Below are positions 1-62,534 of a stretch of 62,534 nt of DNA, in pieces. The DNA comes from Bacteroidales bacterium (lineage in GTDB: Bacteria; Bacteroidota; Bacteroidia; Bacteroidales; Prolixibacteraceae): contig JAATGF010000004.1 in assembly GCA_015654795.1 (NCBI GenBank), positions 1-62,534 of the forward strand. The letters are read 5' to 3'. The position numbers were made by a program, and so were the translations under genes. Under the pieces are notes generated by a model. That model saw only the letters and a list, made by a program, of their open reading frames with translations, was not told where the DNA came from and searched no databases. Within the stretch, counting starts at the first letter, position 1. The number at the start of each line of letters is the position of its first letter.

Positions 1-180
1 AAACCCTCCTTTTTATTTTTTGAAATTTTTGATTCAAATTTATATCGAACTCAGGTTAACTAAGTAATCGGAATAAATAAATGTCGTCTTTTGCCAGTAT
101 GGGATTTACATACGTTCAAAACATAGGGCTGTACTTTTAATACACATTTATCATGGTTCAAACAAACAGCCCGGATGGGT

Positions 181-257
181 TTGCTCCATATTTCCCTCGT
201 ACTTGCTCTATGTCTGCTCTATGTTTGGGTCCATATCGCGTCTGTATCAGCGTCGGA
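181..257 (-). repeat. 11-bp tandem array, seven units
   Basis: Seven consecutive units of exactly 11 bp, beginning TTGCTCCATAT, TTCCCTCGTAC, TTGCTCTATGT and ending TCAGCGTCGGA. Read on the minus strand the units follow the pattern TAYRGANNNAA seen in the other arrays of this window. The units are diverged from one another, so this is an old or selected repeat rather than a fresh slippage product. The four leftmost units are nearly the same as those at 43590-43644. Confidence 0.8.
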
Positions 258-271
258 TCCTCACACGAAGA

Positions 272-402
272 TTTTTAATGACCTTTTCAATGACTGCGAA
301 GCCAATGAACTTTTTTAATGACCTTTTCAATGACGTCTTTATGACCAATGACGTGAAACAATGACGGTGAAGCCAATGAATCTTTCAACGACTATTTTAA
401 TG
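272..402. repeat. AATGAC-unit tandem array
   Basis: Imperfect tandem units of roughly 9-15 bp each containing AATGAC or a close variant. A 23-base stretch at 272-294 recurs exactly at 312-334, 40 bases later, and GAAGCCAATGAA occurs at 297-308 and 368-379. A related array is on the opposite strand at 56556-56602, where GTCATT recurs five times. It lies between the 11-bp array and the GCAAATACGAC module of the composite element. Confidence 0.7.
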
Positions 403-529
403 ACCCTTTCTCCCATCTCCCTTTCCCGCTTTTGCAAATACGACTTCTATTCATTCTTATTACTTAAGTAATACCAGTTAAGAGTTGAATTATATAAAAT
501 TGAGTGATTTTTATTAGGAACAGATTTAT

Positions 530-537
530 TATATTTG
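530..537 (+). promoter_or_regulatory. Bacteroidota -7 box for the beta-propeller gene
   Basis: TATATTTG matches the Bacteroidota -7 consensus TAnnTTTG. It lies about 70 bases before the ATG at 608. No convincing -33 element was seen at the usual distance. Confidence 0.45.
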
Positions 538-607
538 CAAATCCACTTAACCACTAATGTGGTGAACTTCTGATGCTGAAAGGAAATTACAATTTATAAA
601 GTGAACT

Positions 608-1863
608 ATGAAAATCTTGCTATCTGCTTTTTTCTGTGCCTTTTTACTAATTATTTCAATGCACCAGGCCTGGCCCAAAAAGTGTATCAATGGCGTGGCA
701 ATAACCGCGACGGTATCTACAACGAAAACAAATTAATGAAGACATGGCCTGAAAACGGACCTTCGCTTTTATGGTCTTACGAAGAGATCGGCTCCGGTTT
801 TGCAGCTCCCGTTATTACCGCCGATAAAGTGCTTATTAACGGTGAGTCAAATAATGCCGATAGTACGAGTTATCTGTTTGCATTCGATCTGAAAGGCAAA
901 TTACTTTGGAAAGCGCCAAATGGGAAAGAGTATTACGGCAAAGGATTTTCGGCCAATTATCCCGGATCGCGTTCAACACCCACTGTTGCAGGCGATTTGG
1001 TTTATACCACTTCAGGAAAAGGTCGGTTAGCCTGTTATGGACTCGCCACAGGTAAAGAGAAATGGGCCGTTGATATGGTTGCTGATTTAGGCGGATATGA
1101 AAATGAATTTAGCTATTCCGAATCACCATTGATTGACGGCGACAACCTCTTTTGCATGCCCGGCGGAGTAATCAAAAATGTAGCCGCCCTCGACAGATTC
1201 TCAGGTAAAACAATCTGGACCTCAGCAGCCCTCGGCGATACAACTGCCTTTTGCTCTCCAATCATGATCACTTTACCTTCGCGCAAGGTTTTTGTTACCA
1301 TCTCACGACACAATATATTTGGTCTTGATGCAAAGAGCGGAGAACTGCTTTGGTTGCAGAAAGTTGAAAACTTCAAATATGAGGGCGAACATTGCACCAC
1401 CCCCATTTTTGCCGATGGTTTTCTTTATTACCTCGTCGAAGATGAAAATGGGAATGGAGCAGTAAAACTCGAAATAGCCCCCGACGGGAAAAACATTAAG
1501 GAAGTCTGGAGAAACAGGAATGCAACAAATGCAATGGGTGGCTATGTTAAACTCGGCAACCATTTGTTTACAACGACAAAGAAAAAGAAGCTGATTTGTA
1601 TTGACACAAATACCGGAAGCATTGCAGATTCTTTATCCGGGAATAAAGGAGGCCTTATTTATGCCGACAACCGGTTTTATTGTTACAACGAAACCGGCAA
1701 TATGAAGCTCTTCAAATTCGAAAACAATAAATTAGCGGAGGTCAGCAAGTTTAAGATCGACAAAGGAACCAAAGAACATTTTTCGCATCCCGTTATCGGC
1801 AATGGAACATTGTATGTCCGGCATGGTAATGCCTTAATGGCCTACGATATTAAAGAGAAATAA
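608..1863 (+). CDS. PQQ-type beta-propeller protein, apparent frameshift in signal peptide
   Basis: Exported protein of about 420 residues with repeated W-rich propeller blades (for example KEKWAVDMV, GELLWLQKV) typical of the PQQ-binding-like/PQQ_2 repeat family. In such proteins the propeller is usually a scaffold or binding surface; no catalytic role can be read here. The long reading frame opens with a GTG at 601 whose first residues lack the positive charge expected of a signal peptide. The ATG at 608, in another frame, encodes a textbook signal peptide starting MKILLSAFFCAFLLIIS. The two frames join if one G is restored at 671-675 (TGGCCC to TGGGCCC), which gives the cleavage site AWA before QKVYQWRG. 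So a one-base deletion, real or from sequencing, is likely. It stands alone, with a convergent rubrerythrin gene downstream. Confidence 0.75.
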
Positions 1864-1888
1864 AAAGTAACCCCTTGATTAAGAGTGA

Positions 1889-1923
1889 CCGGGTGATTGT
1901 TTGAAATTTGAGCAATCATCCGG
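1889..1923. terminator. Hairpin between convergent genes
   Basis: An 11-bp stem with one G-U pair (1889-1899 with 1913-1923) and a 13-base loop lies between the stop of the beta-propeller gene and the stop of rubrerythrin. It is placed to end transcription from either side. There is no clear T tract. Confidence 0.45.
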
Positions 1924-1952
1924 GTACTATTTCTATAATTAATAATTTACAA

Positions 1953-2531
1953 CTAATAATTCTCTGCCATCTCTTCAAAATATCCAATCGGATGCTGACA
2001 AGCCGGACAACTCAGCGGTGGCTGTTCTCCTTCGTGAACATATCCACATTTGCGGCATTCCCATCTTATTGGTTTATCGCGATGAAAAACGGTTCCATCT
2101 TCAATTCTTTCAAGGAGCTTCTGAAATCTTTTCCCGTGTTCCGCTTCTACTTTGGCAATCATTTTAAAGATAGCCGCAATAGCTGGAAATCCTTCTTCTT
2201 TGGCAATCGCTGAAAACTTTGGGTAGAGCTCCTCCCATCCATTCCTTTCCTCATTAATAGCTGTTTTCAGATTATCAGTTGTTTGATCGGTTATTCCGGT
2301 TGTGAAGACAGTTTTTATTTCAACTGGTCCGCCCTCCATAAATTTGAAGAACTGCTTGGCATGCGACTGTTCCTGTAAAGCCGTCTTCTCAAAGATGGCA
2401 GCAATCTGTTCGTACCCTTCCGCTTTGGCCTTTTCCGCAAAGAATTCATAGCGATTTTTTTGCTGGCATTCGTCAGCAAAAGCTTTCAGCAAATTCTGTT
2501 CTGTAAGTGTTCCTTTTATACTTTTCCCCAT
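1953..2531 (-). CDS. rbr: Rubrerythrin
   Basis: Cytoplasmic non-haem di-iron peroxidase of 192 residues that reduces hydrogen peroxide in anaerobes. The N-terminal four-helix ferritin-like domain carries the expected glutamate and histidine ligands (AFADECQQKNRYEFF, EQSHAKQFF, EERNGWEELYP, EAEHGKRF). The C-terminal rubredoxin domain has the two Cys pairs of an Fe(SCys)4 site (CRKCGY and CPAC). Length and domain order are normal for the family. The start is the ATG at 2531 (MGKSIKGTLTEQNL, usual for the family). It appears monocistronic and has a -7 box about 70 bases upstream. Confidence 0.95.
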   Translation of the reverse strand: MGKSIKGTLTEQNLLKAFADECQQKNRYEFFAEKAKAEGYEQIAAIFEKTALQEQSHAKQFFKFMEGGPVEIKTVFTTGITDQTTDNLKTAINEERNGWEELYPKFSAIAKEEGFPAIAAIFKMIAKVEAEHGKRFQKLLERIEDGTVFHRDKPIRWECRKCGYVHEGEQPPLSCPACQHPIGYFEEMAENY

Positions 2532-2598
2532 ATCGTTGGATTTTTATTTGTCGATAAGATTGAATTATTACCTAAGTTTCTGATAAGTTGCAACAGAC

Positions 2599-2606
2599 CA
2601 AATATA
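2599..2606 (-). promoter_or_regulatory. Bacteroidota -7 box for rubrerythrin
   Basis: On the minus strand the sequence is TATATTTG, matching TAnnTTTG. It is 68 bases upstream of the rubrerythrin ATG. The rest of the 2532-2998 gap holds a short inverted repeat (TCCCGC/GCGGGA, 2771-2787) and the dispersed repeat at 2837-2885. Confidence 0.5.
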
Positions 2607-2836
2607 CGATGATTCGAGGTAAATAAATTAATAATGACTTACGATTTACTGCGACTTTCAACAAAAACACCGATTATTTTGCAATTAAGGAATGAATAAA
2701 CCGATGTCACATTCCCAAACACAAAATCAAACAGTAAGTTGTAATAACAGGCTGCCAAATTTAGAGCTCGTCCCGCGAAATGCGGGATTCAACCAGTGTT
2801 TAAAATATATTTTCAATATGCCAAAGAGGGAATTTG

Positions 2837-2885
2837 TGTAATCTTACTGTAACAAATGATACAAAAACCTTATTCAAATATTACT
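2837..2885 (+). repeat. Short dispersed repeat, copy 1
   Basis: About 47 bases are shared with 23055-23101. The core CTGTAACAAATGATACA (17 bases) is identical at 2847-2863 and 23064-23080, and the flanks are similar. Both copies are intergenic, close to a gene boundary. Because the upstream extension of the lipocalin reading frame runs through this repeat, that extension is not likely to be coding. Confidence 0.6.
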
Positions 2886-2998
2886 TAAACTACGAAGAAG
2901 CAAAAGTGAAGGTAAGTTTAAATGCAATATTTTATCATAGTAAGTACTTAAATCATTATTTATTGGCTAATTTTGAGAAACTTAAAGCAAACCCTGTT

Positions 2999-3538
2999 AT
3001 GAGAATATTCAGTGGTCTCCTGATATTCAGCATTCTATTTGTTTGCAGCTGCACTAAAACCCAAAGCCAAATGATTGATCAAACGACCGTAAAGGAACTC
3101 GACCTGAATCGTTACCTCGGAACCTGGTATGAGATTGCCCGGTTTCCGCACTCCTTCGAAAAGAATCTTGTGGGGGTAACCGCAACCTATTCTTTAAAGG
3201 AAGATGGGATGATTAAAGTTCTGAATGAAGGATTTAAAAACACGCTTGACGGAGAAAAGTCGAAGGCGATCGGAAAGGCAAAGATTCCGAACAAACTGGA
3301 GCCCGGCAAGTTAAAGGTCTCCTTTTTCTGGATCTTTTATGCTGATTACTATGTCCTTGAACTGGATGCTGAGAATTATCAATATGCGATGATCGGTAGT
3401 TCTTCCGACAAATATTTCTGGATTCTGAGCCGCACTCCGCAAATGGATCCTGCGATTTACAATATGTTGCTCGACAAAGCCCGTGAAAGGGGTTATAACC
3501 TGGAGAAACTATATAGGGTGCCGCAAACGGTGAAATAG
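2999..3538 (+). CDS. Lipocalin family lipoprotein (Blc-like)
   Basis: Predicted outer-membrane lipoprotein of 179 residues. The start is placed at the ATG at 2999, giving a lipoprotein signal (MRIFSGLLIFSILFVCSC) with the lipidated Cys at residue 18. The open frame extends upstream to 2834 but that part overlaps a dispersed repeat. The first lipocalin motif is clear (LGTWYEIARFPHSFEKN), followed by the strands of a single beta-barrel and a C-terminal FWILSRTPQMD stretch as in bacterial lipocalin Blc. Members bind lipids or lysophospholipids and are linked to membrane stress; the ligand here cannot be read from sequence. Confidence 0.85.
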   Translation: MRIFSGLLIFSILFVCSCTKTQSQMIDQTTVKELDLNRYLGTWYEIARFPHSFEKNLVGVTATYSLKEDGMIKVLNEGFKNTLDGEKSKAIGKAKIPNKLEPGKLKVSFFWIFYADYYVLELDAENYQYAMIGSSSDKYFWILSRTPQMDPAIYNMLLDKARERGYNLEKLYRVPQTVK

Positions 3539-3801
3539 TTTTTATGGATTATGCTTTTAAAATTCCTGTTTTGTAAATTAGTAAAGTTATTCTACCGGCA
3601 TTCTTAATCATAAACCATATCAATATAATTATTAATCAATTTTTTATTAATTTTATCTCACTTATCAATTCTATTAAAGACACGATTGTTTTATGTTTGT
3701 TATTCATTTCCCCTTTATAATATCCATTGACTTTGCCCCTCTGGCATTTATTAATGATTAAGAAAGACCAGACGCGTTTTATAAACGAAAAATAAATTTT
3801 C

Positions 3802-4689
3802 ATGAAAGATTTTGCAGTTTCCTTAAAATCTGTTTTATTGATTGGAGTTTGCTTTATGTTTTTATCAGCTGTAAATGCCCAAAATGATCGGTTGCCTGAT
3901 CCCAAAATTAAGGCAGGAATTGCCAAAGTGACTGGTACAGTTACTAATTTCAAACCGAAAATAGGTGAAACATTTCCAACGCTGATTTTGTATGTACCAA
4001 ATCCGGTTACCGCAGAAATGAGTCAATTCAAAATGAAATTGAGTGAAGAAGGCAGTTTTCATTTCGAAGTTCCGGTTGAGTGTACTACAACGATTGGCAT
4101 CATTGGTTCAGATATATTCAATTCTAATGTATTCTGCGTCGGTTTGATACCCGGTGAAATAACGAAATTAGAAATCTCTTTTGATGAAACCGGTAAGATA
4201 AAGGCAAATATGGAAAGCAGTCTTGACTTAACTTCCAGTGATATAATAAATTACAGAAAGATGTTCTTTAAGTTCATGGGTGTCCATGATACCACGCGCA
4301 CTTATAACATGACGCCCGAAGATTTCAGTCATTTTGCCATCGAAAAGTTGTTGGTAGAACGATTGAAAAGATCAATAAATGATTCAATACTATCAGAAAA
4401 AGCAAAGAACTACATCACAAATGAATGCAGATTAACTTATCTTAATTATAACCTTCTTGCCTATCAAGACATTATATCTCTGAACTATCGGAATTTTAAA
4501 CCTAAAGCAGCACCCGATAATTTTACGCCCCAGGAACCAAACAGGTCATATTATGCGTTTCTTAAAGATTTTAAACTGAGCGATCCTCAGAATTTATACA
4601 ATTACACTTACTACGAGGTTTTACAAACGATACTTTCTAATAAAACACTCAATATTCCCGCGATCAAAGATATCCCGGTAAATGACTGA
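3802..4689 (+). CDS. TlpA-like thioredoxin-fold protein, N-terminal fragment (stopped by TGA)
   Basis: N-terminal 295 residues of an exported Bacteroidota redox protein. A signal peptide (MKDFAVSLKSVLLIGVCFMF, cleaved after VNA) is followed by a beta-rich domain like the N-terminal domains found before TlpA modules, and a helical middle part. The frame ends with TGA at 4687-4689, but translation continues in the same frame straight into the thioredoxin domain that begins after 4690, reading LKEVKTTMADLIGS. A single TGG-to-TGA or CGA-to-TGA change would explain this. Without the stop the protein would be about 512 residues, a usual length for these two-part proteins. Likely a pseudogene or assembly error rather than two genes. 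Confidence 0.7.
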   Translation: MKDFAVSLKSVLLIGVCFMFLSAVNAQNDRLPDPKIKAGIAKVTGTVTNFKPKIGETFPTLILYVPNPVTAEMSQFKMKLSEEGSFHFEVPVECTTTIGIIGSDIFNSNVFCVGLIPGEITKLEISFDETGKIKANMESSLDLTSSDIINYRKMFFKFMGVHDTTRTYNMTPEDFSHFAIEKLLVERLKRSINDSILSEKAKNYITNECRLTYLNYNLLAYQDIISLNYRNFKPKAAPDNFTPQEPNRSYYAFLKDFKLSDPQNLYNYTYYEVLQTILSNKTLNIPAIKDIPVND

Positions 4690-4710
4690 CTTAAAGAAGT
4701 AAAAACAACG

Positions 4711-5340
4711 ATGGCTGATTTGATAGGTTCGGATACCGGTTTGTTCTATGATATGCTAACTGCCAATGCCTATGCCCGGCAGTTTAACGAAGAGCTAAAA
4801 CCTTTGTCAGATAAACAGAAAGAAAATATCGGAAGCTATTTTAAGAATGAAGAATTCACAAAGATTCTTTTAAAAAGGAATGAAGCGGTCATAAAGTTGG
4901 AAAAAGAAAAAAACTATTTCAAAACAGTCGTTAATAAAACACCAGCAGTTCCCAAAGAAGCAGTAATGAATGCCATTATCGCCAAATATAAAGGGAAAGC
5001 AGTTTTAGTCGATTTTTGGGCGACCTGGTGCGGTCCTTGTATGGCTGCGATGAAAGAGACCCGGGAAGTCAAAAATGAAATGCATGGTAAAGACATCGCA
5101 TTTGTATATATCACCAATGGTTCTTCTCCCCAAAAACTATGGGAGGAGAACATCAAAATAATCGGTGGAGAGCATTATTATCTCACAAAGGAGGAATGGA
5201 GATATGTAATGGATAGTTTTGGTTTTGAAGGTATACCAAGTTATCTGTTTTATAACACAAAAGGTGAACTGAAAAATAAAGTTACCGCTTACCCAGGATC
5301 GGAAAAGATGCTGAAGATGATCAAAGAATTGTTGCCATAA
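4711..5340 (+). CDS. TlpA-like thioredoxin-fold protein, C-terminal fragment
   Basis: C-terminal 209 residues of the same split gene, in the same frame as 3802-4689. The thioredoxin domain has an intact active site (DFWATWCGPCMAAMKE) and the cis-proline region (GIPSYLFYN). Proteins of this class reduce disulfides in the periplasm, often as part of envelope redox maintenance. The ATG at 4711 lies only 21 bases after the stop, so re-initiation could make this piece, but it would lack a signal peptide and stay in the cytoplasm. I treat the two pieces as one disrupted gene. Confidence 0.7.
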   Translation: MADLIGSDTGLFYDMLTANAYARQFNEELKPLSDKQKENIGSYFKNEEFTKILLKRNEAVIKLEKEKNYFKTVVNKTPAVPKEAVMNAIIAKYKGKAVLVDFWATWCGPCMAAMKETREVKNEMHGKDIAFVYITNGSSPQKLWEENIKIIGGEHYYLTKEEWRYVMDSFGFEGIPSYLFYNTKGELKNKVTAYPGSEKMLKMIKELLP

Positions 5341-5659
5341 CGATTCGAATCTTGGTATGCTCTTCGTTTGCAGCGAGGTGCATAAGAAGGTTTGAATCGA
5401 TAAAATTAATACTTCGAAACGGATCAGCGACAATTCCGAAAGCTGATTATGTAAAGTATCTTGGTTTATTTTATCAATATAATCCAGCTTATCGATCTGC
5501 TTATAGTACAAATCTTAATTCACCAAAGGCCCTAAATTCAATAATCACATCGTCTGGCTGTTATCAAAAATAGTAATTACAAAATTTATGTTTTAAGAGA
5601 ACGTTCAAATGGAAACAAATTTTAAATTCAATTCAATCTTAATTTTAAAATATTTAAAT
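5341..5659. other. Gene-free gap with an imperfect inverted repeat
   Basis: No convincing gene. An imperfect inverted repeat pairs CGATTCGAATCTT (5341-5353) with AAGGTTTGAATCG (about 5388-5400) and could act as a terminator for the split thioredoxin-fold gene. The open frame 5352-5573 needs a TTG start and has no recognisable product. Confidence 0.4.
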
Positions 5660-6205
5660 ATGAAAAAAGTATATGTATTTTTCACAGTGATCTTTGTGGT
5701 TGTCGCAATTAATGCGTTCGCTCAGGATTCTCAGGAAAACTTTTTTTTAATAAAGAAAGAGAAGAATAGTATTTATGGCAATACTGACGTATATTATCTT
5801 GATCCCGCAAGTAAGGAACAATATCCTTCACCTAAAGGCGGAAAAGGGCAATATGTTGAAGTAACTGGGATGGAAGTTAATTCAATCGAAAAACTTAAAC
5901 AGATTGAATTAAAAATATTTAAGCCCGAAGAAATTAAATATCTTGGAACGAATAGTTGTATCGCTAATTTTATAGTTACGACTTCGGGTAAAATAATTAG
6001 TGTCTCTTTTAGCTTTCGTGGATGGGAGCCTGCTGAAGTTCCTGTTGCAAAACTCAAGGAATATGCGTCTCAGATTAAAGAAAACATAACATTCGAATAT
6101 TCATTTCGTCCTGAGCCAGTGCAAGAAGGCTATTTACAGCAATCAGTATTTGTTTTTAGGTCATTGAATCCTCCCCAAAATATAAAATCAAAGGCTGGGA
6201 ATTAA
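5660..6205 (+). CDS. Small exported protein of unknown function
   Basis: Exported protein of 181 residues, not recognised. The start is placed at the ATG at 5660 because it gives a clean signal peptide (MKKVYVFFTVIFVVVAINAF, cleaved after AFA) and because the truncated duplicate at 6287 begins at the same ATG; the frame is open further upstream to 5609. The mature part is beta-rich. A segment near residues 108-150 (CIANFIVTTSGKIISVSFSF) faintly resembles the C-terminal domain of TonB-type proteins, but this is too weak to name it. It is followed by a GC-rich hairpin and the truncated duplicate. Confidence 0.65.
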   Translation: MKKVYVFFTVIFVVVAINAFAQDSQENFFLIKKEKNSIYGNTDVYYLDPASKEQYPSPKGGKGQYVEVTGMEVNSIEKLKQIELKIFKPEEIKYLGTNSCIANFIVTTSGKIISVSFSFRGWEPAEVPVAKLKEYASQIKENITFEYSFRPEPVQEGYLQQSVFVFRSLNPPQNIKSKAGN

Positions 6206-6211
6206 TATTTT

Positions 6212-6246
6212 TGCCCCCTCTATTGGGAATTCCGGTGGAGGGGGCA
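6212..6246 (+). terminator. GC-rich hairpin after the exported protein
   Basis: A perfect 9-bp stem TGCCCCCTC (6212-6220) with GAGGGGGCA (6238-6246), loop of 17 bases, starts 6 bases after the stop codon at 6205. A second small palindrome (TCCCGTGAGGGA) follows at about 6251. Probably a terminator, although T residues precede rather than follow the stem. Confidence 0.5.
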
Positions 6247-6286
6247 GCATTCCCGTGAGGGATCATTATTTTTTAAATATTAAAAT

Positions 6287-6385
6287 ATGAAAAAAGTATA
6301 TGTATTTTTCACAGCGATCTTTGTGGTTGTCGCAATTTGTGCATTCGCTCAGGATTCTCAGGAAAGCTTTATATTAAAAATATGA
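6287..6385 (+). pseudogene. Truncated duplicate of the exported protein's 5' end
   Basis: The ATG at 6287 opens a 32-codon frame (MKKVYVFFTAIFVVVAICAF then AQDSQESFILKI, stop 6383-6385) that repeats the signal peptide and first mature residues of the gene at 5660 with few changes. Homology also covers the A/T-rich leader before the ATG and ends abruptly about 95 bases into the coding part. It is the remnant of a tandem duplication. A signal peptide with a short tail could still be made. Confidence 0.75.
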
Positions 6386-6898
6386 AGATCAACAACTAAG
6401 TAGGATGAATAATATAATGTTGTGTTTCACATATCTTACAAATCCCCCTTGGTCCCCTTTTTTCAAAATAAATCCCCCTTGTGTTCCCCCTTTTTCAAAG
6501 GGGGATGGGAAGTCCTCCCAAAAAAAGACTTATTTTCTAAAATAAAACGTTGTAATATAGTCCGGTTTAATAAAATTCATCTAAATCCATCCCAAAAGGA
6601 AGGGATTAGTCCAGGTGAGACGAAGAACATTTTACGACATTATTTCTTATTACTTAGTGTTCAAAAGCTTATTATTAATTCTCAATTTTTCATTACTAAT
6701 AATTTTGGATTTTATGGAAACGAAAATGATCTTTTGCATAAAACGGACAAGTACAAGATTTATATTATTAAGAATCAAAAGGAATTCACCTTTATCCTGC
6801 CAGTGAAAGAAGTTCATTTCATTGTTTCAGGTGGTGGTTCTGAATAAAATAGGCTTTTAGTCGTTTGCCTCGATCCAATCAATATTCTGAATCAAATA
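6386..6898. repeat. Gap with CCCCCTT repeats and hairpin
   Basis: AATCCCCCTT occurs at 6441-6450 and 6471-6480, and a hairpin with a 9-bp stem (TCCCCCTTT, 6485-6493, with AAAGGGGGA, 6497-6505) and a 3-base loop follows. This is a common kind of intergenic palindromic repeat. The open frame 6422-6847 runs through it and is not a believable gene. Nothing recognisable is seen from 6510 to 6898. Confidence 0.5.
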
Positions 6899-8326
6899 TC
6901 AGATTGTTTTGCCGCCGATCTTTTTCCGAAGTTGCTCTCTTAAATCAAGCAGTGCCTTAGAACTCCCAACCTTGTAAATGTGCGGCATTATAAAACGTTT
7001 ATGCTCGGCAGGTAATAAGGCGGCCCTTGACATTAAATAATCGTGACTCTGCTGCGGAGAAGGGAGCGGACTGGTGATTGTCTGATTTTCATAAACCTTT
7101 GTATGAAGGTTTTCTCTGATCAGGCCGCTTACGGTGGTACACTTGTCCGGCAGAATCGGATTATAAATACAATCGCAAATATCAGGGTCTTCGTTTTCGA
7201 GCAGGATGCCGTCACGGAAGAAGTTTCCTTCACTGTCGTAATAGCGGTAAAGCGATTTCCTTCCGGGATAAGTCATCTTTTCGACATTCTCCGAAATCTT
7301 CATACGCGGACTATCATTACAAAGCGCCAGTTTATAAACACCGTCGAGCGCTGCATCTGGTTTACCTGTTACAAGCTCTGTACCAACACCATACCCATCA
7401 ATTGGGGCGTGCTGTTCATTCAGACTGTTTATCACATATTCATTAAGCTGATTGGATATGAAAATCTTAACGTAATCGAATCCAGCATTATTCAGCATTT
7501 TACGCGCTTTTTTACTCAGGTAAGCCAAATCGCCGCTGTCGAGCCTGATTCCAATCAGTTTATTCCCTTCGGATTCCATCTCCCTGGCCACAATAATTGT
7601 ATTGGGGATGCCGCTGCGCAAAGTATCGTATGTGTCGACAAGAAGGACCGTATTAGCGGGATTAAACTTCGCATACTCGCGAAAAGAAGTCAGCTCATCG
7701 TCAAAACTCTGTATCCAACTATGCGCCATCGTTCCCGAAACAGGGATATCGTATATAAATCCGGCCTGTACATTTGAAGTCGAAGAGGCGCCGCCTATAA
7801 TTGCAGCGCGGCTGGCCATAATACCACCAAACCCATGAGCACGCCGAAGACCAAAATCGGCATAGTCTTTCTCTCCGCAAACCAATTTCACCCTGAAGGC
7901 TTTGGTCGCAATCAGAGACTGAAAATTAAGGACATTGAGAAGTAAGGTTTCAATAAGCTGGGCCTCAATAATATTCCCTTCAACGCGCAGTAGCGGTTCA
8001 TTGGGAAAAACGATCTCACCCTCGCGCACAGAATGAATGGTTCCTGTAAAAGTGAAATCTTTCAAATAATTAAGAAACTCGCTTCGAAAACCTTGCTTTG
8101 CGAGGTATTCGAGGTTTTCATCCGAATATCGAAAGGCTGATAATGAATTGAGTAAGTCGGCGAGCCCTGCAAAAGCGAGGAATCCCCCTTCGTAGGGATT
8201 TGTCCTGAAAAAATAATCGAAGACTGTTTTTTCGTCTTTTTTACCGGCCAAAAAATAACCCTGAGCCATCGATAATTCATAGAAATCGGTATAAAGACCC
8301 AACGTTTCGGAGGTTAAATTGATCAT
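6899..8326 (-). CDS. pncB: Nicotinate phosphoribosyltransferase
   Basis: Cytoplasmic enzyme of NAD salvage that joins nicotinate and PRPP, with ATP hydrolysis, to nicotinate mononucleotide. About 475 residues. The N-terminus GLYTDFYELSMAQGYF, the AHGFGG loop, the RLDSGDLAYLS segment and GVGTELVTG are characteristic of the NAPRTase family. The frame is open to 8434, but a -7 box at 8345-8352 lies inside that extension, so the start is placed at the ATG pair 8329/8326 (MINLTSETLGLYTDF). This makes the leader only a few bases long. It stands alone; the next gene upstream, purA, is more than 700 bases away. Confidence 0.93.
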   Translation of the reverse strand: MINLTSETLGLYTDFYELSMAQGYFLAGKKDEKTVFDYFFRTNPYEGGFLAFAGLADLLNSLSAFRYSDENLEYLAKQGFRSEFLNYLKDFTFTGTIHSVREGEIVFPNEPLLRVEGNIIEAQLIETLLLNVLNFQSLIATKAFRVKLVCGEKDYADFGLRRAHGFGGIMASRAAIIGGASSTSNVQAGFIYDIPVSGTMAHSWIQSFDDELTSFREYAKFNPANTVLLVDTYDTLRSGIPNTIIVAREMESEGNKLIGIRLDSGDLAYLSKKARKMLNNAGFDYVKIFISNQLNEYVINSLNEQHAPIDGYGVGTELVTGKPDAALDGVYKLALCNDSPRMKISENVEKMTYPGRKSLYRYYDSEGNFFRDGILLENEDPDICDCIYNPILPDKCTTVSGLIRENLHTKVYENQTITSPLPSPQQSHDYLMSRAALLPAEHKRFIMPHIYKVGSSKALLDLREQLRKKIGGKTI

Positions 8327-8344
8327 CATCGTATTTATTTGATC

Positions 8345-8352
8345 CAAATGTA
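8345..8352 (-). promoter_or_regulatory. Bacteroidota -7 box for pncB
   Basis: TACATTTG on the minus strand matches TAnnTTTG and lies 16-19 bases upstream of the ATG pair at 8329/8326. It rules against the longer open frame starting at 8434. Confidence 0.55.
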
Positions 8353-8778
8353 AACAATTGCCACTAAATAAAAAAGGCTCTATGACGGGGCGTGTGGGTA
8401 AATTTTGCGAACCGCTTTCAAATGGTTTATGCAATAAGCAGCTGGCTTTTGGTCCCGAAGTATCTGAACAGCTGGCATGATAATACTAACTACCTGAATC
8501 TAATTATTTTAAAATTAAGATAATTCCTTATTTTTTAGTAAGCGAGTCTGCCAATCACTAATAACCATTAGCAATCATTAAAAAATCCAATTATCCATAC
8601 AAATCGTTATAGAGCCATAAAAAATCCTTTTTTCCGATCTTCGTTGCTCTTTAGATGGGAAGATATTTAAGAATGCATAATAAAATGGATTTGAACAGGG
8701 ATGCCGGTTTCATGAAGGCTTAGGAAATACAGGTTATGAAACACAAAATACCCATAAAACTATGACCGGAAAAAGGAG

Positions 8779-8833
8779 CCCGAAGTTGGTACGAGGAAGG
8801 TACGGAGTTGGTACGGACCAGATACGAAGGAAG
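8779..8833 (+). repeat. 11-bp tandem array, five units
   Basis: Units of exactly 11 bp: CCCGAAGTTGG, TACGAGGAAGG, TACGGAGTTGG, TACGGACCAGA, TACGAAGGAAG. It aligns with the reverse complement of 43945-43988, which has one unit fewer, so the number of units varies between copies. Confidence 0.8.
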
Positions 8834-8896
8834 TGGAGCGCCTTTATCGATAGATAAAGGTAATGAGGATTGGGATAATTCAGATTAATTTAAACT

Positions 8897-8926
8897 GAGA
8901 GGCCACCAGAGGCCGCGAGGGGCCGT
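8897..8926 (+). repeat. 10-bp tandem array, three units
   Basis: GAGAGGCCAC, CAGAGGCCGC, GAGGGGCCGT follow each other with a period of 10 bp. The equivalent place in the 43.9 kb copy has a 10-bp array of unrelated sequence (CGTCCATTTC units). Confidence 0.6.
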
Positions 8927-8950
8927 GAAAGAATGTGGCAATCTGTAACA

Positions 8951-8989
8951 AAATGAGAAATCCCGGCAGAGTTCCGGGATTTCTCATTT
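8951..8989 (-). terminator. Strong hairpin downstream of purA
   Basis: A perfect 16-bp stem (AAATGAGAAATCCCGG, 8951-8966, with its complement 8974-8989) and a 7-base loop, 70 bases beyond the purA stop. The A-rich start of the stem gives a T-rich end when read on the minus strand. Probable purA terminator; it also closes the composite repeat. Confidence 0.65.
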
Positions 8990-9059
8990 GTTATGCCATA
9001 TCAAATTTCAGACCAGTCGCTTATTCTATCATGTCGATCCGGTCTTATGTCTAATTAAA

Positions 9060-10328
9060 CTATCGTTCAATAGTTTGCGATCTATCAGGACCAACAGAAA
9101 CTATCCTGACCGGAACATTTAGCTTCGATTCAATAAATTGAATATACTCGCTCAACTCTTTCGGGAAGTTCTTTTCGGAAGTTACACCGGTAAGCGGTTT
9201 TTTCCACCCTGGAAGCGATTCATAAACGGGCTCTACGTTTCCGTCAAGTTCGTAAGGGAAATCTTCTGTAAGCTGGCCATCAACCTTATACTTCGTACAG
9301 ACTTCAATTGAATCAAAATCATCAAGCACATCGGCTTTCATCATGATCAGTTCAGTAACTCCGTCGATCATAATCGCATATTTTAACGCAACGAGATCGA
9401 GCCAGCCGCAACGACGCGGACGACCTGTTGTAGAACCAAATTCGTGTCCTACATCTCTGAGTTTCTGCCCTGTAGCATCAAGCAATTCAGTAGGAAACGG
9501 ACCGCTCCCGACACGTGTGCAATAAGCTTTGAAGATTCCATATACTTTTCCGATTTTGTTGGGAGCGACTCCCAATCCTGTACATGCGCCCGCAGTGATT
9601 GTATTGGATGAGGTCACAAAAGGATAGGAGCCAAAATCAATATCAAGCATTGTTCCCTGCGCACCCTCTGCAATTACCGATTTACCGGATTCGACTAATT
9701 TATTGATTACAGTCTCGCTGTCAATCAATTGAAATTGTTTGATTGTTTCAATTCCTTCAAACCATGTTTTTTCGTAATCGCGAAGCGCTTCCTCGTAATC
9801 GAAATGATAGTAATTAGTCAGCAGATCAGTATGTTGTTTAACCCGAGCCTTATATTTCTCTTCAAAATTACTAAGAATGTCACCAATCCTAAGTCCGTCA
9901 CGACCAATCTTATCGCGATAGGCAGGACCAATTCCTTTCAACGTCGATCCAATCTTATCAGCCCCTTTTGCTGCTTCGGATGCGGCATCAAGCAATCTGT
10001 GTGTTGGAAGAATAAGGTGGGCTTTTTTTGAGATTAAGAGTGTCTTTTTCAGATCAAACCCTAATTTTAGCAGCGAATCGATCTCTGTTTTAAAGATGGA
10101 CGGATCGATTACGACTCCGTTCCCGATGATATTGATCTTATCGGCTCTGAAAATTCCGGAAGGAATCGTGTGTAACACATGTTTGATATTGTTGAATTCC
10201 AAGGTATGACCAGCATTCGGCCCCCCCTGAAAACGGGTAATAACATCATAACGAGGAGTTAAAACATCCACAACTTTTCCTTTTCCTTCGTCTCCCCACT
10301 GAAGACCAAGCAATACATCTACTTTCAT
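9060..10328 (-). CDS. purA: Adenylosuccinate synthetase
   Basis: Cytoplasmic GTP-dependent ligase that converts IMP and aspartate to adenylosuccinate, the first committed step to AMP. 422 residues, normal for the family. The N-terminal GLQWGDEGKGK loop, GGPNAGHT, the KGIGPAYRDK segment, GTTGRPRRCGW (the usual STGRPRRxGW block) and a C-terminal VGPDRSQTI are all present. The start is the ATG at 10328 (MKVDVLLGLQWGDEG); the frame is open 36 codons further upstream but nothing there resembles the family. The Fur-family gene lies directly upstream in the same direction, separated by a terminator. Confidence 0.96.
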   Translation of the reverse strand: MKVDVLLGLQWGDEGKGKVVDVLTPRYDVITRFQGGPNAGHTLEFNNIKHVLHTIPSGIFRADKINIIGNGVVIDPSIFKTEIDSLLKLGFDLKKTLLISKKAHLILPTHRLLDAASEAAKGADKIGSTLKGIGPAYRDKIGRDGLRIGDILSNFEEKYKARVKQHTDLLTNYYHFDYEEALRDYEKTWFEGIETIKQFQLIDSETVINKLVESGKSVIAEGAQGTMLDIDFGSYPFVTSSNTITAGACTGLGVAPNKIGKVYGIFKAYCTRVGSGPFPTELLDATGQKLRDVGHEFGSTTGRPRRCGWLDLVALKYAIMIDGVTELIMMKADVLDDFDSIEVCTKYKVDGQLTEDFPYELDGNVEPVYESLPGWKKPLTGVTSEKNFPKELSEYIQFIESKLNVPVRIVSVGPDRSQTIER

Positions 10329-10464
10329 TTTAATATCTTTACTTATTATTTTTTGCAGTTGATTTTCACGGAGGTATAAACCTAAATGTTTAAAGCATTT
10401 GCAGATCTCTTTAAACGATGGGCAAAAATCGATCAAAGGTAAAGAATATTTTCCGAAAAAGGGC

Positions 10465-10491
10465 TAAAAAAAACCTTCCGCCGGGAAGGTT
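10465..10491 (-). terminator. Rho-independent terminator of the Fur-family gene
   Basis: On the minus strand an 8-bp stem AACCTTCC/GGAAGGTT with a 4-base loop is followed by a run of T (complement of the A run at 10466-10473). It lies 84 bases after the Fur-family stop codon and before purA, so the two genes are probably separate units. Confidence 0.75.
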
Positions 10492-10574
10492 AATTATAAA
10501 TTCTTTTAAGATAATTGTTGAATTAAATATTGCGGAAGTTTCACTACATATAACGATAACTACCTAAATATATG

Positions 10575-11027
10575 TTATTTAGAATCCGGATCATTCATCT
10601 CGCCGTAAAGATAAAGGGAGTGATGCGAGAGTTTAAAATTATTTTTGGCACAGGCATCTTCAATGATTTCCAGTATTCGCGGGTCCTGAAACTCTATTAC
10701 CCTCCCGTTTCGAATATCAATGAGGTGATCGTGTTGCCTGGAAGCAAGCGTCTTCTCAAACTGAGCAATGTTTTTTCCAAACTGGTGTTTCACAACCAAT
10801 TTACAATCAAGCAATAGTTCAATTGTGTTGTACAACGTCGCACGACTTACCCGGTAGTTTTTATTCTTCATCGAAATATATAACGTTTCGATGTCGAAAT
10901 GCCCCTCGCGCGAATATATTTCGTCAAGAATAGCGTACCGTTCCGGAGTCTTTCTGTGTCCCTTCCTTTCAAGGTATTCCGTGAAGAGGGATTTTACTGT
11001 TTCTCTATTGTCAAGCAGACTATTCAT
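10575..11027 (-). CDS. Fur-family transcriptional regulator
   Basis: 150-residue DNA-binding regulator. The N-terminal winged helix ([26 protein letters not shown], cut here into [12 protein letters not shown] and HFDIETLY) and the recognition helix region [13 protein letters not shown] are typical of Fur/PerR/Zur proteins. The metal-site region has RQHDHLID. The CxxC pairs that hold the structural zinc in many Fur proteins are absent, so the subtype (iron, peroxide or zinc sensing) cannot be set. The gene sits between rel/spoT and purA, with 86 bases to rel/spoT. This neighbourhood does not reveal the regulon. Confidence 0.88.
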
Positions 11028-11113
11028 ACTTAATCTAAGTTAAAATAGAGTGTAAAATTAGAAATATTTTTAGGAATCAAACATTTTTAGAGAAAAATTT
11101 ACAGGTTTAGAGC

Positions 11114-13309
11114 TTAAATATCCTTACGATTAACCGAGTCAACGCCTTTAATATTTAAGAGCTTTGTTATCAGCGTTTCCAGGAGCTCTGTGTTTTGAAT
11201 ATAAAGATAAAAATTTCCTTCAAAGATACCATCGTGAGCATCAAGACTGATTGACCGCATGTTAATTGCATATTCGTTTGAAATCACGTTGATGATTTTA
11301 TTTGCAATTCCCTGTTGATCGAAACCTCTGATATAAAGGTGAATAAGGTAAAAAAGCATTTTTGATTTCGTCCAGGTAGCTTCAATAATGTCGTCTCCGT
11401 GACTTGACATCAATTTAACTGCTTCGGGGCACGATTTATTATGGATTATGATTCGTCCATCATCCGAAACAAATCCAACTACATCATCACCCGGGATTGG
11501 ATTGCAGCATGGCGCAAGAAGATAGTTGGCTTTTTTCTGATCTTCGTCGAGCAGATAGGGCTTCTTTTTGTCAATAATTTGATTGGCCAGCTTTTTGTCA
11601 CCTCCAAACGAAAAAGAGAGTTTCCAGAATTTTATAAATTTATTGATTGATTTTTCGAGAAGCGTCGTTTCAAGGTTATCGAGGCTGACCAGCCCCATTC
11701 CGATTTCGGCGTATAATTGTTCTTTGGTATGTAGTCCGTAGTGATTAATAAGTTTCTTGAGTGTGTTGGAAGAGGGTTTTACATTTAATTTCTCGAGTTG
11801 CTGATTTAACTGATTCCTTCCGTCTTCGATATGTTTCTTCTGTTCCTGTTTGAAAGAGTCTCTGATTTTAGATTTTGCTCTTGCCGTTATGGCACTTTCA
11901 ATCCATGAAGGTTTAGGCGATTGTTTATCGGAGGTAAGGATTTCAACCTGATCGCCGCTTTTCAGAACATGGCTCATCGGCACAAGAATATGGTTGACCT
12001 TTGCCCCAATACAATGATTTCCCAGTTCGGAGTGTATGTCGTATGCGCAATCAAGAACAGTCGCCCCTTTGGGAAGCATTTTCATCTCCCCTTTAGGGGT
12101 AAAGATTACAATCTCCTGAGAATAGAGATTTAATTTGAACTCATCGAGAAAGTCAAGTGCATCTGATTCCGGGTTGCCAAGCAATTCACGGATCTTAAGG
12201 AGCCATTTATCGAGTTCGCTTTCCGAAGCTCCCTCCTCTTTGTATCGGTAGTGTGCGGCAAATCCCCGTTCGGCAATTTCATCCATTCTTTCCGTACGAA
12301 TCTGAACCTCAACCCATTGTCCTTCAGGCCCCATCACGGTAACATGTAATGCTTCGTAACCGTTGGCCTTTGGAATCGTGATCCAGTCACGAATCCGGTC
12401 AGGTTTAGGCGTGTAGATATCAGTTATAAGTGACAGAATATCAAAACATTGTCGTTTTTCAGAAATTCCTTCTTTTGGTTTAAAGACAATCCGGACAGCG
12501 AGCAAATCGTAGATTTCATCAAATGTAACATTCTTGGTCTGCATTTTATTCCAGATCGAATAAATCGATTTTGGGCGTCCGCTGATTGTGAAATCGAAAT
12601 TCTCGGTATATAGCTTTTCCTGAATAGGCTTCGCAAAATCGAAGACAAGGTAATTCATTCTCTCCTGCTCACTTCGGAGTTTCAATTCAATTTGCTGGAA
12701 AATTTCGGGATTTTTATATTTAAGACTTAGATCTTCGAGTTCGGATTTTATGGCATAAAGGCCAAGACGATGAGCGAGAGGTGCAAATATATAAAGTGTT
12801 TCGGAAGTGATCTTTAGCTGCTTCTGATGAGGCATCGATTCGAGGGTTCGCATATTGTGCAGCCGATCGGCAAGCTTGATCAGGATTACCCTTACATCAT
12901 CGGACAAAGTAAGGAGCATTTTTCTGAAATTAGTAGCCTGCTTCGAATCGAAAGTCCCGGAAAGCTTCGTGAGTCCATCAACAAGTGAAGCGACTTTTGA
13001 CCCAAACATATTCTCAATGTCATCGAGCGTATATTCCGTATCTTCAACGACATCATGAAGAATTGCCGCAAGAACAGATTTTGTTCCGAGGCCTATTTCA
13101 CTCACAACAATTTTTGCAACAGCAATAGGATGAATAATATATGGCTCTCCCGACTTACGTCTGACGCCCATGTGTGCTGAATTGGCAAATTGAAATGCTT
13201 TTCGGATTAGTTGCTCGTTTTCAGATGTCAATGGTCTGGTGAACGATTTTATCAGGTCCTCAAACGAATCCTCAATTTCTCTTTTTTCTATTTCGGTCTG
13301 CAGATCCAT
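11114..13309 (-). CDS. rel: Bifunctional (p)ppGpp synthetase/hydrolase
   Basis: 731-residue stringent-response enzyme of the Rel/SpoT long form, which makes and degrades (p)ppGpp. In order: HD hydrolase domain (residues about 40-190, HPIAVAKIV and ILHDVVEDTEYT with the metal-binding His-Asp pair), synthetase domain (about 230-350, with GRPKSIYSIWNKM and YEALHVTVMG), TGS domain (about 395-455, VIFTPKGEMKMLPKGATVLD), a zinc-finger-like region (CCNPIPGDDVVGFV) and a C-terminal ACT domain. With an intact HD motif it should be bifunctional. The start is the ATG at 13309. It is upstream of the Fur-family gene on the same strand. Confidence 0.95.
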   Translation of the reverse strand: MDLQTEIEKREIEDSFEDLIKSFTRPLTSENEQLIRKAFQFANSAHMGVRRKSGEPYIIHPIAVAKIVVSEIGLGTKSVLAAILHDVVEDTEYTLDDIENMFGSKVASLVDGLTKLSGTFDSKQATNFRKMLLTLSDDVRVILIKLADRLHNMRTLESMPHQKQLKITSETLYIFAPLAHRLGLYAIKSELEDLSLKYKNPEIFQQIELKLRSEQERMNYLVFDFAKPIQEKLYTENFDFTISGRPKSIYSIWNKMQTKNVTFDEIYDLLAVRIVFKPKEGISEKRQCFDILSLITDIYTPKPDRIRDWITIPKANGYEALHVTVMGPEGQWVEVQIRTERMDEIAERGFAAHYRYKEEGASESELDKWLLKIRELLGNPESDALDFLDEFKLNLYSQEIVIFTPKGEMKMLPKGATVLDCAYDIHSELGNHCIGAKVNHILVPMSHVLKSGDQVEILTSDKQSPKPSWIESAITARAKSKIRDSFKQEQKKHIEDGRNQLNQQLEKLNVKPSSNTLKKLINHYGLHTKEQLYAEIGMGLVSLDNLETTLLEKSINKFIKFWKLSFSFGGDKKLANQIIDKKKPYLLDEDQKKANYLLAPCCNPIPGDDVVGFVSDDGRIIIHNKSCPEAVKLMSSHGDDIIEATWTKSKMLFYLIHLYIRGFDQQGIANKIINVISNEYAINMRSISLDAHDGIFEGNFYLYIQNTELLETLITKLLNIKGVDSVNRKDI

Positions 13310-13522
13310 TCTATTGTTATTACCTCATTTTTACTTTAATAAAGCGTAAAAATAGCTTTTTAATCTAAACGATTACGAAAGATAATTTGTTTGTATTAAT
13401 TTCCTCTCCCGTTAATATTTTACAATAAAAATTTATGCTATTGTAATTTAAAAATGAGGATTCCGGGTGTCCTTTATTATTGCTTAGTCAGGTTATGTGT
13501 TATAAGAATCAAATCATTGTCA

Positions 13523-14671
13523 TCATATTTTATTAATGTTGTCGTATACGATATCAATTGTCTCTACCATTGTTCCCCACGAAAACTTTTCTTTTTCGGA
13601 AATGACATTCCCGGTAAAAAAGTCATTACGATCATTACTATAAAAATCAAAGATTGCTTCGGTTATCGCTTCCGGTCCGGGACTTACAACATATCCCACT
13701 TTCCCGTGCGGGATAATTTCGCCAAGTCCACCAACATCAGTGACAAGCATCGGTTTGTTATAATGAAAAGCAATTTGTGTAACTCCGCTCTGTGTGGCCG
13801 ACTTATAGGGCTGCACAATCATATCAGCAGCACCAAAATAATTTGCAACATCCTGATCCGGAATAAAATCCGTTCTCAAAATAACGTGATCGCCAAGATT
13901 TTTCTCACGAATGATTTGCAAGTACTTTTCTGACGAGGTATAAAACTCTCCTGCCACAATCAGTTTAACCGGGAATTGCCGAAGTTTTTTATCGCCAAAA
14001 GCTTCCAGCAACCAGTCGAGCCCTTTGTAATCGCGTATAAATCCAAAGAATAAAAGATACCGATAATCAGGATCTAAATTTAATTGCTTAATCGCTTGTT
14101 CCCGCGGTACAATATTTCCAAATATATCGTAAAGAGGATGAGGTGTATAGACCATAGGGGAAAGCGGTCTGAATTTCTTAAGGTCGTTTAATACGGCTCT
14201 CGACATGGTAATGAATCCGTTGCAACTATTCGTAAAATAACGAGTTAGCGCATTATCAATAAAATGAGTTTCATGAGGGATCACATTATCAACGATCGCC
14301 ATCACTTTTGTATAGTCATTACCGCGAACAATTCTCGAGATTGTGCCCAGACAAGGCGCCATAAACGGTGTCCAGTAACGCACCATTAGCAAATCGGGTT
14401 TAAGTCGCTTTATCTCCCGACCAACTGTCAACCAGTTGAACGGATTGATGGAATTTACTTTTATTCTGATATCCAAACCTTCCGGTGCAGGTTGATCTGA
14501 AAGTTGAGTCTTGCCCGGAAACAGGAAAGAGGGGTACTGAAGTGAGAAAGTGTATATAATGACTTCGTCGCCACCATCAATAAGCGCTCGCGTAAGTCGT
14601 TCATTGAATGTCGCAATACCTCCGCTTCGGAAGGGCCAAGTTGTACCAAGAAGAATAATTTTTCTTTTCAA
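13523..14671 (-). CDS. Glycosyltransferase family 4 protein
   Basis: 382-residue GT-B fold glycosyltransferase. The N-terminal domain starts KRKIILLGTTWPFRSGGIAT with the glycine-rich loop of GT4 enzymes; the C-terminal nucleotide-sugar domain contains FFGFIRDYKGLDWLLEAF, a GAADMIVQPYKSATQSGV segment and a DVGGLGEIIPHGKVGYVV block. The donor and acceptor cannot be read from sequence; envelope glycan or lipid glycosylation is plausible. The start codon is TTG at 14671; no ATG gives the conserved N-terminus, and a -7 box lies 20 bases upstream. It has no sugar-pathway neighbours here. Confidence 0.88.
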   Translation of the reverse strand: MKRKIILLGTTWPFRSGGIATFNERLTRALIDGGDEVIIYTFSLQYPSFLFPGKTQLSDQPAPEGLDIRIKVNSINPFNWLTVGREIKRLKPDLLMVRYWTPFMAPCLGTISRIVRGNDYTKVMAIVDNVIPHETHFIDNALTRYFTNSCNGFITMSRAVLNDLKKFRPLSPMVYTPHPLYDIFGNIVPREQAIKQLNLDPDYRYLLFFGFIRDYKGLDWLLEAFGDKKLRQFPVKLIVAGEFYTSSEKYLQIIREKNLGDHVILRTDFIPDQDVANYFGAADMIVQPYKSATQSGVTQIAFHYNKPMLVTDVGGLGEIIPHGKVGYVVSPGPEAITEAIFDFYSNDRNDFFTGNVISEKEKFSWGTMVETIDIVYDNINKI

Positions 14672-14690
14672 AGCAGTCAGATTTATAAGA

Positions 14691-14698
14691 CAAAGGTA
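14691..14698 (-). promoter_or_regulatory. Bacteroidota -7 box for the glycosyltransferase
   Basis: TACCTTTG on the minus strand, 20 bases upstream of the TTG start at 14671. It supports the TTG as the true start. Confidence 0.5.
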
Positions 14699-14856
14699 AA
14701 ATTTTTTAACAAGACCATGAACGTATAAGATGTGCGATTATAAATAAATAACTGAATATTTAAACTAAATACCAGAAATGGAATAATGGCATATTTGCAA
14801 ATAGTTTAATCGCATGTCTTTTATTATATTATATACTTTTACTTATTCTGTTCCCG

Positions 14857-14911
14857 TATGGAATCAACATGGACTTAATATGTAGTTGATGTGGAATTAA
14901 CATAGACTTAA
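14857..14911 (+). repeat. 11-bp tandem array, five units
   Basis: TATGGAATCAA, CATGGACTTAA, TATGTAGTTGA, TGTGGAATTAA, CATAGACTTAA, each exactly 11 bp. A sixth poorer unit may follow. Downstream at 14961-14973 is AAAATACGACATT, matching the AAATACGAC module that ends the copies at 434-444 and 43471-43480. The rest of the 14672-15313 gap (642 bases) shows no gene. Confidence 0.8.
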
Positions 14912-15313
14912 CACAAAGAGAGCATTTCTTTTATATTATTGTTAGTTTATATGCGACTTTCAAAATACGACATTAGATTATTCACATTACCTACTGATCA
15001 GTTATGAAGATTGCTTTAAGATTTTTGTATCCGTGGAACACTCCATCTCAAATTTATGTTACAGGCTAAGAGATTGAAATTTAGCATTTATTTTATATCC
15101 CACTTTCGCTCACCATTATTTCTTTTAGTTAAGGAAAAAGGATTTATAGCAATCCTTAATTGATTCGGCAGTCAGTCATAATAAATTAACAATCAGACAT
15201 TCGCGAGATTAACTTTAAACCGGATAGTGTAAAATCCGATTTTTTAAATAATATAACTTTACTTCGTGCTGAATCCATTATCTTTGACAAACTGTAAATC
15301 TGTAAATGAAGCA

Positions 15314-16075
15314 ATGGATGAAAAACCTTTAATCTTGATTACTAACGACGACGGGGTTTATGCGAAAGGATTGAATGAACTTATCGAAGTGATCCGTCTT
15401 TTTGGAAATATCGTTGTTGTTGCACCCGATAGTCCGCGTTCCGGAATGGCGCATGCAATAACGGTTGACCATCCATTAAGGGTTACTCGTCTTCAGGAGG
15501 ACGAAGGGCTTTTGATCTACTCGTGTACAGGAACACCTGCTGATTGTATCAAATTGGCGTGCAATCAGTTATTGGAAAAATTGCCTGATTTTATTATTTC
15601 AGGAATCAATCACGGGGCCAATACTTCAGTTTCCATATTATATTCCGGCACGATGGGCGCTGCTCTCGAAGGATGTATTCATGGAGTTCCGTCAATTGGT
15701 TTTTCGTTGAACGATTACAGTCCGGAAGCCGATTTTTCGCGATCTAAAATTGTTGTTGCCCGCGTTTTTCAGGCAGTAGCCGAACGCGGACTTCCTGACG
15801 GTATTTGTTTAAATGTGAATATTCCCAAGGGAGAGGTAAAAGGGATTAATTTTTGCCGTCAAACGAGGGGAAAATGGATGGAAGAATTTGAAAGAAGAAC
15901 AGATCCTCATGGTCGCGAATATTACTGGCTAAAAGGATATTTTAACAATGCTGAAACAGAAGCGCGCGATACAGATGATTTTGCTTTGCTTAATGGTTTT
16001 GTTTCTGTCGTCCCTGTGAATACCGATCTTACAGCCTATTCTGCATTCCCGCTCATGCAAAAATGGAAATTCTGA
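15314..16075 (+). CDS. surE: 5'/3'-nucleotidase SurE
   Basis: 253-residue metal-dependent phosphatase acting on nucleoside 5'- and 3'-monophosphates and related substrates in the cytoplasm. The metal site is intact: ILITNDDGVYAKGL (Asp-Asp), RSGMAHAIT (Ser) and SGINHGANTS (Asn). Length fits the family. The start is placed at the ATG at 15314 (MDEKPLILITNDDG); a longer open frame from 15266 adds residues not seen in SurE. Its stop codon TGA overlaps the ATG of the next small membrane protein, indicating translational coupling. lpxB and gldFG follow on the same strand. Confidence 0.94.
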   Translation: MDEKPLILITNDDGVYAKGLNELIEVIRLFGNIVVVAPDSPRSGMAHAITVDHPLRVTRLQEDEGLLIYSCTGTPADCIKLACNQLLEKLPDFIISGINHGANTSVSILYSGTMGAALEGCIHGVPSIGFSLNDYSPEADFSRSKIVVARVFQAVAERGLPDGICLNVNIPKGEVKGINFCRQTRGKWMEEFERRTDPHGREYYWLKGYFNNAETEARDTDDFALLNGFVSVVPVNTDLTAYSAFPLMQKWKF

Positions 16076-16380
16076 TGAACTACGATGATAAATCACTGTT
16101 TTTTAACAAGATAATATATGGACTGCTGGTTGGGTTTATTAGCCCGGTCGTATTTTTCATGATCTATTATATCTTTCGATTCGAACAATACAGTTTTTCC
16201 GAATACGTGCGGATACTGATTGAATCGAAAAAGCTTGTCAGTGTTTTAAGCCTTACCGTATTACCAAATCTTGGTCCGTTCATGCTCTTCATCAATAGTA
16301 ATCGTTACAGTTCGGGACGGGGAGTTTTGGCTGCAACAATAGTTATTGGAATCGCTATATTCATTCTGAAATTAATATAA
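16075..16380 (+). CDS. Small membrane protein of unknown function
   Basis: 101-residue hydrophobic protein with three likely membrane segments (about residues 11-35, 55-75 and 83-100: IIYGLLVGFISPVVFFMIYY, LSLTVLPNLGPFMLFI, LAATIVIGIAIFILKL). The start at 16075 shares its A with the surE stop (TGATG), which I prefer over the ATG at 16063 inside surE. No family name is recognised. Coupling to surE and closeness to lpxB suggest a housekeeping envelope role, but this is inference from position only. Confidence 0.8.
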   Translation: MNYDDKSLFFNKIIYGLLVGFISPVVFFMIYYIFRFEQYSFSEYVRILIESKKLVSVLSLTVLPNLGPFMLFINSNRYSSGRGVLAATIVIGIAIFILKLI

Positions 16381-16385
16381 TATGG

Positions 16386-16440
16386 AATAGCCATGACTAA
16401 AAAATCACAATTTGAAAATAAAAATATCTTCATGGCTATT
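16386..16440 (+). terminator. Long-loop hairpin before lpxB
   Basis: An 11-bp perfect inverted repeat AATAGCCATGA (16386-16396) with TCATGGCTATT (16430-16440), loop of 33 bases, lies between the small membrane protein and lpxB. It could end the surE unit or act in the lpxB leader. Confidence 0.35.
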
Positions 16441-16493
16441 AGCTTCGCTGATCTTCAATTCCATCTGACCTTTAAAAAACAAATTATATAAAG

Positions 16494-17624
16494 ATGAAGT
16501 ACTTTATCATTGCCGGCGAAGCTTCGGGCGATCTGCATGCATCTCATTTGATGCGTGAATTAAAAAATGGGGACAGCAAAGCCAGTTTCACTTTTTTTGG
16601 TGGGGATCTGATGGCGTACGAAGGAGGGATATTGCTGAAGCACTACCGCGAAATGGCATTTATGGGACTTCTTCCTGTTCTTTTTAATCTTCACAAAATC
16701 AGTCGAAATTTTAAATTGGCAGAGCAAAAACTGCTTGAGTTTGAACCCGATGTTTTGATTTTAGTCGATTATCCCGGATTTAATCTTCGGATGGCCCAAT
16801 TTGCAAAGGCGAACGGAATAAAAGTCTTTTATTATATCTCTCCCAAGATCTGGGCATGGAAAACCAAACGTGTACATAAAGTGAAAAAGTTTGTGGACGA
16901 GATGTTTACGATTTTCCCTTTCGAGTCTGAGTTTTACAGAAAATACGACTATCAGGTTCGGTTTGTTGGTAACCCAACTATCGACGAGTTGGCACGCCGG
17001 CCAAATCAACAGGAAACTTTCGCTGAGTTCACGCTTAAGAATAAGCTGCAGAATAAACCAATAATAGCTTTGCTTGCGGGAAGTCGTCGTCACGAGATTG
17101 AAAGAATTTTACCAGTTCTGGCAACTGTTTCAAAACGATTTACAGAATATCAGTTCGTTATTGCCGGTGCGCCTTCTCAGTCGCAACAATTGTATGACGA
17201 AGTTTTAGGCAAGACAAACATACCAGCAGTATTTGAGCAGACATATGAACTCCTGCAACAATCTACAGCTGCGCTTGTTGCGTCCGGGACAGCCACGCTT
17301 GAGACTGCCTATATTAATATTCCTCAGGTAGTTTGTTACAGAATAGAGGCAGGCCGATTGGGAACCTGGGTAAAGGATCTACTTGTTAAAATCCCCTACT
17401 TCTCGCTCGTGAACCTCATCGCTAACCGTGAAATTGTAAAAGAGCTTTTTCAACAATACTGTACTCCTGACACAGTTAGCCACGAATTAAATAAGATACT
17501 CACAGATAAAACTTATCGTGAAGCGATGCTGGCAGGTTACGCCGAAGTATTGGCAGATCTTGGCGGCCCAGGATGCGCAGAACGTGCTGCGAATCTGATG
17601 ATTGAATTATTAAAAAGAAAATAG
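16494..17624 (+). CDS. lpxB: Lipid-A-disaccharide synthase
   Basis: 376-residue inner-membrane-associated GT19 enzyme that joins UDP-2,3-diacylglucosamine and lipid X to make the lipid A disaccharide. The N-terminus YFIIAGEASGDLHASHLM, YYISPKIWAWKTKRVHK, LLAGSRRHEIERILP and the C-terminal VASGTATLETAYINIPQVVCY (read here as VASGTATLETAY then PQVVCY) are the usual family blocks. Its presence shows that the organism makes lipid A. gldFG begins 8 bases after its stop, so the two are probably co-transcribed. The ATG at 16494 gives the expected N-terminus. Confidence 0.96.
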   Translation: MKYFIIAGEASGDLHASHLMRELKNGDSKASFTFFGGDLMAYEGGILLKHYREMAFMGLLPVLFNLHKISRNFKLAEQKLLEFEPDVLILVDYPGFNLRMAQFAKANGIKVFYYISPKIWAWKTKRVHKVKKFVDEMFTIFPFESEFYRKYDYQVRFVGNPTIDELARRPNQQETFAEFTLKNKLQNKPIIALLAGSRRHEIERILPVLATVSKRFTEYQFVIAGAPSQSQQLYDEVLGKTNIPAVFEQTYELLQQSTAALVASGTATLETAYINIPQVVCYRIEAGRLGTWVKDLLVKIPYFSLVNLIANREIVKELFQQYCTPDTVSHELNKILTDKTYREAMLAGYAEVLADLGGPGCAERAANLMIELLKRK

Positions 17625-17632
17625 GTATTGGC

Positions 17633-20065
17633 ATGATCAGTTTATTCAGAAAAGAGATCACCCAGTTTTTTGGTTCAATTACGGGAACCATGGTGTCGGT
17701 AGTTTTTTTGTTGCTGACAGGACTGTTTCTGTGGGTTTTTGCCGGGAATTATAATATTCCTGACGGAGGTTATGCAACTTTGGATGGTCTTTTCGAAATA
17801 GCTCCCTGGATTTATTTGTTCCTGATCCCAGCCGTTACAATGCGTATGTTTGCCGACGAAAAACGGAGCGGGACCATGGAACTGCTTCTTACACGTCCTG
17901 TTACAGAACTTCAGGTTATTTTCTCCAAATTTCTGGCCGCTCTGGCAGTCGTTTTGCTCACCCTATTACCAACCTTAATTTATTTTCTATCTGTCTACCT
18001 TTTAGGCAATCCTGTTGGATGTGTCGATACAGGAGCGACATGGGGAAGTTATACCGGACTTTTTTTCCTCGCAGTAATCTATCTTACCATCGGATTACTC
18101 ACTTCTTCAATCACAGATAACCAGGTAGTTGCCTTTATCCTAGCCGTTTTTATGTGCTTTATTTGGTACTCCGGTTTTGGATTCCTTGCCCGATTGCCTT
18201 TTCCGTCAAATATTTCATCAATAATCACTTCGTTTGGCATAGATGCTCATTACGAGTCGGTTAGCAGGGGCGTTCTCGATAGCCGTGATTTGCTTTATTT
18301 TCTGCTGATGGCCGGGTTCTTTATTCTCCTTACACGCATCGTACTTGAATGGAAACGAAGTCCGTTAAAAAGATCTTTAAACCACCTCCTTATATATGTT
18401 TTTATAGTACTGATTGTTGCATTCATTTCCGGAAGTAATTTTTTCCGACTTGACTTCACTACCGAAAAAAGATTCACCCTATCGTCCCAAACACGTCAGT
18501 TGTTGAAAACGGTAAACGCTCCTGTAGAGGCTGAAATTTTACTCGCAGGCGATCTTCCTCCCGGTTTTATGAAATTGCAGTCGGCAGCCCTTGAAAAGTT
18601 ACGCGATTTAAAAATCTATTGCAATCAGCCGATCAATATACATACAACAGATCCTTATGATGTTACGCTGCCTGAAGGTGATAAAAAGAAGTACTTCGAA
18701 AATTTGCTTGCAAAAGGGATTTCTCCGGTAAATCTTAGAATTAATACTGAACAGGGAATTACAACAAAAACAGTATTTCCTACAATCATTTTTCGGTCTA
18801 ATGGTAATGAAATAGCTGTTAATCTATTAAAAAACGACCCATTCCTTCGCGACGAAGAAAACCTGATTCGATCGGTCGAATTGCTTGAATATGAGTTTGT
18901 CCGTGGACTGAAATTGCTTTTCCAGGAAAAACGGGAGAATGTCGCTTTTTTAACCCGCCATGATGAATTGGAAGAAGTCCAGGTACACGACATTTGCGTT
19001 ACGCTTTCCGAAAGTTTTAATATTCATAGAATTACACCTGAAAATCTCCTTGCGGTTCCCGATAGTTTTAAAATGTTAATCATTGCAAATCCTACGAAGC
19101 CATTTCCCGAAAAAGATAAATTTGCAATCGATCAATATCTGATGCACGGCGGCCGGATTATGTGGCTGATCGATCCCGTGAGCGTCAGTCTCGATAGTCT
19201 TTCGAACGGAATGTCTACAATGGCTTTTCCAAGGGAGCTTAACCTGAACGATCAGCTTTTTCACTATGGAGTAAGAATTAATTCAGATCTTATACAGGAC
19301 GTTGAATGTCAGCAAATTAAAGTAAACACAGCATTGGCAGGACAACCTCCTAAATATTCAATGGCTCCCTGGTATTTTTCACCATTACTTTCTCCGTCTC
19401 AAAATCATCCTATTGGAAAGAATGTCAATCGTGTACTGTCCGAATTTGTGAGTTCCATCGATCTGGTTGGCGAGACAGAATCCCGAAAAAGCACGGTTAT
19501 CCTCTCCTCTTCGCCATATGCAAGATCGAATCAAAGTCCAATGATCGTTAGCCTTGCAATGATTGACGCTCCTCCGGCACGAAATCTGTTTAGCAGACAG
19601 TTTATCCCGACAGGCATTTTATCAGAAGGGAAATTTACATCGGTTTTTAAAAATCGGATGGTACAAGAGTTAGGAATAGCAAAAGGGACATCTATAATTG
19701 CTGAAAGCAAGACAACAAAAATGATCTTCATTTCAGATGGAGGTCTCATTGCCAATAAATTAAGCTACAAAGAAGGAAAATATACTCCTTTGTCACTCGG
19801 ATACGATAAAGTTTCGAATATTACTTTTGGAAATAAGGAGTTTTTGGTCAATGCAGTTTACTATCTTTGCGACGATTCCGGATTGATGGAACTCCGTTCG
19901 CGTACCATGCAAATGCGCTTACTCGATAAAGTGAAATTACGGGAGCAAAAGTTGTTTTGGCAGCTTTTTAATGTTGTTCTGCCAGTCTTTTTAATTTTGT
20001 CCGGCGGATTAATCTTTTGGTTTCTACGACGCAGAAAGTACGCGAGGCAGAATCTTGATAATTAA
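17633..20065 (+). CDS. gldFG: GldF-GldG fusion, ABC transporter permease and auxiliary domain
   Basis: 810-residue membrane protein that joins two normally separate gliding-motility ABC transporter components. Residues 1-245 are GldF-like: an ABC-2 permease with about six membrane segments (KEITQFFGSITGT, FADEKRSGTMELLLTRPVT). From about residue 250 it is GldG-like: a membrane segment (HLLIYVFIVLIVAFISGSNF), a long periplasmic ABC-transporter-auxiliary domain (FTLSSQTRQLLKTVNAPVE, HGGRIMWLIDPVS) and a final membrane helix near 780-800. In Flavobacterium these work with the ATPase GldA and are needed for gliding, but relatives occur in non-gliding Bacteroidota. GldA is not in this window. No stop or frameshift separates the halves. 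Confidence 0.9.
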   Translation: MISLFRKEITQFFGSITGTMVSVVFLLLTGLFLWVFAGNYNIPDGGYATLDGLFEIAPWIYLFLIPAVTMRMFADEKRSGTMELLLTRPVTELQVIFSKFLAALAVVLLTLLPTLIYFLSVYLLGNPVGCVDTGATWGSYTGLFFLAVIYLTIGLLTSSITDNQVVAFILAVFMCFIWYSGFGFLARLPFPSNISSIITSFGIDAHYESVSRGVLDSRDLLYFLLMAGFFILLTRIVLEWKRSPLKRSLNHLLIYVFIVLIVAFISGSNFFRLDFTTEKRFTLSSQTRQLLKTVNAPVEAEILLAGDLPPGFMKLQSAALEKLRDLKIYCNQPINIHTTDPYDVTLPEGDKKKYFENLLAKGISPVNLRINTEQGITTKTVFPTIIFRSNGNEIAVNLLKNDPFLRDEENLIRSVELLEYEFVRGLKLLFQEKRENVAFLTRHDELEEVQVHDICVTLSESFNIHRITPENLLAVPDSFKMLIIANPTKPFPEKDKFAIDQYLMHGGRIMWLIDPVSVSLDSLSNGMSTMAFPRELNLNDQLFHYGVRINSDLIQDVECQQIKVNTALAGQPPKYSMAPWYFSPLLSPSQNHPIGKNVNRVLSEFVSSIDLVGETESRKSTVILSSSPYARSNQSPMIVSLAMIDAPPARNLFSRQFIPTGILSEGKFTSVFKNRMVQELGIAKGTSIIAESKTTKMIFISDGGLIANKLSYKEGKYTPLSLGYDKVSNITFGNKEFLVNAVYYLCDDSGLMELRSRTMQMRLLDKVKLREQKLFWQLFNVVLPVFLILSGGLIFWFLRRRKYARQNLDN

Positions 20066-20257
20066 TCGGATAACAAAATAATGGCCGATATTTTATTTTA
20101 TAATTAGGGTAATTTTAAAATAATTGCCTTATGAAATTGTATTGTGACTGAATATTTGTAAATTCGTGAATTCCTGCAAACGAGATTTTTGATCTCTTTT
20201 GTCAACAAAAAGAGTGAAATAGAAATATATAGTAAACTAATTTAAGAGTATAAACCG

Positions 20258-21385
20258 ATGAAATTTGTCGTTTCAAGTACAGAATTGCTGAAGCATCTGA
20301 ATGCAATCAGCAGGGTGATCAGCAGTAAGAACACTTTACCCATCCTTGATAATTTTCTATTAAAACTCGAAGGAAAAACTTTGATGATTACGGCTTCTGA
20401 CTTGGAGACCACCCTTATCACAAAGATTGAACTCGAAAATTCGGAAGAAGAGGGTTTGATCGCCATCCAGGCAAAAATTATGCTCGACACGCTGAAAGAG
20501 TTTCCTGAGCAGCCCCTTACTTTTAACATTGATCCCGAGACGATGGCAGTTGAGATTCTATCTGCCAATGGTAAATTTTCAATTGTTGGTCACAATGGCG
20601 AAGACTTCCCGGTTTTACCAAAACTTGGCGATAATCATCACGAGATCGATCTTGCTCACGATCTTTTACTTACCGGAATCAATAAAACGCTGTTCGCAAC
20701 TGCCGACGATGAATTACGTCCGGTAATGAATGGTATTTATATTGAGTTGTCTCCCGATGAGGTTACCTTCGTCGCTTCCGATGCCCATAAACTTGTCAGG
20801 TACAAACGAAGTGATGCAAAATACAGTGATATAGCATCTTTCATTCTTCCTAAAAAACCGGCATCATTGCTTAAAAATCTTCTTCCGCGCGAAGACTCAG
20901 ATGTAAAACTCGAGTTCGATGAAAAGAATGCGTTTTTTACTTTGAGCGGTTTTAAAATGGTTTGCCGACTGGTTGAAGGAAAATATCCAGCCTATAATTC
21001 TGTTATTCCGTTGAATAATCCAAACGAAATGGTTGTTGACCGTGTCGAATTCTACACGACACTTAAACGCGTTTCGGTGTTTGCTAATCAGGCAAGCAAT
21101 CTTGTTCGCTTAAAACTGACCCCCACAGAATTGGTTGTTTCGGCTCAGGATATTGATTTTGCAATCTCTGCTGTTGAGACGATTAAATGTGAATATGATG
21201 GCCAACCAATGGAGATTGGTTTCAAGTCTACCTTCCTTGTCGAAATTCTTTCAAACCTCTCATCCGAAGATGTGAAGATGAAACTCTCCGATCCGTCAAG
21301 GGCAGGACTTTTACTTCCGGCCGAAAAAGAACTCGATTATGAAGACGTTCTGATGTTATTAATGCCGATGATGATTAATGCTTAA
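20258..21385 (+). CDS. dnaN: DNA polymerase III sliding clamp (beta subunit)
   Basis: 375-residue ring-forming clamp that holds DNA polymerase III on DNA. Three clamp domains of about 120 residues are visible, with the start KFVVSSTELLKHLNAISRVI, NGIYIELSPDEVTFVASDAHK in the second domain and the C-terminal LLLPAEKELDYEDVLMLLMP, which is the family's typical tail. Length is normal. It is followed by a short terminator and then by a DnaQ-like exonuclease. It does not sit next to dnaA here. Confidence 0.97.
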   Translation: MKFVVSSTELLKHLNAISRVISSKNTLPILDNFLLKLEGKTLMITASDLETTLITKIELENSEEEGLIAIQAKIMLDTLKEFPEQPLTFNIDPETMAVEILSANGKFSIVGHNGEDFPVLPKLGDNHHEIDLAHDLLLTGINKTLFATADDELRPVMNGIYIELSPDEVTFVASDAHKLVRYKRSDAKYSDIASFILPKKPASLLKNLLPREDSDVKLEFDEKNAFFTLSGFKMVCRLVEGKYPAYNSVIPLNNPNEMVVDRVEFYTTLKRVSVFANQASNLVRLKLTPTELVVSAQDIDFAISAVETIKCEYDGQPMEIGFKSTFLVEILSNLSSEDVKMKLSDPSRAGLLLPAEKELDYEDVLMLLMPMMINA

Positions 21386-21409
21386 AATTTGAATTTATAT
21401 TTAATATAG

Positions 21410-21441
21410 GCCTGGTGGTTAACCGACTGCCAGGTTTTTTT
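21410..21441 (+). terminator. dnaN terminator
   Basis: Stem CCTGG (21411-21415) with CCAGG (21430-21434) followed by a run of seven T, about 25 bases after the dnaN stop. Short but well placed. Confidence 0.6.
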
Positions 21442-21461
21442 GTTTAATTTAATAGTCTGTT

Positions 21462-22271
21462 GTGAAACTTAACCTTAAAAATCCACTCGTATTTCTCGAT
21501 CTCGAAACCACTGGGATCAATGTTGTCACCGATCGTATTGTGGAGATCGCTCTGTTGAAGATTTTCCCCGATGGAAGGGAAGAGGAGAAGTTGCAACGAA
21601 TCAACCCGGGAATTCCAATTCCTGCGCAATCATCTGCAATTCACGGGATTTACGATGAGGATGTAAAAGATGCCCCTCTTTTCAAAGAAGTTGCAAAAAT
21701 GTATGCCAAATTTATTGAAGGATGCGATCTGGCAGGTTTCAATTCAACACGGTTTGATATTCCGCTACTCACAGAGGAGTTTTTGCGAGTAGATATAGAT
21801 CTCGATCTGAAAAAGCATAAATTCATCGATGTACAGATCATTTTCCATCGCATGGAGAAACGTACCCTCGCAGCCGCTTATAAATTCTATCTTTTAGAAG
21901 ATCTTGAGAATGCGCATAGTGCAATGGCCGATACCAAAGCAACTTATGAAGTGTTAAAAGCACAGCTCGACCGATACGCAGGGGTTGAATTTGACGACAA
22001 TGGAAAAAAGTCTGTCCCTGTCGTGAACAGTGTTGATGCATTAGCTTCATTTTCAGCATTTGACAAGAGTGTCGATTTCGCAGGGCGGATCGTCTATGAC
22101 GAAAAAGGGGTCGAAGTTTTCAATTTCGGAAAGCACAAAGGAAAGCCCGTAGAAAAGGTCCTTCGCGAAGAACCCGGATATTTTTCATGGATGATGCAGG
22201 GTGAGTTTCCACTTTACACAAAAAAAATACTGACCGCTATAAAACTGAGAGAATTAAACCGGAAGGTGTAG
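21462..22271 (+). CDS. DnaQ-like 3'-5' exonuclease
   Basis: 269-residue DEDDh exonuclease. Exo motif I is VFLDLETTGIN (Asp-Glu), motif II is in DLAGFNSTRFDIPLL, and motif III is AHSAMADTKATYEVL (His and Asp). The first 170 residues make the nuclease domain. The C-terminal part ends in FNFGKHKGKPVEKVL, a small domain shared with exonuclease X-like proteins. It may serve as a proofreading (epsilon) subunit or in repair. The start is GTG at 21462 (KLNLKNPLVFLDLETT); no in-frame ATG precedes motif I. dnaN directly upstream supports a replication role. Confidence 0.9.
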   Translation: MKLNLKNPLVFLDLETTGINVVTDRIVEIALLKIFPDGREEEKLQRINPGIPIPAQSSAIHGIYDEDVKDAPLFKEVAKMYAKFIEGCDLAGFNSTRFDIPLLTEEFLRVDIDLDLKKHKFIDVQIIFHRMEKRTLAAAYKFYLLEDLENAHSAMADTKATYEVLKAQLDRYAGVEFDDNGKKSVPVVNSVDALASFSAFDKSVDFAGRIVYDEKGVEVFNFGKHKGKPVEKVLREEPGYFSWMMQGEFPLYTKKILTAIKLRELNRKV

Positions 22272-22391
22272 ATTTTGTTTAAATTTACAACCATATAGCG
22301 GAGAGACGAGCATGTTCGTTAAGCTAAAACACGGATGAAAAATTTCACATGCGAGTTACATCCGGCTTTTTAAAAACAATTTATATTACGG

Positions 22392-23003
22392 ATGAAGATT
22401 ATTTGCATAGGTCGTAATTATTTAAAACATGCCCGCGAACTCGAGCACGATATCCCCACGGAACCGGTTTTTTTCATGAAGCCGGATTCCTCTTTATTAC
22501 TGGATAACAGGCATTTCTATATCCCCGGATTTTCAAATGAAATTCATTACGAGGTTGAATTAGTCGTTAAGATTAATCGCCTAGGAAAGAGTATTGAAGC
22601 ACGTTATGCGCACCGTTATTACGATGAGATTGGTCTCGGTGTCGATTTCACCGCCCGCGATGTGCAACGTCAACTTATCGAAAAAGGATTACCATGGGAA
22701 AAAGCCAAAGCATTTGACTCCGCAGCTGTTTTAGGGAAATTTATCCCAAAGGAAGAGCTCGGCGATCCTGATCAGATTGATTTTTCGCTGCAAAAAAATG
22801 GAGAGATTGTACAACAGGGAAATTCACGCGATATGATCTTTGACGTCGACACCATCATCGAACATATCTCCCGGTTTGTGACTTTAAAGATTGGAGATTT
22901 GATTTATACAGGCACACCGGCAGGTGTTGGTCCTGTTAAAATCGATGACCAGCTCGAAGGATTTATTGGTGAAAGGAAAATGTTCGACTTCCTGGTGAAG
23001 TAA
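22392..23003 (+). CDS. Fumarylacetoacetate hydrolase family protein
   Basis: 203-residue cytoplasmic metal-dependent C-C hydrolase or decarboxylase of the FAH family, similar in size to acylpyruvase/YcgM-type proteins. The N-terminus KIICIGRNYLKHARELE, the FFMKPDSSLLL segment, the metal ligands in EIHYEVELVVKI and GLGVDFTARDVQ, and the YTGTPAGVGPVK block are typical. Bacterial members act on acylpyruvates or oxaloacetate enol; the substrate here cannot be fixed. The gene stands alone between the exonuclease and a repeat-rich gap. Confidence 0.9.
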   Translation: MKIICIGRNYLKHARELEHDIPTEPVFFMKPDSSLLLDNRHFYIPGFSNEIHYEVELVVKINRLGKSIEARYAHRYYDEIGLGVDFTARDVQRQLIEKGLPWEKAKAFDSAAVLGKFIPKEELGDPDQIDFSLQKNGEIVQQGNSRDMIFDVDTIIEHISRFVTLKIGDLIYTGTPAGVGPVKIDDQLEGFIGERKMFDFLVK

Positions 23004-23054
23004 TAATCCATCTCTATTTTCACACTGCCAACTCCGGTTTTCTGTAATCTTCTT

Positions 23055-23101
23055 ATAATCTTTCTGTAACAAATGATACAGAAAGGTTATTCAAAGCTTA
23101 C
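23055..23101 (+). repeat. Short dispersed repeat, copy 2
   Basis: Second copy of the repeat at 2837-2885, sharing the exact core CTGTAACAAATGATACA at 23064-23080. It is about 50 bases beyond the FAH-family stop. Confidence 0.6.
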
Positions 23102-23398
23102 ACAAAGTCACGAGTTGGTGTGATGAAAAGGGTACTGCCCCTCGCCTTCCTGAAAAATTGAAGATTTGACTATTAATCTGAGTTCGAAATAAAAAGAGCC
23201 GAAATAAAGCCTTGCAGACTTCATTTCCGGATTATTGACATATTCATTTCTTTTCTTTCTATAAAAGCCATTAATAAAATACGATGTTGACCCGGCATTC
23301 CGCGAGTACCTAAAAGATAAATATATAATTTATGATTATAATCGGCAGATAGGTCGATAGAAGGTACTTTTTAAGCAAAAACCGACCATTTTCTCTTG

Positions 23399-23466
23399 TT
23401 TTTAAGGTCCGAATATGGTACGAATGAAACCCTAATGAATCCCCAATGAAATACGGACCTTAAAAA
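23399..23466 (+). repeat. 11-bp array enclosed in a 13-bp perfect inverted repeat
   Basis: TTTTTAAGGTCCG (23399-23411) and CGGACCTTAAAAA (23454-23466) are perfect complements. Between and partly inside them are 11-bp units TACGAATGAAA, CCCTAATGAAT, CCCCAATGAAA, TACGGACCTTA (23419-23462). This is the only array in the window bounded directly by a hairpin stem. It is in the 639-base gap 23004-23642, which holds no gene. Confidence 0.75.
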
Positions 23467-23580
23467 GCACTTAAAAAGGGAAGATTTGGAGCAGTTTTAT
23501 AGGATTGAATCAGGGTCAATTAATCATAAAACAGAGTGTGCGTCATTATGGTAAAGTGACAGCATTTAATTGGAACCGCC

Positions 23581-23636
23581 CTCTTTATTTTTTAAAATTT
23601 TAGATTCAAATTTATATCGAACTCAGGTTATTATTT
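23581..23636 (+). repeat. Repeat module shared with the window start
   Basis: Positions 23603-23630 are identical to 31-58 over 28 bases, and the preceding CCCTC/T-rich stretch is similar. At the window start this module is followed by the rest of the composite element; here it ends at the 3' end of pgl. Confidence 0.75.
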
Positions 23637-23642
23637 TGAAAA

Positions 23643-24371
23643 TTAAAGCTTACTTTTCTTTCCCGTCATACTTGCCTCATCACCAAACCAGTGCAATTCT
23701 CCTTTAGGGTGGATATGCGACGCCGGATAAACTGATGAGTTTTCAGAATTGTGTATTATTTCATTGAAAATGTGAGCCTTTGATTCTCCCGAAATCAGGA
23801 AGGCAACTCTTTTGGCATTATTCAAAACTTTCCCGGTTAAAGTAATTCGTCGTTGCCCGGTAGTAGGGTGAAAAGCTATTCCCGTTATATCATCAGAATG
23901 CATTAATTGCATCTGATTGGGGAAAATAGAGGCAGTATGCCCATCATCGCCTAATCCCAACATACTCAGATCAAATACAGGCCAATTATTACTGATCGGG
24001 ACAAGCGATTTTATTTCCAGTCCATACCTTTTTGCCTCCTCAGTTGGGTCTGCTTCCCCTTTTATTCGGTGTATCTGGCTTTGTGACAGCCTAATCTTTG
24101 AAAACAGGAGTTTATTTACTACGCCAAAATTACTCTCCGGATCATATGGTGCGACCATCCTTTCGTCACCCCACCAGAAGTTGATTTTTTGCCAGGGAGC
24201 CTCCTGCGAATATTTTTCAGCCAATAGTGAAAACAACAACGATGGTGTTCTGCCGCCCGATAATGCCAGATGAAAATCCCCTTCAGCTTCTTTTGTCCAG
24301 CTAATTAATTGTAAAGCAAATGAATCAGCAAGATCTTCGGGTGTTTTACCCGTATGTAAATATGGTTTCAT
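23643..24371 (-). CDS. pgl: 6-phosphogluconolactonase
   Basis: 242-residue enzyme of the DevB/SOL type that hydrolyses 6-phosphogluconolactone to 6-phosphogluconate in the oxidative pentose phosphate pathway. HLALSGGRTPSLLFSLL, INFWWGDERMVAPYDPESN, LGLGDDGHTASIFP and RRITLTGKVLNNAK are the standard family blocks. Length is normal. It lies 33 bases after zwf on the same strand, which makes a two-gene operon with two consecutive steps of the pathway. Confidence 0.94.
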   Translation of the reverse strand: MKPYLHTGKTPEDLADSFALQLISWTKEAEGDFHLALSGGRTPSLLFSLLAEKYSQEAPWQKINFWWGDERMVAPYDPESNFGVVNKLLFSKIRLSQSQIHRIKGEADPTEEAKRYGLEIKSLVPISNNWPVFDLSMLGLGDDGHTASIFPNQMQLMHSDDITGIAFHPTTGQRRITLTGKVLNNAKRVAFLISGESKAHIFNEIIHNSENSSVYPASHIHPKGELHWFGDEASMTGKKSKL

Positions 24372-24404
24372 TGATTAGAAGATTGTTATTCTTTGCCTCA
24401 AAGT

Positions 24405-25910
24405 TTATAATTCGCAGTATAACCCGTCGTCCGAAAGATTTTTACACGGATACCGCCAGGTATTTTCTCCGTCCATTAGTCCGTCCGACTCGTAAGGGCC
24501 CCATGTTCCTGCAGGATAGCCATATATCGGTATTGAAGAATCTTTTTCCCAGGCATCAAGAATTGGCTGAATAAATTTCCAGGCCGCTTCTACAGTATCG
24601 CCTCGCGAAAAGAGCGTAGCATCGCCATACAGAGAATCAAGGATGAGACGTTCATAAGCCGCCGGCAAATGAATATCAGCAAGGCTCGAATAGTGAAAAT
24701 CCATGTTAACCTGATTAACCCGGAATCCGGCTCCTGGTTCTTTCATGTTGAATTTCAGCAAAATACCTTCGTCAGGTTGTATCCTGATAATAAGTTGGTT
24801 GGGTTTATATTGATCTAATCCGGTTTGATCAAAAAGATGGTGCGGAGTAGGTTTAAATTCGATAACGATCTCGGTTACCCTTGTCGGGAGTTTTTTTCCT
24901 GTCCTGATAAAGAACGGGACTCCGGCCCATCGCCAGTTGTCAATAAAAAACTTCATCGCGACATAAGTTTCTGTGTGTGAGGCGGGATTTACGTCAGGCT
25001 CATCACGATACCCGGCTATTGCCTCGCCTTTTATAGTTGATGCTGTGTATTGTCCCCGGATCACATACTTTTGCATCTCTTCGGGCTTGATTGGACGTAA
25101 GGATTGAAAAACTTTCATCACCTCATGCCTTATGGCATCTGCTTCGATTACTACGGGAGGCTCCATGGCCACCATTCCAACAACCTGAAGCAGATGATTT
25201 TGTACCATATCGCGCATAGCGCCTGAATGGTCATAATATCCTCCACGCCCTTCAACACCAAGACTTTCTGCTGAGGAGATCTCAACCCGTTCAATGAAAT
25301 TCCGGTTCCAGACAGGTTCGAAAATTCCGTTTGCAAATCGCGTTACCATTAGGTTTTGAACAGTTTCCTTCCCAAGATAATGGTCAATCCTGTATATTTG
25401 GTTTTCTTCATAGTCTTTCAGAAGGCTAATGTTCAATGATTTGGCGCTGGCCAGATTAATCCCAAAGGGTTTTTCAATTATCAGTCTTTTGTAACCATCC
25501 GCCTGGTTATTAAGACCTGCCAAAGCCAGCTTCTCTGGAATTACATCGTAAAGATTGGGTGGTGTGGAAAGATAGAACAGGTAATTTGCCGGGATATTCA
25601 AGGATTGAATCAAACTCTCCAACCGGCTTTTCAGCTCCTGATAGTCATCTTGCAACTCGTAATCGATTGTCTGATAATAGATTTTATTTAGAAACTTCGA
25701 ATTATTCTCTTCGTCAGCAGGTAAAAACTCGATAATTCGTTGGCGAAACGCCTCATCAGTAAGTGGTGTACGACTCGTACCTAATATTGCAAAATCATCA
25801 GGCAGAAGATGATGAATAAATAATTGATGAATTGCCGGGATAAGCATTCTTTTCGTCAGATCGCCCGATGCGCCGAAGATGACAATAATATGTGGATCAG
25901 GTATTTTCAT
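24405..25910 (-). CDS. zwf: Glucose-6-phosphate 1-dehydrogenase
   Basis: 501-residue cytoplasmic NAD(P)-dependent enzyme that oxidises glucose 6-phosphate to 6-phosphogluconolactone and supplies NADPH. The N-terminal Rossmann loop IVIFGASGDLTKRMLIPAI, the catalytic block YRIDHYLGKETVQNLMVTRF (written here at 20 residues) and the KPFGINLASA lysine region match the family. The start ATG at 25910 is close to the conserved loop. First gene of a zwf-pgl pair; gnd was not found in this window. Confidence 0.96.
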   Translation of the reverse strand: MKIPDPHIIVIFGASGDLTKRMLIPAIHQLFIHHLLPDDFAILGTSRTPLTDEAFRQRIIEFLPADEENNSKFLNKIYYQTIDYELQDDYQELKSRLESLIQSLNIPANYLFYLSTPPNLYDVIPEKLALAGLNNQADGYKRLIIEKPFGINLASAKSLNISLLKDYEENQIYRIDHYLGKETVQNLMVTRFANGIFEPVWNRNFIERVEISSAESLGVEGRGGYYDHSGAMRDMVQNHLLQVVGMVAMEPPVVIEADAIRHEVMKVFQSLRPIKPEEMQKYVIRGQYTASTIKGEAIAGYRDEPDVNPASHTETYVAMKFFIDNWRWAGVPFFIRTGKKLPTRVTEIVIEFKPTPHHLFDQTGLDQYKPNQLIIRIQPDEGILLKFNMKEPGAGFRVNQVNMDFHYSSLADIHLPAAYERLILDSLYGDATLFSRGDTVEAAWKFIQPILDAWEKDSSIPIYGYPAGTWGPYESDGLMDGENTWRYPCKNLSDDGLYCEL

Positions 25911-26001
25911 TTTTATATTATTTATCTATGATAAATAATATAAAGACATTTTAAAACCCTAATTGTTCAATTCGCAAGGGAGAAAATTTCTCCTTCAGAT
26001 T

Positions 26002-26661
26002 CTAAATATGGAATCTGTTCCCATCAACACAACCCCAAACGATAAGCACCTCATTTACGATCTTATAATATAGTGTAATCGGTATCGGACCAGATTTGTC
26101 ATTAAAAATTCCCTGAAATAAACCTGAATCTTCAGTAAAATTACCTATTAATATCCGAATATCGGTTGCAAATTCAATATTACTAAAGGGTACCATTTTG
26201 TAAATAGCCTCTTTAGCACACCAATGTAACAACATCCGACGATTGGAAAACTCGGGTTTCTCATTACAGATAAATAATTCATCGGGTGAAAGAAAACGAC
26301 TGCCTACCTTTCCGACTTTTCGGCTAATAAGTTCAATATCAATACCTGGAATAGAAATATGATGAAGTAATATCGCAATATAGCCTGTTGAATGTGAGAT
26401 GCTTATATTGACCTTACAGTTTTCGAGATAAGGTCGGCCATCGATATGATATTTAATAAGGTGTGGTTCCCTGAATAGTTCGCGGAGAAGTGCTCTTGTC
26501 GCAAGCCACTCTTTTTTGCGGTGCTGAGCAGATATTCCGGAATATGCAATCACATCAGAACCAGACAGGTTCGCCAATAAAAGCAAATCTTCAATCTCTT
26601 CAGACACTTTCCAAAGTCCGAATTCTCCATTGTCGATATTTTCCCGCAGTATGAGTGGCAT
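26002..26661 (-). CDS. 4'-phosphopantetheinyl transferase (Sfp type)
   Basis: 219-residue transferase that moves the phosphopantetheine arm of CoA onto carrier proteins. The magnesium-binding GIDIELISRKVGKVGSRFLS motif and the HWCAKEAIYKMV motif (W-x-x-K-E) are intact, and NISISHSTGYIAIL is the third family block. Its ATG overlaps the stop codon of gldD (TAATG), so it is translationally coupled at the end of the ssb-gldE-gldD group. Which carrier protein it serves is unknown. Confidence 0.9.
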   Translation of the reverse strand: MPLILRENIDNGEFGLWKVSEEIEDLLLLANLSGSDVIAYSGISAQHRKKEWLATRALLRELFREPHLIKYHIDGRPYLENCKVNISISHSTGYIAILLHHISIPGIDIELISRKVGKVGSRFLSPDELFICNEKPEFSNRRMLLHWCAKEAIYKMVPFSNIEFATDIRILIGNFTEDSGLFQGIFNDKSGPIPITLYYKIVNEVLIVWGCVDGNRFHI

Positions 26662-27251
26662 TATTTACGCTCTTTCCATTCCGTCGTTTCAATCAGCCTG
26701 ATAACGTCCTGATTTAAAAATTCAATTACAGGTTGCAAACTGTCTATATTTGGTACCTCCTTTATATACAGTGATCCGCGAAGAAAATGTTTTACACTGT
26801 CTGTCAGATAAAACTGCAGGGGCGAGGCTGCATTTCCTTTAATATTGTAAATCGTTCCAAAGACTTTTTTCGAAGGATTCATAAATACCTGTTCTTCGAT
26901 CGAACTCGCTTTCTCCGAATGTTTGTAGGCGAGGGTACGCGACTCTTCAATATAACTTCCCAGATTCTTACTTATCTTCTTATAACTGAGATGTATCTGC
27001 GCATGGTTTGCCGGAACCTCAATCGTAACCCAGTCAAGTTGATTCAAATTTAATGAATCGCGCCCCGGATTCGAATAGTCAGGTATATCGAAACTATAAG
27101 GAAGAAGCATCTCAATTGATTTATAATTCTTTGCAGGGAAGGCAATTCTGAAATACCCTCTTGGTCTGGGAGTATACTCTTTTCTGCATGCACCTAAAAA
27201 AAACAGTAAACCGAATAGCAAAAAAATAGATATTTGCTTCACTTTTAACAT
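26661..27251 (-). CDS. gldD: Gliding motility lipoprotein GldD
   Basis: 196-residue predicted lipoprotein. The signal peptide MLKVKQISIFLLFGLLFFLG ends with the lipobox LGAC, and the mature part begins RKEYTPRPRGYFRIAFP, the signature of GldD. In Flavobacterium GldD is required for gliding and is encoded next to gldE, as here (1 base between the genes). Relatives occur in non-gliding Bacteroidota, so motility is not implied. Downstream it overlaps the phosphopantetheinyl transferase gene. Confidence 0.92.
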   Translation of the reverse strand: MLKVKQISIFLLFGLLFFLGACRKEYTPRPRGYFRIAFPAKNYKSIEMLLPYSFDIPDYSNPGRDSLNLNQLDWVTIEVPANHAQIHLSYKKISKNLGSYIEESRTLAYKHSEKASSIEEQVFMNPSKKVFGTIYNIKGNAASPLQFYLTDSVKHFLRGSLYIKEVPNIDSLQPVIEFLNQDVIRLIETTEWKERK

Positions 27252-27252
27252 C

Positions 27253-28596
27253 CTATAATGACTTGGTTGGTACGATTGGCCGAATAGTAACTTTGATTTT
27301 TGTGATACGTCGCGTGTTTACTCCCTCAACTTCAAAAGTAAAGCTTTTACAGTCTAATTTTTCATGTAGCATAGGAAATTCCCCTTTTAATTCGAGTATT
27401 AAACCTGCTAATGTATCAGCTTCACCACGGATATCATCAAAGATATCATCCTCAAAATCAAACATTTTACAGAAATCATTGAGCATTGTCCTTCCGTCGA
27501 AAAGATATTCAGACTCGCTAATTTTTGTAAACAATGACTCATCTTCATCAAATTCGTCGGCAATGTCCCCTACAATCTCTTCAAGAATGTCTTCAAGAGT
27601 TACCAATCCCGAAGTTCCTCCAAATTCATCAACAACAATAGCCATATGAACTTTCGATTTTTGGAAATCTTCGAGGAGATCATCTATTTTTTTTGTTTCA
27701 GGAACGAAAAACGGCTGTCGCATAAGAGGTTGCCATCTGTATGCAGCGCTTTTATCCAGATATGGAAGAAGATCTTTGATATAAAGGATTCCCCGCACGT
27801 CGTCAAGTGTCCCCGCGAATACAGGTATCCGTGAGTAGCCCGACTCTCTAATAATCTGAAGCACTCGTTCAAAATTGCTGTGAATATCGATAGAGGTCAC
27901 TTCAAGTCGCGATCGCATGATTTCATTGACCCCTTTATTTCCAAATTTCACGATACCTTCCAAAATTTCCTTATCATCCGAAATATCGAGGTGGTCAGTA
28001 AGCTGAAGCGCTTTGGAAATTTCATCGATTGAAAGGTTCTTTTTGTATTTGATGAGCCGCTTGTTTACAAAGGATGTTGAATTAATCAGTAAAAAATTAA
28101 CAGGTCTTGTAATGATTACGAGAACATTAATGAATGCTGAAATCCGAAGCGCCAATGTCTTGGGGTAATGAGCGGCGTAGACTTTAGGAATAATCTCACC
28201 AAAAAGGAGAATTAAAGAGGTTATGAATACCGTATTAAAGATGAACCCCAAAGTCGGCAACATTGAAAAGTCGATCAGACTGTTCGTTATATGGGCCGTC
28301 AACAGAACGACTCCAATATTTACAAAATTATTCCCAACCAATAGGGCCGCGAGAAGTTGTTCAGGCTCCGACAATAGTTTAATTACTAAGCCGGCAGAAC
28401 GTTTCTTATTCGATTTAAGATCTTTAATCTCTTTCGGCTCCAGTGAAAAGAGTGCAACTTCCGACCCCGAAATAAGTGCAGAGATGGCAAGTAACACAAT
28501 TACAACGAACAAGCCCGTGAGGGTTTCGGAAGTAAAATGGTTATATCCAATATCCCCATTTAGCGTTTCAAAGAAAGAAACCGCGTCTGTTTCCAA
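27253..28596 (-). CDS. gldE: GldE, CBS-domain membrane protein (CorC/HlyC family)
   Basis: 447-residue inner-membrane protein. The N-terminal CNNM/DUF21 domain has about four membrane segments (residues about 20-190), followed by a CBS pair (IDIHSNFERVLQIIRESGYS, VPETKKIDDLLEDFQKSKVH) and a C-terminal transporter-associated domain (CorC_HlyC). EFGGTSGLVTLEDILEEIVG is the family's characteristic loop. The start is TTG at 28596; no ATG is available between the ssb stop and the first membrane segment. It lies between ssb and gldD, the usual arrangement in Bacteroidota. Relatives are linked to magnesium or cobalt export. Confidence 0.9.
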   Translation of the reverse strand: METDAVSFFETLNGDIGYNHFTSETLTGLFVVIVLLAISALISGSEVALFSLEPKEIKDLKSNKKRSAGLVIKLLSEPEQLLAALLVGNNFVNIGVVLLTAHITNSLIDFSMLPTLGFIFNTVFITSLILLFGEIIPKVYAAHYPKTLALRISAFINVLVIITRPVNFLLINSTSFVNKRLIKYKKNLSIDEISKALQLTDHLDISDDKEILEGIVKFGNKGVNEIMRSRLEVTSIDIHSNFERVLQIIRESGYSRIPVFAGTLDDVRGILYIKDLLPYLDKSAAYRWQPLMRQPFFVPETKKIDDLLEDFQKSKVHMAIVVDEFGGTSGLVTLEDILEEIVGDIADEFDEDESLFTKISESEYLFDGRTMLNDFCKMFDFEDDIFDDIRGEADTLAGLILELKGEFPMLHEKLDCKSFTFEVEGVNTRRITKIKVTIRPIVPTKSL

Positions 28597-28614
28597 GTTT
28601 ATTAATTTAATTAT

Positions 28615-29064
28615 TTAGAAGGGTAAATCGTCACCCTCTTTATCGTCATTCCCGTAAGCGTTCGGATTGTTGAGAGGTTCGCTTACTCCGGATTGTTGAG
28701 CAACGTTGGTCCCCTCAGCGGCTGAACCACCATCACTTTTCTTACCAAGTAGCTGAATCGTATCGGCAAGTATCTCTGTGACATATCGTTTTGATCCATC
28801 CTGGGCATCGTAGCTCCTTGTTCTGATTTTACCATCGACATAAATCTGACTACCTTTCCGGATATAATTTTCAGCAATTGTAGCCAAACCACGCCAGCAA
28901 ACGATATTGTGCCACTCGGTGGTTGTTACCTTCTCCCCGCTTTTATTCGTATAATGATCGGAGGTGGCCAACGTGAAATTTGCCACGGAGGAATTACTAT
29001 CAAGATGCTTTACCTCAGGGTCTTTCCCGACATTCCCTATTAGAATAACTTTGTTAACTGACAT
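28615..29064 (-). CDS. ssb: Single-stranded DNA-binding protein
   Basis: 149-residue SSB. The OB fold starts MSVNKVILIGNVGKDPEVKH and contains ATSDHYTNKSGEKVTTTEWH and the IYVDGKIRTRSYDAQDGSKR stretch; the acidic C-terminal tail ends DDLPF, which binds replication and repair partners. Length is normal. It lies between mutY and gldE on the same strand, an order common in Bacteroidota. Confidence 0.96.
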   Translation of the reverse strand: MSVNKVILIGNVGKDPEVKHLDSNSSVANFTLATSDHYTNKSGEKVTTTEWHNIVCWRGLATIAENYIRKGSQIYVDGKIRTRSYDAQDGSKRYVTEILADTIQLLGKKSDGGSAAEGTNVAQQSGVSEPLNNPNAYGNDDKEGDDLPF

Positions 29065-29166
29065 GACTGTTAAGATTATGGTTTGTAAGTCTAAGATACG
29101 AATAAAGAATTTAGATTACAAGTTTCCAAAGATAAAAAAATATAGTGGGTTTTCAGGTTTTTACAC

Positions 29167-30222
29167 TCATTTGGTCATGTTTTTTTCCATTAAAAAGTTA
29201 TCGATCAATTTCGGAATAGGGTAATCATGAATTTCTTTAGGCAGAACCTTGATCCAGGGAAAACTGATGTCAGATTTTGGAATCATGATTTCTATGAAAC
29301 TAACATGTAATCTTTGATGGGTCAGAACATGGATTATTTCAGGACTAATTGAGTCAACCACGATCTCCACACCTTTAAATATTGATTGAAATTGCTCATT
29401 GAGCCCGAGTTCAGCAATGTTTAATGCTTTAGTCGACTCAATAAGTGGAAATTGGTATAAATTACGCCAGATATCATTCCCAACTCGTTTCTCAAGATAA
29501 AAATAGTCCTCCTGCCTGATGAAGAGATAATTAAAAAAGCGATTTGTCACTTTTGTTTTCTTAGATTTGAACGGTAGCTTTGCAATTTTGTTTTGAGCAA
29601 ACGCAATGCATTGATTTTGAAATGGACATCTATTACAGTCAGGATTTTTAGGGGTACATTGCAAAGCGCCAAATTCCATGAGAGCTTCGTTAAACACTGC
29701 AGGATTTTGCCTATCAAGTAGTTCGTTGGCCAAATCGCTGAATTCCCGCTTTCCCATTGTCGTATCAATAGGTGTTTCTATTCCAAACACTCTTGAAAGC
29801 ACCCGGTAAACATTCCCATCAATCGCAGCGTAAGGTAAACCAAAAGCGATTGATGCAATCGCAGATGCTGTGTAACAACCGATTCCTTTCAATTTCTCTA
29901 TATTATTAATGGTGTTGGGGAACAATCCATTGAATTCGTTCATGATTTGCCGGGCTGCTATATGCATATTTCTTGCCCTTGAATAATATCCAAGACCTTG
30001 CCATATTTTTAAAACGTCATTCTCCGGAGCGTTGGCAAGAGATTCTACATCGGGAAATCGATCGATAAAACGGAGAAAATAGGCCGTTCCCTGGTCAACT
30101 CTCGTCTGCTGGAGAATTATTTCGGAAACCCACACAAAATACGGATCGTTTTTCACTCTCCAGGGGAGATCGCGTTTATTCTGTTGATACCAAACTGTCA
30201 ATATTTTATGGAAATTGGTCAT
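29167..30222 (-). CDS. mutY: A/G-specific adenine DNA glycosylase
   Basis: 351-residue base-excision repair enzyme that removes adenine opposite 8-oxoguanine. The helix-hairpin-helix and catalytic region (PYFVWVSEIILQQTRVDQG with the catalytic Glu; LKGIGCYTASAIASIAFGLP; AIDGNVYRVLSRVFG) and the four-cysteine [4Fe-4S] loop (CTPKNPDCNRCPFQNQC) are present. The C-terminal part (residues about 225-350) is the NUDIX-like domain that recognises 8-oxoG. It is divergent from the HU gene. Confidence 0.95.
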   Translation of the reverse strand: MTNFHKILTVWYQQNKRDLPWRVKNDPYFVWVSEIILQQTRVDQGTAYFLRFIDRFPDVESLANAPENDVLKIWQGLGYYSRARNMHIAARQIMNEFNGLFPNTINNIEKLKGIGCYTASAIASIAFGLPYAAIDGNVYRVLSRVFGIETPIDTTMGKREFSDLANELLDRQNPAVFNEALMEFGALQCTPKNPDCNRCPFQNQCIAFAQNKIAKLPFKSKKTKVTNRFFNYLFIRQEDYFYLEKRVGNDIWRNLYQFPLIESTKALNIAELGLNEQFQSIFKGVEIVVDSISPEIIHVLTHQRLHVSFIEIMIPKSDISFPWIKVLPKEIHDYPIPKLIDNFLMEKNMTK

Positions 30223-30301
30223 GTTTTTGCGTTTTTTAAAAATATTTCACGAAAAGAACAAAAAATATTGATTAGTATGATGTTGGTTGAATCAAAAGCT
30301 A

Positions 30302-30309
30302 TATATTTG
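30302..30309 (+). promoter_or_regulatory. Bacteroidota promoter for HU
   Basis: TATATTTG matches TAnnTTTG, 47 bases before the HU start codon; TTG at 30283-30285 could serve as part of a -33 element. Confidence 0.55.
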
Positions 30310-30355
30310 TGGACCAAAATTGAAATAGAAAGTCGAATCATTTAAATTTATAGCA

Positions 30356-30640
30356 ATGACAAAAGCAGATATCGTAAACGAGATTTCGAAAAACACGGGA
30401 ATTGAGAAAGTAACTGTTCAAAAAGCAGTTGAAGCATTTATGGACACCGTATCCGGTTCACTTGCAGAAGGAAACAATGTTTACCTTCGTGGTTTTGGGA
30501 GTTTTATCGTTAAAAAACGTGCTGAAAAAACAGCTCGTAACATTTCACGCAACACAACGATAATTATTCCTGAACATTTTATTCCTTCATTCAAACCGGC
30601 TAAAACTTTTGTTGGTCGCGTTAAAAGTAACGTAAAATAA
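30356..30640 (+). CDS. HU/IHF-family DNA-binding protein
   Basis: 94-residue nucleoid protein that bends DNA as a dimer. KADIVNEISKNTGIEKVTVQ is the helical dimerisation half; NVYLRGFGSFIVKKRAEKTA and RNISRNTTIIIPEHFIPSFK form the beta arms, although the usual NP residues at the arm tip are replaced by RNTT. Co-directional with the COX24-like small gene 16 bases downstream. Confidence 0.94.
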   Translation: MTKADIVNEISKNTGIEKVTVQKAVEAFMDTVSGSLAEGNNVYLRGFGSFIVKKRAEKTARNISRNTTIIIPEHFIPSFKPAKTFVGRVKSNVK

Positions 30641-30656
30641 TTAACGTATTTAAATT

Positions 30657-30749
30657 ATGCCGAGCGGTAAAAAAAGAAAAGGACATAAGATGGCTACCCA
30701 TAAACGGAAAAAACGTTTACGGAAAAATCGCCACAAAAAGAAAAAATAG
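30657..30749 (+). CDS. 30-residue basic COX24/AURKAIP1-like protein
   Basis: Tiny protein of 30 residues (MPSGKKRKGHKMATHKRKKR then LRKNRHKKKK), more than half Lys or Arg. It matches my memory of the very short COX24/AURKAIP1-domain proteins annotated in many Bacteroidota, whose relatives are small ribosome-associated proteins (bS22-like). The reading frame is clean, starts 16 bases after the HU stop and ends 27 bases before a perfect terminator stem. It is below most gene-finder length cut-offs. Confidence 0.85.
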   Translation: MPSGKKRKGHKMATHKRKKRLRKNRHKKKK

Positions 30750-30776
30750 TCTTTTCGTGGTAGAAAAAGGATTTTG

Positions 30777-30804
30777 AACCTAAAGTGCTTTTGCACTTTA
30801 GGTT
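30777..30804 (+). terminator. Terminator after HU and the COX24-like gene
   Basis: Perfect 12-bp stem AACCTAAAGTGC (30777-30788) with GCACTTTAGGTT (30793-30804) around a TTTT loop. It closes the HU unit before the ribonuclease G gene. A clean T tract is missing; only TTG follows. Confidence 0.7.
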
Positions 30805-30846
30805 TGTTGCATTTATTAATATTTATTTATAGTAAGAGTAGAGACC

Positions 30847-32394
30847 GTGAGTAATGAACTGATTATTGATGTATCGCCCTCACATGTTGAAATTGCTTTA
30901 CTCGAAAACAAAAAACTGGTAGAACTTAACAGGGAAAGCAGTGATCTGAAATTTGCGGTTGGAGATATTTACCTTGCGAAGGTAAAGAAAATCATGCCCG
31001 GATTAAACGCTGTTTTTGTTGATGTAGGCTACGAGAAAGATGCGTTCCTTCATTATTTGGATTTAGGACCACAATTCCAGACTTTAAATAAGTTTCTGAA
31101 ACAGGCAAGTTCCAAAAAGATAAAGCTGACAACTGAGATAAGAGTTCAGCCGGAACCTGATATACAGAAAGATGGAAAGATAACCGACGTTCTTAAAACC
31201 GGTCAGACAATTCTGGTTCAAATAGCCAAAGAACCGATTTCGACCAAGGGACCAAGGCTCACTTCCGAGATTTCAGTCGCTGGCAGAAACATGGTTCTTA
31301 TCCCCTTCAGTAACAAAATTTCAGTTTCTCAAAAAATCGAATCGACTGAAGAAAAAAGTCGTTTAAAAAAATTAGTTCAAAGCATTTGCCCCAAGAATTA
31401 TGGGGTCATTGTGCGGACAGCTGCTGAAGGGAAACGTGTAGCGGAATTAGATCCTGAATTACGCAGATTGGTGACTAAGTTTGAAAATGCCGTGGTCAAA
31501 CTCGAAAAAGCGGTAGCACCTTCGCTGATTTTAGGAGAACTCGATCGCACAATCGGAATGATCAGAGATTTATACAATCCTGAATTTTCGAATATTTTTG
31601 TGAACAACGAGGAGATTGCCGCCGAAATCAAAGAATATGTAGGAACTATTGATTCTGAAAAGAAAAAAGTAGTAAAACACTACAATGGTAAATTACCAAT
31701 TCTCGAATATTTCGGAATCGATAAACAAATAAAAGCGTCTTTTGGTAAAACCGTCTCATTTAGGAGCGGTGCCTATCTGATTATTGAACACACTGAAGCG
31801 TTTCATGTAATTGACGTGAACAGTGGAAACAGATCAAAGACTGGCGATCAGGAATCAAATGCCCTCGAGGTTAATATTGCTGCCGCCGAAGAAGTAGCCC
31901 GTCAATTACGCCTTCGCGATATGGGGGGCATTATCGTAATCGATTTTATCGATATGCACGGGAATGAAAACCGCCAGAAAGTTTTCGAGAAAATGAAGGA
32001 GGCTATGGCTTCCGACAGAACAAAGCATAACATCTTGCCATTGAGCAAGTTTTGTTTGATGCAGATTACACGGCAACGGGTTCGTCAGGAGATGTCTATC
32101 GAAACTGCCGAAATTTGCCCGGTTTGCAAAGGTTCAGGGAAAGTAACACCGACCTTATTATTCATCGAAGAGATTGAACAAAAAATCAGGTATATCTTCG
32201 AAGAACTGCACAAACAAAAGCTGACAATTAAATTGCACCCATTTGTGGGAGCGTTTCTTACAAGAGGTTTTCCTTCTAAAGCGCTCAAATGGAGATGGAA
32301 GTATCACAAGAGGGTAAAAATTGAAGAGACGAACTCGATGAGTTTCCTCGATTCAAAGTTCTACGATGAGAACACCGAAGAAATTATCTTTTAG
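30847..32394 (+). CDS. rng: Ribonuclease G/E family endoribonuclease
   Basis: 515-residue RNase G type enzyme, which cuts single-stranded A/U-rich RNA in rRNA maturation and mRNA turnover. An N-terminal S1 domain (FAVGDIYLAKVKKIMPGLNA, VFVDVGYEKDAFLH) is followed by the catalytic domain with the metal-binding Asp pair in GIIVIDFIDMHGNENRQKVF and the zinc-link CPVCKGSGK that joins dimers. Without a long C-terminal scaffold it is G-type rather than E-type. The start is GTG at 30847 (SNELIIDVSPSHVEIALLEN). A terminator follows directly. Confidence 0.94.
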   Translation: MSNELIIDVSPSHVEIALLENKKLVELNRESSDLKFAVGDIYLAKVKKIMPGLNAVFVDVGYEKDAFLHYLDLGPQFQTLNKFLKQASSKKIKLTTEIRVQPEPDIQKDGKITDVLKTGQTILVQIAKEPISTKGPRLTSEISVAGRNMVLIPFSNKISVSQKIESTEEKSRLKKLVQSICPKNYGVIVRTAAEGKRVAELDPELRRLVTKFENAVVKLEKAVAPSLILGELDRTIGMIRDLYNPEFSNIFVNNEEIAAEIKEYVGTIDSEKKKVVKHYNGKLPILEYFGIDKQIKASFGKTVSFRSGAYLIIEHTEAFHVIDVNSGNRSKTGDQESNALEVNIAAAEEVARQLRLRDMGGIIVIDFIDMHGNENRQKVFEKMKEAMASDRTKHNILPLSKFCLMQITRQRVRQEMSIETAEICPVCKGSGKVTPTLLFIEEIEQKIRYIFEELHKQKLTIKLHPFVGAFLTRGFPSKALKWRWKYHKRVKIEETNSMSFLDSKFYDENTEEIIF

Positions 32395-32400
32395 ACATTA

Positions 32401-32434
32401 AAAGCTCATGCGCACTAAGGCATGAGCTTTTTTT
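32401..32434 (+). terminator. Ribonuclease G terminator
   Basis: 11-bp perfect stem AAAGCTCATGC (32401-32411) with GCATGAGCTTT (32420-32430), 8-base loop, then four more T. A classical rho-independent terminator 6 bases after the stop. Confidence 0.85.
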
Positions 32435-32435
32435 G

Positions 32436-32443
32436 TAGCTTTG
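32436..32443 (+). promoter_or_regulatory. Bacteroidota -7 box for dsbD
   Basis: TAGCTTTG matches TAnnTTTG and is 25 bases before the ATG at 32469, directly behind the ribonuclease G terminator. Confidence 0.5.
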
Positions 32444-32468
32444 GAATCAAAATTTTGATTTCTTAAAA

Positions 32469-34535
32469 ATGATAAAAAAATATTTACTCCTTATATCACT
32501 GATATTTGCATTAAGCGCTATCGCCTTTGGACAGTTGTTGAGTCCGGTAAAATGGAGCTTCGAGCAAAAACCCGCCAAAAATGGTGAGATTGAACTTACT
32601 TTTAAAGCGTCAATTGACAGAGGTTGGCATTTATACTCCACCAATTTACCCGAAGGCGGGCCAATCAAAACGACTTTTACCTTCACTTCCGACAGCACAA
32701 AATACCAGATTATTGGTGGAATTATCTCCAAAACCTCACCAACGAAGGAACATGATAAGATCTTTAACATGGATCTTGAATTTTTTAGCAACGAAGCGAT
32801 CTTTGTTCAAAAGATAAAAGTTCTTTCCAGTCAGTCATTTGATCTAAAAGGTACTATTGAGTATCAGAGCTGCAATGATCAAACTTGCACACTCGACGAC
32901 CATGACTTTTCGTTTAAAATAGCAGGATCGGATAAAACTGTTGCACCTGTTGAAAATAACACAGTTACAAATCAAGTTACCAAACCTGATAGCGCTGTTG
33001 CTTCTTCGAATAGTCCGGTCATTACAAATGAAGTAGTAAATAATCAACATGGTTTATGGTGGTTTTTAGTCTTCAGTTTTGTTGCAGGACTGGCAGCAAT
33101 ACTCACGCCATGCGTTTTCCCGATGATCCCCATGACGGTCTCCTTCTTTATGAACAGCAATAAATCGAAGTTACAGGCTAAAATACAAGCCTTTATCTAT
33201 GGAGGATCGATTATTCTGATTTATACGCTGATCGGAACGGTTGTAGCCCTGACCCTGGGTGCCGATTTTGCAAACTGGATAAGCACACATTGGATTCCCA
33301 ATGTCTTGTTTTTTATAATATTCGTAGTTTTTGCCTTCTCTTTTTTCGGAGCTTTCGAAATTATTCTCCCAAGCAGTTGGGGAAATACGACTGATCGGTT
33401 TGTAGATAAAGGTGGGATTGGCGGCGCCTTCTTCATGGCTTTAACATTGGTTCTTGTTTCATTTAGTTGTACCGGACCGATTGTCGGTGCAATCCTCGTT
33501 GAATCAGCCGGCGGAATGGTAATAAAACCAATCATAGGTATGCTTGGTTTCTCTCTGGCTTTTGCCTTGCCTTTTACACTTTTTGCAATATTTCCACAGT
33601 GGCTATCAAATTTACCTAAATCGGGTGGCTGGTTGAATTCTGTAAAGGTGGTACTTGGATTTATCGAGTTGGCGCTTGGGCTTAAATTCCTGAGCATCGC
33701 AGACCAAACTTATCATTGGCGAATACTCGATCGCGAAGTTTACATTGCTTTTTGGATCGTTATTTTTACAATGATGGGATTCTATCTGCTTGGGAAAATG
33801 AAGTTTGCGCACGACAGCGATACGAAATTCATCACTGTTCCGCGTCTGATGCTGGCGTTGATCACCTTTACCTTTGCCGTTTATCTCATACCCGGAATGT
33901 TTGGAGCTCCCTTAAAGGCAATTTCAGGATATCTTCCTCCAATGACCTCACATGATTTTGATCTGCATAAAATTATCAGAGATGAAATAAAACTTGTGGA
34001 TCACCGTTCGTCGGGAATGGCGAACTTTACGGAATCGGCAACTGCCCTTTGCGAAAAGCCAAAATTTTCCGAATTTCTTGAATTGCCCCATGGACTGGAA
34101 GGCTTCTTCGATTTTGAACAGGGATTAGCATGTGCCAAAGCTCAGAATAAGCCGGTATTTATTGATTTCACTGGTCATGGATGCGTTAATTGTCGTGAGA
34201 TGGAGGCGAATGTGTGGTCAGATCCACGTGTGCTGGAAAGGCTTAAAAATGACTTTGTGATTATAGCTTTGTATGTTGATGATAAAACAGATCTTCCCCA
34301 AAATGAGTGGATCACCTCGACCTATGATCATAAAGTCAAAAAAACAGTAGGTAAGAAATTTGCTGATTTTCAGATCTCAAGGTTTGGCGTAAATGCTCAA
34401 CCCTACTATGTTCTACTCGATCAGAATCAGCAGTTACTCACTAAACCTACTGCACGGGATTTAAATCCAGATCATTTTATTGAATTTCTTGATAAGGGAT
34501 TGTCGGAATTTAAAGCCAGGCAAACCCCAAAATAA
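32469..34535 (+). CDS. dsbD: Thiol:disulfide interchange protein DsbD-like
   Basis: 688-residue membrane electron carrier that passes reducing power from cytoplasmic thioredoxin to periplasmic proteins. In order: signal peptide (to FGQ, about residue 22), an N-terminal DsbD-alpha-like domain with a Cys pair (CNDQTC), a membrane domain of eight or so segments with the two reactive Cys in LTPCVFPMIPMT and SFSCTGPIVGAI, and a C-terminal thioredoxin domain with GHGCVNCREME. All three redox Cys pairs are intact. It could feed the TlpA-like proteins of this window, but that is inference. Confidence 0.93.
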   Translation: MIKKYLLLISLIFALSAIAFGQLLSPVKWSFEQKPAKNGEIELTFKASIDRGWHLYSTNLPEGGPIKTTFTFTSDSTKYQIIGGIISKTSPTKEHDKIFNMDLEFFSNEAIFVQKIKVLSSQSFDLKGTIEYQSCNDQTCTLDDHDFSFKIAGSDKTVAPVENNTVTNQVTKPDSAVASSNSPVITNEVVNNQHGLWWFLVFSFVAGLAAILTPCVFPMIPMTVSFFMNSNKSKLQAKIQAFIYGGSIILIYTLIGTVVALTLGADFANWISTHWIPNVLFFIIFVVFAFSFFGAFEIILPSSWGNTTDRFVDKGGIGGAFFMALTLVLVSFSCTGPIVGAILVESAGGMVIKPIIGMLGFSLAFALPFTLFAIFPQWLSNLPKSGGWLNSVKVVLGFIELALGLKFLSIADQTYHWRILDREVYIAFWIVIFTMMGFYLLGKMKFAHDSDTKFITVPRLMLALITFTFAVYLIPGMFGAPLKAISGYLPPMTSHDFDLHKIIRDEIKLVDHRSSGMANFTESATALCEKPKFSEFLELPHGLEGFFDFEQGLACAKAQNKPVFIDFTGHGCVNCREMEANVWSDPRVLERLKNDFVIIALYVDDKTDLPQNEWITSTYDHKVKKTVGKKFADFQISRFGVNAQPYYVLLDQNQQLLTKPTARDLNPDHFIEFLDKGLSEFKARQTPK

Positions 34536-34564
34536 TTGTCCCAATTTTACTAAAATATTGATTT

Positions 34565-35197
34565 ATGAGTAACCACGTAACGTTGTTCTGGAATGTCGAT
34601 ACACAGGAAGATTTTATCGATCAGGCAGGTAAGCTTTATGTCCAAGGTGCTGAAGAGATCAGACCAGTATTAAAACAGATCACCGATTTTGCTAAGTCGG
34701 AGAGAATAAGGGTGATTAACACATGTGATTATCATCATATCAACTCAAATGAACTCTCATCCATCCCCGATTATGAGACCACTTTTCCGCAACATTGCCT
34801 TGCAGGTTCATCCGGTGCTGAGTTTATAAGTGAAACACAGCCCGAATCTCCGCTTTTGATTGATTGGGATTCCGAACTTGCCATCTTTGCAGAATTCGAT
34901 GATCCTGAACGTTTCAGAAATATTGTGATTCGAAAGGATGCATTCGATGTATTTGCCGGTAATCCGTATACTGATAAAATAGTGCAGATACTTCATCCCG
35001 ATCAGGTGTTTGTTTATGGTGTCACGACCAATGTCTGTGTTGATAAAGCCGTTATTGGTTTGTCCGACCGGGGAATCAAAGTCTATGTTTTTGGGGACGC
35101 AATCAAGGAACTACCCAATTTACCACTTCCGTTCGAGGCGTGGAAGGCTAAAGGAATTGAAATAATTGAGTTTGCAGATATCAGGAAATACTTATAA
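34565..35197 (+). CDS. Isochorismatase-family cysteine hydrolase
   Basis: 210-residue cytoplasmic hydrolase. The catalytic triad can be placed: Asp in WNVDTQEDFID, Lys in IVIRKDAFDVF, and Cys in VYGVTTNVCVDKAVIGL, with the preceding cis-peptide. The His-rich ligand loop (NTCDYHHINSNE) and the PQHCLAG segment are like nicotinamidases, and PncB is elsewhere in this window, so a nicotinamidase role is possible. The true substrate is not certain. It is 29 bases after dsbD and ends at a strong hairpin. Confidence 0.85.
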   Translation: MSNHVTLFWNVDTQEDFIDQAGKLYVQGAEEIRPVLKQITDFAKSERIRVINTCDYHHINSNELSSIPDYETTFPQHCLAGSSGAEFISETQPESPLLIDWDSELAIFAEFDDPERFRNIVIRKDAFDVFAGNPYTDKIVQILHPDQVFVYGVTTNVCVDKAVIGLSDRGIKVYVFGDAIKELPNLPLPFEAWKAKGIEIIEFADIRKYL

Positions 35198-35211
35198 ACA
35201 GATAAGTATTC

Positions 35212-35249
35212 CCTGAGGATTATTCCGTTGCGATGGAATAGTCCTCAGG
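35212..35249. terminator. Bidirectional hairpin terminator
   Basis: CCTGAGGA and TATTCC (35212-35226) pair with GGAATA and TCCTCAGG (35234-35249) around one T/G mismatch; loop GTTGCGAT. It lies between the convergent hydrolase and pepD genes. Confidence 0.65.
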
Positions 35250-35314
35250 AAAATGGAGCAAGATCCTCCGGTATTTTCGGCGATGATTTGGTTAAAATCA
35301 AGGATAAGCCGGAT

Positions 35315-36775
35315 CTATTTTACAGGTGCATTTTTCAGTACCTCAATGAGAAATTCCCAAAACTTCTTAACCGAGGGGATATTAACACGTTCGTCGGGAG
35401 AATGGGGAGAACGCATAGTAGGACCGAATGAGATCATATCCCAATTGGGGTATACGGCACCCAGAATTCCACATTCTAATCCGGCGTGAATCCCTAATAC
35501 AGCAGGAACTTTACCAAATTTAAATTCATAGATATCTTTCATTTGTTTCAGAATCGGCGAATCCATATTTGGTTTCCAGCCTGGGTATCCTCCATCGAAT
35601 GAAACCATTGCACCACCTAAGGCAAATATGCTATCTATCTGTTCAACAAGATCTTCTTTGGCTGATTCAACAGAACTACGCAAAAGGCACTTCACAAATA
35701 TCACTCCTTTTTGTGATTTAATCGTCGAAAGATTCGTTGATGTTTCCACCATACCTGCCATTCCATCAGACATCCGGATCACACCATTCGGACATCCGTA
35801 AACGGAATCGATAAGGTCGTCCTGAACACGTTCTTCGATCATCGATTTGGGTGTTTCAGTTTCTTCAATCGTAAAACTGAGCGTTGGCTCAACTGCACCT
35901 AATTCGAATTGATAAATCGATTCATAGCGTTTTACTGCTTTCTTCAGCTGATCTGAATTTTCATCAGGCACAAGTACAATTGCAAAACCTTCGCGTGGAA
36001 TGGCGTTGCGCATTCCTCCGCCATTGATGTCAGCAAGACGTACATCCAGCTCACGCGTGGCATATTTCAAGAATCTGATAAGCAATTTGTTGGCGTTACC
36101 CCTCCCCAGGCTGATATCAAGTCCTGAATGTCCTCCTTTTAAGCCTGAAATTGTGATTTTATACGGTTTTACTCCTTCAGGAACAATCACCTCATCATAT
36201 TCAAATTCGATATTGGCATTAATTCCTCCGGCACAACCTACATAGAGTTCACCCTCTTCTTCAGAATCCATATTAAGCAGGATATCACCCTTTAGCCAAT
36301 TGGCTTTTAGACCAATAGCCCCGGTCATTCCCGTTTCTTCATCGCAGGTAAAGATGGCCTCAATAGGACCGTGAACCAGATCTTTTGCAGCGAGCACGGC
36401 CATTGCGCTTGCAACGCCAATTCCGTTATCTGCGCCGAGTGTTGTACCACGGGCGCGAACCCAATCCCCATCAATAAAGGCATCAATGGGATCTTTCTCG
36501 AAATCGTGAACAGTTCCGCTGTTTTTTTGTGGAACCATATCAAGATGTCCCTGAAGGATAATTCCTTTACGATTCTCCATCCCGGCAGTGGCAGGCTTGC
36601 GGATCAGAACATTTCCAACACTATCCTTTTCAGTAACAAGTCCCAGGCTTTTGCCGAAATCGACCATAAATGCCTGAATTTTCTCCTCTTTTTTAGAGGG
36701 GCGCGGAACCTGTGTCAGTTTATAAAAGTTTTCCCAAACTGCCCTGGGTTCAAGTTTAATAATTTCGTTGCTCAT
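35315..36775 (-). CDS. pepD: Aminoacyl-histidine dipeptidase (peptidase D)
   Basis: 486-residue M20-family di-zinc dipeptidase of the PepD/carnosinase type that hydrolyses Xaa-His and other dipeptides in the cytoplasm. Metal ligands are in ILQGHLDMVPQKN (His), GADNGIGVA (Asp) and CDEETGMTGA (Glu-Glu); GLKGGHSGLDISLGRGNA is the lid-domain block, and the last His is in the SPHSPDERVNI region. Length is normal. It lies downstream of an MFS carrier gene on the same strand, 35 bases apart; a peptide transporter is 5 kb away. Confidence 0.94.
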   Translation of the reverse strand: MSNEIIKLEPRAVWENFYKLTQVPRPSKKEEKIQAFMVDFGKSLGLVTEKDSVGNVLIRKPATAGMENRKGIILQGHLDMVPQKNSGTVHDFEKDPIDAFIDGDWVRARGTTLGADNGIGVASAMAVLAAKDLVHGPIEAIFTCDEETGMTGAIGLKANWLKGDILLNMDSEEEGELYVGCAGGINANIEFEYDEVIVPEGVKPYKITISGLKGGHSGLDISLGRGNANKLLIRFLKYATRELDVRLADINGGGMRNAIPREGFAIVLVPDENSDQLKKAVKRYESIYQFELGAVEPTLSFTIEETETPKSMIEERVQDDLIDSVYGCPNGVIRMSDGMAGMVETSTNLSTIKSQKGVIFVKCLLRSSVESAKEDLVEQIDSIFALGGAMVSFDGGYPGWKPNMDSPILKQMKDIYEFKFGKVPAVLGIHAGLECGILGAVYPNWDMISFGPTMRSPHSPDERVNIPSVKKFWEFLIEVLKNAPVK

Positions 36776-36810
36776 AATAGTTTATGAATTAAATTCTTAA
36801 TCAATTACTT

Positions 36811-38214
36811 TTATTTTTTGATATTTGGTTTCTCGAGTCCATATCCTTTTTTCCGGTCTTCAGCTTTCAACAAAAAAGAAAACACGATTGCAAGTATTCC
36901 GAAACAGGCGAATATCAACATCGGAATTGTATAATTGTATAGTGTAATAACTTGTTCTTTGCCATCGACCAGTTTGTTTACTGTCCCGATTATACAATAT
37001 TTATCCAACACTATACCGATAAGCAATGGCACCCCCATCAAACCCCAGTTTTGAACCCAAAATGTCATGGCATAAGCCGTTCCCAGTTTGCTTTCGGGAA
37101 TAATTTTGGCAATTGATGGCCACATGGCCGATGGTACCATCGAAAAGGCAATGCCTAATACCATCACTAATCCAATGGCTATAGGGAAGCTGTTTAATGA
37201 AGGTATCGAGAACAACAAATGAACACAAACCAGAAGGATAGAACCAATAATCATGATCGTGGCGCCTCTCCCCTTTTTGTCGAACATACCGCCAAAAATT
37301 GGGGTGAGCAGTAACGCACTGAATGGTAATAAGGCGGGAATATAGCCTGCAAAAGAGTCGGAAATTCCAAATTTCTGAACAATCATGTTAGTGGCATACT
37401 TAATAAAGGGGAAAACAGCTGAATAAAATAAGACGCATAGGGCTGTGATGTACCAAAACGCCCGGTTTTTGCCGATTTCGAGAATATCGGCGAACTTAAA
37501 CTCTTCTTCTGCCGGAACGCCCGCATCAGCTTCTTCCTGATCCAATTTGCGATCCATAAAAGTAAACAGCACAAACACCAGCATACCAATACCTAATAAA
37601 AACAGGGAAACGATTACAGGCATGCTGATATCACCAGTCAACTTTATCAATGGAATGGGTGTGAACATTGCCAAAGCTGTTCCGATACGACCAGTCGATG
37701 TGTTTAGTCCAATTGCCAATGCCATTTCTTTTCCACGAAACCAACGTACCACCGCTTTATTAGCTGCAATACCAAACATCTCGCATCCTACCCCGAAAAT
37801 AGCAAATCCAAATCCAGCCACTACCGCAGATTTTGTAGTTGGAGCAACCATCTGCCAGGAACCTATCGTTAATTCAAACATACCATGAAAATGGCCCGAA
37901 ATAGCAAGGTATTTAATAAATCCACCGATCAACATGATTCCTATAGCAAGAATCCCAGTAAATCGAACGCCCATTTTATCAAGAATCATTCCACTGAAAA
38001 CGAGCATCAGTAAAAACACGTTGAACCAGCCATAACCGCTGGTAAACAAACCATAGTCTGAAGCCGACCATGACAAACCGGCCTGCAACCTTTCCTGTAA
38101 AGGAGCCATTGCATCAGTCAGGTAATACATACACATCATGGTAAATGACACCAGTCCAAGCATCAACCAACGTGCTGATTTCGAGTCGCGAAGGGATTTT
38201 TTAAGTTCTTGCAT
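36811..38214 (-). CDS. Major facilitator superfamily transporter
   Basis: 467-residue inner-membrane carrier with twelve likely membrane segments. Segments such as GLFTSGYGWFNVFLLMLVFS, ILDKMGVRFTGILAIGIMLI (with the Asp-Arg motif A-like loop after segment 2) and GGMFDKKGRGATIMI (the second motif A) fix the family. The middle loop (residues about 230-255) is charged. Substrate unknown; the closeness of pepD would fit a peptide or amino-acid carrier, which is inference. The start is placed at the ATG at 38214 (MQELKKSLRDSKSARWLML); a longer frame to 38304 looks non-coding. Confidence 0.88.
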   Translation of the reverse strand: MQELKKSLRDSKSARWLMLGLVSFTMMCMYYLTDAMAPLQERLQAGLSWSASDYGLFTSGYGWFNVFLLMLVFSGMILDKMGVRFTGILAIGIMLIGGFIKYLAISGHFHGMFELTIGSWQMVAPTTKSAVVAGFGFAIFGVGCEMFGIAANKAVVRWFRGKEMALAIGLNTSTGRIGTALAMFTPIPLIKLTGDISMPVIVSLFLLGIGMLVFVLFTFMDRKLDQEEADAGVPAEEEFKFADILEIGKNRAFWYITALCVLFYSAVFPFIKYATNMIVQKFGISDSFAGYIPALLPFSALLLTPIFGGMFDKKGRGATIMIIGSILLVCVHLLFSIPSLNSFPIAIGLVMVLGIAFSMVPSAMWPSIAKIIPESKLGTAYAMTFWVQNWGLMGVPLLIGIVLDKYCIIGTVNKLVDGKEQVITLYNYTIPMLIFACFGILAIVFSFLLKAEDRKKGYGLEKPNIKK

Positions 38215-38639
38215 TTTTAATGAGTAAGAATGTTTAAATGGATGAAATATTTTTGATTTTAACGGCGCAATATAGCTAAAAACGGATAATTTAATATAGG
38301 TCAAAAATCATTAAGTAATCGGAAAGGCAAAATGACATATTCCTATAATTGAGGCGTCCCCAAAAATAGTAAAACAAAAAATGCCATCAATCACAAAAAC
38401 ACAGAAGCCTACCAAAGTTAAAGTATTAAATATGAGCTATTGGTGGATTTTGGAGATTTGGTGGCAGAAAAATTCAGGTTCAAATACCCGAAACCAGGGA
38501 TACGACATCTATTGATTCTCACCGCTTTAAAGAAAGAGCCGTAGTTAAAATGAAATTTGCGATTTGACTATACGAAAAAGAAAAGGGATCAAAATAGTTA
38601 ACAATCACTACTTTGATCCCTTATATCAACTATTAAATT
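38215..38639. other. Gap with a 44-codon open frame and a terminator
   Basis: An open frame at 38381-38515 (MPSITKTQKPTKVKVLNMSY and on) is preceded by GGCGTCCCCAAAAATAG, which could be the worn end of an insertion sequence, but I recognise neither. The gap ends in the terminator of the DUF4831 gene. Confidence 0.3.
38583..38622 (-). terminator. Terminator of the DUF4831 gene
   Basis: AAGGGATCAAA (38583-38593) pairs with TTTGATCCCTT (38612-38622), 11 bp, with further pairing of TAGT/ACTA inside. On the minus strand it lies 18 bases after the stop and is followed by T residues. Confidence 0.75.
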
Positions 38640-39749
38640 TCAATTCCCGATTCGTTGAATTGCACCGGTAACAGGATGGAATTCAATAGAATATTCACCA
38701 TTTGTTATTCCATCCGGAATGGGCGCAACCACGCCAAACTGCGCCATCGAAAGCCGTGCCTGGGCAAGAACTTCACTTCCATTCAGCAATCGTGCTACAA
38801 CTATTCCAGGTGTCCTGTAAAACAAACCATTAGATGAAGTTTCACCTGCCACAGGGGCAGATTTCAGTTCACCGTTACGTACAAGATCGCCATTTGGATC
38901 CAACTCAAGCATAATAGGCTTTCCCGAAACATTACTCTCGGGCAAAATACCGGCGGTAGCTGAAAATCTGAATGCCACAATCGCCTTACTCCCTTTGGTA
39001 TCCGGAACGACTTCGAAAACATATTTATGCGATGATTTATAAGACTTTCCAATAAAAAGACTTTCGTAGTCACCGATCATTTTATTTAATTCATCTACCA
39101 TTACCTGGTATGCGTGCCCATCCGGAGGAAGCGGATTATCGTCGGCTTCCAAAACAAGCGCCTTACGGTCGCGCAAATTCAAAATATCGGAAGCGGCTTC
39201 GCCTGCTTTTTGCTCGAACGATTTCAATCTGTCGCCCACCTGATTCATACTATCTTTCCCGGCCAAAAAAGAATGCATTGACATTTCAGGCCAGATTTCA
39301 CGTGGAATCTCTACATCGGGGGTAAATAACGAAGTGTAAATTTTAGAGGACTCTCCCTTCACGGAACTATTAATGCCAATCAAAACACCGTTATCAGACA
39401 AACTAATCATCGAAGCTACCGCGCCTGTTGCTTTGTGAATTTCAACAGGATCAGGCTCCCCGAAAGTTTCCATTTTCAGATCAGTGATCTTCCAGGACTC
39501 AGCATCCGAAGTCGGCGCACTTTTAATTCCGAGATATTTCTGCGCATATTCGTAGTAAGGACCATGGAAAAATTTCTCTTGTGATACCTCCACTATAATC
39601 CGAATGCCGGTTCGGGGCAAACTATAGATAACACCTCCATTAAAGACGCCTAATTCGGCGGCCGATTTCTTTTTATCATCTTTTCCTGTCGCCAAAAGAT
39701 TTCCGGCAATCAAAAAAGAGGTTAATAACAAAATTGCGACTCGTTTCAT
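38640..39749 (-). CDS. DUF4831 family exported protein
   Basis: 369-residue secreted or periplasmic protein. The signal peptide is MKRVAILLLTSFLIAGNLLA with cleavage near LAT-GKD. The start of the mature part (GVIYSLPRTGIRIIVEVSQE) and YYEYAQKYLGIK resemble the Bacteroidota family annotated as DUF4831, recalled rather than searched. The function is unknown. It lies 46 bases downstream of nnr on the same strand and is likely in the same transcript. Confidence 0.8.
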   Translation of the reverse strand: MKRVAILLLTSFLIAGNLLATGKDDKKKSAAELGVFNGGVIYSLPRTGIRIIVEVSQEKFFHGPYYEYAQKYLGIKSAPTSDAESWKITDLKMETFGEPDPVEIHKATGAVASMISLSDNGVLIGINSSVKGESSKIYTSLFTPDVEIPREIWPEMSMHSFLAGKDSMNQVGDRLKSFEQKAGEAASDILNLRDRKALVLEADDNPLPPDGHAYQVMVDELNKMIGDYESLFIGKSYKSSHKYVFEVVPDTKGSKAIVAFRFSATAGILPESNVSGKPIMLELDPNGDLVRNGELKSAPVAGETSSNGLFYRTPGIVVARLLNGSEVLAQARLSMAQFGVVAPIPDGITNGEYSIEFHPVTGAIQRIGN

Positions 39750-39795
39750 CCTTATAATTTTAAGTTATTATTTTCAACTCAGTACCTTTATTTTT

Positions 39796-41352
39796 TCAAA
39801 TTTGACTCTTTTTTTTGGCTTTCCCAAAATCAGGATCACTTTTTAGAGACACAAAAGCTTTACCTAATTGATCTGCAATATCGCTGGCAAGTAATGATTC
39901 TTCAGACACACAGGCATTTGAAACAGATAAGTCGGCAGAAAGCCCATGAAGATAAACCCCCAGAAGCGCAGCCTCATTTGATGGATAACCCTGCGCAAGC
40001 AATCCTGTCAGAATGCCCGTCAGTACATCGCCACTCCCTCCGGTTGCCATACCCGGATTGCCTGTACTATTGAACGAACACGTGCCATCCGGTAAAATGA
40101 TGGAAGTATATGTTCCCTTCAGAATCAAGACGATGCGATGAGTTTTGGCAAAGTCGAGCGCAAGCTTTAATCTCTCAAAATCGGATTCAGCATGCCCGGC
40201 AAGCCGCTCAAATTCAATTGGGTGTGGCGTAAGAATCGATCCTTCAGGAAGTAATTTAATCATTTCCTGATGCCCGGAAAGCAGGTTAAGCGCGTCGGCA
40301 TCAACGACCAGTGGCCCATGGTAATTTTCTAACAGAGCAAGCAATGCAGTTGCTGTTTCGACGGCTTTCCCAATACCCGGACCAATTCCGATTGCTTTAT
40401 AATTGGAGGAGAGAGGAATGCCTGAAATCAGATTTTCAGATTCATCCATATTTACCATCGCTTCAGGCACAGCTATTTGCACAATCTGATTTCCCGATTT
40501 GGGAATATGAATAGTGAGTAAACCAACTCCCGATCTGAGACAACCTTTTGCCGCAAGAACAGCGGCACCCATTTTTCCATAGCTTCCTGCCACCAAAAGT
40601 GCATGGCCAAAAGTTCCTTTGTGCGAAAATTTCCCTCGTGGTTTCAGTATCGCAACCATCGATTTAAAATCGGAATAGCGCCAGGGCGTTGGGGTTTGGT
40701 CAATTGCTTCCGGATGTAACCCAATGGGAAGCACTTCCCACTTTCCAGTAAATCGTTCATTCTCACGAAAAAAGAAACTTAATTTCGGGAACTGGAACGT
40801 CAACGTATAAGCGGCATGAATAATTGCATCAGGATCATTGCCGCTATTGTCCTCACCCATCAATCCCGAAGGGATATCGATGGAAATGATTGGAATACCG
40901 GAATAATTTAAATGTCTTACGAGTTGTGCCGGAAAACCGGAGAGCGGACGAGTTAATCCGGAGCCAAATAATCCGTCAATAATCAAATCATAATCAACAA
41001 GTTTAGGAAGTGGCGCATCGTTAATCCAACTAATCGGCTTCACATCTGTCCGTTTTTTTAGCCGGTCGAGATTAATCAAAAATGAATTCGTAAATTTCTT
41101 CCCGGAATCGGGAATAAAAATATCAATCTTGTAATTCTTCGCAGCCAACATACGTGAAACCGCCAAAGCATCGCCTCCGTTGTTGCCTGGTCCCGCAAAA
41201 ATCGCGATATGATGACTGGCATCAAAGTGCGCTTCAATCCAGACGGCCAACTGCAACGATGCTCTTTCCATGAGATCAATCGCTTCAATCGGCTCATTAT
41301 CTATCGTATACTGATCAAGCCTGGCAATCTGAGATGCGGTGAAAAATTTCAT
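39796..41352 (-). CDS. nnr: Bifunctional NAD(P)H-hydrate epimerase/dehydratase
   Basis: 518-residue repair enzyme. The N-terminal epimerase domain (residues 1-215, AIFAGPGNNGGDALAVSRML) interconverts the R and S forms of NAD(P)H hydrate; the C-terminal dehydratase domain (about 225-510, KGTFGHALLVAGSYGKMGAA, VVDADALNLLSG, NPGMATGGSGDVLTGILTG) removes water using ADP or ATP. Both active-site regions look complete. The start at 41352 (MKFFTASQIARLDQYTI) is supported by a -7 box 23 bases upstream. Confidence 0.95.
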   Translation of the reverse strand: MKFFTASQIARLDQYTIDNEPIEAIDLMERASLQLAVWIEAHFDASHHIAIFAGPGNNGGDALAVSRMLAAKNYKIDIFIPDSGKKFTNSFLINLDRLKKRTDVKPISWINDAPLPKLVDYDLIIDGLFGSGLTRPLSGFPAQLVRHLNYSGIPIISIDIPSGLMGEDNSGNDPDAIIHAAYTLTFQFPKLSFFFRENERFTGKWEVLPIGLHPEAIDQTPTPWRYSDFKSMVAILKPRGKFSHKGTFGHALLVAGSYGKMGAAVLAAKGCLRSGVGLLTIHIPKSGNQIVQIAVPEAMVNMDESENLISGIPLSSNYKAIGIGPGIGKAVETATALLALLENYHGPLVVDADALNLLSGHQEMIKLLPEGSILTPHPIEFERLAGHAESDFERLKLALDFAKTHRIVLILKGTYTSIILPDGTCSFNSTGNPGMATGGSGDVLTGILTGLLAQGYPSNEAALLGVYLHGLSADLSVSNACVSEESLLASDIADQLGKAFVSLKSDPDFGKAKKKSQI

Positions 41353-41374
41353 TCCTCTTTGTCTTTACTACTCT

Positions 41375-41382
41375 CAAATCTA
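41375..41382 (-). promoter_or_regulatory. Bacteroidota -7 box for nnr
   Basis: TAGATTTG on the minus strand matches TAnnTTTG and lies 23 bases upstream of the nnr start. Confidence 0.5.
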
Positions 41383-41489
41383 CGAAGAAATCGTTTCGCG
41401 TCAAACAAAGATTGGAGGTAGTTCAATAAATGAGAACGTTTTATCCAAAATATGATTTTTAACAGTATTATGACACCAAAAAAGATCGC

Positions 41490-41497
41490 TATATTTG
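41490..41497 (+). promoter_or_regulatory. Bacteroidota -7 box for the peptide transporter
   Basis: TATATTTG matches TAnnTTTG, 43 bases before the ATG at 41540. Confidence 0.5.
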
Positions 41498-41539
41498 CTG
41501 CAATTAATCAATTTTCAAATTCCGTAAAAGTAAAATATT

Positions 41540-43333
41540 ATGCTTAAAGGACATCCCAAAGGGCTTATAGTGGCCTTTTTTGCGAACATGGGCGAGAGGT
41601 TCGGGTTTTACACAATGATGGCCATCTTAGTATTGTTTCTACAGGCTAAATTTGGTTTGACAGAGCAAGAAGCCGGTGGCTATTATAGTTGGTTCTATTT
41701 TGGGATTTACGCCCTTGCACTGATTGGTGGAATTCTTGCAGATGCCACTAAAAAGTATAAGCTGGTAATTCTGGGTGGTATTATAACCATGATGGCAGGC
41801 TATGTTTTGATGGCCATTCCTGGCGTTTCACTCAACCTGACACTCGCCAGCCTATTCGTTATTGCCTTTGGTAACGGACTTTTTAAAGGCAACTTACAGG
41901 CAGTTGTGGGTCAGTTATATGACGATCCCAAATACGAGAAACTACGGGATTCTGCTTTTATGGTATTTTATATGGGTATCAATGTCGGTGCTTTTTTTGC
42001 ACCTTTTGCAGCCAACGGTGCAAGAAACTGGTTTCTGAAAACAAATGGCTTTCTCCACGACGGTAGCCTTCCCTCGCTTTGTCATCAATTCATCAACGGT
42101 ACACTTACCGACACCACTAAGTTTCAGGAACTTGCCAATAAAGTTAGTTTAAAAGGGCCAATTTTGGATCTTTCAGCATTTGCCCATAACTATATCGATG
42201 TCTTTTCCAAAGGATACAATTACGCATTCGGGATTGCAGCAGGAGCCATGTTGATCTCATTACTGATTTACATCCTGTTCCATAAATATTTGCCAAATAA
42301 AGAAAAAACTCAGACCGAAAAACAGAAGCAGGCTGAAAAGGTTGAAAAGAAGCCCTGGGCATTAGCCGCAGCATTGGCTATTGGAGGAATTGTTTACGCA
42401 ATTATTTATTACGGACTTGGGGTTAAAGATATTGCCATGGCGGTCGGACTCTTTGCAGGTTTTATTGCATGGATTGTTTCCATTTCGAACAAGGAAGAGA
42501 AACCCCGCATTATTGCGCTTATTTTAGTATTTATTGTGGTAATATTCTTCTGGATGTCATTCCATCAGAATGGTTTAACACTGACTTTCTTCGCCAGGGA
42601 CTATATTGCTAAAGAAGTTAGTGCATTTACCTACTTATTTTTCGATATGTGGTCGCTTCTTGCTGTAATATCTTTTATTGCAGGTTTCTTTGTAATGCTT
42701 GGTAAGAATAAAACTCAAACGACTCGCCTGATTGGTGGAGCGCTAACCCTTATAGGTGGCGGATTCGCATATTACTTCTATAACAGTAACGGCGCTACCA
42801 ACGCGATTGCCCCAGAAGTATTTCAGTCTTTTAATCCTCTCTTTATTGTAGCATTAACAGGTTTGGTGATGGGCATTTTCGCAATGCTAAACAAAGCCGG
42901 CAAGGAGCCATCAACTCCTAAAAAGATTGGTTTCGGGATGATTATTGCAGCACTTGGATTTTTTCTGGTGTTAGTCGCATCGTTAAATCTGATTTCACCA
43001 CACGAATTGAATGGAGCACCTGTACCCGACTCTTCAAGGGTTTCACCTTACTGGCTTATCAATAGCTATTTAATACTTACAGTAGCGGAATTATTCCTTA
43101 GCCCTATGGGATTATCATTTGTTTCGAAAGTTGCTCCGCCGCGGTTCCAGGGATTGATGCAAGGAGGCTGGCTTCTGGCAACTGCAGTAGGGAACAAACT
43201 CCTTTTCACAGGAAGCTTTTTTTGGGGAAAACTTGAACTCTGGCAACTTTGGGCAATATTTATTACGGTCTGCCTTCTCTCCGCCATGTTTATGTTTTCG
43301 ATGTTAAAAAGACTTGAAAAAGTAACCAGTTAG
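41540..43333 (+). CDS. Proton-dependent oligopeptide (POT) transporter
   Basis: 597-residue inner-membrane symporter for di- and tripeptides. The first helix has the family ER motif (NMGERFGFYTMMAILVLFL), the second repeat the GIYALALIGGILADA block, and WMSFHQNGLTLTFFARDY the mid-protein signature. It has about fourteen membrane segments, with extra segments in the middle (residues 265-320) as in bacterial long POTs. SPMGLSFVSKVAPPRFQGLM is the C-terminal PTR2 signature. Alone in its transcript, with its own terminator. It would supply peptides to dipeptidases such as PepD. Confidence 0.93.
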   Translation: MLKGHPKGLIVAFFANMGERFGFYTMMAILVLFLQAKFGLTEQEAGGYYSWFYFGIYALALIGGILADATKKYKLVILGGIITMMAGYVLMAIPGVSLNLTLASLFVIAFGNGLFKGNLQAVVGQLYDDPKYEKLRDSAFMVFYMGINVGAFFAPFAANGARNWFLKTNGFLHDGSLPSLCHQFINGTLTDTTKFQELANKVSLKGPILDLSAFAHNYIDVFSKGYNYAFGIAAGAMLISLLIYILFHKYLPNKEKTQTEKQKQAEKVEKKPWALAAALAIGGIVYAIIYYGLGVKDIAMAVGLFAGFIAWIVSISNKEEKPRIIALILVFIVVIFFWMSFHQNGLTLTFFARDYIAKEVSAFTYLFFDMWSLLAVISFIAGFFVMLGKNKTQTTRLIGGALTLIGGGFAYYFYNSNGATNAIAPEVFQSFNPLFIVALTGLVMGIFAMLNKAGKEPSTPKKIGFGMIIAALGFFLVLVASLNLISPHELNGAPVPDSSRVSPYWLINSYLILTVAELFLSPMGLSFVSKVAPPRFQGLMQGGWLLATAVGNKLLFTGSFFWGKLELWQLWAIFITVCLLSAMFMFSMLKRLEKVTS

Positions 43334-43354
43334 ATCACTAAATGTCTCAATAGG

Positions 43355-43386
43355 AAAGCCGGACCCTCAAAAAGTCCGGCTTTTTC
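43355..43386 (+). terminator. Peptide transporter terminator
   Basis: 10-bp perfect stem AAAGCCGGAC (43355-43364) with GTCCGGCTTT (43374-43383), 9-base loop, then TT. Twenty-two bases after the stop. Confidence 0.85.
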
Positions 43387-43504
43387 ATTTATTCTATTTT
43401 CAGAAAAAGAAACCGGAAAACTGATTATTTCACTGACTGTGACGATTATAAGTACCGGGAATAAAATAATGTCGTATTTACAAAAGCGGGAAAGGAAGAG
43501 GGGA

Positions 43505-43536
43505 TGATGGGGTGATAAGGCGATGGGGCGATGGGG
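43505..43536 (+). repeat. 8-bp tandem array, four units
   Basis: TGATGGGG, TGATAAGG, CGATGGGG, CGATGGGG, exact period 8 bp, inside a purine-rich stretch. It takes the place that the AATGAC array holds in the copy at 1-470. Confidence 0.65.
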
Positions 43537-43589
43537 CGAGTCAATTGGGAGATGAGAAGAGGGGGAGATGCGGAGAAAAGTCAACCAAA

Positions 43590-43644
43590 CATAGAGCAAA
43601 CATAGAGCAGGTATAGAGCAAGTACGAGGGAAATATGGAGCAAA
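43590..43644 (+). repeat. 11-bp tandem array, five units
   Basis: CATAGAGCAAA, CATAGAGCAGG, TATAGAGCAAG, TACGAGGGAAA, TATGGAGCAAA, each exactly 11 bp. It aligns with the reverse complement of the array at 181-257 but has fewer units. Confidence 0.8.
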
Positions 43645-43851
43645 CCCATCCGGGCTGTTTGTTTCAATTACGACAGATATGTATTAAAAGCGCACTGTGC
43701 TTCGAAAGTCTACAAATCCCGTATCGGCAAAAGACGACATTTATGGATTCCCATTACTTAATTACTTCGCCAGCTTACTTAATTATCGCGTTAAACTGGA
43801 TCAAACTGAAAAGTGGAGGGATAAAAATCATCAAAGAAAAGAGCAAGGCAG

Positions 43852-43881
43852 CGTCCGTCGCCGTCCATTTCCGTCCATTTC
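43852..43881 (+). repeat. 10-bp tandem array, three units
   Basis: CGTCCGTCGC, CGTCCATTTC, CGTCCATTTC, exact period 10 bp. At the matching place in the copy at 8.9 kb the array also has a 10-bp period but another unit. Confidence 0.6.
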
Positions 43882-43944
43882 AATAAAAGTTAATCCAAGC
43901 TATACGTTTTTTCACTACCTTTATCGATACGATAAAGGTACTCC

Positions 43945-43988
43945 ACTTCCTCCGTACCAACTCCGTACCTTCCTCGCACCAACTTCGG
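43945..43988 (-). repeat. 11-bp tandem array, four units
   Basis: CTTCCTCCGTA, CCAACTCCGTA, CCTTCCTCGCA, CCAACTTCGGG on the plus strand; the reverse complement aligns with 8779-8833, which has five units. Confidence 0.8.
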
Positions 43989-44194
43989 GTTCCTTTCTCC
44001 GGTGACAATTTTATGGGTATTTAGTGTTTCATAAGCTGTATTTCCTGACCTTCATGAAACTGGCATCCCTGTTCAAATCCATTTTATTATGCATTCTTAA
44101 ATATCTCCCCCCCCACAATTCTGTTTTGATCTGTTACTATGAATTTTGTCGTACACCCATGAAATGTTTCATTCACTTCTCCATTTATATCTTT

Positions 44195-44202
44195 TATCTT
44201 TG
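44195..44202 (+). promoter_or_regulatory. Bacteroidota -7 box for the SEC-C protein
   Basis: TATCTTTG matches TAnnTTTG and lies 14 bases before the ATG at 44216. It shows that the open frame upstream to 44024 is not translated. Confidence 0.55.
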
Positions 44203-44215
44203 CGCCGAAAATAAT

Positions 44216-45055
44216 ATGACGATGACAAAAAAAGAAGCAATAGCAATTCTCCATTCCCAGAAAACAGGAGTCCCTTTTGAAGCACTTGAGTTTTTAATGA
44301 GTCTTCCGTATGACGAAGATATTGAGAACAAAATCACCTTCCACCTCGATAATGCGTATGACGAGCGGATTTCGATGCTGAACAAAAGTTTGCCAAATCT
44401 CCCATTGTGGTATGCTATCCTTGCTGAAGTGCATTCTTCACAAAAAATGGTTCCATCTGTCATCAATCTATTTACAACTGCCGATTCGCCCGACTGGGAT
44501 CTTCTTGACGAGCAGGGCCTGTTTCTGGTTGGGATGCTTGCCGAACGCTATCCTGAAGCTGTTACTTCATTTCTCGATGCCATCGAAAGGCAGGTATCGA
44601 AGAAAAGCAATGCCCCTTATCTTTTCCTTTACGATTGCATTTACTTTGCCAAGGATGAAATTCATGGTACAAAGATTTCCAGACTATTGAGTAACCCGGA
44701 TACGGGATGGAAGCCATTACTCGCAGTGCATGTTGCTGAAGCACGACTAAATTCGTGCCGCGATGAGGTGAAAAAACTTCATGAAGCATTTGTCCCATTT
44801 ACCCAAAAGGGGACAAATGAGAACCTGATTCGCGAAGAACTTCAGTTTGCGCTTGAATTATTTGATGATGAGACCCATACGCCGGGAATCTATTTTCACC
44901 AGCGGGGTGACTGGAATGCCCATTATAAAAATGCGGAAGAAATCTTTGCAGATGAAAATCCTATGCTTGCAAATGTTTTTAACAACGTAGGACGAAATGA
45001 TTTATGTCCCTGTGGATCAGGGAAAAAGTATAAAAGTTGCTGTCTGAAGAAATAG
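44216..45055 (+). CDS. SEC-C motif protein of unknown function
   Basis: 279-residue cytoplasmic protein. The N-terminal 240 residues look like an all-helical repeat domain similar to DUF1186 proteins ([20 protein letters not shown]), a weak match. The C-terminus is a clear SEC-C zinc-binding motif ([19 protein letters not shown]), as at the tail of SecA, where it binds SecB and ribosomes. Such tails are also found on many proteins of unknown role. The start is set by the -7 box at 44195. It is convergent with hydF, 40 bases apart. Confidence 0.82.
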
Positions 45056-45095
45056 ACTGTAGATGTTTAGGCTGAAGGTTAAAAGTATAAAACCC

Positions 45096-46349
45096 TCAGT
45101 CTGTTCTTGCCTTCCACGGAGCAATCACTCTGTTAAGAATTTTTTCTCCGTGAACATAGGAGAGAAAAATACCATAGTTGGTAATCGGTATCCCGGTTGC
45201 ATTAAGCTCGCGAAGCCTTGCTGCCATACGCTGATTCGAAATCATACATCCGCCGCAGTGGATCACAAGTTTGTACTTATTCATATCAAGCTCATCGACA
45301 AACTCTCTTCCAAAGGTATAGTTCACATTTACATCAGGATAGCGCGTTTTAAGGATATTGGGAATCTGGATAGTTCCTATATCTTCCCTTATCCGGGAAT
45401 GGTTACACGCTTCGGCGATCAGAACATGGTCGCCAGGTTTTAAGGAGTTCAAAGCCCTGATTCCACTCACAAACTCATTCAACCTTCCTCTGCTCATATA
45501 GTTGATCATCATGATCGAGAATGTCGTCAGTGCCATATCGTCAGGCGCCCAGTCTTTGATAATGTCCATTGCCTGGGAATCAGTGATAATTGCTTTGGGC
45601 TTTTGGGTAAAATTATTGATAAAAGTGTTCCACCTCTCTTTTTCTGACGGATCACCTGCCCTTGCCTTTGCAAGATTCATACGGTATGAAACAGGGAAAG
45701 CCCACTTTCGGGTAATGTACTCTTCAGCCATCGCCTGGGGTCGCAAATATCTTCCCGACGGGGTCTCTTCATCCATAGGAATATTCAGAATATAAAATTC
45801 CCCTTTCTCCACGAATGGCAACAGCTCAACAGTTACATTTTTAGGGATATAATTGCTGAGAATTGCTTCGAGTAATCGCTGACGATAATTAATGTCGATT
45901 GCGCTCAGTACAATTCTGTGATAAACCCGTAAGCGGGTGAGCAATTCTTCAATTTTATCGATTCGGTTTTTGTCGCTGCTGCGAAAGATATTGTAAACAA
46001 CAATCACCTGTTTATCAAGCGACCGTGCTTCTTTGAGGATAAATTTATCAGTCTCATATTCAAAGGTCGCAGGATCAATAACCAGTAAAACAAGATCACA
46101 TTCTTTCAATGCGGCAATTGTCTTTTTCAGTTTTTTAATGCCAAGCTCGTTCTGTTCATCAAATCCGGCAGTATCCATTAATTTCACAGGACCCAGGCCG
46201 TGAATTTCAGTGAGTGTGATTTTTGTATCGGCCGTAGTGCCAGGTGTAGGATCGACAATCGATGTCTCCTGCTGAGTAAGAAGGTTCATCACGGAACTCT
46301 TTCCTGAATTCATCCTTCCGAAGATTCCAATTATATCGCGCTCTGTCAT
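45096..46349 (-). CDS. hydF: [FeFe]-hydrogenase maturation GTPase HydF
   Basis: 417-residue GTPase and scaffold that carries the 2Fe precursor and hands it to apo-hydrogenase. The G domain (residues 1-170) has IIGIFGRMNSGKSSVMNLL, DPTPGTTADTK and MDTAGFDE; a dimerisation domain follows, and the C-terminal domain has the iron-sulfur cluster ligands in AEACNHSRI and IHCGGCMISNQRM. Its presence implies that an [FeFe] hydrogenase and HydE/HydG exist elsewhere in the genome; none are in this window. It appears to be a single-gene unit. Confidence 0.95.
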   Translation of the reverse strand: MTERDIIGIFGRMNSGKSSVMNLLTQQETSIVDPTPGTTADTKITLTEIHGLGPVKLMDTAGFDEQNELGIKKLKKTIAALKECDLVLLVIDPATFEYETDKFILKEARSLDKQVIVVYNIFRSSDKNRIDKIEELLTRLRVYHRIVLSAIDINYRQRLLEAILSNYIPKNVTVELLPFVEKGEFYILNIPMDEETPSGRYLRPQAMAEEYITRKWAFPVSYRMNLAKARAGDPSEKERWNTFINNFTQKPKAIITDSQAMDIIKDWAPDDMALTTFSIMMINYMSRGRLNEFVSGIRALNSLKPGDHVLIAEACNHSRIREDIGTIQIPNILKTRYPDVNVNYTFGREFVDELDMNKYKLVIHCGGCMISNQRMAARLRELNATGIPITNYGIFLSYVHGEKILNRVIAPWKARTD

Positions 46350-46511
46350 TTTCGTCCTAACTAATTGTGTAAAGAAAACAAAAAATCTATTTGCTTAGTT
46401 CATTGTAAGCAGAATCCTGGAACAATTTAATTGAATTAGAGATAACGATTAAATCTGCTTATTAATGAGTTTTTTTAGCTACATCTTTGCCTGTTAATTA
46501 ATTTAAAGGTT

Positions 46512-46519
46512 TATTTTTG
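46512..46519 (+). promoter_or_regulatory. Bacteroidota -7 box for the Bro-N gene
   Basis: TATTTTTG matches TAnnTTTG. It overlaps the TTG at 46517 that opens the reading frame, so translation must start further down, at the ATG at 46562. Confidence 0.5.
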
Positions 46520-46561
46520 AAGAAAAACATCTATAATAAACTCACAAACCCAACAATAGCT

Positions 46562-47404
46562 ATGACCAAAGAAACAGCCATCAAACTATTTGAATCGAAA
46601 CAGGTACGTTCAGTGTGGGATTCGGAAGCTGAAAAATGGTACTTTTCGATCATTGATGTTATTGAAATACTAACGGGTACCGACCGTCCCCGAAAGTATT
46701 GGAGTGATTTAAAAGCAAAGTTGAAAAAGGAAGGTAGCGAACTGTCCGAAAAAATCGGACAGTTGAAAATGGCAGCCGAAGATGGTAAAATGCGAATTAC
46801 TGATATTGCAGACACCCAACAATTGTTCCGTCTTGTACAATCAGTCCCATCGCCCAAAGCGGAACCTTTTAAACAATGGCTTGCTCAGGTTGGCAGCGAA
46901 CGCCTTGATGAAATTGAAGACCCTGAATCAGGTATCGACCGCCTTATGGAGACATATTTGCGGAAAGGCTATTCGAAAGAATGGATAAATCAACGTTTAA
47001 AAAGCATCGAAATTCGTAAAGAACTTACCGATGAATGGGAAAACCGTAATGTTAAGAAAGGACAGGAATTTGCGATTCTAACTGATGAAATTACGAAAGC
47101 ATGGAGTGGGTTGACCACTAAACAGTATAAAAATCTCAAAGATTTAAAAAAGGAAAATCTCCGGGATCATATGACCAATCTTGAGTTAGTACTCAATATG
47201 CTTGCAGAGGCATCAACTACCGAAATTTCAAAAGACAAAAAGCCCAAGACATTCAACGAGAACAAAATAGTTGCAAGAAAGGGAGGTAATGTTGCAAAGG
47301 CAGCTCGTGTTCAACTCGAAAATACGACAGGTAAAAAGGTAGTAACAAAACAAAGCGCCAAACAATTAGAACAAAATAAGAATAAAGAAATTGGTGAAAA
47401 ATAG
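46562..47404 (+). CDS. Bro-N domain protein (phage antirepressor-like)
   Basis: 280-residue protein. The N-terminal part (residues 1-110) is a Bro-N DNA-binding domain (QVRSVWDSEAEKWYFSIIDV, WSDLKAKLKKEGSELSEKIG, then ITDIADTQQLFRLVQSVPSP), common in phage antirepressors and in stand-alone chromosomal genes. The middle (about 160-230) is helical, and the tail is Lys-rich (ARKGGNVAKAARVQLENTTG). Function unknown; possibly a regulator left from a mobile element. It is placed between hydF and coaD without other phage genes. The start is chosen from the promoter position and from the family's usual MTKETAIKLF opening. Confidence 0.85.
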   Translation: MTKETAIKLFESKQVRSVWDSEAEKWYFSIIDVIEILTGTDRPRKYWSDLKAKLKKEGSELSEKIGQLKMAAEDGKMRITDIADTQQLFRLVQSVPSPKAEPFKQWLAQVGSERLDEIEDPESGIDRLMETYLRKGYSKEWINQRLKSIEIRKELTDEWENRNVKKGQEFAILTDEITKAWSGLTTKQYKNLKDLKKENLRDHMTNLELVLNMLAEASTTEISKDKKPKTFNENKIVARKGGNVAKAARVQLENTTGKKVVTKQSAKQLEQNKNKEIGEK

Positions 47405-47430
47405 CGTTTAAATAGTCCTGTTTTTCTTAT

Positions 47431-47438
47431 TAGTTTTG
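47431..47438 (+). promoter_or_regulatory. Bacteroidota -7 box for coaD
   Basis: TAGTTTTG matches TAnnTTTG, 18 bases before the coaD ATG and after the Bro-N stop. Confidence 0.5.
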
Positions 47439-47455
47439 TACGATAAAATATCGAT

Positions 47456-47932
47456 ATGGAAAGAATTGCAATATTTCCCGGATCTTTTGATCCGTTTACT
47501 TTAGGACACGAATCGATTGTGCGACGCGCCTTGCCATTGTTCGACCAGATTATCATTATGATTGGATACAATTCGAATAAAGAGCCCTACTATCCTTTGG
47601 CAAAAAGGAAAGAGTGGATAAAGCGTGTATTCGAAAACGAACCTAAAATTAAGGTAGGAAAATTTGAGGGTCTGACGGTCGATTATTGTAAAAGGGTTCA
47701 CGCACAATATATTTTAAGGGGATTACGGACAGCCGCCGATTTCGAATATGAAAGAGCTATTGCGCAGATTAATAAAGTGATGCACCCTGAAACTGAAACT
47801 GTATTTTTATTGACGACTCCCGAAACAACAGCAATATCCTCAACAATTGTACGAGATATTCTCCGGCATAAAGGGGATGCGAGTCTTTTTCTTCCCTCTT
47901 GTCTTGATATATCGGAGTTTTACGAAGAATAA
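47456..47932 (+). CDS. coaD: Phosphopantetheine adenylyltransferase
   Basis: 158-residue nucleotidyltransferase for the next-to-last step of CoA synthesis (4'-phosphopantetheine plus ATP to dephospho-CoA). AIFPGSFDPFTLGHESIVRR carries the nucleotide-binding HxGH-like motif (TLGH), ILRGLRTAADFEYERAIAQI is the phosphopantetheine-binding block and ETTAISSTIVRDI the ISSTxVR motif. Length is normal. The next gene starts 2 bases after its stop, so the pair is coupled. Confidence 0.96.
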   Translation: MERIAIFPGSFDPFTLGHESIVRRALPLFDQIIIMIGYNSNKEPYYPLAKRKEWIKRVFENEPKIKVGKFEGLTVDYCKRVHAQYILRGLRTAADFEYERAIAQINKVMHPETETVFLLTTPETTAISSTIVRDILRHKGDASLFLPSCLDISEFYEE

Positions 47933-47934
47933 AT

Positions 47935-49350
47935 ATGCGTTATTTTACAAATGCAATACTACTACTGTTATTACTGATTTCGATTCAGCTTGATGCCCAA
48001 AAATCAGTTCTTTCAGGTAAAGCGATCGATTACAGCACAAAAGAAATTATTTTTTATACGATACCCGATCCTGTTCTTCATCAAAAGTTTGAGTTAGGCA
48101 CAACTAAAGTTGCCGCCGACGGAACATTTTCAGTGACGCTACCCGTCAGCCAAACAATTGAGATATACGCCGATCTCGAAAAATATTGCGGAACCGTGGT
48201 TATTGAACCAAGGAAAAATTATAAGGTAACACTCCCATCGTTTTCGCTACGAACAAGTAATGAGGCGCATAGTTCTTATTTTAAACCTGCCCCCTATTGG
48301 CTGGGATTGCCTGGGACAGATAACAGTGATCTTAATTTTGCGGTGCGTTCGTTTGTGATGGATTTCAATGCAGAAACAGTAAAAAACACGGTTCCGATCT
48401 ATCAGAAACAATCGAAAGAAGTTGTGAATGAAATTATTGAGCGACTGGAAGCTAAATACTCAGCCAATAAGAATGAATACTTCAGAACCTTGAAAAAGTA
48501 TTATTTTGCAGAGTTGGAGTATGCGGTGAATCAACGTACCCCTGAATCTGTCATCCAGAAATATTTTGCAGCTGAGCCTGTTCAGCTTCATCATCCCGTT
48601 TATCAAAGGGCCTTCGAAACAATGTTTGGCGATTTTCTCAGGAAACAGTCGCTGGACATTCAGAACCGCAAGATCGTTAATATTACCAATTCAGGGAATT
48701 ATCTAAAACTTGTGGCCTTTTTCGAAAATAAAGGATACAAAAAAGAGTTTGCCGAACTTGTTGTGCTGAAAGGTTTAAATGATGGGTATTACACAAATAC
48801 GTTCACAAAAGAAGGCGTGATGAAAGCAATAGAAATGGCGCAAACAGTCATAACCTCTGCGAATCTTCAGCCTGTTGCCCATCAAATTAAACGAAAATTG
48901 TCACTTTTGGCAGTCGGAGGAAAAGCTCCTGCAATAAAACTGAATAATCAGAAAAAAGAGATCGTTACGCTGGATAAGTTCCACGGAAAGTTTATTTATC
49001 TCTCTTTCTTTAACAGCAAAAGTTCCGATTGCCGTGCGGAACTTGATTCGATTGTTTCGATCGAAAAACGATTGCGACAAGTTCTTAGCGTAGTATCGGT
49101 TGCTGTTGACGACGATTTTGACGCCGCAGCAAAACTTTGGAAAAACAAAGGCTATACATGGGAATTGCTCGATGGTTCTAAACAAAAACAATTGATTATC
49201 AATTATAACGCCTCACTCACACCTGCATTTTACCTGATAAATCCTGATGGTATTCTTAAACTCTCCCAGGCGCCTTCTCCATCCCACGGCTTCGAGCCCA
49301 TGTTTTTAAAATTGTTCAGGGACTACGATTTCAGGCGGCAACGGAATTAA
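47935..49350 (+). CDS. Thioredoxin-fold exported protein with degenerate active site
   Basis: 471-residue exported protein. The signal peptide is MRYFTNAILLLLLLISIQLD with cleavage after LDA. A beta-sandwich-like N-terminal part and a helical middle lead to a C-terminal thioredoxin/AhpC-type domain from about residue 320 (APAIKLNNQKKEIVTLDKFH, then KFIYLSFFNSKSSDCRAELD). At the place of the CxxC motif it reads SKSSDC, so only one Cys is present and a normal thiol-disulfide cycle is unlikely. It could act as a binding or chaperone domain. It lies 2 bases after coaD. Build is similar to the split protein at 3802-5340. Confidence 0.8.
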   Translation: MRYFTNAILLLLLLISIQLDAQKSVLSGKAIDYSTKEIIFYTIPDPVLHQKFELGTTKVAADGTFSVTLPVSQTIEIYADLEKYCGTVVIEPRKNYKVTLPSFSLRTSNEAHSSYFKPAPYWLGLPGTDNSDLNFAVRSFVMDFNAETVKNTVPIYQKQSKEVVNEIIERLEAKYSANKNEYFRTLKKYYFAELEYAVNQRTPESVIQKYFAAEPVQLHHPVYQRAFETMFGDFLRKQSLDIQNRKIVNITNSGNYLKLVAFFENKGYKKEFAELVVLKGLNDGYYTNTFTKEGVMKAIEMAQTVITSANLQPVAHQIKRKLSLLAVGGKAPAIKLNNQKKEIVTLDKFHGKFIYLSFFNSKSSDCRAELDSIVSIEKRLRQVLSVVSVAVDDDFDAAAKLWKNKGYTWELLDGSKQKQLIINYNASLTPAFYLINPDGILKLSQAPSPSHGFEPMFLKLFRDYDFRRQRN

Positions 49351-49404
49351 CATTTTTTTAAGAATTGGATATGAATTGATTCGCCCCAAAGCCAAAAAAC
49401 TTCG

Positions 49405-49412
49405 TACTTTTG
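49405..49412 (+). promoter_or_regulatory. Bacteroidota -7 box for pyrE
   Basis: TACTTTTG matches TAnnTTTG, 26 bases before the pyrE ATG. Confidence 0.5.
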
Positions 49413-49437
49413 CACAAAATATAATGTTGCAAACATC

Positions 49438-50082
49438 ATGGAAAACACACAAATAGAAGTTACAAAACGCCTGTTGGCAATAGATACAATCAAAATACAG
49501 CCCGACAACCCATTTACCTGGGCATCAGGATGGAAAGCTCCTATTTATTGTGATAATCGGAAGGTACTCTCGTATCCCGAGACAAGAACCTTTATCTGCG
49601 ATCAGTTTGTGCAGCTTGTGCGCAAAAAATATCCCAATGCAGAAGCAATTGCCGGTGTGGCAACAGGCGCAATTGCAATTGGAGTCTTAATTGCTGAGGT
49701 GCTGCAGCTTCCTTTTATATACGTCAGATCAAAACCCAAGGGACATGGACTTGAAAACCTCATAGAAGGTGATATTCAGCCAGGTACAAAAGTTGTGATC
49801 ATCGAAGATCTTATCTCCACGGGCGGAAGTTCCTTAAGCGCCGCCGAAGCTGTCCGCAATTATGGCGCCGAAGTACTGGGGATGCTTGCCATATTCACCT
49901 ACAATTTTGCGCTCGCAGCAAAAAACTTTGAAGATGCCAATATCGAACTGACAACTTTAAGCAATTACAATCTATTACTTAAACTGGCTTATAGTTCCGG
50001 CGAAATCACCGATAAACAGCTCGAAAGCCTGAACAATTGGAGAAAAAATCCTGAGACCTGGGGACAGGAATTAAAAGGCTAA
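49438..50082 (+). CDS. pyrE: Orotate phosphoribosyltransferase
   Basis: 214-residue enzyme that joins orotate and PRPP to orotidine 5'-phosphate in pyrimidine synthesis. The substrate loop FTWASGWKAPIYCDNRKVLS, the KPKGHGLENLIEG loop and the PRPP-binding VVIIEDLISTGGSSLSAAEA motif are all present. Length is typical. An SRPBCC protein gene follows 161 bases later. pyrF and other pathway genes are not in this window. Confidence 0.96.
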   Translation: MENTQIEVTKRLLAIDTIKIQPDNPFTWASGWKAPIYCDNRKVLSYPETRTFICDQFVQLVRKKYPNAEAIAGVATGAIAIGVLIAEVLQLPFIYVRSKPKGHGLENLIEGDIQPGTKVVIIEDLISTGGSSLSAAEAVRNYGAEVLGMLAIFTYNFALAAKNFEDANIELTTLSNYNLLLKLAYSSGEITDKQLESLNNWRKNPETWGQELKG

Positions 50083-50243
50083 AGAACAAGGGTCAAAAGA
50101 TAATGATTAATGGCAAAAGTTGAAGGACACAGGACCTGCTGACTTTTGCACTTCCCTTCTCATTTTCTATCACATTCATTTACAAGGTTGTGACCTGCTC
50201 TTTTATTCAACAAACATTTAGAAAATTGTTTATCAACAAAAAA

Positions 50244-50702
50244 ATGGGAACCGAAAAATATATCAGCGAGGTAAAGGCCATTTCCGCACCTCAGACGTCA
50301 GTTTATGAGCGTCTTTCAAATTTTAAAAATCTTGAGCAGCTTTTTGATCCAAAGCGGATAGAAGAGATTAAGAAGCAATATCCCGATGTCCCTGATATTA
50401 AACTTGATAATTTTCAGGCAACCGAGGATGAGTGCAGCTTTTCAATCAGTCCGGTGGGCACGATAGGCATCCAAATCATTGAACGTGAGCCTTCTAAACT
50501 GATTAAACTTGCAAGTGGTCCAACTGTTCCATTTCAATTTAATTGCTGGATTCAACTTATACCCGTCGATGATTTGAGCTGTAAAGTGAGAATTACCTTG
50601 CATGCGGAATTAAATCCAATGATTAAAATGCTTGTTGGCAATCATTTAAAAAAAGGGGTTGATCAAATTGCAGAAGCGCTGACAAAAATACCATATGCTT
50701 GA
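50244..50702 (+). CDS. SRPBCC (START-like) domain protein
   Basis: 152-residue single-domain protein with the helix-grip fold pattern: EKYISEVKAISAPQTSVYER at the start, a beta-sheet core, and a long C-terminal helix (KMLVGNHLKKGVDQIAEALT). Such proteins bind hydrophobic ligands; none can be named here. The start is placed at the ATG at 50244, which opens the fold directly, rather than at 50190. In Bacteroidota a gene of this kind is often found between pyrE and birA, as here. Confidence 0.8.
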   Translation: MGTEKYISEVKAISAPQTSVYERLSNFKNLEQLFDPKRIEEIKKQYPDVPDIKLDNFQATEDECSFSISPVGTIGIQIIEREPSKLIKLASGPTVPFQFNCWIQLIPVDDLSCKVRITLHAELNPMIKMLVGNHLKKGVDQIAEALTKIPYA

Positions 50703-50911
50703 TTTTTGAATTAAGGGCTTTAGGTAAGGTGAATCAGTAGATGGCACATTCTACATTTCACATAACGGAAAGATAACACGGCATGAATCTCTCCATACCT
50801 TCCTGAAATCATCCTCATATGTTTGATCCCTCCGGGGGTCACAGATTTATAGAATGTTATCGATTTCTATAAATATATGACATTAATATGGCATTATTCC
50901 ATTTTCTGTAC

Positions 50912-51658
50912 TTATTTAAAAACCACCTCTTTAAAATGGTATTTGTTAACTTTCCCGGCCCTGGTTTCGATTATTAATCGTCCGATTTGATCAACGCCAA
51001 GAATCCGCCCTTCAAAATCGCCATTTTCGTCTGAATAAGACGACCAGCAATTAAGCTGATATAACATTTCGGTATAATCGTCATCAATTTGTCTGAATTT
51101 TCGGTCGCAAAGTTGGTGGTAACGGGCATCAATTTTGCGGCATAATGTGGCAAGCGATTCTTCAAGATCATAAGTTTGTCCTGTGACCTGGCTTAGCGAC
51201 ACCGGGTTTGGCGCATCACTGATAAATTTCTGCTGATTGATATTCAAACCAATACCTACAATGCATGAAGCAATTTTGTCTATTCGGATAGAGTTCTCGA
51301 TAAGGATTCCCGCCACTTTCCCATTTCCAATATAAACATCATTCGGCCATTTAATCGAAACCTGATCATCAGTCTGTTCTTTCAAAAAATCGGCGACGCC
51401 AAGTGAGATTGCTTTCGAGATTTCGAATTGCCGCATAATTTCCAAAAATTCGGGATAAAGAAGAATGCTGAACGTCAAATTTTTACCCGGTTCGCTTTCC
51501 CACTTGTTAGAAACCTGTCCACGACCGTCAAGCTGGCTGTTTGCAACAAAAATAGTTCCTTCTGGCAGACGTTTTGTCAGTAGCTGCGTTGCGGCATAAT
51601 TATTGGTTGACCCTAATTCATCGATTCGTTCGATTTTCGATCCGATAATTTCGTTCAT
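50912..51658 (-). CDS. birA: Biotin--[acetyl-CoA-carboxylase] ligase
   Basis: 248-residue enzyme that activates biotin with ATP and attaches it to the carboxylase carrier protein. The catalytic domain shows IERIDELGSTNNYAATQLL, the biotinyl-AMP loop in LDGRGQVSNKWESEPGKNLT, SIKWPNDVYIGNGKVAGILI and GIGLNINQ. There is no N-terminal DNA-binding domain, so it is a ligase only (group I), not the E. coli type repressor. The start is placed at the ATG at 51658; an upstream extension to 51685 is unlikely. Divergent from rsfS. Confidence 0.94.
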   Translation of the reverse strand: MNEIIGSKIERIDELGSTNNYAATQLLTKRLPEGTIFVANSQLDGRGQVSNKWESEPGKNLTFSILLYPEFLEIMRQFEISKAISLGVADFLKEQTDDQVSIKWPNDVYIGNGKVAGILIENSIRIDKIASCIVGIGLNINQQKFISDAPNPVSLSQVTGQTYDLEESLATLCRKIDARYHQLCDRKFRQIDDDYTEMLYQLNCWSSYSDENGDFEGRILGVDQIGRLIIETRAGKVNKYHFKEVVFK

Positions 51659-51749
51659 TTTTGTCTGGTATATTTGAGAGATCAAAGTAAAAACTATTAT
51701 TTCATAAGATTACATGACCATTTCTTTATTTTTCTATCAGACAAAAAAT

Positions 51750-51757
51750 TATCTTTG
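51750..51757 (+). promoter_or_regulatory. Bacteroidota -7 box for rsfS-ftsH
   Basis: TATCTTTG matches TAnnTTTG, 18 bases before the rsfS ATG. Confidence 0.55.
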
Positions 51758-51774
51758 CACTTTAAATATTACAT

Positions 51775-52152
51775 ATGGTTAATCATGCCATTCAAGATGG
51801 CTCAATCGATTTAATAGAAGCGATTATCGAGGGGATTCAACGCAAAAAAGGGCTTGAAATCGTCGATATTGATCTTCAAACAATTAATAATACCGAATGT
51901 GATCATTATATCATTTGTCATGGAACATCTAATACTCATGTAGATGCCATTGCCCATTCGGTAGAAGAGACTGTAGAAGAACTTAAAAATGAACCTGCGT
52001 GGCATCGAGATGGTTATAATCAGGCACAGTGGATATTACTCGATTACGCAAACATAATGGTTCATGTGTTTCAGGAACCCGTTCGCAGGTTGTACGATCT
52101 TGAAAGTTTATGGGCCGACGGAAAAATTTTAAATATTGACGCTGACATTTAA
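51775..52152 (+). CDS. rsfS: Ribosomal silencing factor RsfS
   Basis: 125-residue RsfS/YbeB/Iojap protein, which binds ribosomal protein uL14 and prevents subunit joining when nutrients are short. GLEIVDIDLQTINNTECDHY, IICHGTSNTHVDAIAHSVEE and QWILLDYANIMVHVFQEPVR (end of the fold, with the usual FYDLE-type RRLYDLESLW) match the family. It is the first gene of a run with ftsH 6 bases downstream. Confidence 0.95.
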   Translation: MVNHAIQDGSIDLIEAIIEGIQRKKGLEIVDIDLQTINNTECDHYIICHGTSNTHVDAIAHSVEETVEELKNEPAWHRDGYNQAQWILLDYANIMVHVFQEPVRRLYDLESLWADGKILNIDADI

Positions 52153-52158
52153 TTGATT

Positions 52159-54189
52159 ATGGCTGAGAAAGAGACAAAAAATAACCCTGGGAATACGATC
52201 CCCAAGGGAAACAAAAAACCCGCAGGCGGTGTAAAATTTGGGCCCAAATTTAACCCAATTTACATTTATGGGATTTTGTTGATTGCATTTTTTGCAATCC
52301 AATATTTTACTTCAGGTGGCGCACCGGTTGAGACCAGTTGGCAAGAAGTGAAAAATACGATGCTTAAAAATGGCGATATTGACAAAATAGTCGTCGTAAA
52401 TAAATCCCAATCAGATATTTATCTAAAAGAAGGTTCCTACGATAAATATAAAAGTAAACTCAATCAGGGTTTTGGATCACCTGCAAAAACAGGCCCGCAT
52501 TTTTTCTTTACAATCGGATCGGTTGATGTTTTCGAGAAAAATCTCGAAAGCGCACAGGCAGAGTTTGGTGATAATGCGAAGGTAACCTTGACCTACGAAA
52601 TTCGTCACGATTATTTTAGCGAAGTTTTAAGCTGGCTATTTCTTCCACTGGTACTTATTGCCGTTTGGTTCTGGATTTTCAGACGAATGAGTAAAGGTGG
52701 CAGTGGCGGTGGCAACATCTTCAATGTTGGAAAATCGCAGGCTAAAATTTTTGATAAAGAGTCGAGAGTGAGTACTTCGTTTAAAGAAGTAGCTGGTCTT
52801 GCAGAAGCTAAACAAGAGATTGAAGAAATTGTAGAATTTCTTAAGAATCCTGACAGATATACCAAACTTGGTGGGAAGATTCCAAAAGGCGCTTTACTAG
52901 TTGGCCCTCCCGGAACAGGTAAAACACTGTTAGCCAAAGCGGTTGCGGGAGAAGCAGATGTTCCGTTTTTCTCAATGTCGGGTTCCGACTTTGTGGAGAT
53001 GTTTGTAGGAGTAGGCGCATCACGCGTACGCGATTTGTTTAAACAAGCCAAAGAGAAAGCTCCGTGTATTGTCTTCATAGATGAAATTGACGCAATTGGT
53101 CGCGCCAGGGGTAGAAACCCTAATATGGGATCGAATGACGAACGCGAGAATACGCTTAATCAATTACTTACCGAGATGGATGGTTTCGACACCAACTCCG
53201 GGGTAATTATATTGGGTGCTACTAACCGCGCAGATATTCTCGACAGGGCCTTGATGCGTGCCGGAAGGTTTGACCGTCAGATTCATGTTGAATTGCCTGA
53301 TGTGATTGATCGTAAAGAAATATTTATGGTACATCTCCGGCCGCTTACCTTATCAGAAGATGTAAATGTGAATTTTCTCGCCAAACAAACACCGGGATTC
53401 TCGGGTGCCGATATTGCCAATGTTTGTAACGAAGCCGCCCTTATTGCTGCCCGTAAGAAGAAAACTAAAGTTGAAAAACAGGATTTTCTGGATGCCGTTG
53501 ACCGTATTGTCGGAGGTCTTGAAAAAAAGAATAAAATCATTACAGCTGATGAAAAAGCGATTATTGCTTACCACGAAGCTGGCCATGCAACAGTAAGCTG
53601 GTTACTCGAACACGCACATCCTTTGGTTAAAGTGACCATTGTACCGCGTGGAAAAGCTCTGGGAGCAGCATGGTATTTACCCGAAGAGCGTCAAATCACC
53701 ACACGTGAACAGATGCTGGATGAAGTATGTGCCACTTTGGGAGGAAGAGCCGCCGAGACCGTTGTCTTTTCCAGAATCTCATCGGGCGCTCAAAACGACC
53801 TGGAGAAAGTAACAAAAACAGCCTATTCAATGATCTGCTATTTTGGGATGAGCGATAAAGTTGGAAATGTCAGTTACTACGATTCGTCGGGACAAAGTGA
53901 TTATAGTTTCAATAAACCTTATAGCGAAAAAACGGCCGAATTGATTGACGAAGAAATCAAGGCCTTGATTGATAATGCTTTTATCCGGGCTAAAGATATT
54001 CTAATCAAAAATGCGGCAGGACATAAACAGCTCGCGGAATTGCTTCTTGAACGCGAAGTCATTTTCACCGAAGACATGGAAAATATTTTTGGACCGCGTC
54101 CCTGGGGAAAGAAAAAAGATGACGAAAATCCATTAAAGGATGACGATACTCAGCCTTCAAATTTAGATTCAGAAATAACCAAGATATAA
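52159..54189 (+). CDS. ftsH: ATP-dependent zinc metalloprotease FtsH
   Basis: 676-residue membrane-anchored AAA+ protease that degrades misfolded and regulatory membrane proteins. Two membrane segments (about residues 34-52 and 155-175) flank a periplasmic loop. The AAA domain has [18 protein letters not shown] (Walker A), [16 protein letters not shown] (Walker B) and [20 protein letters not shown] (second region of homology). The protease domain has the zinc motif [14 protein letters not shown]. The start is the ATG at 52159, 6 bases after rsfS; the TTG at 52153 is less likely. cdsA follows. Confidence 0.97.
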
Positions 54190-54211
54190 TTTTTGAACAA
54201 TTAAAAATCGG

Positions 54212-55039
54212 TTGAAATTGGAAGAGTTTCGTACCCGAACACTTTGGGGAATCCTTTATGTAGCAGTTCTTCTGGGAGCAATCCTTCTTGGATCATATAC
54301 CTTTGCAGCACTTTTTTTAGTTCTTTCGGTTTTAGCTCTCCGCGAGTTCTATTCATTGTGTCGTATTGCAGGGTTTTCTCCGCAAGTTTATCCCGGTCTA
54401 ATTACAGGTGCCGCTATTTTTATTTTAACATTTTTCGTGGCGCAGCATACCTTCACATACAGCGTTTTTAATTACCTTATACCGTTCATTTATGCCTTCC
54501 CGGTTTACGAGCTTTTTCGTAAAAAGGAAAATGCGCTCGCAAATATCGCTCTTACGGGATTTGGAATCGTCTTTGTAACTGTCCCATTCTCGATACTTAA
54601 CTTCATTGCATTTCCCGAGTTCGATGGATTCAATGTTTACAATTACGGATTGCTGATCAGCCTGTTTGTATTTGTATGGGCAGGCGATTCAGGAGCTTAT
54701 ATTTTTGGAGTCCGGTTTGGCCGTCATCGCTTATTCGAAAGAATTTCACCTAAAAAATCCTGGGAAGGTTTGTTCGGAGGGGTTATTACCGCGATTGCAA
54801 CCGCCTGGGTTCTTAACTTTATATTTCCACAGTATAATATGGTTCTTCTGATAGTTATGGCTATTGTCGTTGTCATTGCCGGGACCCTTGGCGATCTGGT
54901 TGAATCGATGATGAAACGAAGCATTGGAATGAAAGATTCGGGCCGTTTTATGCCTGGTCATGGGGGATTGCTCGACCGTTTCGATAGTATCCTTCTGGCT
55001 TCTCCTGTTATTTATTTTGTATTCCAATTTTTTCGCTGA
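54212..55039 (+). CDS. cdsA: Phosphatidate cytidylyltransferase
   Basis: 275-residue inner-membrane enzyme that makes CDP-diacylglycerol from phosphatidate and CTP. It has seven or eight membrane segments and the C-terminal family signature MKRSIGMKDSGRFMPGHGGL followed by LDRFDS. The start is TTG at 54212 (KLEEFRTRTLWGILYVAVLL), since no ATG precedes the first membrane segment. It is 22 bases after ftsH and is followed by psd and pssA: three consecutive phospholipid genes. Confidence 0.95.
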   Translation: MKLEEFRTRTLWGILYVAVLLGAILLGSYTFAALFLVLSVLALREFYSLCRIAGFSPQVYPGLITGAAIFILTFFVAQHTFTYSVFNYLIPFIYAFPVYELFRKKENALANIALTGFGIVFVTVPFSILNFIAFPEFDGFNVYNYGLLISLFVFVWAGDSGAYIFGVRFGRHRLFERISPKKSWEGLFGGVITAIATAWVLNFIFPQYNMVLLIVMAIVVVIAGTLGDLVESMMKRSIGMKDSGRFMPGHGGLLDRFDSILLASPVIYFVFQFFR

Positions 55040-55051
55040 AGATTATTTACT

Positions 55052-55059
55052 TAATTTTG
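55052..55059 (+). promoter_or_regulatory. Bacteroidota -7 box for psd-pssA
   Basis: TAATTTTG matches TAnnTTTG, 20 bases before the psd ATG. It may give an internal promoter in the ftsH-cdsA-psd-pssA run. Confidence 0.5.
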
Positions 55060-55079
55060 CACCACAATAGTTTAAACTT

Positions 55080-55730
55080 ATGAGAGTTCACAAAGAAGGG
55101 TTTCTGGTTATAGTGGTAGCGTTTTTAATCTGGTTGGCGCTCAATATTGTTGTCGGGATAACAGGAGAACTTTATTTCCGCTGCTTTATGTTTTTGGTCT
55201 CTACCCCGGTTTTAGTATTGGTTATCCGCTTTTTCCGGCATCCCCGACGTTCCATCGAACTCAAACCGAATAGTGTTTTATCTCCTGCTGACGGGCAGAT
55301 TGTGGCTATCGAGGAAACCATTGAATCAGAATACTTTGGCGATCGCAGACTTCAGGTCTCTGTTTTTATGTCGGTCTATAATGTTCATGTAAACTGGGTC
55401 CCGGTTCCTGGAATTGTAAAATATTTCAAACATCATAACGGTCGGTTCCTGGCTGCATATCTTCCTAAATCATCAACCGATAACGAAAGGGCAACAACTG
55501 TCATCCAGATGGCTGATGGTACTGAAATTCTGGCAAGGCAAATTGCAGGAGCAGTTGCGAAAAGGATCATTACCTATCCAAAGGAGGGTGCCATTGTGAA
55601 TCAGCGGAATGAACTTGGTTTTATCAGGTTTGGCTCGCGGGTTGATATTTTTCTACCTGTCGGAACAAAGGTTTATATCGAATTAGGTCAGCTTGTGACT
55701 GGAAGTCAAACTGTTATTGCAGACCTTTAA
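55080..55730 (+). CDS. psd: Phosphatidylserine decarboxylase proenzyme
   Basis: 216-residue short-type decarboxylase that turns phosphatidylserine into phosphatidylethanolamine. Two N-terminal membrane segments (residues about 8-50) are followed by VLSPADGQIVAIEET, the NVHVNWVPVPGIVKYFKHHN block and, near the C-terminus, LGFIRFGSRVDIFLPVGTKV. The Gly-Ser pair in RFGSR is the place where the chain cleaves itself to make the pyruvoyl cofactor. Length fits the short type common in Bacteroidota. pssA starts 10 bases after its stop. Confidence 0.95.
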   Translation: MRVHKEGFLVIVVAFLIWLALNIVVGITGELYFRCFMFLVSTPVLVLVIRFFRHPRRSIELKPNSVLSPADGQIVAIEETIESEYFGDRRLQVSVFMSVYNVHVNWVPVPGIVKYFKHHNGRFLAAYLPKSSTDNERATTVIQMADGTEILARQIAGAVAKRIITYPKEGAIVNQRNELGFIRFGSRVDIFLPVGTKVYIELGQLVTGSQTVIADL

Positions 55731-55740
55731 TAATTCAAAA

Positions 55741-56475
55741 ATGATCCGCAAGAATATTCCGAATTTTATTACCTGTTTAAATGTCGTATCGGGGAGTCTT
55801 GCCGTACTTTTCGCAATTAAAGGACAACTTACCATTTCGGTGATTTTAATCATTGCAGCTGCCACCTTTGACTTTTTTGACGGATTGGTAGCGCGTTGGC
55901 TTAAAGCCTATTCGCCAATGGGAAAAGAGCTCGATTCGCTTGCGGATATGATCTCTTTTGGCCTCGCTCCGGGTGCCCTCATGATGGTTATGATGGAATA
56001 TGCCCTGTTTGGACTGAATGTCCGGGCCGAGAGTTTCGCCGGTTTATCGATCTGGGAATTAACGTGTATATCAGCATCTTTACTGATTCCGGTCTTTTCT
56101 GCGCTTCGGCTTGCCAATTTTAACATCGATACACGACAATCAGAATCATTTATCGGTTTACCTGTACCTGCAAATGCATTATTTATTGCCGCTTTAGCGC
56201 TGATCACGGAGCATGGCAAATTCGAACAACTTGATACATTTATTTTGCAACCAGTTGTTCTTCTACTGATTACTATAACAATGTCACTCCTTTTGGTTTC
56301 AGAACTTCCAATGTTCTCGCTAAAGCTAAAGAATTTGTCGTGGGCTGACAATAAGGTGCGGTTTACATTCCTGGCTATTTCAGCTATCCTTATTTTGGCC
56401 TTCAATATTTATGGTATCGCTGCTGCAATCGTGAGTTTTATCCTTATTTCGATTTTCCTTCATTTAAAAAAATAA
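55741..56475 (+). CDS. pssA: CDP-diacylglycerol--serine O-phosphatidyltransferase
   Basis: 244-residue inner-membrane CDP-alcohol phosphotransferase, which makes phosphatidylserine from CDP-diacylglycerol and serine; the product is the substrate of Psd. The family motif (D-G-x2-A-R-x8-G-x3-D-x3-D) spans DFFDGLVARWLKAYSPMGKE and continues LDSLADMISFG. Six or more membrane segments. The start is the ATG at 55741 (MIRKNIPNFITCLNVVSGS); an ATG at 55717 would overlap psd. Last gene of the phospholipid run. Confidence 0.95.
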   Translation: MIRKNIPNFITCLNVVSGSLAVLFAIKGQLTISVILIIAAATFDFFDGLVARWLKAYSPMGKELDSLADMISFGLAPGALMMVMMEYALFGLNVRAESFAGLSIWELTCISASLLIPVFSALRLANFNIDTRQSESFIGLPVPANALFIAALALITEHGKFEQLDTFILQPVVLLLITITMSLLLVSELPMFSLKLKNLSWADNKVRFTFLAISAILILAFNIYGIAAAIVSFILISIFLHLKK

Positions 56476-56529
56476 TCAATACAATCTGATCATCAGATAA
56501 TTAGGTCGTATTTATCCAGGTTTTCGAAT

Positions 56530-56680
56530 GTGATTGGGAGAGCAGGGATTAATTTGTCATTCAATAGTCATTGAAAAGGTCATTAAGTCATTAAAGTCAT
56601 TGAAAATCTTCGTTTGTGGATCTGATGATATAGGACCTGATACCAGACTTAGTATAGAGCAGGTGGGAGGGAGGTATAGC
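56530..56680 (-). repeat. Composite intergenic repeat element, copy at 56.6 kb
   Basis: Read on the minus strand it has an 11-bp array (56676-56641, three clear units such as TATAGAGCAGG, the least regular of the set), then a GAAGATTTT cap near 56610, then an array with five AATGAC units (56602-56556). This order matches 181-402 of copy 1. It lies in the 462-base gap after pssA. No gene is seen in the gap; a 7-bp palindrome ATCTGAT/ATCAGAT (56484-56498) may end pssA. Confidence 0.65.
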
Positions 56681-56895
56681 CTCTTCAAAACTTGTTTTTA
56701 CAGGAATAATGGAATGATTTTTGCTGAATGCTAAAGAAAATGCAATCATAATATAGATATAAATTTCGTGGTATTTTACTGCTAATAAAATTAAGCAATA
56801 CTCTTCTTATCGGCATTAATGTTGTGTAATCGTCAATTTACCGACCCAAATGTGTCATTCGTCGGTTTTATTCTGGCAGATGACATAACATTGTC

Positions 56896-56903
56896 TAATT
56901 TTG
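56896..56903 (+). promoter_or_regulatory. Bacteroidota -7 box for the TonB receptor unit
   Basis: TAATTTTG matches TAnnTTTG, 35 bases before the ATG at 56938. An inverted repeat ACCGAC/GTCGGT lies just upstream (about 56840-56866) and could bind a regulator. Confidence 0.45.
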
Positions 56904-56937
56904 CCCCCATAATTTTGAAAAGCAATATTAATATTCA

Positions 56938-59325
56938 ATGAATCAACCCTTAATCAACCAAATGATTATTAAAGCGAAATTATTTATTTCAAGTCTTTTA
57001 TTTTTATTTCTGTCGTTACCAGTGTGGGCTGTCGATGACCATCCTGCCGGATTATTAACAGTAAGCGGATATGTAAAGGATGCTGAAAGTGGAGAAGCAC
57101 TGATCGGAGCAACAATATCCATCAAGGAGTTGAACACAGGCACATCAGCTAATCAATACGGTTTTTACTCGCTTAGTCTGAAAAGTGCAAAATATCTGCT
57201 TGAGTTCAGGTATATGGGATATCAAACCATTCAAAAGACCATAGAATTAAGCAAAAATATCAGCTTAAATATTGAGCTTGTTCCCGAAGAGAATAAAATT
57301 GAAGAAGTGGTTATTAAAGCTGACCGTCCAGAAGCAAATGTCAAGAAAGCGGAAATGAGCATTTCGAAACTGGAGATGAAAACCATTAAACAGGTACCCG
57401 CTTTGATGGGCGAAGTTGATGTACTTAAGGTGATACAAATGATGCCGGGTGTACAATCAACTTCTGAGGGAACCTCGGGATTTAGTGTCAGGGGCGGCGG
57501 AGTTGACCAGAACCTGATTCTGCTTGATGAAGCTACCGTTTACAATGCTTCCCACATGATGGGGTTCTTTTCAGTTTTCAATAATGATGCCGTGCGCGAT
57601 GTGAAACTCTACAAAGGCGATATTCCGGCGAATTATGGAGGAAGACTATCGTCCGTACTCGATGTCAGGATGAAAGAAGGAAACAACAAAAAATTTGCGG
57701 CAACGGGCGGCATTGGTTTAATATCGAGCAGATTAACACTCGAGGGACCGATCGTAAACGAAAAGACATCTTTCCTTATCGCAGGAAGACGCACCTATGC
57801 CGATCTGTTTTTCCCCTTAATGTCTGATTCGAGTCTCAAGAAAAGCAAATTGTATTTCTATGACCTCAACCTAAAGGTCAATCATCAGATCAATGAACGA
57901 AACAGGTTGTTTCTCTCTGCCTATACCGGGCGTGATCGCTTTGGACAAAAGGGAAGTTCGGATGCCGGATTTGGAAATCTTACAGGAACACTGCGCTGGA
58001 ATCATCAAATATCCAATAAAATATTCTCAAACTTATCGGCAATTATCGCAAAATACGATTACTCTTTGAAAATGAAACAGGGAGGATCGAACTATGTCTG
58101 GAATTCGAATATGTTGGATTACACGCTTAAACTCGACTTCAACTTCTTCCCGAATCCTCAGAATGAAATTAAGTTTGGACTCTCATCGACTTATCATGAT
58201 TTCGATCCCTGCGATGCCTATATCGAAGGGGAACGGAGCCATTTAGGTGTTCCGGTTGCGAAGAACTACGCACTTGAGCATGGCCTCTATATTTCGAATG
58301 AACAGAAGATCGGGGAAAAGCTCACGATCAAATATGGACTGCGTTACACCATTTTCCAGAACATTGGCAGCGCTACAATCTACACTTTTGCCAAAGGATA
58401 CCCAAATTACACGGTTGTTGATACTACTTATTATGCGAGTGGCAAGATATTTCACACTTATATGGGACTTGAACCGCGTTTTGGTATGAACTATACTTTT
58501 AACGAACAGTCGTCAATAAAAGCCAGTTTCTCGCGTACAATCCAGAATATGCAGCTTGCATCAAACTCCTCGGGAGGAATGCCGCTTGATGTATGGTTCC
58601 CTTCGAGTCCCAATATCAAACCGCAAAAGGCAAACCAATATGCCATCGGATATTTCAAGAATTTCGCTAATAATACCATCGAAACCTCGGTCGAGACTTA
58701 TTACAAACAGCTATACGATATTATTGATTTTAAGGATAATGCACAGTTATTAATGAATCCGCGAATGGAGGGCGATATCAGATCGGGCACTGCAAAAGCT
58801 TACGGACTTGAATTGTTTGTCAAGAAAAATGATGGCCGATTAAACGGCTGGATCAGCTATACACTATCGAAAGTTGAGCGTACAATTGCCGAAATCAACA
58901 ATGGAAACCCTTACCCTGCTTCTTACGATAAACCCAACAATATTAATGTTGTACTGAATTACGAATTTTCCAGGCGTGTGATACTTTCTTCCAACTGGGT
59001 TTATGCAACCGGTGCACCTGTCACTTTCCCTGTTGGATCGTATGTGATTGACAATACCTACGGGAAATATTACTCTGCCCGCAATGGTTATCGGATGCGC
59101 GATTATCACCGACTGGACCTGTCGCTCACAATTAAAGGGAAAGAACATCCCGGTAAAAAATGGGAAAGTGAGTGGGTTTTTTCAATTTATAACGCTTATG
59201 CCCGACATAACGACTGGATGATCAATTTTGTACAAGATTCAAAAGATGTGACGAAAGTTGTCGCCGAACGGTGGTATCTCCCTTTTGTGTGCTTTCCCGG
59301 AATCACCTATAATTTCAAATTTTAA
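56938..59325 (+). CDS. TonB-dependent receptor with carboxypeptidase-like N-terminal domain
   Basis: 795-residue outer-membrane receptor. A signal peptide (cleaved after VWA, about residue 31) is followed by a carboxypeptidase-regulatory-like domain (residues about 40-120, VSGYVKDAESGEALIGATIS), a plug domain (about 130-230, GFSVRGGGVDQNLILLDEAT) and a beta-barrel of about 22 strands ending in ITYNFKF with the C-terminal Phe for outer-membrane insertion. It is shorter than SusC receptors and belongs with the type paired with DUF4249 lipoproteins, one of which starts 5 bases downstream. Substrate unknown. The start could also be the ATG at 56962. Confidence 0.92.
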   Translation: MNQPLINQMIIKAKLFISSLLFLFLSLPVWAVDDHPAGLLTVSGYVKDAESGEALIGATISIKELNTGTSANQYGFYSLSLKSAKYLLEFRYMGYQTIQKTIELSKNISLNIELVPEENKIEEVVIKADRPEANVKKAEMSISKLEMKTIKQVPALMGEVDVLKVIQMMPGVQSTSEGTSGFSVRGGGVDQNLILLDEATVYNASHMMGFFSVFNNDAVRDVKLYKGDIPANYGGRLSSVLDVRMKEGNNKKFAATGGIGLISSRLTLEGPIVNEKTSFLIAGRRTYADLFFPLMSDSSLKKSKLYFYDLNLKVNHQINERNRLFLSAYTGRDRFGQKGSSDAGFGNLTGTLRWNHQISNKIFSNLSAIIAKYDYSLKMKQGGSNYVWNSNMLDYTLKLDFNFFPNPQNEIKFGLSSTYHDFDPCDAYIEGERSHLGVPVAKNYALEHGLYISNEQKIGEKLTIKYGLRYTIFQNIGSATIYTFAKGYPNYTVVDTTYYASGKIFHTYMGLEPRFGMNYTFNEQSSIKASFSRTIQNMQLASNSSGGMPLDVWFPSSPNIKPQKANQYAIGYFKNFANNTIETSVETYYKQLYDIIDFKDNAQLLMNPRMEGDIRSGTAKAYGLELFVKKNDGRLNGWISYTLSKVERTIAEINNGNPYPASYDKPNNINVVLNYEFSRRVILSSNWVYATGAPVTFPVGSYVIDNTYGKYYSARNGYRMRDYHRLDLSLTIKGKEHPGKKWESEWVFSIYNAYARHNDWMINFVQDSKDVTKVVAERWYLPFVCFPGITYNFKF

Positions 59326-59330
59326 GAATT

Positions 59331-60206
59331 ATGAAAAATATTAAAACTCAGATAATCATCTTATCAGTTTTCATCCTCTCTGTTATCGCAGTCAGTTGTA
59401 CCGAAAACATCGATGATATTCGCCTCGACTCAACACGCCCGCGCCTTGTTGTAGAAGGATACATTTCAACAGATACCACGCGCCAGATGGTCAGGTTGTC
59501 GAAGATGGGAGACGCACTTAAAAAGAATCCGATAGAAGTCGTTTCAAACGCACTGATTACAATATCGGATGGAACAATAACCTTCGGGCTTACGGAAGAT
59601 CAAACCATAAAAGGAACTTATTACACTGCACCCGATGTTTTCGGTGTTGTAGGACGAAATTATACGCTGAATATAAAGAATGTCGACGTCAATAATGACC
59701 AGGTGATGGAAGAGTACACCGCTCAGTCGTTGCTGAAAGGCCTAAACCCTATCGATTCTATTCATGTGGTCTACAACACTTCAAACAATTTTGACAAGGG
59801 CTGGAGTGTTAACCTTTATACGATGGATCCCGGACAGGGTCGTAACTTCTATTTAATTAAAGTTCTGAAGAATAATCGGTTATTGACTGACAGTATCTTC
59901 AAGTACTCGATAGGCGATAATAACAGCTTCGAAGGAAAGTATTACGATGGTTTTCCCGTTTATGATCTTAGGGAAGACCGGTTAGATGAAAGACTAACGC
60001 ATGGAGACACCATTACCCTCGAATTATATGGAATTAATGAAGACTATTATTCATTTATAAGCAGTTACATCTCTGATTATAATCCTAAAATTCCAATATT
60101 CAGCGGACCTTCGGCAAATATACCTTCCAATATAAAACCATTTGACGATGCGGTAGGGATATTTGCAGCCTATTCTATTAAACGGAAAAGCGTCATTTAC
60201 AAATAA
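59331..60206 (+). CDS. DUF4249 family lipoprotein
   Basis: 291-residue predicted outer-membrane lipoprotein. The signal peptide MKNIKTQIIILSVFILSVIA ends in the lipobox AVSC with the lipidated Cys at residue 23. The mature part has the pattern of DUF4249 proteins (RPRLVVEGYISTDTTRQMVR near the start). Such proteins are encoded directly after a TonB receptor of the above type in many Bacteroidota and probably act as its surface partner. It ends 18 bases before a 46-bp palindrome. Confidence 0.85.
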   Translation: MKNIKTQIIILSVFILSVIAVSCTENIDDIRLDSTRPRLVVEGYISTDTTRQMVRLSKMGDALKKNPIEVVSNALITISDGTITFGLTEDQTIKGTYYTAPDVFGVVGRNYTLNIKNVDVNNDQVMEEYTAQSLLKGLNPIDSIHVVYNTSNNFDKGWSVNLYTMDPGQGRNFYLIKVLKNNRLLTDSIFKYSIGDNNSFEGKYYDGFPVYDLREDRLDERLTHGDTITLELYGINEDYYSFISSYISDYNPKIPIFSGPSANIPSNIKPFDDAVGIFAAYSIKRKSVIYK

Positions 60207-60224
60207 ACTATCCGTTCCGGAATA

Positions 60225-60270
60225 AAAAATACCGTTTTTACTTGTACGTACAAGTAAAAACGGTATTTTT
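60225..60270. promoter_or_regulatory. 46-bp perfect palindrome: terminator and likely GntR operator
   Basis: Two 23-base halves, 60225-60247 and 60248-60270, are exact complements with no loop. The outer A and T runs make it a good terminator for the DUF4249 gene. The centre CTTGTACGTACAAG resembles the GTnTAnAC-type operators of HutC-subfamily GntR proteins, and the right arm contains the -7 box of the gntR-like gene. Binding of the regulator here would block its own promoter. Confidence 0.75.
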
Positions 60271-60271
60271 G
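60264..60271 (+). promoter_or_regulatory. Bacteroidota promoter for the GntR regulator
   Basis: TATTTTTG matches TAnnTTTG; TTG at 60242-60244 is 19 bases upstream and could be the -33 element. Both lie inside the palindrome 60225-60270. Confidence 0.55.
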
Positions 60272-60287
60272 TGAAAATCTGTTTTGC

Positions 60288-60995
60288 ATGGAAGAAAAAA
60301 GGTACAGACAAGTACAGAACTTTCTGAAACTTCAGATTCAGAAGGGCTATTATGTCGTTGGAGACTACCTGCCCTCTGAAAACGAGCTGTGTTCAACGTT
60401 CAGTATCACAAGAACAACCGCCCGAAAAGCGCTGGAAGAACTCATGAAAGAAGGATTTATCGGGCGGCAGCACGGCAAAGGGAGTATTGTCCGCGAACGC
60501 AGGCAATCGCTTGGATTATTGACCGTGAAAGGATTTTCTGAAGCTGTAGGTAAAGATGTTACCACCGTTTTCCTTCAACATCCTCAGCCAGGTTTTTGGA
60601 ATCCGGAAATTCATTTTCCGATCAGTGAAAATGAGATCAGGGAATCGTGCATCCATTTTGCAAGACAAAGATGTGTCGGAGAAATTCCGGTTATGATTGA
60701 ATACAACTGGCTCGCAAATACCCACCTCGAAGGAATCGGGGATATTGCATTTATCGATGGCTCTTTCTTTAAAACACTTAGCCAGCATTATCGGATTGAA
60801 ATTATCGGATCGGAACAGGAACTTCGCGCTGAAAATGCCAATAAAAACATAGCCGTTTTGCTCAGAATTCCTCTTGGGTCACCGATCCTCCACATTTCGC
60901 TAAAGTTTCACACAAGCAAAAATAACTTTTACATATACAGTGAATTATATTGTAATACAGTGAATTATCCAATCGGTAACAGTTACCATCTTTAA
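60288..60995 (+). CDS. GntR-family regulator (HutC subfamily)
   Basis: 235-residue regulator. The N-terminal winged helix (residues 5-75: VVGDYLPSENELCSTFSITR, TTARKALEELMKEGF, IGRQHGKGSIV) is a typical GntR DNA-binding domain; the C-terminal part (about 90-235) is a UTRA ligand-binding domain (PVMIEYNWLANTHLEGI). The ligand is unknown. It is preceded by a palindrome that overlaps its promoter, so autoregulation is likely. deoC follows 85 bases later on the same strand and may be a target. Confidence 0.92.
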   Translation: MEEKRYRQVQNFLKLQIQKGYYVVGDYLPSENELCSTFSITRTTARKALEELMKEGFIGRQHGKGSIVRERRQSLGLLTVKGFSEAVGKDVTTVFLQHPQPGFWNPEIHFPISENEIRESCIHFARQRCVGEIPVMIEYNWLANTHLEGIGDIAFIDGSFFKTLSQHYRIEIIGSEQELRAENANKNIAVLLRIPLGSPILHISLKFHTSKNNFYIYSELYCNTVNYPIGNSYHL

Positions 60996-61080
60996 TAACT
61001 GCCAGATGCTGATCACCAACAACTTAATAAATAAACAATTCACTATTTTAACTTAAAAAAAAACCTTAATTATTAATAAA

Positions 61081-61818
61081 ATGATAAAAGTACAGGAACT
61101 TGCAAAAATGATCGACCACTCAATTCTTCATCCTACAATGACGGATGCAGATTTAGTAAGAGAGTGTGCAATAGCGAAAAAATATGATGTCGCTTCGGTT
61201 TGTGTAAAACCATATATGGTAAAACAGGCCAAAGAATTGCTTAAAGGAACCACCGTTTTTGTTGGATGTGTGATTGGCTTTCCCGCAGGGAACTCTACCA
61301 TTCCCGTTAAAGTTTTCGAAGCCGAAGCCGCTTGCAAAGATGGAGCTGTCGAAATTGATATGGTGATCAATATCGGTAAAGCGCTTCAGGGAGATTGGGA
61401 TTATATCGAAGAGGAGATCAAGGCAGTGACAGATGCAAGCCATCGCAATGGTGCAATTGTTAAAGTGATTTTCGAAACTGACTATGTCACAAAAAAAGAG
61501 GACATTATTCAGCTGTGCGAAATCTGCACAAAAGTCAATGCCGACTATGTAAAGACTTCCACAGGTTTTGGTTTTGTGAAGGGTTCGGATGGAAAATACG
61601 ACTATGTCGGGGCAACAATCTCAAATCTTCTGCTGATGCGTCAACATTCGGGACCTAAAGTCAAAATCAAGGCTGCAGGAGGGGTTCGCACGCTTGATCA
61701 ATTGATTGCTGTAAAAGAAGCAGGATGTACGCGCTGCGGAGCAACTGCCACAACCGCCATGATGGAAGAGGCAATCAGGCGATTTGCATGGTATAAGGAA
61801 AACATAAGGAGGATATAA
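61081..61818 (+). CDS. deoC: Deoxyribose-phosphate aldolase
   Basis: 245-residue class I aldolase that splits 2-deoxyribose 5-phosphate into glyceraldehyde 3-phosphate and acetaldehyde in deoxynucleoside breakdown. The Schiff-base Lys is in DYVKTSTGFGF, the proton-relay residues in EIDMVINIGKALQGDWDYI and KIKAAGGVRTLDQL; VCVKPYMVKQA and GCVIGFPAGNSTIPVK are family blocks. Length is typical. A GntR-type regulator lies directly upstream. Confidence 0.96.
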   Translation: MIKVQELAKMIDHSILHPTMTDADLVRECAIAKKYDVASVCVKPYMVKQAKELLKGTTVFVGCVIGFPAGNSTIPVKVFEAEAACKDGAVEIDMVINIGKALQGDWDYIEEEIKAVTDASHRNGAIVKVIFETDYVTKKEDIIQLCEICTKVNADYVKTSTGFGFVKGSDGKYDYVGATISNLLLMRQHSGPKVKIKAAGGVRTLDQLIAVKEAGCTRCGATATTAMMEEAIRRFAWYKENIRRI

Positions 61819-61994
61819 GAAGAGTTTGGAACGCTTGGATTACTTAGGGTCTGCAGAAAAACTCGAAGAATGTTAGAAAGACCTCAGAGAGGTCATATAT
61901 TATAGAAAATGATGATTAAAAAGTTGTTCCGCCCCGCGGTGTTGAATATCCGCTCGTATGATCCATTTTTTTATAAAAAACTGTTTAAATTTTA

Positions 61995-62125
61995 TTTAAT
62001 GGTCCCGTCAGGGATCCCGCACATACAGGATCGGTAGAATAAATGCATAATAATTATCTGTTGTTCCGTACGGGACAATACCAATGATGAATTTTAACCT
62101 TTCTACCGGGCTATTTTTCCTGCGG
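61995..62125. repeat. REP-like nested palindromes
   Basis: TCCCGTCAGGGA (62003-62014) and TTGTTCCGTACGGGACAA (62061-62078) are palindromes, and GGTAGAA/TTCTACC flank the second. A similar TCCCGTGAGGGA is found near 6251. The pattern looks like a REP or MITE-like intergenic element. No gene is seen from 61819 to 62178. Confidence 0.5.
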
Positions 62126-62178
62126 GAAATTTCTAAACAGTTTCTTCTAAAATTATATCTTTGCTTAAATCTTTTTAT

Positions 62179-62378
62179 ATGAGAAAACTTTATCTGTCAT
62201 TTCAAAATAGTGGGACACTGTCCCACGAATTGACATGGAGTCATTATCACGAGATTCTAAAAGCAGATAATGAACTGAAAATTCCAACAAAATCATGCTG
62301 GCAAAATATCAGCTTTACTTATCCGATAAAGCACTATTGACGAATGCATTAAATAAACTTCTGGATGATATTGGCTAA
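62179..62378 (+). pseudogene. Remnant of a YhcG/DUF1016 PDDEXK nuclease gene
   Basis: Two short pieces in different frames match the end of YhcG-type nucleases. Frame 1 (62179-62340) reads LYLSFQNSGTLSHELTWSHY then HEILKADNELKIP; frame 3 (62295-62378) reads MLAKYQLYLSDKALLTNALN then KLLDDIG and stops. In intact proteins these parts are near the N-terminal third and the extreme C-terminus, so most of the middle is deleted and the frame is shifted. The gene is dead. Family assignment is from memory of the motif SWSHY/AKYQLYLPDK. Confidence 0.7.
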
Positions 62379-62534
62379 ATTTTCTGTACTACAGAGTCCC
62401 CTCGATTTTGGAATCGAACTTCAAAACAGATAACTTTGGGATATCACAGGCAATCCGAGCAAAGCCCGTTGCTACCATGGAAAATATATTCCACTACTGA
62501 GTTTGGGCTGGGGTACTCTTTGGAATTTCAAGTG
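62379..62534. other. Unassigned window end
   Basis: No gene or repeat recognised. A short frame reading GKYIPLLSLGWGTLWNFK runs off the end but cannot be assigned. Confidence 0.3.

Follow-up and report, generated by a model that had tools for sequence, protein, structure and literature searches.

The 11-bp tandem arrays found between the genes of a Bacteroidales bacterium (Prolixibacteraceae; assembly GCA_015654795.1) are, very probably, minisatellites inside short non-autonomous transposable elements of the MITE type, which spread with their arrays and then slipped, the period being kept without selection. We analysed the contig JAATGF010000004.1 from position 1 to 62,534, hereafter the window, together with other loci of the same genome and loci of its relatives. 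At least four element families carry such arrays: family II with IS630-type ends, family IV with similar ends, family III with IS982-type ends, and family I.

An unguided period-11 self-similarity scan of the 33 intergenic stretches of the window (9,062 bp) returned six segments at a score of at least 10 (204-227, 3627-3663, 8781-8826, 14858-14913, 23403-23450, and 43586-43624), compared with none in any of 20 dinucleotide shuffles (mean 0.0, maximum 0); three segments were left at a threshold of 12. The arrays described in an earlier note on this DNA are thus real, mostly intergenic, and spacer-free, and a chance origin is ruled out by the shuffle controls of both the window and a 391 kb sample of the rest of the genome. 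Five of the seven sites listed in that note were recovered, and those at 43945-43988 and 56641-56676 fell below the threshold. The former nevertheless lies within an inverted copy of the element at 8779. The latter yielded no 11-bp array by the period-11 scan or by TRF and reads as a decayed family II fragment. The near-exact period claimed for the arrays held in part: the one at 181-257 has about four clean units, after which it drifts and slips in phase. The units run head to tail with no unique spacers between them, ruling out a CRISPR array, as the note had stated. Among 21 arrays (391 kb sample plus window), one lies inside an open reading frame of at least 100 aa. Genes around the arrays were in tandem, convergent, and divergent orientation in 8, 5, and 5 cases, against a background of 90, 14, and 19. 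The scan segment at 3627-3663, which is AT-rich, was absent from the earlier site list. Pfam searches with ten window proteins returned ordinary housekeeping, transport, and surface domains.

Each family is represented in the window. A family I copy occupies 8657-8900 on the plus strand; its extent is approximate, bounded on the left by the limit of similarity and on the right by that of the query, and its array (8779-8833, plus strand) consists of five units, whose order most of the aligned copies preserve. The copy is 87% identical, over the longest match, to 43912-44110 within an inverted copy, placed by similarity at 43798-44130 on the minus strand with one end, GGATCAAACTGAAAAG, at 43798 and the other approximate; the array of this second copy (43945-43988, minus strand) has about four units. 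A 406-bp family II element with both ends (1 and 3 mismatches) lies at 61-466 on the minus strand, contains the array at 181-257 (minus strand), and is 84% identical to 43597-43764. Immediately before it lies what the contig start leaves of a family III copy, its right end (1-58, plus strand), which is 91% identical to 23574-23630 on the same strand and whose end motif is exact at 39-58. The second family II element (43449-43760, plus strand, 312 bp) also has both ends, with 2 and 0 mismatches, and its array lies at 43590-43644 (plus strand). The decayed family II fragment spans approximately 56556-56690 on the plus strand and is 73% identical over 82 bp to 253-334. Own-genome matches and both end motifs, TAAYCTGAGTTCGAWATAAA, delimit a 457-bp family III element at 23174-23630 (plus strand), whose array (23410-23464, plus strand) sits in a palindromic stem (TTTTTAAGGTCCG ... 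CGGACCTTAAAAA). Own-genome matches likewise define the family IV element at 14766-14993 (plus strand), with its array at 14857-14911 (plus strand); arrays from 10 of 15 fetched copies of this family contain 2 to 6 units. The ends of families I and IV were identified by eye.

All four families are dispersed in their own genome. With the query included, we counted at least 50 matching pieces for family I (40 of 132 first-look candidates scored), at least 61 for family II (40 of 224), 16 for family III, and at least 24 for family IV (40 of 77), several of the last spanning positions 2-223 or 2-229 of the query; one copy may give several pieces. In the 391 kb sample, a non-random set of long contigs drawn mostly from the hit lists of the family I, II, and III searches, 17 period-11 segments were found against 0.4 expected. 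Period 11 was the commonest short period there, and periods 8, 10, 12, 22, and 33 were also in excess, with 7, 5, 6, 10, and 6 segments. The earlier note had agreed to be refuted by a lack of excess over shuffled sequence or by a lack of further arrays outside the window; neither outcome was observed, since the arrays exceed the shuffles and recur widely elsewhere in the genome. Of 28 period-11 segments scoring at least 10 in this sample, 22 match the families (three of these being other repeats inside family II) and six match none. Across 100 arrays, measured mostly at loci fetched as family matches, length ranged from 1.9 to 16.2 units, and 26 of 130 arrays had flanks unassigned to any family on both sides. 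Beyond the genome itself, families I and II gave only short matches: considering the best six to seven candidates per genome, family I occurred in 2 of 101 genomes, one of them its own, the outside match being a single one of 29 bp, and family II in nine, again including its own, the other eight through pieces of 27-84 bp.

The ends of the elements point to their likely parents. The family II end pattern occurs at 66 own-genome sites and at none in a reversed-pattern control; it is also found in nine of the 17 genomes from its genus and in none of 23 others. Nineteen rows, corresponding to 18 two-ended family II-type elements, measure 255-651 bp, too short for a full transposase, and four of these elements have no array. 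TA stands at both ends in 14 of the 19 rows, the search pattern itself starting with TA, and may represent a target duplication. Among 62 of the 66 own-genome end sites, 25 carry no array, some being cut by contig ends. In congeners, none of the eight two-ended elements with similar ends reaches a score of 10 for period 11 (one scores 8.8), nor does any of the 12 one-ended ones; together with the array-free sites, this indicates that arrays are unnecessary for spread by this end type. One congener (G011) has a broken IS630-type gene with a family II end, 3 mismatches in 27, at a distance of 195 bp upstream; two pieces of the gene, in order, match NF033545 with E values of 2e-9 and 2e-6, both scoring under the curated cut-off. 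A second congener (G010) has a broken relative of this gene, 68% identical, and an inward-facing end with 6 mismatches in 31. The family II ends thereby match those of IS630-type insertion sequences, with broken transposase genes in two congeners, and the family IV ends resemble them by eye. A search of the element-bearing genome, which is 69% complete, recovered no relative of that G011 gene piece at E <= 1e-3.

Family III has a parental-type element in a relative as well. In a congener (G008), a 1,046-bp element carrying an IS982 gene (NF033520, E 1.2e-78, scoring above the cut-off) has family III ends on both sides, and the ends of the family thus match those of a transposase-bearing IS982. 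Both ends are present in the window copy, and a single end in several others. The genes beside this copy are 640 bp apart in the window versus 139, 45, and 41 bp in the only three relatives' loci (L001, L002, and L006) in which both neighbours were found. Judged by this spacing, measured from tblastn limits, the copy is absent from these three relatives. Neither a base-level empty site nor a target duplication was recovered for the elements; for the pair at 43.4-44.1 kb, the congeners examined gave no such empty site, one of them (G007) having a different 573-bp interval at the 43.4-44.2 kb site.

Taken together, the elements are short with terminal inverted repeats, multicopy and mostly intergenic, and in families II and III they share the ends of transposase-bearing insertion sequences, as MITEs do. 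We propose that an array would have originated once or a few times, when an 11-bp unit was duplicated in tandem within a founder element, and that a transposase acting in trans on the terminal inverted repeats would have spread the elements with the arrays inside. Slipped-strand replication or unequal recombination would then add or remove whole 11-bp units, and base substitution would make the units diverge. Because gain and loss come in whole units, the period would be kept without selection. The family I copies illustrate this: array length is kept in 24 of 29 copies, three differ by exactly one unit and two by one base; among flank blocks chosen away from two indel hot spots in the flanks, 6 of 56 cases show a change in length. 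The earlier note had reasoned that the period could be maintained only by selection or by a special copying process. The array columns of family I vary about as much as its flanks (0.090 versus 0.074) and are not more conserved, conservation by phase does not reach significance (p = 0.18), and the unit motif and phase are accordingly not conserved above background. Selection on the period is left unsupported, as a few elements, dispersed with the array inside, account for most of the sites, and the arrays may well have no function.

A puzzle remains: families with different ends share the period of 11, and three of the six pairs also share array words, so that independent origins of the arrays are not an easy explanation. 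Shared array 8-mers exceeded permuted controls for I-II (19 vs 1.8, p 0.004), I-III (20 vs 0.9, p 0.002), and II-IV (17 vs 1.6, p 0.002; all p values uncorrected). These tests left out other repeats of the element, namely one of the 26 arrays in family I and four of the 47 in family II, and family IV was represented by 10 of its 15 fetched copies. Family III entered with 11 arrays, three of which (L161-L163) match that family over the array only; when these three were dropped, I-III still shared 13 vs 0.7 (p 0.002), and 7 vs 0.6 (p 0.008) when a family I copy, L097, was dropped as well. Without L097, I-II shared 17 vs 1.3.

One possible addition to the MITE explanation, rather than its opposite, is that a single ancestral array module was passed from one MITE family to another, through recombination or template switching, and that the families diverged around it; we regard this as conceivable, if on the doubtful side. 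Besides the three word-sharing pairs, it is favoured by the L097 array, which is identical at 28 of 30 bases to the array of L162 in other flanks, and by a locus (L314) that joins family II sequence to family IV sequence. On the other hand, many of the shared words come from one or two arrays, I-IV and III-IV share no 8-mers when phase-trimmed (6 and 1 untrimmed), and II-III is weak (7 vs 1.8, p 0.04; 2 vs 1.1, p 0.28, without the array-only loci). Flanks from two different families were seen at just 4 of 130 arrays, two of them GTCATT repeats between neighbouring elements. Position matrices agree weakly as well: uncorrected p values were 0.15 (I-II), 0.35 (I-III), 0.048 (I-IV), 0.53 (II-III), 0.015 (II-IV), and 0.74 (III-IV), another run gave 0.19, 0.43, and 0.53 for I-II, I-III, and II-III, and comparing the one family IV array of the window with families I, II, and III gave 0.19, 0.016, and 0.84. 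With these comparisons mostly not significant, we reject a strict consensus common to all families, and the previously suggested TAYGGANNNAA proves loose. The stronger proposal of a portable 11-bp cassette passed within one lineage between MITE families with different transposase classes (IS630-type, IS982-type, and one unassigned), through array recombination or through an array-reading host protein favouring carriers, is a tentative one that we consider unlikely.

Could the arrays instead bind proteins? With about one helical turn per unit, host or transposase subunits bound along an array would all sit on the same side of the helix, where they could help transposition or control genes nearby. 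The prominence of period 11 in the 391 kb sample, its recurrence in four families, and the words shared beyond period and composition speak for this idea. Against it stand the family I columns and phases, the mostly non-significant matrices, the end sites and congener elements that do without strong arrays, and the periods of relatives. Among 11 congeners, sampled in 20 stretches, the favoured period is 8 (9 vs 0.2, with 1 vs 0 for period 11), and in related loci (n = 80) it is 7 (20 vs 0.8, with 5 vs 1.8 for period 11), neither set being a random sample of its genomes. A universal helical period is thereby rejected, the helix-face idea of the earlier note does not generalize, and we judge protein binding improbable.

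Least probable of all, and by our estimate very improbable, is that the arrays are transcribed as RNA elements (a terminator, a stabiliser, or a small RNA): the family III array lies within a stem whose letters, compared by eye, differ on both sides in L151 from L148 and L153, and folding z-scores are -2.6 for the window copy of this stem and -3.1 for the family I array with the next hairpin, but the stem is part of the minimum-energy fold in only about 4 of 10 family III copies, six array-only folds gave z of -0.1, -0.4, -1.9, -3.0, -0.3, and 0.0, palindromes are common in transposable elements, and the window has no Rfam match at the gathering score (nor any match in tRNA scans).

MITEs with internal minisatellites thus remain our preferred explanation, and they can be set beside known systems. 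Short tandem repeats of a modular or degenerate kind, likewise placed between genes, make up the BOX elements of pneumococcus and the STRR heptamer arrays of cyanobacteria, which differ from the elements here in host, sequence, and period. In the literature covered, which included PMC4596501, PMC2229807, PMC10969869, and PMC9769881 but few subscription papers, we met no description of 11-bp arrays in IS630 or IS982 MITEs. RUP of Streptococcus pneumoniae is, like the elements here, short and intergenic, with 108 copies, IS630-type ends, and TA insertion; it differs in its 107 bp, and the word "tandem" is absent from the review (PMC2229807). MITECca01 of Cardinium, in the same phylum, is an IS982-derived MITE spread through its genome; it differs in measuring about 240 bp, with 169 copies, and the text of PMC9769881 likewise lacks the word "tandem".

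The closest parallels come from Porphyromonas gingivalis, and they overturn the earlier statement that no family like this had been described. According to PMC4596501, its BrickBuilt MITE has 19 copies in ATCC 33277, IS5-type ends (GAGACCTTTGCA), and spacer-free imperfect tandem repeats of 1 to 22.8 units of 23 nt. As here, it is a dispersed intergenic element of Bacteroidales with spacer-free internal tandem repeats, a leader and a tail segment with inverted-repeat ends, and a parental insertion sequence inferred from those ends. Unlike BrickBuilt, the elements described here have an 11-bp unit, IS630-type and IS982-type ends, and several families in one genome; with a unit of 11 bp rather than 23 nt and ends other than IS5-type, they are not members of it. 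MITE464/PgRS, from the same source, is another MITE of a Bacteroidales genome that contains tandem repeats, with a 41-nt unit and IS5-type ends, GAGACTGTTGCA. What had been puzzling short arrays become a countable system of small mobile-element families carrying minisatellites, in which parental-type insertion sequences can be identified in relatives and unit number differs between copies, and which raises the question of how same-period arrays with shared words came to lie in differently ended families of one genome. MITE-borne minisatellites, known with IS5-type ends from PMC4596501, are here extended to two further insertion-sequence types.

The 11-bp arrays are minisatellites inside MITE-type elements. 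The window corresponds to contig C166; its source genome comprises 180 contigs (3.68 Mb) and is 69% complete. The closest named relatives of one window protein were uncultured Bacteroidia and Prolixibacteraceae genomes, 76–81% identical. Scanning the window's intergenic DNA yielded six period-11 segments (stretches with 11-bp self-similarity scoring 10 or more) versus none in every one of 20 shuffles, and at most two came up at any of the remaining periods between 5 and 25. Of the seven intergenic sites claimed in the earlier note, five were among the scan segments and a sixth was recovered by homology, as a copy; the seventh is a decayed fragment. Arrays continue beyond the window: 20 further stretches of the same genome (391 kb; long contigs were picked, most already in our match lists) contained 17 period-11 segments versus 0.4 expected, along with 10 and 6 segments at periods 22 and 33, multiples of 11, and 7, 6, and 5 at periods 8, 12, and 10.

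Comparing the window with itself revealed homology beyond the arrays, with 57-227 aligning inverted to 43597-43764 (84%), 8657-8866 inverted to 43912-44110, and 2-58 to 23574-23630 (91%). Four families of dispersed elements carry the arrays. Counting the query, and noting that a single copy may yield several pieces and that families I, II, and IV were counted from 40 scored candidates each, matching pieces in the source genome numbered at least 50 for family I (window sites 8779 and 43945), at least 61 for family II (181, 43590, and the decayed 56641), 16 for family III (23410), and at least 24 for family IV (14857). Among 28 period-11 segments scoring 10 or more in the 391-kb sample, 22 matched these families, three of them being other repeats within family II, and six matched none. 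Across the fetched loci, most of them fetched for a family match, 100 arrays spanned 1.9 to 16.2 units (the maximum at L178:2176-2353): 47 belonged to family II, 26 to I, 11 to III (in three of which the match was confined to the array), and one to IV, the remaining family IV copies having been added later, outside this count; 15 were unassigned.

Other repeats were also observed. Degenerate GTCATT/AATGAC repeats (window 272-404 and 56556-56606; also loci L187 and L189), spaced by about 9–13 bp, lie inside family II elements and are present in congener genomes too. A period-8 GATGGGGC-type array lies inside a family II element at window 43506-43539, and another occurs at L305:15644-15725 in the congener G009. 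Family I copies L088-L117 have, by eye, period-10 repeats (GAGGCCNNNA type) downstream of the array, and some have a left extension, GGGTGTACGACAAAATTC. Two inverted arrays of a different 11-bp unit (GCACAGATAGT type) at L178:19704-19811 match none of the four families. Window 50885-50920 matches the left end of the family IV element (14759-14795) in inverted orientation (84% of 37 bp), and is perhaps a solo end.

Family II copies start with TAAGTAATGGGAATAAATAAATGTCGTCTTTTGCC, and their other end, where present, is the inverse of TAAGTRCCGGGAATAAAATAATGTCGTATTTGC or a variant. A 27-base pattern of this end, with up to three mismatches, occurred at 66 sites in the source genome versus 0 for a reversed control. 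Of 17 genomes from the same genus, nine contained it, and of 23 further genomes none did. In genome G011, the pattern lies 195 bp upstream of an open frame; this frame and the piece after it align in order to the IS630 transposase model (E 2e-9 and 2e-6), each as a fragment scoring below the curated cut-off, and Pfam matches are weak. A broken relative in G010 (68% identical) has an inward-facing end with 6 mismatches in 31, the best in one shuffled copy of the locus having 11; G007 contains one more relative, a weak one (E 5e-4), near which no family II-type end was found, and the source genome, as far as its 69% completeness extends, yielded no relative at E <= 1e-3. For family III, a 1,046-bp element in the congener G008 (L327, G008:C187:197-1242) is flanked by family III ends (TAAYCTGAGTTCGAWATAAA) and contains a frame, about 320 codons long, that clearly encodes an IS982 transposase (E 1.2e-78, above the cut-off). 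Family III ends also occur at 98 sites in G064, from another family of the order. By eye, family IV ends look like those of family II, and family I ends are GGATCAA. The elements would have been moved by a transposase acting in trans.

The earlier note proposed that selection or a special copying process holds the period. In 29 aligned family I copies, the mean difference from consensus was 0.090 in array columns and 0.074 in flank columns. Net array length was unchanged in 24, changed by 11 bp in three and by 1 bp in two, and flank blocks of 45–55 bp, set outside two indel hot spots, had changed in length in 6 of 56 measurable cases; conservation by phase within the arrays was not significant (p = 0.18). 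Thus, within family I, no stronger preservation of array phase than of flank length was detected, and constraint is shown for no part of the unit, leaving selection on the period without support there. Arrays are dispensable for elements of the family II end type: 25 of 62 sites examined among the 66 lacked one, some being cut by contig ends, and none of eight congener elements with two ends had an array at score 10. The 11-bp period is peculiar to the window lineage, with 388 kb from 11 congeners giving one period-11 segment versus 0 expected; the favoured short period there was 8 (nine segments versus 0.2 expected). Unit number may have been altered by slippage, and the arrays are probably without function.

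Period 11 is nevertheless common to families with different ends, whose position matrices agree weakly (two of six pairs at p < 0.05, uncorrected). Shared 8-letter words exceeded column-permuted controls for families I-II (19 versus 1.8), I-III (20 versus 0.9), and II-IV (17 versus 1.6), and marginally for II-III (7 versus 1.8). Removing the three array-only family III loci gave 19 versus 2.0, 13 versus 0.7, and 17 versus 1.6, with II-III no longer notable (2 versus 1.1), and the excess persisted without the L097 array (I-II 17 versus 1.3, I-III 7 versus 0.6). Pairs I-IV and III-IV shared no words after whole-unit trimming (6 and 1 untrimmed). Since one or two arrays (e.g., L097, L157, and L144) supply many of the shared words, the sharing looks more like exchange between families than a universal motif. 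The L097 and L162 arrays, set in different flanks, are identical at 28 of 30 bases, and chimeric elements exist (e.g., L314); of 130 arrays, just four were bordered by flanks from two families, and in two of the four cases the array is a GTCATT repeat between adjoining elements.

The family III array is enclosed by a stem, and about four of 10 copies form this stem in their minimum-energy fold; the stem letters of L151 differ from those of L148 and L153 on both sides. The window's family III element lies between two genes, 22392-23003 and 23643-24371, spaced 640 bp apart; both are present in 3 of 80 related loci (L001, L002, and L006), at distances of 139, 45, and 41 bp by tblastn limits; L004 has the first gene and lacks the second. 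This shorter spacing, a comparison of gene distances rather than a base-level empty site, fits a family III insertion in the window lineage. The 640 bp also include another small palindromic repeat, at 23017-23129, which matches its own inverse at 74% over 116 bp and has a related stretch at 2839-2884.

Overall, the steps observed comprise dispersal, the ends, parent-type insertion sequences in congeners, and whole-unit variation. The nearest described case that we found is BrickBuilt, a Porphyromonas gingivalis MITE with internal tandem repeats. The window elements have the same architecture but fall outside BrickBuilt on both features compared, unit and ends (PMC4596501).
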